DNA of 37,406 nt from Acidaminobacter sp. (lineage in GTDB: Bacteria > Bacillota_A > Clostridia > Peptostreptococcales > Acidaminobacteraceae). Within the stretch, counting starts at the first letter, position 1, and each line of letters begins with the position of its first letter. Below the pieces are notes generated by a model. The model was not told the DNA's origin, searched no databases, and saw only the letters and a list, made by a program, of their open reading frames with translations. The DNA lies in NCBI GenBank assembly GCA_009881125.1, contig WXFH01000051.1:1-37406 (forward strand), written 5' to 3'. A program made the position numbers and the translations under genes. This document shows, one piece after another, positions 1 through 37,406 of the stretch.

Positions 1-2
1 AA

Positions 3-251
3 TTCAGAAGTCTGCTTGAATATAAGGCAAAGTGGTATGGGAGGCAGGTTGTTACTGTGGCCAGAAACTTTCCTTCAAGCCAATTGTGCTCAAATTGCGG
101 ATACAAGAATAAAGACGTTAAGAATCTTGCAGTTAGGAATTGGACTTGTCCGGAATGTGGCGCAATCCATGACAGAGATCTTAACGCAAGCATAAATATT
201 AAAAACGAAGCCCTAAGGCTTCTAACCGCCGGTGCGACGGGGATAGCCTAA
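3..251 (+). CDS. tnpB: RNA-guided endonuclease TnpB, C-terminal fragment (IS200/IS605 family)
   Basis: The reading frame is open from base 3, so the gene starts before the window and only about 82 C-terminal residues are visible. They contain the TnpB/OrfB zinc ribbon: CSNCG, then CPECG, followed by DRDLNAS and an INIKNEAL helix. The DRD segment carries the last RuvC aspartate. TnpB proteins are RNA-guided nucleases encoded by IS200/IS605 and IS607 transposons. The C-terminal region is intact up to a TAA at 249-251, with no frameshift seen. Whether the N-terminal RuvC residues and a tnpA partner exist cannot be judged. The right end of the element follows directly. The family is certain; activity is not known. 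Confidence 0.93.
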
Positions 252-318
252 TAAAAAACTGTTCGTTAGAACGGTGTTCTTAGGAATCCCGTGACTTGAG
301 TCATGGGAGGTTCAACAA
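252..318 (+). mobile_element. Right end of IS605-type element, probable 3' part of omega RNA
   Basis: Directly after the tnpB stop lies a hairpin of the kind found at IS200/IS605 right ends: CCCGTGACT at 288-296 pairs with AGTCATGGG at 299-307 (one G-T pair) and is followed by GAGGTTCAAC. In this family the omega RNA overlaps the 3' end of tnpB and the right end, and its guide is the host sequence just outside the element. By analogy the element would end near 316, and the AT-rich bases that follow would serve as guide. The exact boundary is inferred, not seen. Confidence 0.6.
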
Positions 319-341
319 AAATAGTATTTAAATTTCATTAC

Positions 342-402
342 GGTATCTGACACCAAAATGAATTCGGAGACAGGTACACAGTGCGTCTTCGTACCTGACT
401 CC
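342..402. repeat. Palindromic repeat of the GTGTCAGACAC family at the metH 3' end
   Basis: A TCTGACACC half site at 346-354 is followed by an imperfect hairpin in which GGAGACAGGTAC (366-377) faces GTACCTGACTCC (391-402). The same two sequence types recur together inside aroB. It lies between the tnpB element and the metH stop and could act as a weak terminator for metH. Confidence 0.6.
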
Positions 403-417
403 AAATGACCCTTCCGG

Positions 418-3006
418 CTAAGCGAAAACCTTGGCGGCGACGCTGACACCCGCGCGGGCGTCCCGACAAAAATCATCTGCGCCTATGGTCTTGGCGTAGC
501 TTTCCGTGAGGACGGCGCCGCCTACCATGATCCGGATGGGTGCCCCGGTCGCCCGCAGCGCCACAATCGTCTCCTCCATGCTGGACACCGTCGTGGTCAT
601 GAGGGCGCTGAGGCCCACCAATTGAATGTTCTCCGCCACCGCTGTACTGACGACTTTCTCTACCGGCACGTCCCGCCCCAGATCCAGCACATCATAGCCA
701 TAGCTCTCCAGCAGCACCTTGACGAGGTTTTTGCCAATGTCGTGCACATCCCCCTGTACCGTGGCCAGGAGAACCCGCCCCTTGGAGGTCATAGCCTCAG
801 AGGACTCAGAGAGCTTCGCCCGGATCAGCTCAAAAGCAGCCGTCACGGTTTCCGCCGCCCGGATCAGCTGCGGCAGGAAGATCACTTTCGCCTCGTACCG
901 CTGCCCAATCGCGTCCAGCGCCGGAATCAGGTGAAGGTCCACCACATCCAGAGGCGGCGTGGTCTCAAGCAGCACCTTGGTGCGCGCCAGAATCACGTCT
1001 TTTTGGCCTTCCAGCAGCAGCCGCTCAAAGCTGTCCGCAGGCAGGGCGTTTGCCGATGGTCGCCCGCCAGCACCCTGAGATGCCCCAGCCGCAGTCGATA
1101 CAACCGTCGTCACCGAAGAAGGAGGTACCGCAGCCGCTGCACCGCTGCCATTCGTCAATTGCCCAATCAGCGCCGCCGCCTGGGCCGCAGAAGCGTGAGC
1201 CGCCGCGAGTACAGCGTCCTTTGCGTCCGAATCCTGCTTTGCCTGGTCCGCTTTTTCGTTTTGATAATCAATGTAGGCCACCGCCCCCTGGTCTTGATTG
1301 GCCAGCACGCGGAACGCCATCAGCGTATCCATGATGCCCTCCGCACCTGGATCGATGATCACCGCATCCAGTCCGCTGGTCAGCGCCATGGCGAAATAGG
1401 TGCGGTTGATCAGCGCCCGGTAAGGCAGGCCATAGGAGACGTTGGAAAGGCCCAGGGTCGTCAGCGCGCGGGTCGTCGTCTTGACCGCCCGGATCCCCTT
1501 CAAAGTCTCCATAACCGCAGCCTGCTGAGCAGACGCCGTCAGAACGAGACAGTCGATCATCAGCCGGCTCTCGTCAATGCCGTAAGTGGCAGCCGTGTCA
1601 ATCAGCTTGCGGGCGACGGCCATGCGGCCATCGGCTGTTTCAGGGATCCCGTTTTCATCCAGACACAAGGCGACTATATAAGCGCCGTATTTCTTCGCTA
1701 TCGGGAAAATCTTTTCCATGGAGGAGGGCTTGCCGTTGACTGAGTTGATGATGGCCACGCCGCTGTAGAGCCGGAGGGCACGCTCCAGCACAGCCGGCTT
1801 GGTGGAGTCAAACTGGAGAGGCGCCTCGATCAACCCGTTGAAGGCCTCGATGATCTCGCTCATGACCGCCATTTCATCCACAGCGGGCAGGGAGGTGCAG
1901 ACATCCAGTACTTCAGCCCCATGGTTGATCTGGTCGAAGGCTTCCTTGATCGCCGCAGAAGAATTTCCAGCCAAAAACTGTGCTTTAAGGCCCTTGTTGC
2001 CGGACGGGTTGATCTTCTCACCCACCAGCGTGAACTTGCCCGTCAAAGCCACCTTTTGCTGAGCAGAGCAAACATAATCCCCGCGCTCTGCAGCAGGCGC
2101 CGGGCGATAATCCCCGCGAAGGCCGTTCAGCGCCTGAATAAATTCCGGTGTCGTGCCGCAGCAGCCGCCTATAATTTTGACGCCGCCCTGGACAAAGCGT
2201 TTGCCAAAGTCAGCGAAGGTCGCCGCGTCAACGGAAAACTCCGTGCGGCCGCTGACGGATACCGGCAGTCCCGCATTCGCCTGGACCATCACCGGTACCT
2301 TGGCGAATGCCAGGATCCGCTGAATGATGGGCTCCAGCTCTTCAGGACCTAAGGAGCAGTTGACGCCTATGGCATCTATGCCGAGGGCTTCCAGGGAAAG
2401 GATCATGATTTCGGGGTCCGTCCCGGTGAGGGTGCGGCCGTCATCCGCAAAAGTCATGGTCGCGAAGACCGGCAGGCTTGAATTTTCCTTGGCCGCCAGG
2501 ACCGCAGCCCGGGTTTCCCCAAGGTCTGACATGGTCTCGATCAGGATGAGGTCTGCGCCGGTTGCCACGCCGGCGACGATTTGCTCTTTAAAATACTCGT
2601 AGGCACCATCAAAATCGAGGGCACCAATAGGTTTCATCATTTTCCCAATTGGACCGAGATCCAGAGCGATCAGGGCTTGCCGCTCACCGCGGGCAGCCTT
2701 GGCGTTCTCCACCGCCGCCGTGACTACCTCTGTCACCGAATAGCCGCTGGTGGACAGTTTGTAAGCGTTGGCGCCAAAGGTATTGGTCGTGATCACGTCA
2801 GATCCGGCCTCCAGATACTCACGGTGAATTCTTTGGATCAGCGCCGGATCCACAAGGTTTAATGCCTCCGGCAGCGTCCCGGGTTTCATGCCGTAGCGCT
2901 GGAGCATAGTGCCCATGGCGCCGTCGAAAATCATCAAATGCTCAGGGGCAAAAAGCGCCGTGAATGCAGCTGATGAAGTGTTATGTAGTTCGCTCAAAAA
3001 AATCAC
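418..3006 (-). CDS. metH: Cobalamin-dependent methionine synthase without reactivation domain
   Basis: Transfers the methyl group of 5-methyl-THF through methylcobalamin to homocysteine. Three modules are visible in 862 residues: a homocysteine/zinc domain (about 25-295, with Cys217 in GVNCS and Cys282-Cys283 in GGCCGTT), a pterin-binding barrel (about 325-590, GEKINPSGNKG), and a cobalamin cap and Rossmann domain (about 665-862) with DVHDIGKN, whose His755 is the expected cobalt ligand. The usual C-terminal AdoMet reactivation domain is missing and is supplied by the separate upstream gene. A low-complexity Ala/Ser/Gly/Thr linker near 625-665 contains a copy of the TGCCGATGGTC repeat. The annotated GTG start lies only 1 nt after GAGGA, so the TTG three codons on (2995-2997) may be the true start. 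Last gene of the SAM-riboswitch operon. Confidence 0.95.
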   Translation of the reverse strand: MIFLSELHNTSSAAFTALFAPEHLMIFDGAMGTMLQRYGMKPGTLPEALNLVDPALIQRIHREYLEAGSDVITTNTFGANAYKLSTSGYSVTEVVTAAVENAKAARGERQALIALDLGPIGKMMKPIGALDFDGAYEYFKEQIVAGVATGADLILIETMSDLGETRAAVLAAKENSSLPVFATMTFADDGRTLTGTDPEIMILSLEALGIDAIGVNCSLGPEELEPIIQRILAFAKVPVMVQANAGLPVSVSGRTEFSVDAATFADFGKRFVQGGVKIIGGCCGTTPEFIQALNGLRGDYRPAPAAERGDYVCSAQQKVALTGKFTLVGEKINPSGNKGLKAQFLAGNSSAAIKEAFDQINHGAEVLDVCTSLPAVDEMAVMSEIIEAFNGLIEAPLQFDSTKPAVLERALRLYSGVAIINSVNGKPSSMEKIFPIAKKYGAYIVALCLDENGIPETADGRMAVARKLIDTAATYGIDESRLMIDCLVLTASAQQAAVMETLKGIRAVKTTTRALTTLGLSNVSYGLPYRALINRTYFAMALTSGLDAVIIDPGAEGIMDTLMAFRVLANQDQGAVAYIDYQNEKADQAKQDSDAKDAVLAAAHASAAQAAALIGQLTNGSGAAAAVPPSSVTTVVSTAAGASQGAGGRPSANALPADSFERLLLEGQKDVILARTKVLLETTPPLDVVDLHLIPALDAIGQRYEAKVIFLPQLIRAAETVTAAFELIRAKLSESSEAMTSKGRVLLATVQGDVHDIGKNLVKVLLESYGYDVLDLGRDVPVEKVVSTAVAENIQLVGLSALMTTTVSSMEETIVALRATGAPIRIMVGGAVLTESYAKTIGADDFCRDARAGVSVAAKVFA

Positions 3007-3059
3007 ATCCTCAGATTATTTTAATCGTTGTATTATCTCACTGTTTAAGTCGTTGATTT

Positions 3060-3090
3060 ATTATACCTCATTTCGAGCTGACACTGGCAA
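3060..3090 (-). promoter_or_regulatory. Possible internal promoter for metH
   Basis: On the minus strand TTGCCA and TATAAT are separated by 19 bp in the 97-bp gap before metH. The reactivation gene ends in a GC-rich segment followed by six T, which may be a weak terminator. The spacer is longer than ideal, so this is tentative. Confidence 0.3.
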
Positions 3091-3103
3091 AAAAGACGCC
3101 CGC

Positions 3104-3775
3104 TTACCGGCGGCGCGTACACGTCTCCTTCAGCGGGCAGAGGTCACAGCTTTCAAGGCCGCAGCGGTGAGGTTTGGCCGATGGTGTCGTTTCTTCCCCC
3201 AGTACCTTGGGCAGCACCCCCAGAATCGCCACCACGCTTTTTCGAGGTGTCAGGAGGTAACTGTCGCTTAGGGAGACGCCAATGCGCTTGTGGGCCACCA
3301 GGGCCTCCAGAATGGCCTTCTGAATGGTCAGGGACAGGTCGCCGTAACCGGGACTGTAGCGAAAGGTCAGGTCACCGGCACGGCTGCGGATTTCGGCCTC
3401 GCATTTGTCGCACCAGGCCTCCGTTAAGGCCGAAGCGCAGGCGTCCGCGATCAGGCCGGCGGTGGGGGACAGATGGCTCTTTAAAGTAATCAGTCGTTCC
3501 GCCTGGGGGCCCAGCGTGCAGGCCATGAGGTAAACGGTGTCGCAGGGTGCCAGCAGCTTCGCGATGTCCTTTCCGAGAAGGGGCTCCGACAGCCCTTGGA
3601 GCCAGATCCCCTCGGCTGTCTTCTTTTCGACGGGGAAGGGGTTATAAATCCATCGGCCAACCAGCTTTGCTTCAAGCTCGGACGAGAGAGCCTCGACTTC
3701 AGCGAGGGTCTGGGGGTCGGCCTGTTCGGGCTCGCGGATGCCCAGGTACCGAAGGACTTCGTCGCGATTGATCAC
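3104..3775 (-). CDS. Methionine synthase reactivation protein (stand-alone AdoMet-binding domain)
   Basis: A 223-residue protein matching the vitamin-B12-dependent methionine synthase activation domain. This domain binds AdoMet and reductively remethylates cob(II)alamin in MetH. The diagnostic stretch RYSPGYGDLSL, followed by a Gln-rich helix and the SDSYLLTPRKSV segment, is present. The C-terminus is cysteine-rich (CGLESCDLCPLKETC), which could bind Zn or an Fe-S cluster; this is a guess from spacing. The variable segment just before it, TPSAKP, is encoded by a near copy of the TGCCGATGGTC repeat. The GTG start lies 1 nt after the metF stop, with GAGGG inside the metF 3' end as Shine-Dalgarno site, so the two genes are translationally coupled. 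It completes the split MetH downstream. Confidence 0.92.
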   Translation of the reverse strand: MINRDEVLRYLGIREPEQADPQTLAEVEALSSELEAKLVGRWIYNPFPVEKKTAEGIWLQGLSEPLLGKDIAKLLAPCDTVYLMACTLGPQAERLITLKSHLSPTAGLIADACASALTEAWCDKCEAEIRSRAGDLTFRYSPGYGDLSLTIQKAILEALVAHKRIGVSLSDSYLLTPRKSVVAILGVLPKVLGEETTPSAKPHRCGLESCDLCPLKETCTRRR

Positions 3776-3776
3776 A

Positions 3777-4676
3777 CTATCCCTCTTTTCTGGTGCTGAG
3801 GGCCTTGCGGATGGAGCCGATGCTCTCCATGATGCGGCGGGTAGGCTCCGGGCGGTTCATGGTATAGAGGTGGATGCCGTCGACACTGCCGCTGGACATG
3901 AGATCGATGATCTGGTCGACCGCGTAGGCGATGCCGGCTTCCTGAAGAGCCTCCGGGTTGTGCTCGTATTTGTCGAGGATGCGCATAAACTTTGGCGGCA
4001 GGTTGCAGCCGGACAGCTCCTGGATCTTTTTGATCTGGTTGATGTTAAGGACGGGAAGGATGCCTGCCAGGACTGGGGTTTTGATGCCGAGGAGCTCCAT
4101 CTTCTCTCTGAACTGGTAGAAGAGCTCGTTGTCAAAGAAGAGCTGGGTGATCAGGAAGTCGAGGCCGGTTTTGGTCTTGAATTTCAGGTTTTTTAGGTCG
4201 TCAATTTTGTTTCGGGACTCAATGTGGCCCTCCGGATAGCAAGCGCCGCCTATCGAGAAATTGTCAAACTTATGGATGTCTTCAATGAGCTCATAAGCGT
4301 ACCTGTATTCCGGTGTCCAGGACTTGTCGTCGAGGAGCGCCTGAGGGATGTCGCCGCGCAGGGCTAGAATGTTTTCAACGCCGCTGGCGCGGATCTTTTC
4401 CAGGGTCTCGATCATGCTGGACCTGGAGGAGGTGACGCAGGTGAGGTGGGCAATCGATTCGATGCCATAAGTATTCTTGATTTTAGAGGCAATTTCTATG
4501 GTGTTGTCCTGGCTCGTCCCGCCGGCGCCGTAGGTGACGCTGATGAAGTCCGGGCGCAGGTCTTTCAAGGCCTCGATGGTTTCATAGATCGTTTCGATAG
4601 GGTAGTTGGCCTTGGGCGGAAAGATTTCAAAGGAAACAGTCGGCCGGGTGGTAAGGAGCATATCTCTGATTTTCAT
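3777..4676 (-). CDS. metF: Methylenetetrahydrofolate reductase
   Basis: Reduces 5,10-methylene-THF to 5-methyl-THF, the methyl donor for MetH. The 299-residue length fits single-domain bacterial MetF. Visible family motifs are SFEIFPPK near the start, FISVTYGAGGTSQDNT, the HLTCV strand and the GGACYPEGH segment. ATG start with AAGGA upstream. It is the first gene after the SAM-I riboswitch and terminator, followed at 1 nt by the reactivation gene and then metH, so the three form a methyl-transfer operon under S-adenosylmethionine control. No metV-like gene is adjacent. Confidence 0.97.
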   Translation of the reverse strand: MKIRDMLLTTRPTVSFEIFPPKANYPIETIYETIEALKDLRPDFISVTYGAGGTSQDNTIEIASKIKNTYGIESIAHLTCVTSSRSSMIETLEKIRASGVENILALRGDIPQALLDDKSWTPEYRYAYELIEDIHKFDNFSIGGACYPEGHIESRNKIDDLKNLKFKTKTGLDFLITQLFFDNELFYQFREKMELLGIKTPVLAGILPVLNINQIKKIQELSGCNLPPKFMRILDKYEHNPEALQEAGIAYAVDQIIDLMSSGSVDGIHLYTMNRPEPTRRIMESIGSIRKALSTRKEG

Positions 4677-4760
4677 GGGGGCGTCTTCCTTTCGTTGGCT
4701 ATAACTTTGCTGTATTAGGATCAGTGGCCGGGTGTTTCAAAGGATTTTAAAGATTTCAGG

Positions 4761-4790
4761 CAAAAAACAAAGCTCTACCGAAGTAGAGCT
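4761..4790 (-). terminator. Intrinsic terminator of the SAM-I riboswitch
   Basis: On the minus strand AGCTCTAC and GTAGAGCT form an 8-bp stem around a TTCG tetraloop, followed by TTGTTTTTTG. It sits between the aptamer and metF, as expected for the off-state terminator. Confidence 0.92.
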
Positions 4791-4796
4791 ACGCAT

Positions 4797-4905
4797 GTCG
4801 TGATCTCATCTCCCGGTTAAACCGCTGGACTTAGCACCACGCCCTTTTGGGCAGGTTGCCGGACTTCGCAGGGCCAGTTCCCTCCGTCACTCTGGATAAG
4901 TGCCA
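4797..4905 (-). promoter_or_regulatory. SAM-I (S-box) riboswitch aptamer
   Basis: Read on the minus strand, the conserved S-box blocks appear in order: CTTATCCAGAG, GGAGGGAACTGGCCCTG, CGGCAACC, GGTGCTAAGTCCAGC and GGGAGATGAG. CTTATC (4894-4899 region) pairs with GATGAG to close P1. A small extra hairpin (4901-4920) precedes it. S-box RNAs turn transcription off when AdoMet is bound, and the terminator just downstream fits that mechanism. It controls metF, the reactivation gene and metH. Confidence 0.96.
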
Positions 4906-4938
4906 TCCCGGACGGATGGCGGCTATTGAATTGAACTA

Positions 4939-4967
4939 ATTATAAAAAGTAAGCGGGCAGATGTCAA
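4939..4967 (-). promoter_or_regulatory. Consensus sigma-A promoter of the methionine operon
   Basis: TTGACA and TATAAT match consensus exactly on the minus strand, with a 17-bp spacer. Transcription would start about 20 nt before the S-box aptamer. Confidence 0.92.
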
Positions 4968-5049
4968 GGCGAAATTCTGAATTTTTAGTTCTGTTTTCGC
5001 GTCTTTTTGAAAGAACAATCAGTTTATAAGGTAAAAGCGCCTGAAAGTA

Positions 5050-5078
5050 TTGACTATCAACGGTTACAAAAATATAAT
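5050..5078 (+). promoter_or_regulatory. ilvA distal promoter
   Basis: TTGACT, a 17-bp spacer and TATAAT. It lies 47 bp upstream of a second promoter-like sequence, so the T-box transcript may have two starts. Confidence 0.75.
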
Positions 5079-5096
5079 AAATATTTTCTAAAACCC

Positions 5097-5125
5097 TTGA
5101 ATTCGTCCGAAAGTTCTGATATTAT
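5097..5125 (+). promoter_or_regulatory. ilvA proximal promoter
   Basis: TTGAAT, a 17-bp spacer and TATTAT just upstream of the T-box leader. Its position relative to Stem I is the more usual one. Confidence 0.75.
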
Positions 5126-5149
5126 TCATAACAATATATCGATATTCAT

Positions 5150-5405
5150 TTGCGACGACGGGAAACGGAAAACGCAAACGGTTGCCACAGAGAGTCAACA
5201 TTTGGTGAGAGTTGACGCAGTGCCGCGCATTTTCAAATCATCCCTGAGCAGAAACGCTGAACACCTTGTTGTTTGAGGCATGTAAGTGTTTTCGGCTGGC
5301 CCCGTTATCGGCCCAGGCTTGATAGAGCCGAGTGAGTGGCATTCGTGCAAATAAGGTGGTACCGCGGAATATTCCGTCCTTTCATAGTGAGAGGGCGGTT
5401 TTTTT
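5150..5405 (+). promoter_or_regulatory. T-box leader, predicted isoleucine-specific
   Basis: The hallmark T-box sequence AAGGTGGTACCGCG lies at 5353-5366, and an intrinsic terminator (CCGTCCT at 5374-5380 with AGGGCGG at 5392-5398, then a T run) follows. Stem I elements CAGAGAG and GGTGAGAG are seen upstream. In the specifier-loop position the sequence CAAATCATCCCTGAG places codon ATC (Ile) at 5237-5239, in the usual codon-A-CTGAG context. Uncharged tRNA-Ile should therefore stabilise the antiterminator and allow ilvA transcription. The codon assignment rests on pattern, not on a computed fold. Confidence 0.9.
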
Positions 5406-5448
5406 GTTGGAAGAAAAAGGAAAAGCGGCAGAATTGGAGGGCTTTCAA

Positions 5449-6684
5449 ATGGCATTACACATGGTTAAAGACAAGGTGACTTATCACGATTTCGTGGACT
5501 TCAAAGCGGCAAAGGAAACACTCAAACCTGTGATCCGTGAAACGCCGCTTATTTTCAGTGAGGCGTTCAGCGAAGAATGCGGCAACCGCGTCTACATAAA
5601 GCCGGAAAACTTGCAGGTCACGGGTGCGTTCAAGATCCGCGGCGCTTTTAATAAAATCAATAAATTGACAGACGAAGAAAAGGCGCGGGGCGTCATTGCG
5701 TCCTCAGCGGGCAACCACGCCCAGGGCGTCGCATTGGCCAGCACCCGACTCGGTGTCAAGTCCACCATAGTGATGCCAAAGACCACACCCATCATCAAGG
5801 TGGAGGCCACGAGAAACTATGGTGCGACTGTCGTGCTCGCTGGCGACTGCTATGATGAAGCATACGATGAAGCTATGCGGCTGCAAAAAGAGCAAAACAG
5901 TGTCTTCATCCATCCTTTTGACGACCTGGATGTGATTGAGGGTCAGGGGACCATCGGCGTGGAGATCCTTGAAGACCTGGAGGATGTGGACGTGGTGCTG
6001 GTGCCTATTGGCGGCGGCGGACTGATCGCGGGCATTGCGCTGGCTATGAAGCAGCTGAAGCCATCCGTAAAAATTGTGGGGGTCGAGCCGGAGGGCGCCA
6101 TGGCTATGAAAGCGTCCGTCAAGCAGGACGAGATCGTGTGCCTGACCCACGTGGATACCATAGCGGACGGCGTTGCCGTCAAGAAACCGGGCAAACTGAC
6201 CTTCGACATCATCCGGGAGTACGTGGATGAAATCGTCACCGTCAGCGACCGCGAAATCATGGAGTCCTTCCTGATGCTGCTCGAAAAGCACAAACTGATC
6301 GCGGAGAACTCCGGGGCAGTCGCGCTGGCGGCGCTCAAGAAGCTTCACGTCTTCAACAAGAACGTCGTCAGCGTCGTCAGCGGCGGCAATATTGACGTGG
6401 TGACCATCTCCACGCTGATCAACAAGGGTCTCGTCTCCCGTGGGCGGCTCTTCTGCTTCAGCGTTGAGCTCCCCGACAAGCCGGGCGAGCTGGTCAGAAT
6501 CTCCGAAGTCTTGGCAAGACTCAATGCCAACGTTATAGGTCTCGACCACAACCAGTTCAAGAATACCGACCGCTTCATGAACGTCGAGCTGGAAGTCACT
6601 TGCGAGACCAGTGGCCATGCCCATATTGATGAAATTCAGCGGGAACTGGCGAAGATTGGGTACAAGGTGAGAAAGGTCTATTAG
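5449..6684 (+). CDS. ilvA: Threonine dehydratase (deaminase) with C-terminal ACT domain
   Basis: PLP enzyme that converts threonine to 2-oxobutyrate, the first step to isoleucine. The chosen ATG (411 residues) has GGAGGG seven bases upstream; an in-frame upstream extension would run through the T-box terminator and is rejected. PLP Lys62 lies in TGAFKIRG, the substrate loop is SSAGNHAQG (85-93), and the phosphate loop is GGGGL (about 188-192). Residues about 330-411 form one ACT-like domain (FSVELPDKPGELVRISEVL). This domain arrangement is shared by biosynthetic and catabolic enzymes of about 400 residues. The isoleucine T-box favours a biosynthetic role. A palindromic repeat begins at the last base of its stop codon. 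Confidence 0.95.
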   Translation: MALHMVKDKVTYHDFVDFKAAKETLKPVIRETPLIFSEAFSEECGNRVYIKPENLQVTGAFKIRGAFNKINKLTDEEKARGVIASSAGNHAQGVALASTRLGVKSTIVMPKTTPIIKVEATRNYGATVVLAGDCYDEAYDEAMRLQKEQNSVFIHPFDDLDVIEGQGTIGVEILEDLEDVDVVLVPIGGGGLIAGIALAMKQLKPSVKIVGVEPEGAMAMKASVKQDEIVCLTHVDTIADGVAVKKPGKLTFDIIREYVDEIVTVSDREIMESFLMLLEKHKLIAENSGAVALAALKKLHVFNKNVVSVVSGGNIDVVTISTLINKGLVSRGRLFCFSVELPDKPGELVRISEVLARLNANVIGLDHNQFKNTDRFMNVELEVTCETSGHAHIDEIQRELAKIGYKVRKVY

Positions 6685-6780
6685 AAACTCGGTGTCAGCG
6701 GCCTTTGGCCTATCGACCCCCAGTTTCACAACAAGAGAAACTCGGTGTCAGCGGCTTTTGGCCTATCGACCCCCGGTTTC
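6684..6780. repeat. Two long-form palindromic repeats after ilvA
   Basis: Elements at 6684-6727 and 6737-6780 are nearly identical 44-bp units: GAAACTCGGTGTCAGCGGC, a short T-rich centre, then CCTATCGACCCCC and a GTTTC end. The arms are imperfectly complementary and would form a hairpin. The first overlaps the G of the ilvA stop codon. Confidence 0.85.
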
Positions 6781-6790
6781 ACAACAATAA

Positions 6791-6840
6791 AAGAGAGAGC
6801 CTCAGTGAAGCGTCACGCTTTCACCAGGCTCTCTCTTTCG
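6791..6840 (+). terminator. ilvA terminator with nested hairpin
   Basis: GAGAGAGCCT pairs with AGGCTCTCTC, enclosing a second stem (GTGAAGCG with CGCTTTCAC), followed by a T-rich run. It stands between two pairs of palindromic repeats and separates ilvA from the convergent cofE-like gene. Confidence 0.8.
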
Positions 6841-6847
6841 TTTGAGA

Positions 6848-6933
6848 GAAACTCGGTGTCTGACACCAAGTTCCATCTTTCATTTAAAAGAAACCGGGTG
6901 TCAGCGGCCTTTGGCCTATCGACCCCCAGTTTC
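6848..6933. repeat. Short- and long-form palindromic repeats near the cofE-like 3' end
   Basis: 6848-6874 is the short form, with GGTGTCTGACACC at its centre. 6890-6933 is a third copy of the long form. On the minus strand the latter is followed by TTTCTTTT and may terminate the nhaC-cofE transcript. Confidence 0.8.
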
Positions 6934-6943
6934 TCCCTCTTTT

Positions 6944-7684
6944 CTAAAGCTCACTCGAAATCTTTCTGATAATCCCCATAGGGGTCTGCTCCAGGTCCTG
7001 CCCAAGCGGGTTATCCTTCAGGATTTTCGCAATTTTAAGCCTGTCCATGCCCGGATGGGAAGTGCCCAAAATGACGCCGCTGATGTCATTGATGTCCGCA
7101 ATCGCCACCTTGATGCCCCTGAGGTGGGCGCTGATTTCCCGGGCGACCTCGTCAGGCTTGTCCGGCCCCAGGACGACACATTGGTTGTACGGCGGCAGGG
7201 TATTCGGCGTTGGGCCGTCAATGGACGACGCCTTGTAGCCCGCGAGCTGGTAGAAGACGCCTTTCTTTCCAAGAGGCTTCGTCACTGCGCTGGCCGCCGC
7301 CGCCATCATGATGCGCGGCACCCCGCACTCCCTGAGGGCCATTTCCATGGTTTCAGGAATGCCTAGGCCAATCCCGGCCGGCGTCTTGGTGACATATTTG
7401 GAAAGCACTTTAGCCAGCTTGCGCGGCTTGATATCCTTCATATAGTGCGCGCGGCCCTGAGTGATCGCGACGATCTTTTCCGTAATAAACAGGATGTCGT
7501 CCTTTTCCAGGTGCTCCCTGGCGTAGGTGTCGACGATTTCCTTCAGTTGATCGCCAAACATGACAACGTGGGTCTTGATGGGAATGCGCAGGAAGCGCTC
7601 GCCGCCAATCTCAATTTCGGGATATTTAACTTTCTTTGGCTTAGCAGGTTGAGCCGGTTGTGCAGGTTGGTTGGGTTCAGTCAT
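6944..7684 (-). CDS. Coenzyme F420-0:L-glutamate ligase-like protein (CofE family), function unknown
   Basis: The 246-residue protein has the CofE-type order: ITEKIVAITQGR near residue 65, GIGLGIPETMEMAL near 110, IDGPTPNTLPPYNQ near 160, and DINDISGVILGTS near 205. CofE adds glutamate to coenzyme F420-0, but nothing else for F420 is in the window and most Clostridia do not make F420, so the substrate is unknown. The N-terminus carries a Pro-Ala-Gln repeat (PAQPAQPAKP). Start chosen at the ATG 8 nt after GGAGG; the ATG five codons earlier overlaps that site. It follows nhaC by 31 nt, so the two are probably co-transcribed. Family fairly sure, function not. Confidence 0.75.
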   Translation of the reverse strand: MTEPNQPAQPAQPAKPKKVKYPEIEIGGERFLRIPIKTHVVMFGDQLKEIVDTYAREHLEKDDILFITEKIVAITQGRAHYMKDIKPRKLAKVLSKYVTKTPAGIGLGIPETMEMALRECGVPRIMMAAAASAVTKPLGKKGVFYQLAGYKASSIDGPTPNTLPPYNQCVVLGPDKPDEVAREISAHLRGIKVAIADINDISGVILGTSHPGMDRLKIAKILKDNPLGQDLEQTPMGIIRKISSEL

Positions 7685-7715
7685 GGTCAAATCCTCCATT
7701 CAATTGGTCGAGAGG

Positions 7716-9236
7716 TCATTTGGATCCCTCGTTGTGCCGATGGTCACCTATCGGCAGAGCACTGGAAGCGATGCGCTGGATCATAGTCGCTTCAGGCGCG
7801 CCAAGCCGTATTGTTTTATGTAAGCCTCTGGCTGCGAAAAAGAGTGTGATGGCGGGCAAAAGCCAGCTGGATAAAGCGTAGGGCAGGTAGGCCGCGGTAG
7901 AGACGCCGGTGACGGTGGCCACCAGGATGCCGTTGATATTCCACGGAATGAGCGGCACGCACACCACGCCGGTATCGCTGATGGTCCGGGCCAGCAAACG
8001 GCGGTCGATCTTGAAAGCGTCGTACTTTTCTTTAAAGTAATTGCCGGTGATCAGCGTGGTCATGGTTTGATTGCCGGAGACCAGACTGACCAGCAGACTG
8101 ATCATGCCCGTAGAGAAGATCAGGTGGCCTCTGGTGCCGAGATGTCTTGAGGCTCTGTCCAGAAGCGGCTCGAGACAGCGAATCAACTGAAACAGACCGC
8201 TCAGGGCAGAGGCAATGGCTATGAGCAGCAGCGCGCCCATCATAGAGGTCAGGCCGCTGCCTGAAAACAAGGCGCCAAGGGGACCGCTGCCTTCGAGACC
8301 GGTGAGCAGAGGCATCCACTCGAAGCCGCCCCCAAGGAGGCCGCTCCCAATGCTGAGGACGAGTGCCGCGCCAAGACTGACGACCATGTTCTGGCGCAGG
8401 ACGAGCACGAAAAACAGCATCACTGCGGGTGGAATCAGCTGGGCGGGAGCGATTTCAAAGCTCTGACCCAAGAGCTGCCTGAGGGCGTCAAGGGACTGGG
8501 CCTGTGAATCGCTGGCAGAGGGTCCGAATAAACCATAGGATATGGTTGTCATTATAAACACTGGAAGGGTGGATGACAACATATAAACGAAATTTCCTTT
8601 CAAATCCGTACCGGTAATTTCCGAGACGAGGTTGAAATTGCTCGACATGAGGGAGGTTCGGTCGCCCGTGTAGGCCCCTGAAACCACGGCGCCCACGATC
8701 ATGGCCTCGTTCAGCCCAATGCTTCTGGCAATCGCTATGAAGACCAGTCCTACGGTAGAGGTGGTCCCAATGCCGGAGCCTAGGATCATGGACACGGCGA
8801 CGCTGGACAGATAAGCTGCCACCGCCAGATTAAAGCCGGAAAACGCGTCAATGGAATAGGCCATTAAGGAGGCCAGGACCCCCGTCTGCATCCACAGGGG
8901 AATGATCATGCCCACCAGGGCCAGCATCATAAGCACCGTTTTGACTTTGTAGATACTGTCGAGCGACGCTCGAACCAGCGGCCTGACGGAATAGCCGGCG
9001 TGCAGGGCGAGGCCGAGGAAGATCAGGTAACCGGTCACCAGCCCCCAGTAGATGGGCTTTCCGAACGCTATGGACGCGCCCAGGGCTGAGATCGTGATGA
9101 GCAGGCCCAGGCTGACGACCAGGGTGGACAGGGGCTTTGGCCCGGTGGGATCAAGTGCGCTTTTTGCCGATGGCACCGGATCTGACATTCCAGAGGTTTG
9201 ATGAACAGTTTGCTTCGGTGACGGATGATCAGGCAT
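7716..9236 (-). CDS. nhaC: Na+/H+ antiporter, NhaC family
   Basis: A 506-residue hydrophobic protein with about 11-12 predicted membrane segments. It shows NhaC-type signatures: IILGSGIGTTSTVGL-like loop near 150-165, GAYTGDRTSLMSS near 185-200, SGNQTMTTLITG near 390 and the segment DTGVVCVPLIPWNINGI near 420. It would exchange Na+ for protons or another organic cation or anion at the membrane; the specific substrate of NhaC paralogues cannot be read from sequence. The N-terminal cytoplasmic tail (PVPSAKS) contains one copy of the TGCCGATGGTC repeat, and the last 15 residues (SALPIGDHRH..) are encoded by an inverted pair of it. ATG start with AGGAGG upstream. Transcribed divergently from phoB. 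Confidence 0.88.
   Translation of the reverse strand: MPDHPSPKQTVHQTSGMSDPVPSAKSALDPTGPKPLSTLVVSLGLLITISALGASIAFGKPIYWGLVTGYLIFLGLALHAGYSVRPLVRASLDSIYKVKTVLMMLALVGMIIPLWMQTGVLASLMAYSIDAFSGFNLAVAAYLSSVAVSMILGSGIGTTSTVGLVFIAIARSIGLNEAMIVGAVVSGAYTGDRTSLMSSNFNLVSEITGTDLKGNFVYMLSSTLPVFIMTTISYGLFGPSASDSQAQSLDALRQLLGQSFEIAPAQLIPPAVMLFFVLVLRQNMVVSLGAALVLSIGSGLLGGGFEWMPLLTGLEGSGPLGALFSGSGLTSMMGALLLIAIASALSGLFQLIRCLEPLLDRASRHLGTRGHLIFSTGMISLLVSLVSGNQTMTTLITGNYFKEKYDAFKIDRRLLARTISDTGVVCVPLIPWNINGILVATVTGVSTAAYLPYALSSWLLPAITLFFAARGLHKTIRLGAPEATMIQRIASSALPIGDHRHNEGSK
7735..7757. repeat. Inverted pair of the TGCCGATGGTC motif in the nhaC 3' end
   Basis: TGCCGAT (7735-7741) and ATCGGCA are separated by a few bases and form a small hairpin. 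The sequence is translated as the C-terminal tail of the antiporter. Confidence 0.8.
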
Positions 9237-9271
9237 GTGAGACCTCCTGAGTTGTGACTGCGATCATTCTT

Positions 9272-9300
9272 ATATTATCATAGTTGCCATGACAGAATAA
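9272..9300 (-). promoter_or_regulatory. Possible nhaC promoter
   Basis: On the minus strand TTATTC, 17 bp, TAATAT. Both boxes deviate from consensus. Confidence 0.35.
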
Positions 9301-9334
9301 GTCATCCTTAAAAGTAGGCAAAAAAATTTACGGC

Positions 9335-9367
9335 TATAACGTGAATTTAACATTAATCGGGTATATT
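9335..9367 (+). promoter_or_regulatory. Possible PhoP-box and -10 upstream of phoB
   Basis: TATAAC (9335-9340) and TTTAAC (9346-9351) repeat with an 11-bp period, the spacing of PhoP direct repeats, and are followed by a -10-like TATATT at 9362-9367 without a good -35. This would fit autoregulated activation. Weaker than the site before phoU. Confidence 0.45.
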
Positions 9368-9395
9368 AAAGAAGATAACGCTGGAGGTGTATTGC

Positions 9396-10136
9396 ATGAA
9401 TTCAGGTACTTCAGGCCAGGGGCAGGTTGCCGCGACCGCCCAGCCAAAGACAAAGATTTTGATAATAGAGGACGACCAGAACATTTCAGAGCTCATCCGC
9501 TACAATCTGGAGGCCACCGGCTATACGGTCCTTGCGGCTTTTGACGGGGAGACCGGTTACAGGCTGGTCGGCGAAGAGCGTCCTGATCTCGTCGTCCTGG
9601 ATCTGATGCTGCCTAAAATGGACGGCATTGAGATCTGCAACCGGATCCGCCGCACCGAGGAGCTGAGCCATACCGCTGTCATCATGGTGACTGCCAGGGG
9701 CAGCGAGACCGACCGCATAGTGGGACTGGAAATTGGCGCAGATGACTACATGACCAAACCTTTCAGCGTCAGGGAACTGGAGGCGCGGATCCGTACCGTG
9801 CTCAGGCGGGCGAAGACGCAGCCGGAAGAGACAGCGAGCACGGGTGTCATCAGGGTCGAAGACATTGAAATTGATCTGGACAAGCATGAAGTCAGAAGAG
9901 GCGCCAAGGTGTACGTCCTGACCCTTAAGGAATTTTCCCTGCTTAAAATGCTGGCGGAAAACCGCGGCAAAGTACTGACCCGCAACCTGCTGCTGGACGA
10001 GATCTGGGGCTATGACTATTTTGGAGAAACAAGAACAGTGGATGTTCACATCCGCCATCTTCGAAGCAAGATCGAGGATGAGCAGCACGGCAATTTGATC
10101 GAGACCGTGCGTGGGGTAGGGTACAAACTTAAGTAA
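9396..10136 (+). CDS. phoB: Phosphate-type response regulator (OmpR family)
   Basis: Receiver domain (about 20-135) with acidic pair Glu25-Asp26-Asp27, phosphoacceptor Asp69 in VVLDLMLP and Lys121 in MTKPF, followed by an OmpR-type winged-helix DNA-binding domain (about 145-246; LTLKEFSLLKMLAENRGKVLTR, then RTVDVHIRHLRSKIE and TVRGVGYKL). Start at the ATG 8 nt after GGAGG; the in-frame GTG at 9387 overlaps that site. It lies 44 bp before a PhoR-type kinase, and PhoP-box-like repeats precede it and the phoU genes, supporting a phosphate regulon role (PhoB/PhoP). An N-terminal Gly/Ser/Gln tail of about 18 residues is unusual. Confidence 0.9.
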   Translation: MNSGTSGQGQVAATAQPKTKILIIEDDQNISELIRYNLEATGYTVLAAFDGETGYRLVGEERPDLVVLDLMLPKMDGIEICNRIRRTEELSHTAVIMVTARGSETDRIVGLEIGADDYMTKPFSVRELEARIRTVLRRAKTQPEETASTGVIRVEDIEIDLDKHEVRRGAKVYVLTLKEFSLLKMLAENRGKVLTRNLLLDEIWGYDYFGETRTVDVHIRHLRSKIEDEQHGNLIETVRGVGYKLK

Positions 10137-10180
10137 GACAGAGGCCGCTGTGGAAAACATGACATAGGATAGGAGCGTCT

Positions 10181-11956
10181 ATGCAAAGAAGATTGTTTGC
10201 CATTTTTTCGTTTATCATTATTCTCACGGTGCTGTTTATGGCACTGATGTCCAACAGCCTGATCCGCCAAAGTTACATGAACGGCATTGAAGAGCGTCTG
10301 AGCTCGGATGCCAGGTACATTTCGCGCCTCCTTGAAATGGAAGGGGACGACCTTGGCAATGTGACGCCGGAGTTTCAGACTCTGTCCAGGGATCTGGACT
10401 TTCGGATTACTTTGATTGCGGCGGATGGGGTTGTCCTCTACGATTCCAGCCAGCCGGCGGAGACCCTTGAAAATCATGGGAGCCGCGCTGAGGTTGTAAT
10501 TGCCATGGCGGGTCAGGTGGGGCGGAGCAGCAGGGCTTCAGCGACCATCGGCACAGAGCTTTTATATGTGGCGGTGCCGAATCCGGCGCCGGACAGCGAG
10601 GTGGCTGTCATTAGACTGGCGGTGCCGCTGACCTCGGTGGATCAGTATACGCGCAATTTGATCCAGATTGTCATTGGGGTCGCGGTGATTGGCCTCGTGG
10701 CCGCGCTGACCCTGGGGTACCGCTGGATCGTGTCCCTGATGCGGCCAATCAAGGAAATGAGCAGCGCCACCAAGCGCATTGCGTCGGGGTATTACGGCGA
10801 GAAGGTTTATGCCGACTCAGGGGATGAGTTTGGGGAGCTGGCCAGGAGTTTCAACACCATGAGTGATGAGCTGAAGGTCAAGCTGGAGGAGACCGGTGCC
10901 CAGAATACCCAAATGAACGCCATCCTGTCCAGCGTGCTCAATCCGGTTATTGCGGTGGACCGGGAGCTTCGGATTCTGTTTATCAACGGCTCCGCCAAGA
11001 AGATTTTTGGTGCTGATGGTCTCGAGCCTAAAGGCCGCTACATCCTGGACTTCGTGCGCAACTCCAAAATGGTGGAGACGCTTACGGGCTTGATGAAAAC
11101 CAACGAGCCGACCGTCCGGGAGATTGAACTGACCGCCGCCGGCCGGGACGTCTACAACGTCTACGCGAATCCAATCCGGGAATTCAAGGAGGGTGGCCGC
11201 AATATTGGTGTCGTCATGATTTTCCAGGATATTACGGAAATACGCCAGCTGGAAACCATGCGCAAGCAGTTTGTCGCCAACGTCTCACACGAGCTGAAGA
11301 CGCCGCTGACCAGCATCAAGGGGTTTGTGGAAACCTTGCGGGGCGGTGCAGTGGACGACGTCAGGGTACGGGACAGATTCCTGGAAATTGTCGAGTCTGA
11401 AGCCACGCGCCTCAGCGAGCTGATCGATGACCTGCTGATCCTGACGGACATTGAGCGCAGGACCGAGGATGGTGTCTATGAGCCAATTGATTTAAGGAAG
11501 ACCATCTGTGATGTGGTGCTTATGCTCGAAGACAGCGCGGCGACAAAGTCCATTGCCATTCAGAAGCTGCTGCCGGAGACGCTGCCAATTCTTCATGGCA
11601 ACCCGAACTGGTTTAAGCAGATGGTGATCAATTTAATTGACAACGCCGTCAAGTACACGCCGGAGGGCGGTCATGTGACGGTCAAGGTGACTTTTGACGC
11701 TAAGGACATCACCCTTTCGGTCCGCGACAACGGCATTGGGATAGAGCGAGACCACCTTGGGCGGCTGTTTGAGCGTTTCTACCGGGTGGACAAAGCCCGC
11801 TCCAGAGATGTAGGGGGTACCGGCCTGGGGCTGGCCATTGTGAAGCATATTGTCCTGTCTTTTGGCGGGGTGATCTCCGTCAAGTCAGAGCCGGGCAAGG
11901 GCAGTGAATTTACCGCGAAGCTTCCAAGGACGGATGCGGGGCAGCGAGTGCTCTAG
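10181..11956 (+). CDS. phoR: Sensor histidine kinase, PhoR type
   Basis: A membrane kinase of 591 residues. TM1 at about 6-25, an extracytoplasmic region to about 160, TM2 at about 162-186, HAMP (about 186-240), PAS (about 245-350), dimerisation and phosphoacceptor domain with His370 in VSHELKTPL, and an ATPase domain with N box (NLIDNAVKYTPEGG), G1 (DNGIGI), F box (LFERFYRVD) and G2 (GTGLGLAI). Domain order matches PhoR/WalK kinases. AGGAG precedes the ATG. It is downstream of and co-oriented with the response regulator, its likely partner. A full copy of the TGCCGATGGTC repeat falls in the sensor domain (SATIGT, near residue 120). Confidence 0.92.
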   Translation: MQRRLFAIFSFIIILTVLFMALMSNSLIRQSYMNGIEERLSSDARYISRLLEMEGDDLGNVTPEFQTLSRDLDFRITLIAADGVVLYDSSQPAETLENHGSRAEVVIAMAGQVGRSSRASATIGTELLYVAVPNPAPDSEVAVIRLAVPLTSVDQYTRNLIQIVIGVAVIGLVAALTLGYRWIVSLMRPIKEMSSATKRIASGYYGEKVYADSGDEFGELARSFNTMSDELKVKLEETGAQNTQMNAILSSVLNPVIAVDRELRILFINGSAKKIFGADGLEPKGRYILDFVRNSKMVETLTGLMKTNEPTVREIELTAAGRDVYNVYANPIREFKEGGRNIGVVMIFQDITEIRQLETMRKQFVANVSHELKTPLTSIKGFVETLRGGAVDDVRVRDRFLEIVESEATRLSELIDDLLILTDIERRTEDGVYEPIDLRKTICDVVLMLEDSAATKSIAIQKLLPETLPILHGNPNWFKQMVINLIDNAVKYTPEGGHVTVKVTFDAKDITLSVRDNGIGIERDHLGRLFERFYRVDKARSRDVGGTGLGLAIVKHIVLSFGGVISVKSEPGKGSEFTAKLPRTDAGQRVL

Positions 11957-11979
11957 AAAAGATATAAGAGTTGTATGAG

Positions 11980-12009
11980 TTGTAATAAGTACGTGAAGGC
12001 GTTTATAAT
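11980..12009 (+). promoter_or_regulatory. Possible promoter before EFR1 gene
   Basis: TTGTAA, 18 bp, TATAAT. The start point would fall inside the hairpin that follows, so the hairpin may also affect this transcript. Confidence 0.45.
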
Positions 12010-12010
12010 G

Positions 12011-12050
12011 AGAGGGAGGGATGAGGTTAATACATTCCTCCCTCTTTAAT
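12011..12050 (+). terminator. Terminator after phoR
   Basis: AGAGGGAGG (12011-12019) pairs perfectly with CCTCCCTCT (12037-12045), followed by TTTAATT. Confidence 0.7.
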
Positions 12051-12082
12051 TACATCATCTTGACTTGGAGGTACAACACGTC

Positions 12083-12874
12083 ATGAAGCCACAAAATGTA
12101 ACACTGATATATTTCAGTCCCACCGAAAATACGAAAAAAATTGTGGAAGCTATAGGCGCTGGCGCAGGCTTGGTTTCTAAAGCTTATGATCTGACGCTTC
12201 CTCAAAATAGGGATTTCACACTTGAATTTGGGCCTGAGGATCTAGTGGTGTTTGGTGTGCCTGTCTATGCAGGGCGTATTCCGGAACTGATGGCAGAGTG
12301 GATGGTTCGTCTCAAGGGCAATGGGACGCCGGTCATTATGGCGGTGGTCTATGGAAACCGAGATTATGAAGATGCACTGATTGAACTCAGGGATTTATTG
12401 ACGTCGCGGGGGTTTCTCGGGTTGTCCGGCGCTGCCTTCGTAGGCGAGCATTCTTATACAACCCGGGTCGCTTCCGGCCGGCCGGATGAAAACGATCTGG
12501 CTGTGGCAGAGGCATTTGGCGCGAAGAGCGCTGAACTCGCAGTGGCCGCGGGGAAGGACGCGGACTATGTCACTGTCAGCGGCAATTCGCCTTATAAACC
12601 GCGTGGGGTTATGCCACCTATGGCGCCGGTCACGACGGATGCCTGCATTCGCTGCGGCATTTGCGCAGCCTTTTGCCCGACGGCTGCCATTGACAGCACG
12701 GACTTTTCAAAAATCGAAGCAGAGAAATGTATCCGCTGCTGCAGCTGTATCCGCAGATGTCCGACAGAGGCAAAGAGCTTTCAGCACGAGAGCATACTTC
12801 AAATCAAGAACCGTTTGATAGAAAACTTTGCGGATGTTCGAAAAACAGTGGAGTGTTTTTATATCAAAAGGTAA
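12083..12874 (+). CDS. EFR1 family ferrodoxin (flavodoxin-like domain plus two [4Fe-4S] clusters)
   Basis: About 263 residues. The N-terminal half is flavodoxin-like (IYFSPTENTKKIVEAI as the FMN phosphate loop; VFGVPVYAGRIPELM). The C-terminal part has two ferredoxin motifs, CIRCGICAAFCPTAAID and CIRCCSCIRRCPTEAKS, each with the CxxCxxCxxxCP pattern. Proteins of this EFR1 class are probable cytoplasmic electron carriers in anaerobes; the partner is unknown. ATG chosen 11 nt after GGAGG; an in-frame TTG overlapping the site is less likely. Flanked by a terminator on each side, so it is probably monocistronic. Confidence 0.9.
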   Translation: MKPQNVTLIYFSPTENTKKIVEAIGAGAGLVSKAYDLTLPQNRDFTLEFGPEDLVVFGVPVYAGRIPELMAEWMVRLKGNGTPVIMAVVYGNRDYEDALIELRDLLTSRGFLGLSGAAFVGEHSYTTRVASGRPDENDLAVAEAFGAKSAELAVAAGKDADYVTVSGNSPYKPRGVMPPMAPVTTDACIRCGICAAFCPTAAIDSTDFSKIEAEKCIRCCSCIRRCPTEAKSFQHESILQIKNRLIENFADVRKTVECFYIKR

Positions 12875-12895
12875 TGGGTTTTTAAAAAGACATGA

Positions 12896-12938
12896 GGGCA
12901 GCGTGAGTCAGAAAATCGGCGATCGCTGCTCTTTTTTG
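12896..12938 (+). terminator. Terminator after EFR1 gene
   Basis: GGGCAGCG (12896-12903) pairs with CGCTGCTC (12924-12931) and is followed by six T. Confidence 0.8.
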
Positions 12939-12950
12939 CTCGAATGCCCC

Positions 12951-13007
12951 TTGACAGGGGGGGTGTGCCTATGGTAAAACTAATACATAGATACCCTGAG
13001 GGGGTAT
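12951..13007 (+). promoter_or_regulatory. Promoter with CsoR-family operator
   Basis: TTGACA (12951-12956), 18 bp, TAAAAC, then the inverted repeat ATACCCTGAGGGGGTAT at 12991-13007 at the expected start of transcription. This pattern (TACCC, short AT/GC centre, GGGGTA) is that of CsoR-family operators. A second CCCC..GGGG inverted repeat overlaps the -35. The csoR-like gene lies in the operon downstream, so autoregulation is likely. Confidence 0.78.
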
Positions 13008-13020
13008 AAAACTCGGTGGC

Positions 13021-13370
13021 GCGGACTGAAGTATTACTGTAATATTTCATCAGCCGTGAACCTCGCTTCGCCTTAAGCCGCGCTTTGCGTGACTCAAGGC
13101 TGCGCTTCGGTCGCGGGCTGCGCCCTATTCAAAGAAAGATAACGCCATACTTCAGAGAGCAAGCTCTCTTCGCATGTTGCCACCTTACTTTGTGCGGACT
13201 GAAGTATTACTGTAATATTTCATCAGCCGTGAACCTCGCTTCGCCTTAAGCCACGCTTTGCGTGACTCAAGGCTGCGCTTCGGTCGCGGGCTGCGCCCTA
13301 TACAAAGAAAGATAACGCCATACTTCAGAGAGCAAGCTCTCTTCGCTCGGCGCCACCTTTCTTTGTGCAC
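13021..13370. repeat. 173-bp tandem duplication in the trx leader
   Basis: Two nearly identical units, 13021-13193 and 13194-13370. Each begins with GCGGACTGAAGTATTACTG, contains an 11-bp-arm palindrome (TGAAGTATTAC / GTAATATTTCA), a GC-rich block with GCGGGCTGCGCCCTAT, and an inner AGAGAGC / GCTCTCT hairpin within AAAGAAAG / CTTTCTTT arms. The second ends in TTTGTGCAC. They separate the CsoR-type promoter from the trx ribosome binding site, so the transcript would carry both. ORFs inside are short and lack ribosome binding sites. Confidence 0.92.
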
Positions 13371-13423
13371 GTCTGTTAGCCAATCAAAATCGCCCATAGA
13401 GCGACCTATTAGGAGGAAATTAC

Positions 13424-13741
13424 ATGTTAGTATTAGACCAGAATAATTTCGAACAAGAAGTATTGCAAGCAGAGGGCTTTGTGCTCGTGGATTACTGGGG
13501 TGACAGCTGTGCGCCATGTTTAGCGCTCATGCCGGATGTCGAAGCCCTCGCAGCGGAATATGAAGGCAAGGTCAAATTTGGCAAACTCAACACGAATCAG
13601 GCACGCCGCTTAGCCATCTCCCAAAAAGTTTTAGGGCTTCCTACCATTATCCTTTACAAAGACGGTCAGAAGGTCGCAGACGCGACGAAAGACAGAGCGA
13701 CGAAAGCCGGCATTAAAGAGATGATCGAGGCACACCTCTAA
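13424..13741 (+). CDS. Thioredoxin-like protein with CAPC active site
   Basis: A 105-residue single-domain thioredoxin fold. The active site is WGDSCAPC, with redox cysteines 29 and 32 and Ala in place of the usual Gly (CGPC), and the cis-proline loop is GLPTI. It is close in pattern to thioredoxins found with amino-acid reductases of clostridia (recalled from family knowledge, not searched). ATG with AGGAGG seven bases before. First gene behind a CsoR-type operator and followed by the csoR-like gene, so it probably serves a thiol, persulfide or metal stress response. Cytoplasmic; no signal peptide. Confidence 0.88.
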
Positions 13742-13806
13742 ACTATCAGGCACAGGCCCTTGTGGTCTAAACCACGGCAAAACCTAGCCAACCCGGAGGT
13801 CAAAGC

Positions 13807-14121
13807 ATGACGAAACTGGATCAAATACAAAAACAATTTAGTGAAAATTACGAAAGCAATGAAGAGATCATGCGCCGCCTGAAAAGGATCGAGGGACAGA
13901 TCAAAGGCATTCAGAGAATGGTCGAGGAAGAAAAGCCTTGTCGGGATGTCCTGACTCAGGTATCGGCCGTCAGGGCAGCGACCAATAAGGTCGGCAGCGC
14001 CATTCTCGAAAAATATTACCGTCGCAGCATGGTGGAAATAGCAGCGGGAGATCACCCGGACGAGGCTATGGATGAGCTTCTGGATACAATTCAGAAATTC
14101 CTGGGCTTCGTGGAGGCGTAA
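13807..14121 (+). CDS. CsoR/FrmR-family transcriptional repressor with altered sensor ligands
   Basis: A 104-residue all-helical DUF156 protein with the family core RRLKRIEGQIKGIQRMVEEEKPCRDVLTQVSAVRAA. In copper-sensing CsoR the ligands are Cys45, His70 and Cys74 (B. subtilis numbering). Here the residues at the same ordinals are Cys45, Tyr70 and Ser74, so copper sensing by that triad is unlikely. A single conserved cysteine could react with an electrophile, aldehyde or sulfur species, but CstR needs a second cysteine that is also absent. GGAGG precedes the ATG. The CsoR-type operator at 12991 and the neighbouring thioredoxin and transporter are its likely targets. The inducer is unknown. 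Confidence 0.88.
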   Translation: MTKLDQIQKQFSENYESNEEIMRRLKRIEGQIKGIQRMVEEEKPCRDVLTQVSAVRAATNKVGSAILEKYYRRSMVEIAAGDHPDEAMDELLDTIQKFLGFVEA

Positions 14122-14292
14122 GAAACGCGACATTCATAAGTTAGAAAGGTCAGTCGTTGAGGTGGATGCTGAAGGTGGGGAAGAGTGACCATCGGCTAAA
14201 GCTCTGGGAAATTTTGCGACTGGCCTGATTTTTAAAAACTTTAGCCCCGCCCACCCCGGACGGGGAATATGAGACGAAAGACTGGTGACACA

Positions 14293-15315
14293 ATGACAAC
14301 AGCTTCATTTTTCAAATTCCTGGGCAAGCTCCAGAAAAACCTGGCCGTCAGCATCCCCGCCTTCATGATCCTGGGCGTGCTCGCCGGCAACTTCTTCAAC
14401 GTCAGCGCCCTCAAAGGCCTGATTCTGCCGCTGACCTTCTTCATGGTCTACCCTATGATGGTGACCATGGACCTGAAGTCCCTTCTCAAAAAAACCAACA
14501 CGAAGCTGCAGGTCACGACACAGCTGGTCAACTTCATTCTCATGCCCGCCGTGGGTTACTTAATGGCCACGACCTTCTTCAAGGATCAGCCTTACCTGGT
14601 TCTTGGCATTCTCCTGACGTCCCTTCTGCCGACCAGCGGCATGACGATCAGCTGGACCGGCATGGCCAAAGGCAACATCCAGGAAGCCGTTAAGATGACT
14701 GTCATAGGTCTCATTCTCGGATCCGTCCTGGCACCATTTTACCTCGTTTTCTTCCTGGGCACCTCCATCTCCATCCCAATGACGGACATAGCCCGCCAGA
14801 TCCTCATAGTGGTCTTCCTCCCAATGCTGGCCGGCTACTTTACCCAGCGCGAGCTTATCCGCCGCCACGGCGCCGAGAAGTTCCAAAAGGTCTATAAGAG
14901 CCGCTTCCCGCTGATTTCGACCCTGGGCGTCCTGATGATCGTCTTTATCGCGGTGGCGCTGAGAGCTAAGATCCTGGTCTCCAACCCGGCACTGGTGCTG
15001 CAGCTCCTCGTGCCTCTCGTGCTGATCTATCTCGTCAACTTCACCCTCAGCACGCTGATTGGCCGCTTCATGTTCAAACGCGAAGACGCCATTGCCCTCA
15101 TCTATGGCACTGTCATGCGAAACCTGTCCATCAGCCTTGCCATTGCTATGACGGCGTTCGGCGCCCAGGGGGCAGAAGCCGTACTCGTCATCTCTCTCGC
15201 CTTCGTCATTCAGGCCCAGGCAGCCGCCTGGTATGTCAAACTGTTCAGCCGGTTCTACCCGCCAAAGACAGAGCCAAGTACATCAAATTTGAAATATCTG
15301 TGCAAAAGAATGTAA
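14293..15315 (+). CDS. BASS-family (bile acid:sodium symporter-like) transporter
   Basis: About 340 residues with 9-10 hydrophobic segments. The order and signatures (LPLTFFMVYPMMVTMDLKSL, then LPTSGMTISWTGMAKGN, and ALIYGTVMRNLSISLAIAM near the end) fit the SBF/BASS and arsenite-permease-like superfamily. It is an inner-membrane secondary transporter; the substrate cannot be told. Two starts are possible: ATG 14269 and ATG 14293. The second has GGTGA four bases upstream and is preferred. Downstream of trx and the csoR-like gene on the same strand, after a 170-nt spacer holding a TGCCGATGGTC-like site and an 8-bp stem (GGCTAAAG / CTTTAGCC). Membership in the operon is likely but not certain. 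Confidence 0.82.
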   Translation: MTTASFFKFLGKLQKNLAVSIPAFMILGVLAGNFFNVSALKGLILPLTFFMVYPMMVTMDLKSLLKKTNTKLQVTTQLVNFILMPAVGYLMATTFFKDQPYLVLGILLTSLLPTSGMTISWTGMAKGNIQEAVKMTVIGLILGSVLAPFYLVFFLGTSISIPMTDIARQILIVVFLPMLAGYFTQRELIRRHGAEKFQKVYKSRFPLISTLGVLMIVFIAVALRAKILVSNPALVLQLLVPLVLIYLVNFTLSTLIGRFMFKREDAIALIYGTVMRNLSISLAIAMTAFGAQGAEAVLVISLAFVIQAQAAAWYVKLFSRFYPPKTEPSTSNLKYLCKRM

Positions 15316-15383
15316 AACCTGCTGGCAAAATTCAAGCTTATAATCCATTTGCCTTTGTGCAATTATTTTGGGAATGCACTACC

Positions 15384-15544
15384 AGTACCCTGTAAATTCT
15401 AAAACTATAACATACAACTGCGGTAAAATTTCGAAGTGCAAGGCGGAGGAAGTAGCGATACTAGGCAGTATCGCGGATAACGACAACGCAGCAATGCGGA
15501 ATTTTAACCTGTTGAATGTCGAGTTTTAGTGTTTACAGGGTACT
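15384..15544. mobile_element. 161-bp palindromic MITE-like element
   Basis: The element is an imperfect inverted repeat along its whole length. AGTACCCTGTAAA at the left end matches TTTACAGGGTACT at the right end, CTAAAACT matches AGTTTTAG, and the centre is GCGATACTAGGCAGTATCGC. It has no coding capacity. Terminal inverted repeats without a gene are typical of a non-autonomous transposable element; the mobilising transposase is not in the window. It lies in the 3' spacer of the BASS gene. Confidence 0.85.
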
Positions 15545-15603
15545 AGGTACGGCTGCCGATGGTTTGGCGCAGACCGCATTGAGCAAGTAAATCCTGAAAG
15601 AGT

Positions 15604-15698
15604 GGAAGACGGTGTCAGACACCAACTTCCAACACCGCGTTTCAAGCACATAATCCGTCCTGAGAACGTGGAAGAGGGTGTCAGATACCGCCTTCCAC
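15604..15698. repeat. Two GTGTCAGACAC-family palindromes
   Basis: 15604-15630 and 15668-15698 have a GGTGTCAGACACC (or GGTGTCAGATACC) core but arms of GGAAG/CTTCC type instead of GAAACTC/GAGTTTC. They stand before the methyltransferase gene. A TGCCGATGG site lies at 15553. Confidence 0.8.
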
Positions 15699-15732
15699 CT
15701 GCTTAATTAATCCACACCGGGAGGTGAACGCT

Positions 15733-16323
15733 GTGAACACTATCTACGACTGGTTTATGGCACCCCTGGAGACACTCCGTTTAAAGGCCGTCAGAAAAGC
15801 CTTAATGCCCGGAGCCGCGGGAAACGTCTTGGAAATTGGCACCGGTACAGGCGCGAATCTTCCGTTCCTGGACTACGAGAAGGTCGATACCTTGACCCTG
15901 AGTGACATTAAACTATCAAAGCGGGCAAAAAACTTCAAATTTCCAACAGACGTAAAAGTAGTCATGCTGGAGGCGCCGCTCGAAGACCTGAAAGTCCCGC
16001 CTCAGTCCTTTGACAGTATTATCTTCACGCTGGTCTTTTGCTCTGTCTCCGACCCCCTGGAAGGCTTGAAGCGCGTCTACGACCTCCTGAGGCCCGGCGG
16101 CAGGATCTACTTCATTGAACACGTCATGCCGGATCACAAGCATCATCATGTCAGGAAAGTGGTCAATGGCGTCAACCCTCACTGGAGCAAAATTGCCAGC
16201 GGGTGCAACCTGAACAGGGAGACCCTTGAGACCATTAAAGAAGCAGGCTTTCTCCTGGAACGCCACAGCACCTCCCTGGGGGGCGCGCTGATCGAAGGCG
16301 TGGGCATCAAACCAGAGATGTAA
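15733..16323 (+). CDS. Class I SAM-dependent methyltransferase
   Basis: 196 residues with the AdoMet-binding motif VLEIGTGTGANLPFL near residue 35, an acidic DIKLS motif II, a DSIIFTLVFCSV motif and the LLRPGGRIYFIEH post-motif strand. This places it in the UbiE/phospholipid N-methyltransferase-like branch (methyltransferase 11 type). The substrate is unknown. GTG start at 15733 with GGGAGGTGA upstream; an in-frame GTG three codons earlier overlaps that site. Followed by a strong terminator, so it is monocistronic. Confidence 0.85.
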   Translation: MNTIYDWFMAPLETLRLKAVRKALMPGAAGNVLEIGTGTGANLPFLDYEKVDTLTLSDIKLSKRAKNFKFPTDVKVVMLEAPLEDLKVPPQSFDSIIFTLVFCSVSDPLEGLKRVYDLLRPGGRIYFIEHVMPDHKHHHVRKVVNGVNPHWSKIASGCNLNRETLETIKEAGFLLERHSTSLGGALIEGVGIKPEM

Positions 16324-16341
16324 ATTTCACTCCTAATTATT

Positions 16342-16412
16342 GAAGCCCCTTCATGGGCGACGCGTTGGCCACCTGTGCCACGCCCGTCCTACAAAGGGGC
16401 TTCTTTAATTTT
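16342..16412 (+). terminator. Branched terminator after the methyltransferase
   Basis: GAAGCCCCTT pairs with AAGGGGCTTC around an inner GGGCG/CGCCC stem, followed by TTTAATTTT. Confidence 0.8.
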
Positions 16413-16508
16413 ACCAGTTCAATTTCACTGATAATCTGTGACTGACCCCCTCAACCTGGGTATAGACACTCCCGTAGACTGCAAAATGAACCCCAAGGAG
16501 TGAGCCCG

Positions 16509-17726
16509 TTGAAAATAAACGAAACCAGAGTCAGCCGCCTGGTGGACTATGTCCGCGGCGTACTGAAAAAACAGGACGGCAAGTCGCTGTACCTCGAGTT
16601 CCGCTCAGATCTGGAAGCTGTGACCCCTCAGGAGGTCTTTGAAATTATGAACCACGTCTGGTCCTCCGGCACAGGCTATGATGACATTCTGAGCGTCCTC
16701 GACAAGATCATCAACGTGTTCTATCATGCGCTCAGCAGCTACACCTGGCCAAAACCAGAACCCAATTCCTTTATTGATCTTATGCTGCGGGAAAATCAAG
16801 CCATGAACGCGAAGATGGACCAGGTCAAGGCTGTGCTCAAGCAGGGGAAAACCCTCGAGAACCGTGAAAAGCTCCTCGAGACCCTGACTCCGCTCCTTGA
16901 GTTTGAGGCCCATTATCTCAAAAAGGAAAACATCCTCTTTCCAGTCATGGAGCAGCGCATGCCGCGCTTCGAGGGTGTCGGCATTATGTGGGCACTCCAC
17001 GACAACACCCGTGCCAACCTCAAACATGTCATTCAGATGCTGACCGAGGGCACCGCGTCTGAGCAGGAAATTAATGCCGAGCTTGGCCAGCTCTTCTTCA
17101 ATATGATTGGCCTCGACCAGAAGGAATCCCTGATCCTCTATCCCTGTGCCTCAGAGGTCCTTGATCCCGAAACCTTCAAAGCCATGACCCAGCAAAGCTT
17201 TGAGTATGGCTTCCCGTTTCTCGATCCCCAGACCCTTCCAGAGCCTGTTTCTGCCGATGGTCTCAGTGCCCCGCACCCCACCCCCAATTTTCAAGGTCTT
17301 GAAATCAACACCGGCACCGGCACCCTCAGCGCCGACCAGCTGGTGATGATGCTCAACGCGCTGCCGGTGGATATTACCTACGTAGACGAAAACGATAAAG
17401 TCAGATATTTCTCCAGACCAAAGGATCGCTTTTTCCCAAGGTCGAACGCGATTATAGGAAGGGACGTGCGCTACTGCCACCCGCCCCAAAGCGTCGACAA
17501 AGTCCTTGACATAGTCCAGGCCTTCAAAGAAGGTCACCAGGACACCGCCAGCTTCTGGATCGACCTCAGAGGCAGAAAAGTCCTGATCCAGTATTTTGCC
17601 CTGCGAACCCCTGGTGCTTCTGCCGATGGTCCCCCAACCTACCGCGGCGTCCTGGAAGTCAGCCAGGACATCACGGACATCCAGAAAATGGAGGGACAGA
17701 GGCGCCTGCTGTCCTGGGAAGAGTAG
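16509..17726 (+). CDS. DUF438-hemerythrin-PAS protein
   Basis: About 405 residues in three parts. An N-terminal DUF438 segment (about 5-80), a hemerythrin-like helical region (about 85-210, with FEAHYLKKENILFP and WALHDNTRANLKH supplying His/Glu ligand candidates), and a C-terminal PAS domain (about 275-400; VDITYVDENDKVRYFSRPKDRFFPR, ending in LEVSQDITDIQKMEG). Such proteins are thought to sense oxygen, NO or redox state through the diiron site, but no output domain is present. The segments joining and within the PAS part contain two SADG insertions encoded by TGCCGATGGTC copies. TTG start with AAGGAG eight bases before; the GTG at 16500 overlaps the site. Confidence 0.85.
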   Translation: MKINETRVSRLVDYVRGVLKKQDGKSLYLEFRSDLEAVTPQEVFEIMNHVWSSGTGYDDILSVLDKIINVFYHALSSYTWPKPEPNSFIDLMLRENQAMNAKMDQVKAVLKQGKTLENREKLLETLTPLLEFEAHYLKKENILFPVMEQRMPRFEGVGIMWALHDNTRANLKHVIQMLTEGTASEQEINAELGQLFFNMIGLDQKESLILYPCASEVLDPETFKAMTQQSFEYGFPFLDPQTLPEPVSADGLSAPHPTPNFQGLEINTGTGTLSADQLVMMLNALPVDITYVDENDKVRYFSRPKDRFFPRSNAIIGRDVRYCHPPQSVDKVLDIVQAFKEGHQDTASFWIDLRGRKVLIQYFALRTPGASADGPPTYRGVLEVSQDITDIQKMEGQRRLLSWEE

Positions 17727-17881
17727 ATATTTACAAGAACATAAACGACTAACCCAAGATGACCTATAAACAAAATTTCTGCAAGAGCTTGTGGAAATTA
17801 ACTTCTATTGGGTATTAAATACTATGGATGCACCGGTTTCAGTCTAACTGTCAAATCTAATTTCCCTCTTTGGAGGACAAA

Positions 17882-18403
17882 ATGTCCGAAAAATCGAATT
17901 TAATAAATATAAGTTCAGAGAAGCCCTGCTGCGGACTTGTTATAGGGAAATTCATGCCGCTGCATTTAGGGCATGCAGCCTTGATCCGGTTTGCTATGGA
18001 GCGGTGTGAGCGTCTGACGGTGGCGGTGATTTCGAAACCATCTGATCCTATTTCTGCGGAGATCAGGTGTAGCTGGTTTGAAAAGCTGTTTGGTTCGTCA
18101 TTAAGCGTCAGGGTCGTAGACCTTAGAGAAGTTCATCTGCCGGTAACCGGAGAGCATACACCGGAAGCAGAGGCGGCTTGGACCCGTTATTTCGCTGAAG
18201 AATTTTCAGAGACGGATATCCTTTTTTCCTCCGAAAGCTATGGGGACGTTCTGGCTGCGGCCTTGGACATTCCCCACTGCCTCTACGACCCAAACAGGGA
18301 CAGCCACCCGGTTTCCGGCGCTCAAATACGAAAGCATCCGGAAGCGTTCAAGCACTACCTTCCAGAACTGGTTTACGAGGATCTGAAGCGCATGCGTTTT
18401 TAG
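17882..18403 (+). CDS. NadR-like nicotinamide-nucleotide adenylyltransferase
   Basis: 173 residues of nucleotidyltransferase fold with GKFMPLHLGHAALI (HxGH motif) near residue 25, SSESYGDVLA near 120 and DPNRDSHPVSGAQIRKHP near 140, all in NadR NMN-adenylyltransferase order. It would convert NMN and ATP to NAD+. The ribosylnicotinamide kinase domain and the DNA-binding domain of full NadR are missing, so it is a single-domain form. A related cytidylyl or other adenylyl transfer is possible. ATG with GGAGG five bases upstream. Monocistronic, with terminator after it. Confidence 0.82.
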   Translation: MSEKSNLINISSEKPCCGLVIGKFMPLHLGHAALIRFAMERCERLTVAVISKPSDPISAEIRCSWFEKLFGSSLSVRVVDLREVHLPVTGEHTPEAEAAWTRYFAEEFSETDILFSSESYGDVLAAALDIPHCLYDPNRDSHPVSGAQIRKHPEAFKHYLPELVYEDLKRMRF

Positions 18404-18477
18404 TATTCAGCCGTGGATCGGATTGGTTTGCTTTATTGCATTTATGCTACTTCTAAATTTGCAGCCCCATTTCTATA

Positions 18478-18528
18478 CCCACTGGTCCCATAGCACTTAG
18501 TGCTGTTGGCTGCCGGTGGGCTTTTTTC
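18478..18528 (+). terminator. Terminator after the NadR-like gene
   Basis: CCCACTGG pairs with CCGGTGGG (one G-U) around an inner AGCACTTAGTGCT hairpin, followed by CTTTTTTC. Confidence 0.8.
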
Positions 18529-18583
18529 ATTTTGCTCGGATTGCCGCCCGGAGTCACTTGCGGGTTCAATGAAAGCAGAAGAT

Positions 18584-18637
18584 TTCACCTGAATTTAACA
18601 CAGTCCTAACGCAGAAAAAATAATGGACAGGTATGAT
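18584..18637 (+). promoter_or_regulatory. PhoP-box triplet and -10 upstream of phoU
   Basis: TTCACC (18584), TTAACA (18595) and CTAACG (18606) are direct repeats with an exact 11-bp period, matching the TTAACA-N5-TTAACA PhoP box. A -10 TATGAT lies at 18632-18637, 20 bp beyond, and there is no good -35. That layout is typical of PhoP-activated promoters. Confidence 0.7.
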
Positions 18638-18674
18638 GGGCTCAAGGGTGGTATGCGAATAGGAGGTAACCTTG

Positions 18675-19325
18675 TTGAATCGACCAAAGCTTGTTAATAA
18701 TATAAGAAAAATGGATGATATGCTGATGACCATGATCATCTTAATTCAAGAGCAACTGGAAATTACTAAATCCGCCTTGATGAATCAGGACAAAGAGCTC
18801 GCTTATCAGGTGAAAAAAATGGACAAACGCATAGATGATCTCGAAATGGAGATTGAACGCGAATGTATTGATGCCATTGCCCTTCAGCAGCCCTTGGCCT
18901 GTGATCTGAGGCGGATCGAGTCCACGCTCAAGATGATCACGGATCTGGAGCGTTTAGGGGATAATAACGTGAATATTGCCCGTATTGTTTTAGCCCAGAA
19001 AGAGCGCCTTACAATCAAACCCCTGATTGAGCTTCAGAAGTTGTTTGAGCTGGTGGCGCTGATGCTTCGTCAGTGGACAGACAGCTATGTGCGCGCCAGT
19101 GTTGAGCTTGCCGTTCTGACGGCTCGAATCGATGATGAAGTGGATCTTATCTATGAAACCTTTTACCGGGGCATGCTTGAAATCCTGGTAGACCATCCGG
19201 AGCAGCGCGACCAGATCGTCGCCTACCTGTTCGTTGGGCGGTATCTCGAGCGCATGGGAGATCATATCACCAATCTCAGCGAGCGCGTTGTGTACACCGT
19301 AAGCGGTGAACGAGTGAGCTTCTAA
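18675..19325 (+). CDS. phoU: Phosphate signalling protein PhoU (copy 1)
   Basis: About 216 residues, two PhoU repeats of three helices each. The metal-binding motif of the first repeat reads DLERLGDNNVNIA (His replaced by Asn), and that of the second YLERMGDHITNLSE. PhoU links phosphate transport through Pst to the PhoR kinase and usually represses the response in high phosphate. No pst genes adjoin it. TTG start at 18675 (or 18672) after AGGAGGT. It stands behind a PhoP-box-like triplet and ends in its own terminator before a second phoU. Confidence 0.92.
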   Translation: MNRPKLVNNIRKMDDMLMTMIILIQEQLEITKSALMNQDKELAYQVKKMDKRIDDLEMEIERECIDAIALQQPLACDLRRIESTLKMITDLERLGDNNVNIARIVLAQKERLTIKPLIELQKLFELVALMLRQWTDSYVRASVELAVLTARIDDEVDLIYETFYRGMLEILVDHPEQRDQIVAYLFVGRYLERMGDHITNLSERVVYTVSGERVSF

Positions 19326-19392
19326 ATTTTGCCGATGGTTACGGTTCACACATGGTTATTTATTTAAATCCACACTGAGAGAGTGAGGAGGG

Positions 19393-19418
19393 CACGTGCC
19401 AGGTGGGCGCGTGTTTTT
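19393..19418 (+). terminator. Terminator after phoU copy 1
   Basis: CACGTGCC (19393-19400) pairs with GGCGCGTG (19406-19413) and is followed by TTTTT. Confidence 0.65.
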
Positions 19419-19437
19419 CTTGCGTTGAAATTCTGTA

Positions 19438-19466
19438 TTGATGTTTTCAAGGTAATTGTGTATAGT
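19438..19466 (+). promoter_or_regulatory. Promoter of phoU copy 2
   Basis: TTGATG, 17 bp, TATAGT. No clear PhoP repeats nearby, so copy 2 may be expressed differently from copy 1. Confidence 0.6.
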
Positions 19467-19545
19467 CTAAAAAATCACATAAATTAGATCTTTTAACTCA
19501 AAAAATGAGCATTGAAAATATAATTGGGGAGGCACCTTACAAAAA

Positions 19546-20193
19546 ATGAGAAAAGGTTATGATGCCAAATTAAAGGAAGTTAAAGAACTGGTACTCGAAA
19601 TGGGCAATATAGTGGCAGACGAAATAGAATTAGCTATGGTAGCGCTGCTGACCCAGAATGCGGAGCTGCTCATACGGGTCAGGGAGCTCGAAGAGCAGTC
19701 GGACGCGCTGGAGCATAAGATTGAGGATACCTGCGTCAGTCTTGTAGCGCTGCAGCAGCCTGTAGCGAAAGACCTGAGGCTGATTACCTCAGCGCTGAAA
19801 ATTGCCACAGACCTCGAGCGTATGGGCGATCACGGCGTGAATATTGCCAATGTCGTAGAGCGGCTGAGCAAGGAAACCTACATCAAACCCTTGGTGGATC
19901 TGCCAAAGATGGCGTCTCTGGTCAACAAGATGATCCGCGGCAGTCTTTCCAGCTTCGTGCATGAGGACATGGATGAAGCCTGCAAAGTAGCACAGCTGGA
20001 TGACGAAGTGGATGCGATTTACGAGAAGATTTATATTGAGCTGCTGGGTATGCTGGCAGGGAATAAGGAGATCATGAACCAGGTCATCGACCTGCTGTTT
20101 GTGGGCCGCTTCCTGGAGAGAACAGCAGACCACGCCACCAATATCTGTGAAGCCGCCATTTATCACGCAAGCGGGAAGCGGATGGAATTTTAA
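19546..20193 (+). CDS. phoU: Phosphate signalling protein PhoU (copy 2)
   Basis: 215 residues, again two three-helix PhoU repeats: DLERMGDHGVNIA in the first and FLERTADHATNICEA in the second. It is clearly related to the preceding gene, sharing the ALQQP-x-A-x-DLR segment and overall length, but it has diverged throughout, so the pair is an old duplication. The ATG is 13 nt from GGGGAGG, a long spacing. It has its own promoter and is followed by two palindromic repeats that act as terminator. Confidence 0.92.
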   Translation: MRKGYDAKLKEVKELVLEMGNIVADEIELAMVALLTQNAELLIRVRELEEQSDALEHKIEDTCVSLVALQQPVAKDLRLITSALKIATDLERMGDHGVNIANVVERLSKETYIKPLVDLPKMASLVNKMIRGSLSSFVHEDMDEACKVAQLDDEVDAIYEKIYIELLGMLAGNKEIMNQVIDLLFVGRFLERTADHATNICEAAIYHASGKRMEF

Positions 20194-20210
20194 AGAGGAA
20201 AAAGGGAAGA

Positions 20211-20275
20211 TGGAAGCGGGTGTCAGACACCCACTTCCACAAAAAATAGAAACTCGGTGTCAGACACCGAGTTTC
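20211..20275. terminator. Palindromic repeats acting as bidirectional terminator (phoU / lysC)
   Basis: 20211-20239 has GGAAG arms around GGGTGTCAGACACCC. 20249-20275 is a perfect 27-bp palindrome with a GGTGTCAGACACC core and GAAACTC/GAGTTTC arms. The second is followed by T-rich sequence on both strands and lies between convergent phoU and the lysC operon. Confidence 0.82.
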
Positions 20276-20287
20276 TTTCCTTTTCTA

Positions 20288-21514
20288 TTAAACGATATCC
20301 AGCCTGTCCAGCGCAAAGGCGGTGTGGAGGCGGCGGAGGGCTTCATCGCACTTCTCTGAGTCGATGATGCAGGAGATTTTGATCTCCGAGGTGCTGATCA
20401 TCTCAATGTTGATCCCAAGATCATACAGTGTGCCGAAGAGCTTGGAAGCGACCTCGGCGTTGCCTGTGATGCCGGTGCCCACAATTGAGATTTTAGAGAC
20501 ATTTTCTTTCTCCAGGACATCGCCTTGACCGCCAATTTCCTTCAGGTATTCGCGGCTGACCTGAGCGGCCTCGTGGAGGTCGTCCAGCGCTACCGTAAAG
20601 GAAATGTCATTCTTGGCAGCGTGGTTCAAGTTCTGGATAATCATATCAATGGTGATATGGTGGTCTGCGAGCTTCTTGAATAGTCCGAAGGCAATGCCCG
20701 GCTGGTCAGGGACATTGGCGACGGCAATGCGGGCAATGTTATTGTCGAGCGTGACGCCACGCACGAGTACTTGTTCCATACGATTCACCTCTACGACCCG
20801 GGTTCCGGGATGATCACTGAAAGTTGAGCGGACGACTAGCGGGACATCATATTTTCTGGCGAGCTCTACGGAACGCGGGTGCAGGACCTGGGCGCCCAGT
20901 TTGGCGAGCTCTAACATTTCATCATAGCTGATTTCCGGGATCTGGTTGGCATGGGGGACTTTGCGGGGATCTGCAGTGAAGACGCCCTCGACGTCCGTGT
21001 AGATCTCGCAGAGGTCCGCTTTGACTGCCGCCGCCAGAGCGACTGCGGTGGTGTCAGAACCTCCGCGGCCTAGAGTGGTGATGTTCCAATCCTTAGTCAC
21101 CCCTTGGAAGCCGGCGACTATGACGATCTTTCCATCGGCTAATTCTTTTAAAACGCGGGTTGGATCAACACTGGCGATCCGCGCCTTCTTGTGGGCCGTG
21201 TCCGTCAAAATGCCGGACATGCCGCCAGTCAGAGAAATGACAGGCTCGCCGGCCGCCTCAATGGCCATGGCCAGCAGGGAAATAGAGATTTGCTCGCCGG
21301 TGGAGAGCAGCATGTCCATCTCCCGGGACGACGGGTGAGGATTGATCTGAGCGGCTTTTTCGATGAGTTCGTCTGTAGTGTCCCCCATAGCGGAAACCAC
21401 GACGATCACGTCATTGCCATTTCTTTTATTTTCCACGACGCGTCTGGCGACGTGCTGGATGCGTTCGACATTGGCGACAGAACTGCCACCATACTTTTGT
21501 ACAATTGTTCCCAA
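20288..21514 (-). CDS. lysC: Aspartate kinase
   Basis: Phosphorylates aspartate, the first step toward Thr, Met and Lys. 408 residues with the N-terminal kinase motif [27 protein letters not shown] near 150 and two C-terminal ACT domains from about 265 ([20 protein letters not shown] and [20 protein letters not shown]). The monofunctional length fits class II LysC. TTG start; GAGGTGA upstream overlaps the thrB stop region, leaving only 1 nt between the genes. Last gene of the threonine operon, which suggests this isozyme serves threonine synthesis. Confidence 0.97.
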
Positions 21515-21515
21515 G

Positions 21516-22412
21516 TTACATCACCTCAAGACTTACGCCGCTGTGGCAGATTTCGAGTTCATAGGTTTTCCATTCCAGGACTTGCTCGTCGAGCAGTGGT
21601 CGGATCCGCTCGGCGAAATTAGTGTCTTCCTCCGGTACCAAGGCGATCAGTGTCGGGCCTGCACCGCTGATGAATTCACCCAGGGAGCCTGCGCGGCGGC
21701 AAATTTCAAACACTGCCTCGGCGCCAGGAATCAGGCGCAGCCGGTACGGCTGGTGAATCCGGTCGCCCAGGGCTACGCGCAGCTTGCTGAACTCGCCGCG
21801 GCAAAGGGATGTGACCAAAAGGGCAGCGTGGGAAACGTTATAGACCATGTCTGCCCTGGAATAGGTATCCGGCAGGACAGAACGCGCCATGCGGGTGGAG
21901 AGCTTATAATCCGGCACCATGACGAACAGTTTAAGGCCGGGAGCGATTTTTACCTGACTGGACAGGATCTCGCCATTTTCACCCACTGCTGAAATCACCA
22001 TGCCGCCTTCGATACAGCTGACTACATTGTCCGGGTGACCTTCAAATTTCGTGGCAAGGGCAGAGATCTCTTCCTTGGTCATTTTGCCGCCCATCAGGTA
22101 ATTGGCGGCGTAGATGCCAGCCACTATGGAGGCGGCGCTGCTGCCCAGTCCTCGAGAAACGGGAATGGCGCAGCTTTTGGAACGGATTTTATAGCCTGGA
22201 ACTTTGTAGTTGAATAAGTCGAAGACGTTCGCCATAGTCGTCAGAACGAGGTTTTCCTCGTCTCCGAAGGTCGATCCATCCTCCCACTCAAAGTCGAAAA
22301 CGCCAGTTGCTTTTTCGACTTCAAGTTCGTTAAACAGGCTCAGTGCCACACCCAGGACATCGAAGCCCGGACCAAAGTTAGCGGACGTGGCGGGGACTCT
22401 GATTCGCAGCAT
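21516..22412 (-). CDS. thrB: Homoserine kinase
   Basis: GHMP kinase of 298 residues that makes O-phosphohomoserine. Visible are the N-terminal [17 protein letters not shown] motif, the ATP-binding loop [16 protein letters not shown] near 90 and the C-terminal [14 protein letters not shown]. The ATG follows directly on the thrC stop codon (TAAATG), so it relies on coupling, as only a weak GGGG lies upstream. Its product is the substrate of the threonine synthase encoded just before. Confidence 0.97.
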
Positions 22413-23471
22413 TTACTTCAACCCCTTCAGGACAGCGGCCTCGATCGCGTTATAATCGTCATCAATGACCTCTGACATATTGGCGTATTTAATAGCGGTA
22501 TCAGGATCTTTCAAACCGTTGCCGGTGAGAACGCAGACCACGCGGGCGCCTTTTTCGATTTTGCCCGCTTCGTAGGCTTCCTTGAGTCCGGCGACGGAGA
22601 TGCAGGATGCCGGCTCGGCAAAGATGCCTTCTGACGTGGACAGCATGCGGTAAGCTTCCAGGATCTCGTCATCTGTGCGCTTGCCTATGAAGCCGTTTGA
22701 CTCCTCGAGAGCAGCAGTTGCCTGCTTCCAGCTGGCAGGATTTCCTATGCGGATTGCAGTGGCAATGGTTTCAGGGTTTTTAACAATAGCGCCGTCAACA
22801 ATTGGAGCGGAGCCGGCAGCCTGCCATCCGAAGAGTCTCGGAAGGCCCTGGGAACGGCCAAAGGCCTTGAACTCCTTGAAGCCCTTCCAATAGGCAGTGA
22901 TGTTGCCGGCATTGCCGACCGGAATGAAAAGGTAGTCCGGCGCGTCGCCCAGAGCATCGACAATTTCAAAAGCCGCAGACTTCTGGCCTTCAATGCGGTA
23001 CGGATTGACGGAGTTGACCAGTGTCACCGGATGGTTGTCAGACACTTTGCGGACCAGCTCCAGGGCAACGTCGAAGTTGCCTTTAATAGGAAGAATCTCA
23101 GCGCCATAGGCAACGGCCTGAGCCAGCTTGCCAAGGGCAATCTTATTGTCCGGAATCAGGACGAAAGCTTTCATGTTGGCGCGGGCCGCATAAGCTGCCG
23201 CAGAAGCTGACGTGTTGCCCGTGGAAGCGCAGATGACAGCGCGGGCGCCATCTTCAAGAGCTTTGGTGACGGCCATGGTCATACCGCGGTCCTTGAAGGA
23301 GCCCGTAGGGTTGAGCCCGTCGTATTTTAAGTAAATTTCAATGCCCGGAAAACGTTTTTCAAGGTTATAGGCCCGGATCAGCGGCGTGTCGCCTTCAGAC
23401 AAGCTGACGACGCAGGTTTTGTCGCTGACGGGTAGAAATTCGCGGTAACGGTTTATAAGTCCTGTATACAT
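22413..23471 (-). CDS. thrC: Threonine synthase
   Basis: PLP enzyme of 352 residues that converts O-phosphohomoserine to threonine. PLP lysine in [11 protein letters not shown] (about residue 60), [15 protein letters not shown] substrate and phosphate loops near 85, and the [13 protein letters not shown] segment near 190. The short length and the [14 protein letters not shown] start are those of the bacterial short-form (plant-like) enzyme. ATG start with AGGGGG before it. 11 nt after hom in the operon. Confidence 0.97.
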
Positions 23472-23482
23472 GAGTCGGCCCC

Positions 23483-24736
23483 CTAGTCGTACATTAAGAA
23501 ATATTTGACGTCTTGAACGAAGTTTTGTGACTTCATTTCAACGATTTTTTCGTAGAGCTCAAGCTCGTCCTCGGTTTCGACGACGAAAAACACGTTGTCG
23601 AGATCATTGAGGCGGTAGAGCTTCAGTGCGTGGATTGGGAAGGACCCGAGAACCAGGTCGATGGTCTCCGGCATGCTGGTGACCTTCAGGCGAACCAGCC
23701 ATTTGGAGCGGCGTGAGTAGTATTTGGACAGCTTGTAGTTGGTGTCGTCGTTGAGAGGCAGGACCATGTCCGTTTTGCCGGTCAGAACGTCGAGGAGATC
23801 CCCGTAGACCGCGCTGGCAGTTGGAAACTTGCCGGCGCCTCTGCCGGTGAACATGACTTTGCCCACTGCGTCGCCTTCTACTTCAATAGCGTTGAATTCA
23901 TTGTCGATGTGGCCAAGGGCGCTGTGCTTATGGACCAGTGTCGGTCTGACCGAGCAGTGAATCTCGCTGCCGTCCCGGGTGCTGACTGCCAGCAGCTTGA
24001 TCTTGCGGTCGATGTCCCGGGCGTTCTGGATGTCCGTCTTGGTGACGCCGTCCACGCCTTCGACTTTGATTTCTTTCCAGCGGATCATTTTGTCGTAGGC
24101 AATGGAGGAGAGGATGCAGAGCTTTCTGGCGGCGTCGTAGCCTTTGACGTCCGCGGTCGGGTCAGCTTCTGCAAAGCCGGCTTCCTGGGCCATTTTCAAA
24201 GTGACGTTGTACTCCAGGTTTTCCTCGTACATCTTCGTGAGGATGAAGTTGGTCGTACCGTTGACTATGCCGGCTATAGAGCCGATGCGGTTTCCTTTAA
24301 GGGACTCCCGGAAGGGCTTGATGACCGGGATGCCGCCGCCCACCGCCGCTTCGAAGCTGACGCTGGCGTTGTTTGTGCGTGCGATTTCCATGAGCTCCAG
24401 GCCATACTCGGCGATCAGATCCTTGTTGGCAGTCACGACGCTGACGCCGCGTTCGAGGAGTGTTCTGACGTACGTATTCGCAGGTTCGATGCCGCCCATG
24501 ACCTCGATGACGATGTCCGGCTGCTGCGCCAGGATCTCGTCGAAGGAGGTGGTCAGGAGACCATCGGCACCCCTGCCCTTGTACTTCTCGAGGTCTCTGA
24601 CGAGGATGCCCGTCAGCTGCATTTCGTTGTGATACTTGCTTTTAAGGTAGGCGCGGTTGCGCTCGATCAGTTCCATGACGCCTGAGCCCACCGTGCCGAA
24701 CCCCAACATAACCACTCGTTTCAAATTGTTCACCAC
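23483..24736 (-). CDS. hom: Homoserine dehydrogenase
   Basis: Reduces aspartate semialdehyde to homoserine. About 417 residues: N-terminal Rossmann fold ([17 protein letters not shown]), catalytic domain with [12 protein letters not shown] and [20 protein letters not shown], and a C-terminal ACT-like region (about 345-417) for threonine feedback. Two tandem GTG codons open the frame, but they overlap the AGGTG site. A TTG at 24722-24724 fits both spacing and the usual short family N-terminus and may be the real start. The variable segment GADGLLTT carries a TGCCGATGGTC copy. Preceded by the UPF0735 gene at 15 nt. Confidence 0.96.
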
Positions 24737-24750
24737 CTATGTTATTGAGT

Positions 24751-25191
24751 CTATTCGATTGCGACGATGTTCATTTTCTTGACGCCCTTTGAGCTGCGCA
24801 GGGTCTCGATCAGCTCGTCAAAGGTGCACTGGATCTCGCTGATGTCAAAGGTGATCGAGGCGTTGGCGATGCCGTTGATAGGCGCGTCCTGGCTGATGGT
24901 CATGACGTTGCAGTTTTTCTCGGCGATGGTCTGCAGGAACTGGCTGAGGACGCCGGATTCGTGCGAGAGCAGGAGCGAGATGGTGATGCGCTTGCCCATG
25001 GCGCCCTCGGCGAGAGGGAAGACATGGTCGCAGTATTTGTAATAGGTGCTGCGGCTGATGCCGACGGCTTTGACCGCGTCTGTCACGCCTTCAAAGGTGC
25101 CGTTCTTGAGCAGCTCTTTGGCCTCGAGGACTTTGACGTAGACCTCTGGGACCGCTTCGACGCTGAGGATAATGAATTTGCTCTTGTCCAA
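24751..25191 (-). CDS. UPF0735 family ACT domain protein
   Basis: 146 residues. The N-terminal half contains a helix-turn-helix-like segment (VTDAVKAVGISRSTYYKYCDHVFPL); the C-terminal half is an ACT domain (ITISLLLSHESGVLSQFLQTIAE). This is the UPF0735/PheB-type family of Firmicutes, sometimes found in pheA operons, more often with hom. A role as amino-acid-responsive regulator of the operon fits the combination but is inferred. TTG start with GGAGG six bases before. First gene of the threonine operon. Confidence 0.9.
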   Translation of the reverse strand: MDKSKFIILSVEAVPEVYVKVLEAKELLKNGTFEGVTDAVKAVGISRSTYYKYCDHVFPLAEGAMGKRITISLLLSHESGVLSQFLQTIAEKNCNVMTISQDAPINGIANASITFDISEIQCTFDELIETLRSSKGVKKMNIVAIE

Positions 25192-25451
25192 GGTGATCCT
25201 CCTTCGGTTTCTCCTCTTGCTTGCTTTGCGTTTACGTTTGTGCTTGGTGATTGGTGATTAATGTTTAGAGAGTGTTGTTTGGTGGTGCGTTAGTTTTATT
25301 GTTTTTGTGGTGACCGCCGTGCGCGGACATTAAAATGATGTTTAAATTAGTGTCCGCCGATGGTCTTGTAAAGTGTATTTCAATTCATAGGAAATTGTAT
25401 TTTAAAACAAACATATTCGCTGTTTCTCGTACAACTGTCCGCTTGAGGGAT
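25192..25451 (-). promoter_or_regulatory. 260-nt leader of the threonine operon
   Basis: The transcript from the strong promoter at 25452-25481 would have about 255 nt before the first gene. It holds a stem (GCGGACA / TGTCCGC, 25323-25357), a TGCCGATGGTC-like site at 25355-25365 and a second promoter-like sequence TTTACA-17-TAATTT (25344-25372). No T-box motif, no intrinsic terminator and no Thr-rich leader peptide with a start codon were found. Confidence 0.5.
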
Positions 25452-25481
25452 ACTATAACATGCTGGGACGGACAGTGTCAA
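25452..25481 (-). promoter_or_regulatory. Promoter of the threonine operon
   Basis: TTGACA, 18 bp, TATAGT on the minus strand. Confidence 0.8.
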
Positions 25482-25557
25482 GCAAAAAGGAAGCTTTGAA
25501 CCCCGTGTTTTCAGTTGTTTTTTTGGATGAAATTTCTATCTCCTTGAGATCGATGGA

Positions 25558-25640
25558 AAAACCACCCTTACGCGGAACCATACACCCGAAGCCCTTCCCG
25601 TAAGCGGATTGCGCTGCGGGCTGCGCCCTGCTCGACGGGC
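25558..25640. repeat. Fragment of the GC-rich dispersed element
   Basis: GCGGGCTGCGCCCT (25616-25629) is identical to the core of the 173-bp units near 13100 and 13290 and to the element after 26330. The flanks have decayed. No gene is supported between 25482 and 25937. Confidence 0.55.
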
Positions 25641-25765
25641 TCAAAGCTAGGATTGGAAGACGCGGAAGTGTCAATGTGGTTTTATCAGGTGAAAGTGTTC
25701 GCGAAAAAATACATGGGTTTTTCTCGCGCGGACAAAGGGGCGATGTGGCCGTGGGCGGCGATGGT

Positions 25766-25835
25766 GGAAGACGGTGTTAGCGCTAAAGCCTATCGAATCC
25801 TGCTTCTGTGATTAGGTTGGGCGACCATCGGCAAA
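25766..25835. repeat. Diverged palindromic repeat and TGCCGATGGTC site
   Basis: 25766-25808 is a long-form element (GGTGTTAGCGC, CCTATCGA) with GGAAG/CTTC arms. A reverse-strand TGCCGATGGTC copy follows at 25823-25833. Confidence 0.6.
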
Positions 25836-25937
25836 ATCAGTATTCTTTGAAGTTGAGGAAGCAGAGATAAAACAAAAATTGAGGCCGCGTGTTTCGGGGG
25901 GCGCGGTTTCTGGTATCAATAAAAGGAGGTGATGATC

Positions 25938-26249
25938 ATGAAAAAACGGACTGAAAATTTGAATGAGTTCATACAGCATTACCCTGAAGTGTATGAGGCG
26001 TACAGGCAGTACGGCAAGGCAGTGCATGAGGAAGGCGGGCCGCTGGAGGAGAAGACGCGGTGGCTGATCAAGGTGGCGCTGTCGGCGTCGTCCGGGTATA
26101 AGTTCGCGCTGAGGACCCATGTGGAAAAGGCGAAGAAGGCGGGCTGTACGATGGAAGAGATCGAGCATGCCATTTTGCTGATCGCGCCTACGGTGGGCTT
26201 CCCAAAAATGATGGAAGCCATGATGGTGCTGCATGAGGAAGAGACGTAA
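25938..26249 (+). CDS. Carboxymuconolactone decarboxylase (CMD/AhpD-like) family protein
   Basis: 103 residues, all helical. KTRWLIKVALSASSGYKFALRTHVEKAKKAGCTMEEI-type pattern is that of the CMD/AhpD family, with the conserved His in the helix after the active-site position. The redox CxxC of AhpD is absent (SGYKFALRTH), so peroxidase-reductase activity of the AhpD type is unlikely. The catalytic role is unknown. ATG at 25938 placed seven bases after AGGAGGTG; earlier in-frame starts overlap that site. Followed by a long palindrome. Confidence 0.85.
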   Translation: MKKRTENLNEFIQHYPEVYEAYRQYGKAVHEEGGPLEEKTRWLIKVALSASSGYKFALRTHVEKAKKAGCTMEEIEHAILLIAPTVGFPKMMEAMMVLHEEET

Positions 26250-26260
26250 AAGCAAAGACG

Positions 26261-26420
26261 TGCACAAACGAATATGCCGCCATGGAAAAGAGAGCGCGCT
26301 CTCTTTTCCATGGCGGCATATTTGTTTGTATAGGGCGCAGCCCGCGCCCGAAGCGCAGCCTGGAACCGAGCGCAGCGAGGTGGCGGGCGGAGCGAGGGGC
26401 ACGTCTGGAGACGAAGGGTG
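26261..26420. repeat. Dispersed element with 66-bp near-perfect palindrome
   Basis: GTGCACAAA is followed by two 32-base arms (26264-26329) with one mismatch; the inner part is AGAGAGC-GC-GCTCTCT. Then TTTGTATAGGGCGCAGCCCGC and CCGAAGCGCAGCCT occur as in the reverse complement of the 13194-13370 unit. The rest is GC-rich and decayed. Confidence 0.88.
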
Positions 26421-26554
26421 AATCTTGCGCTCTGGTTTCACTAGCGACCGAGCGCAGCAATGGTCGCATTGAGTAAGTTTTAAAATCCAAGTTGAACATG
26501 CGTGATAGGCCGCAATGGATCAGAGAGCAGCGCAGCCTGAAACTGGTTTAAATT

Positions 26555-26739
26555 GTGTCAGAATTATCTCGGTGTCTGGCACTCAGTCAATATTGGTGTC
26601 AGACACCGAACTAAACTGAGTGTCAGACACCGAACTAAACTGAGTGTCAGACACCGAACTAAACTGAGTGTCAGTCACCGAACTAAACTAAGTGTCAGAC
26701 ACCCAGTTACATTTGGTGCCAGTCCCCAAAAAAAATCAT
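26555..26739. repeat. 24-bp tandem array built from the GTGTCAGACAC motif
   Basis: A partial unit at 26555 and seven 24-bp units follow at 26572, 26596, 26620, 26644, 26668, 26692 and 26716. Each begins GTGTCAGACACC or a variant; the third to fifth are identical, with GAACTAAACTGA as second half. The array ends next to the parE promoter. Confidence 0.95.
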
Positions 26740-26759
26740 CCCTTTACGCACGCGCGTTC

Positions 26760-26768
26760 TGTTATAAT
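26760..26768 (+). promoter_or_regulatory. Extended -10 promoter of parE
   Basis: TGTTATAAT is an extended -10 element; the -35 region is poor (TTTACG at 14 bp). Confidence 0.6.
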
Positions 26769-26801
26769 AGTCCTGTGTGACCATTTTGAGAGGTGTTTTT
26801 T

Positions 26802-28775
26802 GTGGTGAAACAAGCGAGAACTTATGATAATGAGAGTATTACCTCCCTGAAGGGTGCCGATCGGGTGCGGAAGCGTCCATCGGTTATTTTTGGGTCGGAT
26901 GGGCTGGAGGGCGCGAAGCACACGTTTTTTGAGGTGTTGTCCAACTCCATCGACGAAGCCAGGGAAGGGTACGGCAAGGAAATTACGGTCATACGGCACG
27001 CGGACCGGTCGATCAGTGTCATCGACAAAGCCAGGGGCATACCGGTGGAGTACAACAAGCCGGAGGGCCGCTACAACTGGGAGCTGATCTTCTGCGAGCT
27101 CTACGCCGGGGGCAAGTACAACAACATCAGCGGGGAGACCTACGAGTACTCGCTGGGGCTCAACGGCCTGGGCCTCTGCGCCACGCAGTACAGCTCGGAG
27201 TACATGGACGTGGAGATCATCCGCGACGGCCATCTCTACGCCCTGCGATTCGAAAAAGGCGAAAACGTCGGAGGACTCTACAAAGAGCTGACAAAGCAAA
27301 AGCAGACAGGCTCAACCATCAAGTGGCGCCCGGACCTGGACGTCTTCACGGACATAGCCATTCCAAGCGAGTACTTCGAAGAGGTGCTTAAGCGCCAGGC
27401 CATAGTCAATAAAGGGCTGCGCTTCCTCTATCAGGACGAGGAGTCCAACACGACCCGGGAATATATTTACGACAACGGCATCGTGGACTACCTGGAGGAG
27501 ATTGGCGACGACAAGCGCTTCACCCAGATCCTCTACTACTCGGACGAGGGCGTGGGCCGCGACCGGCCGGACAAACCCGAGTACAAAGTCAAAGCGGAAA
27601 TGGCCTTTTGCTTCAATAATGAAGTCAACGTCATTGAGTACTATCACAACTCGAGCTTCCTCGAGCACGGCGGTTCCCCGGACAAGGCAGTGAAAAGCGC
27701 TTTCACGGCGGAAATCGACCAATACATCAAAAAGCAAAACAAGTATCAGAAAAACGAAAAGAAGATAAGCTTCATCGATATCCAGGACAGCCTGGTGCTG
27801 GTGGTGAACTCCTTTTCTACCATGACCAGCTACGAAAACCAGACCAAGAAAGCCGTCACCAACAAGTTCATCCAGGACTTCATGACGGAATTCATCCGCA
27901 AGAAGCTCGAGGTCTACCTCATCGAGAACGCGGAGGAAGCGGACAAAATCATTGACCAGATCCTGATCAACAAGCGCAGCCGGGAAAAGGCGGAGTCCAC
28001 GCGGCTCAACCTGAAAAAGGCCCTGAGCAGCAAGACGGATCTCATGAGCCGGGTTAAAAAGTTTGTCGACTGCCGGACCAAAGACCTGGACCGCCGCGAA
28101 ATCTACATAGTGGAAGGCGACTCCGCCCTCGGTGCCTGTAAGCTGGCCCGGGACTCGGAGTTCCAGGCCCTGATGCCTATAAGAGGAAAGATCCTCAACT
28201 GCCTGAAGGCGGACTATGACAAGATCTTCAAGAGTGAGATCATCATTGACCTGATCCGGGTCCTGGGCTGCGGTGTCGAAATCAAGTCCAAACACGCCAA
28301 GGAGTTCGACACCTTCAACCTGGACAGCCTCAACTGGGACAAGGTCATCATCTGTACCGACGCGGACGTGGACGGCTTCCAGATCCGCACCCTGGTCCTG
28401 TCCATGATCTACGCCCTCATGCCGACCCTGATCCACGAGGGCAAGGTCTTCATTGCTGAGACGCCGCTCTACGAGATCACCGCCGGCAAAAAGACCCTGT
28501 TCGCCTACAGCGACAAGGAGAAGACAGAGATGCTCCAGGGCCTCAAGGGCCAGTACTCCCTCCAGCGCTCCAAGGGTCTCGGCGAGAACGACCCGGAGAT
28601 GATGTGGCTCACGACCATGTCCCCGGATACCCGGCGCCTGATCCGCATTGAGCCCGAGGACGTCGAGCGCACGGAGAAGATGTTCGAGGTTCTGCTGGGG
28701 GATGACCTGGAAGGACGCAAAGAATTCATCGAGCAGTACGGGTACGAGTACCTGGATCAGCTCGACTTAAGCTAA
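26802..28775 (+). CDS. parE: Type II topoisomerase subunit B (divergent ParE/GyrB)
   Basis: About 657 residues. GHKL ATPase (EVLSNSIDEAREGYG with Glu44, Asn48, Asp51), transducer, TOPRIM (IYIVEGDSALGACKLA, then DKVIICTDADVDGFQIRTL) and C-terminal GyrB region (LQRSKGLGENDPEMMW). The usual DNGRGIP ATP motif reads IDKARGIP, and EGDSAGG reads EGDSALG, so this belongs to a divergent branch. Its active residues are kept. With the ParC-like subunit it would form an ATP-dependent type II topoisomerase. GTG start at 26802 or 26805 after AGGTG. 12 nt before the partner gene. Whether it is the cell's topoisomerase IV or an additional enzyme cannot be decided here. Confidence 0.9.
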   Translation: MVKQARTYDNESITSLKGADRVRKRPSVIFGSDGLEGAKHTFFEVLSNSIDEAREGYGKEITVIRHADRSISVIDKARGIPVEYNKPEGRYNWELIFCELYAGGKYNNISGETYEYSLGLNGLGLCATQYSSEYMDVEIIRDGHLYALRFEKGENVGGLYKELTKQKQTGSTIKWRPDLDVFTDIAIPSEYFEEVLKRQAIVNKGLRFLYQDEESNTTREYIYDNGIVDYLEEIGDDKRFTQILYYSDEGVGRDRPDKPEYKVKAEMAFCFNNEVNVIEYYHNSSFLEHGGSPDKAVKSAFTAEIDQYIKKQNKYQKNEKKISFIDIQDSLVLVVNSFSTMTSYENQTKKAVTNKFIQDFMTEFIRKKLEVYLIENAEEADKIIDQILINKRSREKAESTRLNLKKALSSKTDLMSRVKKFVDCRTKDLDRREIYIVEGDSALGACKLARDSEFQALMPIRGKILNCLKADYDKIFKSEIIIDLIRVLGCGVEIKSKHAKEFDTFNLDSLNWDKVIICTDADVDGFQIRTLVLSMIYALMPTLIHEGKVFIAETPLYEITAGKKTLFAYSDKEKTEMLQGLKGQYSLQRSKGLGENDPEMMWLTTMSPDTRRLIRIEPEDVERTEKMFEVLLGDDLEGRKEFIEQYGYEYLDQLDLS

Positions 28776-28787
28776 GAGGTGAAACTG

Positions 28788-31295
28788 TTGCCAAAAAAGA
28801 AGCATAACCAAGATGAGCCACATCAGATTGACCTCGAAGAGACGTTTGATCTTGAGGCTTTAGAAGAAGATAATTTTGCCGATGGTGACGGTACCGCAGG
28901 CGACTTTGACGAGGAACGACCATCGGCAGAGGCACTGGATTTTGAAGAGGACGAGGATGAGGGCATAGCTGCGGAAGATGACATCTTGACTGACACCGAG
29001 CAGCCCGTCAAGTCTGAATCCAGGAAAAAACGGGGCAGCACCAAGGCGAAAAAAGCCAGGGCCGGCAGCACCTCAAGCCGCATCCTGGGGACCTACAACC
29101 CGCCGGTGCCCCAGCCCATCACCCAGACTCTGGAGCACAATTACATGCCTTACGCCATGAGCGTCATCCTTTCCAGGGCCATCCCGGAGATCGACGGCTT
29201 CAAGCCCTCCCACCGGAAGCTCCTGTACACCATGTACAAGATGAAGCTCCTGGACGGGCCGCGGACAAAATCCGCCAACGTCGTGGGCCAGACCATGAAG
29301 CTCAACCCTCACGGGGACCAGGCCATCTACGCGACCATGGTGCGGCTGACCCGGGGCTATGATGCCCTGCTTCAGCCTTATGTCGACTCCAAGGGCAACT
29401 TTGGCAAGGTGACCTCCCGGGACATGCGCTTCGCGGCGTCCAGGTATACGGAGGTCAAGCTCGACGCGATCTGCAATGAGATTTTCAAGGATATTGACAA
29501 AAACACCGTGGACTTTGTGGACAACTACGATGGCCGCATGAAAGAGCCAACCCTGCTGCCGACGGTTTTCCCCAACGTGCTGGTCAGTGCGAACCGGGGC
29601 ATTGCAGTAGGCATGGCGAGCAATATCTGTTCCTTCAACCTGCGGGAGGTCTGCCAGGGGATTATTGAATACCTGAAGGATCCGGCCTTTGATATTTCCA
29701 ATATTTTCACTGGTCCTGATTTCCCTACAGGGGGCTATTTGCTCTACGATGAGCGCCAGATGTCGGAGATCTACCGGACCGGCCAGGGCTCCTTCAAGCT
29801 GCGTGCGAAATATCGCTATGACAAGTCAGAAAATCTGATTGAGATTTATGAAATTCCGTATACTACCACGGTGGAGGCGATTCTGGAAAAGATCGTCGAC
29901 CTGGTGAAGCTGGGCAGAGTCAAGGAGATCAGCGACCTGCGGGACGAGACGGACCTCAGCGGCCTCAAGATTGCCCTGGAGCTGAAGCGGGGCGTCGATC
30001 CGGACGCGCTGATGGCGAAGCTTTACCGCTATACCCCTTGCGAGGACAGCTTTGCCTGCAACTTCAACCTGCTGATCGACGGGCGTCCGGCCGTCACCGG
30101 CGTCAAAGGCATCCTGGGGGCGTGGCTGCGCTTTCGAAAGGACTGTATCCGCCGCCGCCTGAACTACGATCTCGTCAAACTGACGGATAAGCTCCACCTC
30201 CTTTATGGCTTGAAGGCCGTGGTCATGGATATTGACCGGGCGATCCGGATCATTCGGGAGACGGATGAGGACAGCCATGTCGTGCCAAATCTGATGTCCG
30301 CTTTTTATATTGACGAGCTCCAGGCAAATTATGTCGCGGATATCAAGCTCCGGCATCTCAACAGGGAATACGTCCTGGAGCGCTTGACGGAGACTAAAAC
30401 CCTCGAGGAGCAGATTGAAAAGCTTCAGAAGACCCTTGAGAATGAGAAAGAGATCGACAAGATTATCATTTCCGAACAGCAGCAGATCATTAAAAAGTAT
30501 GGCAAGGACCGTCAGACGGAAGTCGTTCATTTGAATGAGGTCAGGGTTCATGAGGAGAAGTCCGTGATTGACGCCTTCCCGCTGAAGCTCTTCCTGACGG
30601 AGCATGGCTATTTGAAGAAGGTCTCACTGGCCTCCTTGAGAATGGCCAGCAGCCACAAGCTCAAGGATGAGGACCGCATAGTCCAGGCCCTGGATGGAAC
30701 GAATGGCGACGACATCCTGTTCTTCACGGACAAGTGCCAGGTGTATAAGTTCAAGGCCCATGAGCTGGATGAGCACAAGGCGTCTACTCTGGGGCACTAT
30801 GTCTACAATCTGATTGAAACTGAGCCGGATGAAAAGGTCCTATACATTGTCAACACCTCGGATTATGAGGGCGAGATGGTCTTTGCCTTTGAAAACGGCA
30901 AAGTCGCCAAAGTGCCGCTCAAGTCCTATGAGACCAAAACTTACCGCAAGAAGCTCATCAAGGCATACGCCGATGAGTCCCGGCCAGTCGGCATCTTCTT
31001 CGCCCGGGAGGGCGGCGAACTCTTCCTGGTACGCCGTGCAGGGGCAGATGCTTATACGGCGCTGACCTTTGATCTGGGGCTTGTGGCGCAGAAGGCGTCT
31101 AAAAATACGGTTGGCGTGCAGTGCGTCCGGCTCAAAAAAGGCAGTCATGTGGATTACGCTATGATGACGGAGCCGGGGAACGATGTGGTGCTTGCGTATA
31201 AGGTTTCTAGTGTACCGGCATCCGGGAAGGTTTTGGATCCAATGACTCTGCTGGGGATTCGCGAGAAACTGGAAGTCCCTCTGGAAGAGGCTTAG
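28788..31295 (+). CDS. parC: Type II topoisomerase subunit A (divergent ParC/GyrA) with acidic N-terminal extension
   Basis: About 835 residues. The breakage-rejoining domain starts near residue 110 (NYMPYAMSVILSRAIPEIDGFKPSHRKLLY) and has the catalytic Tyr in AASRYTEVKL. A coiled-coil-like stretch follows (about 540-570) and a C-terminal beta-pinwheel-like region. The first 100 residues are not part of the family: they are highly acidic, then basic (KKRGSTKAKKARAG), and contain an inverted pair of the TGCCGATGGTC repeat (FADGDG and RPSAEA). TTG start at 28788 chosen six bases after GAGGTG, which overlaps the in-frame GTG at 28779. Co-transcribed with the subunit B gene. Confidence 0.9.
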   Translation: MPKKKHNQDEPHQIDLEETFDLEALEEDNFADGDGTAGDFDEERPSAEALDFEEDEDEGIAAEDDILTDTEQPVKSESRKKRGSTKAKKARAGSTSSRILGTYNPPVPQPITQTLEHNYMPYAMSVILSRAIPEIDGFKPSHRKLLYTMYKMKLLDGPRTKSANVVGQTMKLNPHGDQAIYATMVRLTRGYDALLQPYVDSKGNFGKVTSRDMRFAASRYTEVKLDAICNEIFKDIDKNTVDFVDNYDGRMKEPTLLPTVFPNVLVSANRGIAVGMASNICSFNLREVCQGIIEYLKDPAFDISNIFTGPDFPTGGYLLYDERQMSEIYRTGQGSFKLRAKYRYDKSENLIEIYEIPYTTTVEAILEKIVDLVKLGRVKEISDLRDETDLSGLKIALELKRGVDPDALMAKLYRYTPCEDSFACNFNLLIDGRPAVTGVKGILGAWLRFRKDCIRRRLNYDLVKLTDKLHLLYGLKAVVMDIDRAIRIIRETDEDSHVVPNLMSAFYIDELQANYVADIKLRHLNREYVLERLTETKTLEEQIEKLQKTLENEKEIDKIIISEQQQIIKKYGKDRQTEVVHLNEVRVHEEKSVIDAFPLKLFLTEHGYLKKVSLASLRMASSHKLKDEDRIVQALDGTNGDDILFFTDKCQVYKFKAHELDEHKASTLGHYVYNLIETEPDEKVLYIVNTSDYEGEMVFAFENGKVAKVPLKSYETKTYRKKLIKAYADESRPVGIFFAREGGELFLVRRAGADAYTALTFDLGLVAQKASKNTVGVQCVRLKKGSHVDYAMMTEPGNDVVLAYKVSSVPASGKVLDPMTLLGIREKLEVPLEEA
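28874..28930. repeat. Inverted pair of TGCCGATGGTC motifs inside parC
   Basis: TTTTGCCGATGGT at 28874-28886 and ACCATCGGCAGA at 28919-28930 face each other across 32 bases and lie in the acidic N-terminal extension. Confidence 0.85.
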
Positions 31296-31298
31296 GAG

Positions 31299-31391
31299 GA
31301 AACTGGGGTTGATAGGCGCTAGCCGCAGACACCCAGTTTCTCCATTTGGAAACTCGGGGTTGATAGGCGCTAGCCGCAGACACCCAGTTTC
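31299..31391. repeat. Two long-form palindromic repeats after parC
   Basis: 31299-31340 and 31349-31391 are nearly identical, in reverse orientation to those after ilvA. The centre is GGCGCTAGCCGC and the ends are GAAACT and AGTTTC. They begin 3 bp after the parC stop. Confidence 0.88.
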
Positions 31392-31486
31392 TCCATAGAT
31401 GAATGATATGGGATTGCGGTGGATTGCACTTAAGAACATTTGAAAAGGTAAAAATTGAAAAAAGAGTAAAAAGATCAATATTTTTC

Positions 31487-31642
31487 TTGATTCTTGCCCC
31501 GTTACTGCGTATGATGGTCTTAAGCGGAGCAGCGGAGGGAAGAAGAGTAGCGTAAGCGTAGCAAATGTTGAATCATGTAGCCGTGATTGAAGAGAAAGGT
31601 TGGGGAAGCAGGCGCAGAGCCAGCTTCCCCTTGTTTTTTTTG
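31487..31642 (+). ncRNA. Possible small RNA between parC and aroE
   Basis: A promoter (TTGATT, 17 bp, TATGAT; 31487-31515) is followed by a strong terminator: GGGGAAGC (31602-31609) with GCTTCCCC (31623-31630), then TTGTTTTTTTT. The implied transcript is about 120 nt, has no ORF with a ribosome binding site, and has an inner ATCATG/CGTGAT stem. No known RNA family was recognised. It might also be an attenuated leader for aroE. Confidence 0.5.
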
Positions 31643-31657
31643 TGGCGGCGCGGGCGA

Positions 31658-31732
31658 GAAACTGGGTGTCTGACACCAAGTTTCTAAGTGAAACTCGGTG
31701 TCAGCGGCTAGCGCCTATCAACCCCCAGTTTC
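31658..31732. repeat. Short- and long-form palindromic repeats before aroE
   Basis: 31658-31684 is a 27-bp short form around GGTGTCTGACACC. 31690-31732 is a long form with GCGGCTAGCGCC centre, now in the ilvA-side orientation. Confidence 0.85.
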
Positions 31733-31775
31733 TCTCACCTCTGCAACTTCTATAAGACCTGCTCACATTAATTAC

Positions 31776-31804
31776 TGGACTTTTTGCGGGGGAGTCTGTA
31801 TAAT
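31776..31804 (+). promoter_or_regulatory. Promoter of the aro operon
   Basis: TGGACT, 17 bp, TATAAT. Confidence 0.65.
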
Positions 31805-31854
31805 CAGTGAAAATTCACACAATGGAACAACCTCATGAGCGAAGGAGAATTTTT

Positions 31855-32721
31855 ATGAACCTGACCGAAGAAGTACGCCTTTATGGCTTGATTGGCGATC
31901 CGGTCGCGGGAAGCCGTTCCCCGTGGATCCACAACACCGTATTTAATGAGCTGGGGCTCAAAGCGGCCTATCTGGCTTTCCATGTGGAGCCGACGCGTCT
32001 TGGGGCGTCCATCGCGGGCTTCAGAGCGATTGGCATGGGCGGGTTCAATATCACGATTCCCCATAAACAAACCGTTATAGGTCATTTGGACGGTCTTGAT
32101 CCCTTCGCTGAGAAGCTGGGCGCCGTCAATACGGTCGCTGTAACACCGGAAGGCCTGATTGGCTATAATACGGATGGACCGGGCCTGGTTTCTGTCCTGC
32201 GCCGTCAGATTGGACCTATTGAGGACAAAAAGGTCCTGATTCTGGGTGCCGGCGGCGCTGCCCGCGGTATTGCCGGGTCCCTGATGTACAATGGCGTCAA
32301 GGAAGTGGGCATCTGCAACCGCACCTGGACGAAAGCTGACGCACTGATCCGTGATCTCGAGATTTTCGGCAAAGCATATATTGTCGATCGCGAAGACTTT
32401 AAAAACTATGACCTCGTCATCAACACCACCTCTGTAGGCATGTATCCGTTTGAAGATGCGACACCGGTAGATGTCAAATACTTAAAACCGGATGCCTATG
32501 TTTGCGATATCGTCTACAAGCCAAGAAGAACACGTTTGATCCGCGAAGCGGAAGCGACAGGCCATAAAGTCGTCTTTGGCATTGACATGCTGATCGAGCA
32601 GGCGGTTCTGGCGGAACAGATCTGGTTCAGTCTTTCTGACGAGCAGGTTGACCGGGCGAGGACGCTCCTGCAGACAGAATTGATGAAAGCCCTTCAACCC
32701 ACCGAGGGTGAGAAAAAGTGA
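31855..32721 (+). CDS. aroE: Shikimate dehydrogenase
   Basis: NADP-dependent reduction of 3-dehydroshikimate. 288 residues: substrate site GDPVAGSRSPWIHN near 15, FNITIPHKQ near 65, LGAVNTV near 95, NTDGPG near 110, the nucleotide loop ILGAGGAARGIAGSL near 130, and NTTSVGMYP near 195. ATG at 31855 with AAGGAG upstream; the longer frame from 31807 has no site. The stop overlaps the aroB start (GTGA), so the two are translationally coupled. Confidence 0.96.
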   Translation: MNLTEEVRLYGLIGDPVAGSRSPWIHNTVFNELGLKAAYLAFHVEPTRLGASIAGFRAIGMGGFNITIPHKQTVIGHLDGLDPFAEKLGAVNTVAVTPEGLIGYNTDGPGLVSVLRRQIGPIEDKKVLILGAGGAARGIAGSLMYNGVKEVGICNRTWTKADALIRDLEIFGKAYIVDREDFKNYDLVINTTSVGMYPFEDATPVDVKYLKPDAYVCDIVYKPRRTRLIREAEATGHKVVFGIDMLIEQAVLAEQIWFSLSDEQVDRARTLLQTELMKALQPTEGEKK

Positions 32722-34073
32722 AGCTTGACGACATCTTGAACACGGATTCGAAGGCCGCTGTCAGCCCTTCAATAAACGCCCAATCCATGTTGCTGGACAT
32801 GCGCATCAAAGGTCAGGATCAGCATTATGAGATCCACATCGGCGACAATGCCCTTGGTCAGCTTCAAACGCTGCTGAAGGGGCGCCGCTGCGCCATAGTC
32901 TCGGATGATACGGTATGGGCGCTGCATGGCAAAACCCTTTGTCAGGCGCTGCAGCTGCATCCCGAGGCTTATGAACAAATTGAAAACTGGGGACAGGTAC
33001 ACAATGAAACGTTGTGCCTGTCCCCAACATCGAATGAGTGTCTGACACCAACATCAACTGAGTGCCTGTCACCAACTTCAATTTTGTGCCAGAGCTCTGA
33101 TACCAATTTTAACAAACTCCTTTCCATTTCAGTACTTCCAAACGGCGAAGGCAGCAAAAACCTGGAGCAGCTCACGCGCCTCTACAGTGACTTTGTCAGG
33201 GCTGGCTTAACACGCCGCGACCTCGTCATAGCCTTTGGCGGCGGCGTCATAGGCGATCTTGCCGGTTACGCTGCAGCCTCATGGCTCAGGGGCGTGTCTT
33301 TTGTCCAGATTCCAACCAGTCTTCTGGCTATGGTGGACAGCAGCATTGGCGGCAAAGTCGCCATAGACTTGCCTGAAGGTAAAAACCTTGTGGGCGCCTT
33401 TCATCAGCCTAAGGCAGTGCTGATCCATCCGCAATTTCTGGACACCTTACCGGTCAGACAGCTGAGAGATGGCATCGCGGAAATGGTGAAAGCTGCCATG
33501 ATCCGGGACGAGGAACTGCTTCCCATGATCCTGAATCAATTCAGGGATCTGCCTCAAAATCAGTCAAAGGACTCACCGGCAAAACATAACCGGTCTCAGC
33601 CAACACAGCAAATTTCCGCTCTGCCTGAAATCAACGCCCTTCTGAAGCGCGCCTTAAGCATCAAGAAAAACGTTGTCGAAGCAGATGAAAAAGAGACAGG
33701 CGACCGCAAGCTCCTTAATTTCGGCCACACGCTGGGACACGCCGCGGAGAGCAGAGGCGGCTACAGCGTTTTGACCCACGGAGAAGGGGTCGCCCTTGGC
33801 ATGCAGTGGATTACACGACTTTCAGAAGAAAAAGGCCTTTCGGAACCTGGAACGTCAGCATACCTGGAGTCCGCCCTTGCCCAACTCGGCTTTGAAACCG
33901 CGCCGCCCCTGGACTTTCCGGCGCTGAAGGACTGGGTCCTGAGAGACAAGAAAATGACTGAATCCGGTCTGGAAGTCATCCTGATTCGAAAGCCCGGCGA
34001 GGGGTATGTCTATCCCATAGCATCCAAAGACGTGGACGTCTTTTTTAAAGTGAACACGCCAGACCTAATATAG
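32718..34073 (+). CDS. aroB: 3-Dehydroquinate synthase carrying an in-frame repeat insertion
   Basis: Converts DAHP to 3-dehydroquinate. At 451 residues it is about 90 longer than usual. Family motifs are intact: AFGGGVIGDLAGYAAASWLRG (NAD site), PTSLLAMVDSSIGGK, GAFHQPKAV, the metal-site segment DRKLLNFGHTLGHA and HGEGVALGM. Extra sequence is (a) about 27 N-terminal residues, (b) residues about 91-133, made of eight-residue repeats CLSPTSNE, CLTPTSTE, CLSPTSIL encoded by the palindromic repeat family, and (c) a polar Gln/Ser/Asn insert near 275-300. The reading frame stays open, so the enzyme is probably functional with an exposed loop. GTG start overlaps the aroE stop. Confidence 0.95.
   Translation: MKLDDILNTDSKAAVSPSINAQSMLLDMRIKGQDQHYEIHIGDNALGQLQTLLKGRRCAIVSDDTVWALHGKTLCQALQLHPEAYEQIENWGQVHNETLCLSPTSNECLTPTSTECLSPTSILCQSSDTNFNKLLSISVLPNGEGSKNLEQLTRLYSDFVRAGLTRRDLVIAFGGGVIGDLAGYAAASWLRGVSFVQIPTSLLAMVDSSIGGKVAIDLPEGKNLVGAFHQPKAVLIHPQFLDTLPVRQLRDGIAEMVKAAMIRDEELLPMILNQFRDLPQNQSKDSPAKHNRSQPTQQISALPEINALLKRALSIKKNVVEADEKETGDRKLLNFGHTLGHAAESRGGYSVLTHGEGVALGMQWITRLSEEKGLSEPGTSAYLESALAQLGFETAPPLDFPALKDWVLRDKKMTESGLEVILIRKPGEGYVYPIASKDVDVFFKVNTPDLI
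32989..33110. repeat. Palindromic repeat array inserted in aroB
   Basis: A hairpin (GGGGACAGG at 32989-32997 with CCTGTCCCC at 33017-33025) runs into three 24-bp units (33014, 33038, 33062) and a partial fourth at 33086. Units start GTGCCTGTCCCC, GTGTCTGACACC, GTGCCTGTCACC. The same 24-bp period occurs in the array before parE. Confidence 0.93.
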
Positions 34074-34136
34074 AAAAGAAAATCATACCCTGCGACCACA
34101 CTCCCAATAAAATGCGCCGAAAGGAGACCACCCACT

Positions 34137-35246
34137 ATGAGAAGCACCTGGGGCAGAGCGATTCAGTACTCCCTGTTTGGAGAATCCCATGGCCCTGCCA
34201 TTGGCATCACCATCCACCACCTCCCAGCAGGCTTTAAGCCAGACCTTGAAAAATTAAAGGCGGCCATGGCCCGCAGAAAGCCCGGTACGGGCGTCTATGC
34301 CACAAAACGCTCAGAAAAAGACGAATTCGAAATTGTCTCCGGCTTTTTTCAAGACGTGCTCACCGGCGCGCCACTGACGGCGCTCTTTAGAAACGAAGAC
34401 ACGCGGTCCAGCGATTATGAGGCCCTGAAGCGCTTTCCGCGTCCATCCCACGCGGATTTCGCCGCCAACGCCAAATACCACGGCTTCAACGACCCTCGGG
34501 GCAGCGGCCATTTCTCCGGCCGCCTGACCGCGCCGCTGGTCTTTGCCGGCGCCCTGGCCGCTCAGATTCTTGAGGCGGAGCACGGCATCCGGATCCTGGG
34601 CCACGTCGCACAGGTCGGCGACATAATCGACACAGGCATCGACGACATGGCATCCCAGGTGACCGAAGAAAATCAAGAAGCGCTCCGCAAAAAAGTAATG
34701 CCGTTTTTCTCAGATGACGCCATCGAACAAGCCAAAGTCATGCTCGCAAAAGCCCACGAGGAAGGCGACTCCATAGGCGGCGCCATTGAAGTGGGCGTCA
34801 CAGGCCTGCCTGTCGGCTGGGGAGACCCGGTTTTCGAAGGCATTGAAAGCCTGCTGGGCCAGCTTTTGTTCTCCGTTCCCGCAGTCAAGGCCGTCGAATT
34901 TGGCGCTGGCGCTGCCTTTGCCGCCATGCGCGGCTCAGAGTCCAACGATCCGTGGCGCATGGAAGGCGACCGCGTCGTCAGCGAGACCAACCACAGCGGC
35001 GGCATCAACGGCGGCATCACCAACGGCATGCCAATGCGCCTGAAAGTCACGTTCAGACCGGCCTCCAGCATTGCCCTCACCCAACAGACCGTCGATCTTC
35101 GCGAGCACATCAACGCCGAACTCAGCGTCACCGGCCGCCACGATCCTACCATTGTCGTTCGAGCCGTCCCTGTCGTAGAGGCGGTCACGGCCATCGGTTT
35201 ACTCGAGGCGAAAGCCAACGCCTCAGAGCTCCTGGCGCGCTATTAG
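34137..35246 (+). CDS. aroC: Chorismate synthase
   Basis: FMN-dependent elimination that makes chorismate from EPSP. 369 residues with SLFGESHGPAIG near the start, RRKPGTGVYATKRSEKDE near 45, FSGRLTAPLVFAGALA near 125, and the C-terminal ETNHSGGINGGITNGMP and FRPASSIALTQQTVD segments. ATG with AAGGAG upstream. Third gene of aroE-aroB-aroC; the aroA and aroK steps are not in the window. Followed by an inverted pair of TGCCGATGGTC motifs. Confidence 0.97.
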   Translation: MRSTWGRAIQYSLFGESHGPAIGITIHHLPAGFKPDLEKLKAAMARRKPGTGVYATKRSEKDEFEIVSGFFQDVLTGAPLTALFRNEDTRSSDYEALKRFPRPSHADFAANAKYHGFNDPRGSGHFSGRLTAPLVFAGALAAQILEAEHGIRILGHVAQVGDIIDTGIDDMASQVTEENQEALRKKVMPFFSDDAIEQAKVMLAKAHEEGDSIGGAIEVGVTGLPVGWGDPVFEGIESLLGQLLFSVPAVKAVEFGAGAAFAAMRGSESNDPWRMEGDRVVSETNHSGGINGGITNGMPMRLKVTFRPASSIALTQQTVDLREHINAELSVTGRHDPTIVVRAVPVVEAVTAIGLLEAKANASELLARY

Positions 35247-35256
35247 GAAGTTAAAT

Positions 35257-35300
35257 CACCATCGGCAGAGCACTCTTTTAAAGGCTTCTGCCGATGGTCA
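35257..35300. repeat. Stem-loop of inverted TGCCGATGGTC motifs after aroC
   Basis: ACCATCGGCAGA (35259-35270) is perfectly complementary to TCTGCCGATGGT (35287-35298) across a 16-nt loop. Without a T tract it is a poor classical terminator. It begins 11 bp after the aroC stop. Confidence 0.85.
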
Positions 35301-35380
35301 CCAAAGTCACCCGCCACGCCCCAAGCACCCGGTCACACACCCGGCGGCGGGGCGCTGTTTTTATGGAAAGGACCTGATTC

Positions 35381-36007
35381 ATGAAAAAGCTGATCGATGG
35401 TATTGTGAAATTCAGAAAGGACGACTTCGACACACACAAAGAGCTGTTCTCCAGCCTGAAGCGGGAGCAAAAGCCCCACACGCTGTTTATCAGCTGCTCA
35501 GACTCGCGCATAGACCCGAACCTCATTACTAAGACTCTGCCAGGCGAATTATTTATCATACGCAATATCGCCAACCTGATCCCGTCTTACAGATACACGG
35601 CTGAATTTGTGGCGACCACTTCAGCGGTGGAATACGCCGTCCTGGCGCTCAACGTCGAAAATATAATTGTTTGCGGACATTCCAACTGCGGTGGCTGCGC
35701 TGCGGGGCTCAATCTGCCGAAGACGCTGATGACCATGCCCCACACCAGGAAATGGCTGGAGCTGGCAAGACCCGCCAGGGAGAAAGTCAACAGAACCATG
35801 ACCAGCGAAGGACCTGAGGCCAGGGAGTGGATGATGGAGCAGTACAATGTCATGGAGCAGCTCAAGAATTTGTGGAGTTATCCGTACATTCGTGAGCGTG
35901 TTTTGGCTGGAACCTTGAATTTAAGCGGATGGTACTACATTATTGAAACCGGGGAAGTCTTTATTTACGACAGGGAAGAGGGCGCGTTTGTGCTGGCGAA
36001 CGGGTAA
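35381..36007 (+). CDS. can: Beta-class carbonic anhydrase
   Basis: Interconverts CO2 and bicarbonate in the cytoplasm. 208 residues. The zinc site Cys39-x-Asp41-x-Arg43 (SCSDSRIDP) and His100-x2-Cys103 (CGHSNCGG) is complete, and RNIANLIP and TTSAVEYAVLAL follow the family pattern. ATG start with AAAGGA upstream. Own terminator, so monocistronic. Confidence 0.95.
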   Translation: MKKLIDGIVKFRKDDFDTHKELFSSLKREQKPHTLFISCSDSRIDPNLITKTLPGELFIIRNIANLIPSYRYTAEFVATTSAVEYAVLALNVENIIVCGHSNCGGCAAGLNLPKTLMTMPHTRKWLELARPAREKVNRTMTSEGPEAREWMMEQYNVMEQLKNLWSYPYIRERVLAGTLNLSGWYYIIETGEVFIYDREEGAFVLANG

Positions 36008-36080
36008 GGGAGCCGGTGCGCCTGGATTTATGCCTGTTGAACCTGTCGTCCAACAAACTAAGGCGTAGTAAACTCAAAAG

Positions 36081-36149
36081 AAAGGCCACTGTGGCCGCGG
36101 AAATCGTTAAAAAGCGATTTGCCGATGGTCACCGTGGCCTTCTTTTTTG
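36081..36149 (+). terminator. Terminator after the carbonic anhydrase, containing a TGCCGATGGTC copy
   Basis: AAGGCCAC pairs with GTGGCCTT, with an inner AAATCG / CGATTT stem, then CTTTTTT. The repeat motif (36119-36130) forms part of the 3' side. Confidence 0.8.
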
Positions 36150-36154
36150 CTATA

Positions 36155-36184
36155 ATTAAAAAGACGCCTGGAGTCACAGGCGTC
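36155..36184 (-). terminator. Terminator of the minus-strand zinc-finger gene
   Basis: On the minus strand GACGCCTG, loop TGACTC, CAGGCGTC and then TTTTTAATT. Confidence 0.85.
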
Positions 36185-36269
36185 AGAAAGGTTTCAGATT
36201 AGTCGTTGTCTTGAAATTTTTGTTTAACCATCAATCTCGTTAAAATTATTCATGATTTTCTCTTAACTG

Positions 36270-36440
36270 CTACATCCATTGGGAGAAAGATTCTCGAATT
36301 TGATCCCTGCAGTTTACACAAACGTATTTGTTTTTAAATCGAATCAAGTCTGCAGAGTTATGACAAATTTCACAAGCCATTTCGAATTCACCGGGGTTCT
36401 TGTTTGCTGCGTTTAGAGTGCGATTTTTGGTAGAATTCAT
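36270..36440 (-). CDS. Small zinc-ribbon protein, function unknown
   Basis: 56 residues, or 59 if translation starts at the ATG at 36449. The C-terminal half is ACEICHNSADLIRFKNKY followed by VCVNCRDQIRE, a CxxC-x16-18-CxxC pattern fit for one zinc ion. The N-terminal half is basic and polar. GGGAGG lies 2 nt before the first ATG and 11 nt before the second, so the second is preferred. The much longer open frame upstream runs through the promoter and is not coding. It has its own promoter (36484-36512) and terminator, which supports a real gene. Role not recognised. Confidence 0.75.
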   Translation of the reverse strand: MNSTKNRTLNAANKNPGEFEMACEICHNSADLIRFKNKYVCVNCRDQIRESFSQWM

Positions 36441-36483
36441 TCGAGACATTTCCTCCCTAAAAATATTTTTTTGTGACAAAATT

Positions 36484-36512
36484 AGTGTAGCATTAAAAGG
36501 TACGATTGTAAA
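36484..36512 (-). promoter_or_regulatory. Promoter of the zinc-ribbon gene
   Basis: TTTACA, 17 bp, TACACT on the minus strand, about 35 nt before the ribosome binding site. Confidence 0.65.
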
Positions 36513-36572
36513 CGGGTGGAAGGGATGTTTTTTTATACTATTTAGAATTTTTTGAAAAAGTAAACCTGATGC

Positions 36573-36599
36573 TTGAAATCGGTTTTTCTGGTGTATAAT
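36573..36599 (+). promoter_or_regulatory. Promoter of the one-TM protein gene
   Basis: Extended -10 TGTATAAT (36592-36599), with TTGAAA 15 bp upstream, shorter than ideal. Confidence 0.55.
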
Positions 36600-36648
36600 A
36601 AAACCAGTGGCAAAAGCTCTAAATGTGACGGAAGAGGAGGAGATCGCT

Positions 36649-37050
36649 TTGAAAATGGGCGAAAAACTTAAAAAAATTATTAGATGGCTGACTGTTCTTT
36701 TCTTTATCGTCACCTTGCTAAAAATTTATTATGAACTGCGCCTTTTTGATTTAATGCTCGGCATATATGAAGTTGAGCGGCATCAAAAAAAGGCAGCTTT
36801 AGTCTCTAAAAAAGCTTTAATGTTTATCACTAAGAGAAGCGAAGCTGACACTGCCATAAAAGAACGTATGAAAGAACTTGGATGGGATTATGTCGATACT
36901 TTTGGAAATGGTTATATTTTTTCAAATGATGAAGAGGAAATTTTGCTCAGACGTCATGATTATGGCATAGGCTATTCGACCTTTGAAATTCATCCCGGGA
37001 AAGAATATCGCAAGACATTTGCAGAGAATTCCGAGCCGGTAGAGGCTTAA
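36649..37050 (+). CDS. Hypothetical single-pass membrane protein
   Basis: 133 residues if started at TTG 36649, which has GAGGAGG eight bases upstream; the frame from 36607 would make the ribosome binding site coding. One hydrophobic segment at about 12-28 (WLTVLFFIVTLLKIYYEL) is preceded by lysines, so the short N-terminus is probably cytoplasmic. The rest is charged, with a mixed alpha/beta look, ending in an acidic tail. No family recognised. Divergent from the zinc-ribbon gene with about 200 bp between the starts. Base composition is more AT-rich than the biosynthetic genes. Confidence 0.7.
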   Translation: MKMGEKLKKIIRWLTVLFFIVTLLKIYYELRLFDLMLGIYEVERHQKKAALVSKKALMFITKRSEADTAIKERMKELGWDYVDTFGNGYIFSNDEEEILLRRHDYGIGYSTFEIHPGKEYRKTFAENSEPVEA

Positions 37051-37138
37051 TTGACGGCTGTTCATGACGCTATATAAAGAAGACATTTTCGTTGGAAATT
37101 GTTCAAATAAAAAACCAAAAAAGATATGAGATTTCAGG

Positions 37139-37168
37139 TTGACGTGAACGTAAAATTAGTGTTAAGAT
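37139..37168 (+). promoter_or_regulatory. Probable rRNA operon promoter
   Basis: TTGACG, 18 bp, TAAGAT, preceded by an A-rich stretch that could act as UP element. Confidence 0.65.
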
Positions 37169-37406
37169 AACTAAGGTCGCTTGAGACGACTCCTGAGGAC
37201 TGGGTAACCGGTCCTTTAAAATTCGCATAGTGACTGCGGTTGAGGCTTATAGCACCAGCGGCTGATCACTCAAGTGAGACCATTCGATCCTTGAAAACTA
37301 AACAGTGTACAACCCAAAATTCTGAAATAAAAAGTCGGTTCTGCTTGGAACCGGCGAAGTGATTTCTGATTATGGAAATAACGGAAGTCAGCGAAGTAAC
37401 TTGAAG
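37169..37406 (+). other. Probable rRNA operon leader (16S gene expected beyond the window)
   Basis: No ORF. The sequence GATCCTTGAAAACTAAACAG (37290-37309) is the boxA-like type that precedes rRNA genes in Firmicutes. It is preceded by several stems (GGACTGG / CCGGTCC) and followed by AT-rich sequence. The mature 16S start is not reached. Confidence 0.6.

What the first reader, a model, noticed from the sequence alone, without database searches (positions are those of the whole stretch)
1047..36131. An 11-bp word, TGCCGATGGTC, is scattered through the whole window like an uptake or genome-signature sequence
I find about 18 exact or one-to-two-mismatch copies, in both orientations: 1051, 3176, 7735, 9165, 10552(-), 14187(-), 15554, 17252, 17621, 19330, 24559(-), 25355, 25823(-), 28877, 28918(-), 35257(-), 35289, 36120. 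A fixed 10-mer is expected about 0.07 times on both strands in 37 kb. Copies lie in spacers, terminators and leaders, and in variable protein linkers where they are read as SADG, RPSA/TPSA or TIGT. Both coding and noncoding locations, with singletons and inverted pairs, recall Neisseria DUS or Haemophilus USS, or cyanobacterial HIP1. No such word is known to me for Clostridia. Function is inference; the enrichment is seen directly.
Basis: partly seen in the sequence, partly recalled or inferred. Interest (0 to 1): 0.85.

Follow-up and report, generated by a model that had tools for sequence, protein, structure and literature searches.

The report
Genome-wide uptake-like word in Acidaminobacter
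A short DNA word is repeated hundreds of times across the genomes of one genus of anaerobic bacteria, and it looks like the tags that two other bacterial families use to recognise and take up DNA of their own kind, though uptake itself has not been tested.

Summary
The window holds 10 exact and 19 at-most-one-mismatch copies of TGCCGATGGTC (shuffles: mean 0.65 for the latter). The window is Acidaminobacter (Bacillota, Clostridia). The nearest held genome has 436 exact copies, A. hydrogenoformans 438; the backwards control gives 1 and 3, and 59 other genomes of family and order 0-10 each. The true unit is a 9-base core, GCCGATGGT, in a polar element of about 35 bp. It is equal on both replication strands, four times denser between genes, forms inverted but hardly direct close pairs, and changes mostly by point mutation. 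These traits fit DUS/USS uptake sequences; Chi, KOPS, HIP1 and mobile repeats fit badly. Against: the gene-end bias of Pasteurellaceae is absent, and depletion in acquired DNA could not be tested. Both species carry ComEC, a ComEA-like protein and DprA; A. hydrogenoformans has a type IV pilus operon, which a contig end cuts in the other genome. No uptake experiment is known to me and the reader protein is unknown. Best reading: an independently evolved uptake sequence in Clostridia (0.6). My searches found it unreported in the held library.

The parts
1052..1060 (+). core GCCGATGGT, inside CDS 418-2934(-), methionine-synthase-like (S-methyl_trans/Pterin_bind/B12-binding)
   Evidence: one core base differs in the near-identical G001 contig C21
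3177..3185 (+). core, inside CDS 3104-3775(-)
5950..5958 (-). core, inside CDS 5407-6684(+)
7736..7744 (+). core, inside CDS 7716-9188(-), Na+/H+ antiporter family
10544..10552 (-). core, inside CDS 10181-11956(+), sensor histidine kinase
14188..14196 (-). core, intergenic, strong flanks
15555..15563 (+). core, intergenic, weak flanks; one core base differs at the same place in G001:C21
17253..17261 (+). core, inside CDS 16509-17726(+) (Hemerythrin + PAS)
17622..17630 (+). core, inside CDS 16509-17726(+)
19331..19339 (+). core, intergenic
24560..24568 (-). core, inside CDS 23483-24736(-), homoserine dehydrogenase
25356..25364 (+). core, intergenic, weak flanks
25824..25832 (-). core, intergenic, strong flanks
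28878..28886 (+). core, first arm of an inverted pair in the N-terminal extension of a DNA gyrase/topoisomerase IV subunit A gene (28788-31295)
28919..28927 (-). core, second arm of that inverted pair
35258..35266 (-). core, intergenic, first arm of an inverted pair
35290..35298 (+). core, intergenic, second arm of that pair, strong flanks
36121..36129 (+). core, intergenic

Best explanation
GCCGATGGT with its T-rich upstream and C/A-rich downstream flanks is a genus-specific DNA uptake sequence. Proposed mechanism: a surface DNA receptor, perhaps a minor pilin of the type IV pilus, binds the element on double-stranded DNA; pilus retraction brings the DNA through the wall to ComEA; ComEC passes one strand inward; DprA helps load it for recombination. 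Because DNA with the word enters more often, alleles that gain it by mutation are copied into the population preferentially, so the word accumulates wherever gene function tolerates it. Shown here: abundance, genus restriction among the genomes searched, sharp core plus weaker polar flanks, absence of strand bias, intergenic enrichment, inverted pairs, turnover mostly by substitution, excess conservation between the two species, and the presence of ComEC, a ComEA-like protein, DprA and (in one species) a type IV pilus operon. Inferred: that a protein reads the word, that this happens at uptake, and which protein does so.
For: Abundance and restriction: 436 and 438 exact copies in the two Acidaminobacter species, 0-10 in 59 other family/order genomes; a scan of genome contigs (one genome for each of 84,980 species, by the tool's description) for close inverted pairs gave 35 loci, 29 of them Acidaminobacter and 6 single loci in six other genera or families. 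Motif: 351 cores in 1,177,943 bases of the nearest genome; of 193 one-mismatch cores 36 have good flanks, of 205 perfect cores 130 (model built on those 205); the flank model holds on 146 new sites (55% above the background 99th percentile; downstream part alone p 5e-53), and the main flank positions recur in genes read either way and between genes. Replication strand, called from contig GC skew: 164 leading, 187 lagging, p 0.24. Intergenic 0.83/kb, coding 0.21/kb. Close pairs (<80 bp): 19 inverted, 1 direct, about 5 expected in all. Between the species, of 49 well-aligned cores of G001:C2, 17 are conserved, 26 differ by 1-5 substitutions and 6 involve gaps; 38 more could not be aligned well. 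USS likewise evolve by point mutation (PMC7811141, passage). Conservation exceeds composition-matched 9-mers: coding sites with flank identity of at least 0.6, 13 of 40 against 13 of 145; intergenic, 10 of 23 against 0 of 8. Machinery: ComEC, ComEA-like HHH_3 protein and DprA in both species; PilM, two T2SSE ATPases (one over the PilT cut-off), PilC and three N-methyl pilins in A. hydrogenoformans.
Against: No uptake or transformation data; my searches with this genus name (listing, 69) showed none. The same machinery (ComEC in 39 of 41 family genomes) exists in relatives without the word. N-methyl pilins are not found in G001 and its T2SSF hits are weak, although its contig C47 ends inside the pilus operon. 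The bias to gene ends reported for Pasteurellaceae is absent (36 of 212 in the outer tenths, p 0.30). Between the window and G001:C21, 2 of 162 core bases differ, no fewer than in the surroundings. Density rises with GC more than permuted words do, and word-poor stretches include one with parA/parB-like genes, so a chromosome-position effect is not excluded. Depletion in newly acquired DNA could not be tested: no unaligned segment of 2 kb or more was found. The only pilin that at first looked basic is not.
Confidence: 0.6

Rival explanations
1. A chromosome-organisation or nucleoid-protein site (Noc-, SlmA- or matS-like): a DNA-binding protein reads the word to shape or segregate the chromosome.
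For: Sharp long motif; density differs several-fold between regions and correlates with GC (rho 0.69 against 0.33 for permuted words); sparse in one stretch with parA/parB-like genes (my reading of the proteins).
Against: The polar, non-palindromic element and its hundreds of copies are unlike the short palindromic sites I recall; gaps between copies look exponential (CV 0.99).
Confidence: 0.15
2. A recombination or translocation signal such as Chi or KOPS.
For: Genome-wide abundance of a non-palindromic word.
Against: Leading:lagging 164:187, whereas such signals are strand-biased (recalled); inverted pairs; an element of about 35 bp is far longer; four-fold denser between genes.
Confidence: 0.06
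3. A HIP1-like signature tied to a DNA methyltransferase or restriction-modification system.
For: Genus-restricted abundance; HIP1 is linked to orphan methyltransferases (PMC4390886, start of abstract in the listing).
Against: The core is not a palindrome and has polar flanks. No methylome was available and methyltransferases were not searched.
Confidence: 0.08
4. Remains of a mobile repeat (REP, MITE or similar) spread by transposition.
For: Inverted pairs resemble REP hairpins; the genome carries other repeat families; 6 of 49 aligned sites involve gaps.
Against: Flanks are unlike one another in the 30 copies read; 26 of 49 aligned sites differ by substitutions alone; 212 of 351 lie in genes, in all six frame/orientation classes.
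Confidence: 0.04
5. A genus-wide recognised word of another, unknown function (for example DNA packaging for export or a defence self-mark).
For: The sequence evidence shows recognition and spread; none of it shows uptake.
Against: No system of that kind known to me produces this set of features.
Confidence: 0.07

Closest known systems
Uptake signal sequence (USS) of Haemophilus and other Pasteurellaceae
   Same: 9-bp core plus weaker flanks; hundreds to thousands of copies; evolves by point mutation (PMC7811141, passages)
   Different: Unrelated sequence (USS core AAGTGCGGT; here GCCGATGGT); flanks T-rich and C/A-rich instead of AT tracts; no bias to gene ends; in Clostridia; uptake not shown
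DNA uptake sequence (DUS) of Neisseriaceae with receptor ComP
   Same: Dispersed 10-12-mer, genic and intergenic, inverted pairs (PMC3630211, passages)
   Different: Sequence differs (ATGCCGTCTGAA; the shared TGCCG is probably chance); no dialect seen in samples of five sister genera; ComP homologues were not searched
HIP1 of cyanobacteria
   Same: Abundant lineage-specific word
   Different: HIP1 is the palindrome GCGATCGC (PMC4390886, listing); this core is not a palindrome and is polar
Chi / KOPS
   Same: Non-palindromic, genome-wide
   Different: Those are strand-biased (recalled); this is not

Membership tests
DNA uptake sequence (DUS/USS type) | Hundreds to thousands of copies, far above expectation | tested here: met
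   436 and 438 exact 11-mers, backwards control 1 and 3; 351 cores in 1.18 Mb
DNA uptake sequence (DUS/USS type) | Sharp core with weaker flanking preferences | tested here: met
   held-out test
DNA uptake sequence (DUS/USS type) | Arises by point mutation, not insertion | tested here: met
   of 87 cores 49 aligned well: 17 conserved, 26 substituted, 6 gapped
DNA uptake sequence (DUS/USS type) | Enriched between genes and in inverted pairs | tested here: met
   0.83 against 0.21 per kb; 19 inverted, 1 direct close pairs
DNA uptake sequence (DUS/USS type) | Intragenic copies biased to gene ends (Pasteurellaceae only, PMC2346458 abstract) | tested here: not met
   36 of 212 in the outer tenths, p 0.30; a trait of one family, not of the kind
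DNA uptake sequence (DUS/USS type) | Under-represented in newly acquired DNA | tested here: inconclusive
   no unaligned segment of 2 kb or more in the compared region
DNA uptake sequence (DUS/USS type) | Competence machinery in the same genome | tested here: met
   ComEC, ComEA-like, DprA in both species; T4P operon in A. hydrogenoformans; in G001 no N-methyl pilin found, contig end inside the operon
DNA uptake sequence (DUS/USS type) | Cells take up DNA with the word preferentially | not testable with these tools
   needs an uptake experiment
DNA uptake sequence (DUS/USS type) | A word-specific surface receptor | not tested
   three N-methyl pilins exist; one has no relative but itself in the protein search but is acidic as annotated (pI 5.24)
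Neisserial DUS or Haemophilus USS as such | The family's own sequence | tested here: not met
   core GCCGATGGT against ATGCCGTCTGAA and AAGTGCGGT (PMC5031613 passages)
HIP1 | Palindromic octamer | tested here: not met
   non-palindromic polar core
Chi / KOPS | Bias to the leading strand | tested here: not met
   164 leading, 187 lagging, strand called from GC skew of contigs
REP/MITE repeats | Insertion with shared flanking sequence | tested here: not met

The most novel reading that the evidence does not exclude
A third, independently evolved DNA-uptake-sequence system, the first in Bacillota, in which a part of a type IV pilus reads a polar element of about 35 bp and has by molecular drive filled the genome with copies of its core (about 950 if the sampled 1.18 Mb of G001 is typical).
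Probability: 0.48. Interest if true: 0.93.

Novelty: new variant of a known kind. Interest (0 to 1): 0.82.

Why it matters
The papers I saw passages of confine sequence-specific DNA uptake to two families, Pasteurellaceae and Neisseriaceae (PMC5031613; PMC7811141). An independent case in Clostridia would show that such self-recognition evolves repeatedly and outside those two families, would point to natural transformation in this genus, and would give an independent receptor with which to test whether molecular drive or selection for self-DNA fills genomes with such words.

Tried and rejected
Chance and composition: rejected by shuffles, a Markov model, the backwards word and permuted words. 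Mobile repeat: disfavoured. Strand-biased signals: disfavoured. Phage origin: TTTGCCGATGGTCAC in viral contigs gave 87 stretches with one match each, about what I reckon chance would give; no viral array of the word among them. Dialects in sister genera: samples of five genera (120-484 kb each) gave no word as widespread as this one (at most 11 two-kilobase bins in 484 kb of G014 and 9 in 160 kb of G013, against 40 in 160 kb of G001); the contexts I read of leading words in G014, G013 and G017 were mostly longer repeats; most words listed for G009 and G035 were not inspected. Absence of the pilus in G001 first looked like evidence against uptake, but the contig ends inside the operon. A basic minor pilin as reader: one search gave pI 8.96 for the 143-residue frame, but the annotated 123-residue protein has pI 5.24, so the charge argument is dropped and the odds of the novel case went from 0.5 to 0.48. 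Its search found no relative but itself, so no structure was predicted. Gene-end bias: negative; acquired-DNA depletion: untestable. Literature searches; Acidaminobacter with 'uptake sequence' 0 papers, the four-term Firmicutes search 0 papers.

Gene calls in scripts come from a home-made hexamer gene finder, so coding fractions are approximate. In one search, 67 of 87 word sites and 160 of 180 control sites could be placed; 4 coding word sites (2 conserved) and 7 coding control sites (0 conserved) with flank identity below 0.6 are left out of the 40 and 145.
Full report
Observation. Ten copies in the window are exact and 19 have at most one mismatch, against a mean of 0.65 and a maximum of 3 in 100 dinucleotide shuffles; a third-order Markov model expects 0.02 exact copies.

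Where it comes from. The window's own assembly is not held. Window 17400-37399 matches G001 contig C21 at 99% and G002 contig C8 in pieces at 71-84%. G001 and G002 correspond to Acidaminobacter sp. MAG4 and A. hydrogenoformans DSM 2784 (inferred); the latter is placed in Bacillota, Clostridia, Peptostreptococcales, Acidaminobacteraceae. The ten window proteins I scanned match ordinary chromosomal families such as methionine synthase domains, MTHFR, homoserine dehydrogenase and a topoisomerase subunit.

Genome-wide count. G001 has 223+213 exact copies and G002 224+214; the backwards word gives 1 and 3. The other 59 genomes of the family and order searched have 0-10. A scan of the genome collection for close inverted pairs gave 35 loci: 29 Acidaminobacter and 6 single loci in other, unrelated records. 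That scan asks for a pair of exact words, so a lineage with scattered single words or a changed word would be missed.

What the unit is. In 400 kb of G001, 43 of 54 one-mismatch copies differ at the first T or the last C: the core is GCCGATGGT. Among 351 cores in 1,177,943 bases, intergenic copies show T before the core (0.59, 0.82, 0.55, 0.73 at -4 to -1), then C, A, C at +9 to +11, and a C/A-rich, G-poor stretch from about +15 to +25. The flank model built on 205 sites separates 146 new sites from background (mean 4.64 against -5.35). The main positions are favoured in genes read with the word, against it, and between genes; a period of three in coding copies may partly reflect codon structure, so the intergenic profile is the cleaner one (inference).

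Distribution. 212 of 351 cores lie in predicted genes although 86% of the sequence is coding; density is 0.83/kb between genes and 0.21/kb inside. Within genes frame 0 is commonest (142 of 212), then frame 2 (59) and frame 1 (11), as if limited by what proteins tolerate (inference). There is no leading-strand preference (164:187, p 0.24). Close pairs are inverted 19 times and direct once. Intergenic density is highest between convergent genes (1.39/kb, against 0.81 co-directional and 0.69 divergent). Density rises with GC more strongly than for permuted words (rho 0.69 against 0.33). The longest gaps I looked at outside C2 hold ordinary-looking genes, one with parA/parB-like proteins (my reading of the sequences). 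I cannot separate constraint from chromosome position without a closed genome.

Evolution. G001:C2 and G002:C25 are collinear (alignment pieces of roughly 73-86% identity). Of 87 cores in C2, 20 had no partner region and 18 were poorly aligned; of the remaining 49, 17 are conserved, 26 differ by 1-5 substitutions and 6 involve gaps. In the reverse direction, of 58 cores 15 had no partner, 14 were poor, 15 conserved, 8 substituted, 6 gapped. Coding sites with flank identity of at least 0.6 keep the core in 13 of 40 cases against 13 of 145 permuted controls; intergenic sites of any flank identity in 10 of 23 against 0 of 8. Between the window and the near-identical G001:C21, 16 of 18 cores are identical and two differ by one base each, about the general divergence, so no extra conservation shows at that distance.

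Machinery. ComEC (PF03772) is present in both species and in 39 of 41 family genomes, a 172-residue ComEA-like HHH_3 frame in both, DprA (PF02481) in both. In A. hydrogenoformans one contig carries PilM, a protein with SLH domains at the PilO position, a T2SSE+MshEN ATPase (PilB by position), a PilT over its family cut-off, PilC, a sigma factor nearest to SigB/F/G but under those cut-offs, and three N-methyl pilins. In G001 the matching contig ends within this operon, which can explain why searches found no N-methyl pilin and only weak T2SSF frames there. One minor pilin has no detectable relative but itself and a sub-threshold similarity to ComGE; as annotated it is acidic (pI 5.24), so it lacks the electropositive mark described for DNA-binding minor pilins (PMC12616744, abstract).

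Interpretation. The set of traits (sharp core, weak polar flanks, both strands, intergenic excess, inverted pairs, substitution turnover) is that of uptake sequences: USS 'evolve by point mutations; i.e. they are not inserted elements' (PMC7811141, passage); DUS sit in permissive regions and in inverted pairs (PMC3630211, passage). Two defining points remain untested: preferential uptake and a receptor. One trait of Pasteurellaceae, bias to gene ends, is absent. I therefore say it works like an uptake sequence with probability 0.6, and do not file it as a DUS or USS, whose sequences it does not share.

Novelty. Papers of which I saw passages confine sequence-specific uptake to two families (PMC5031613; PMC7811141). 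Full-text searches for Acidaminobacter with 'uptake sequence', and for uptake sequences with Firmicutes, natural transformation and overrepresented, gave no paper; the held library lacks most subscription journals.

Noticed in passing
window 26548-26739, also 6677-6941, 20201-20279, 31296-31734: A second abundant repeat family (GTGTCAGACACC / AAACTCGGTGTCTGACACC), partly in arrays of 24-bp period; many related places in G001.
   Followed up: no
window 15384-15544: A 161-bp element with 23-nt inverted ends, 99% identical copy at G001:C2:96627-96787, missing at the matching site of G001:C21: looks like a small mobile element.
   Followed up: partly
window 13021-13366: Tandem duplication of 173 bp, 96% identical, related to an inverted copy at 26288-26407.
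   Followed up: no
L141:5530-6297 and 10355-11548 (A. hydrogenoformans, G002:C32): A sigma factor gene nearest to SigB/F/G sits inside the type IV pilus operon, and the protein at the PilO position carries SLH domains.
   Followed up: partly
G014 (sister genus), L146, L147, L283, L289, L292, L294, L298: A dispersed intergenic repeat of about 40 nt (9 of 11 copies of GCATCGGATA share it) in a 28% GC sample; unidentified.
   Followed up: partly
L287 (G014:C1:1750001-1770000): About 20 kb with 18 same-strand copies of a conserved site at spacings of roughly 0.6-2.3 kb; looks like an integron gene-cassette array with attC-like sites (attC recalled, not tested).
   Followed up: no
window 28788-29180: A topoisomerase subunit A gene begins with some 130 residues before the Pfam domain, holding an inverted pair of the word.
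   Followed up: no
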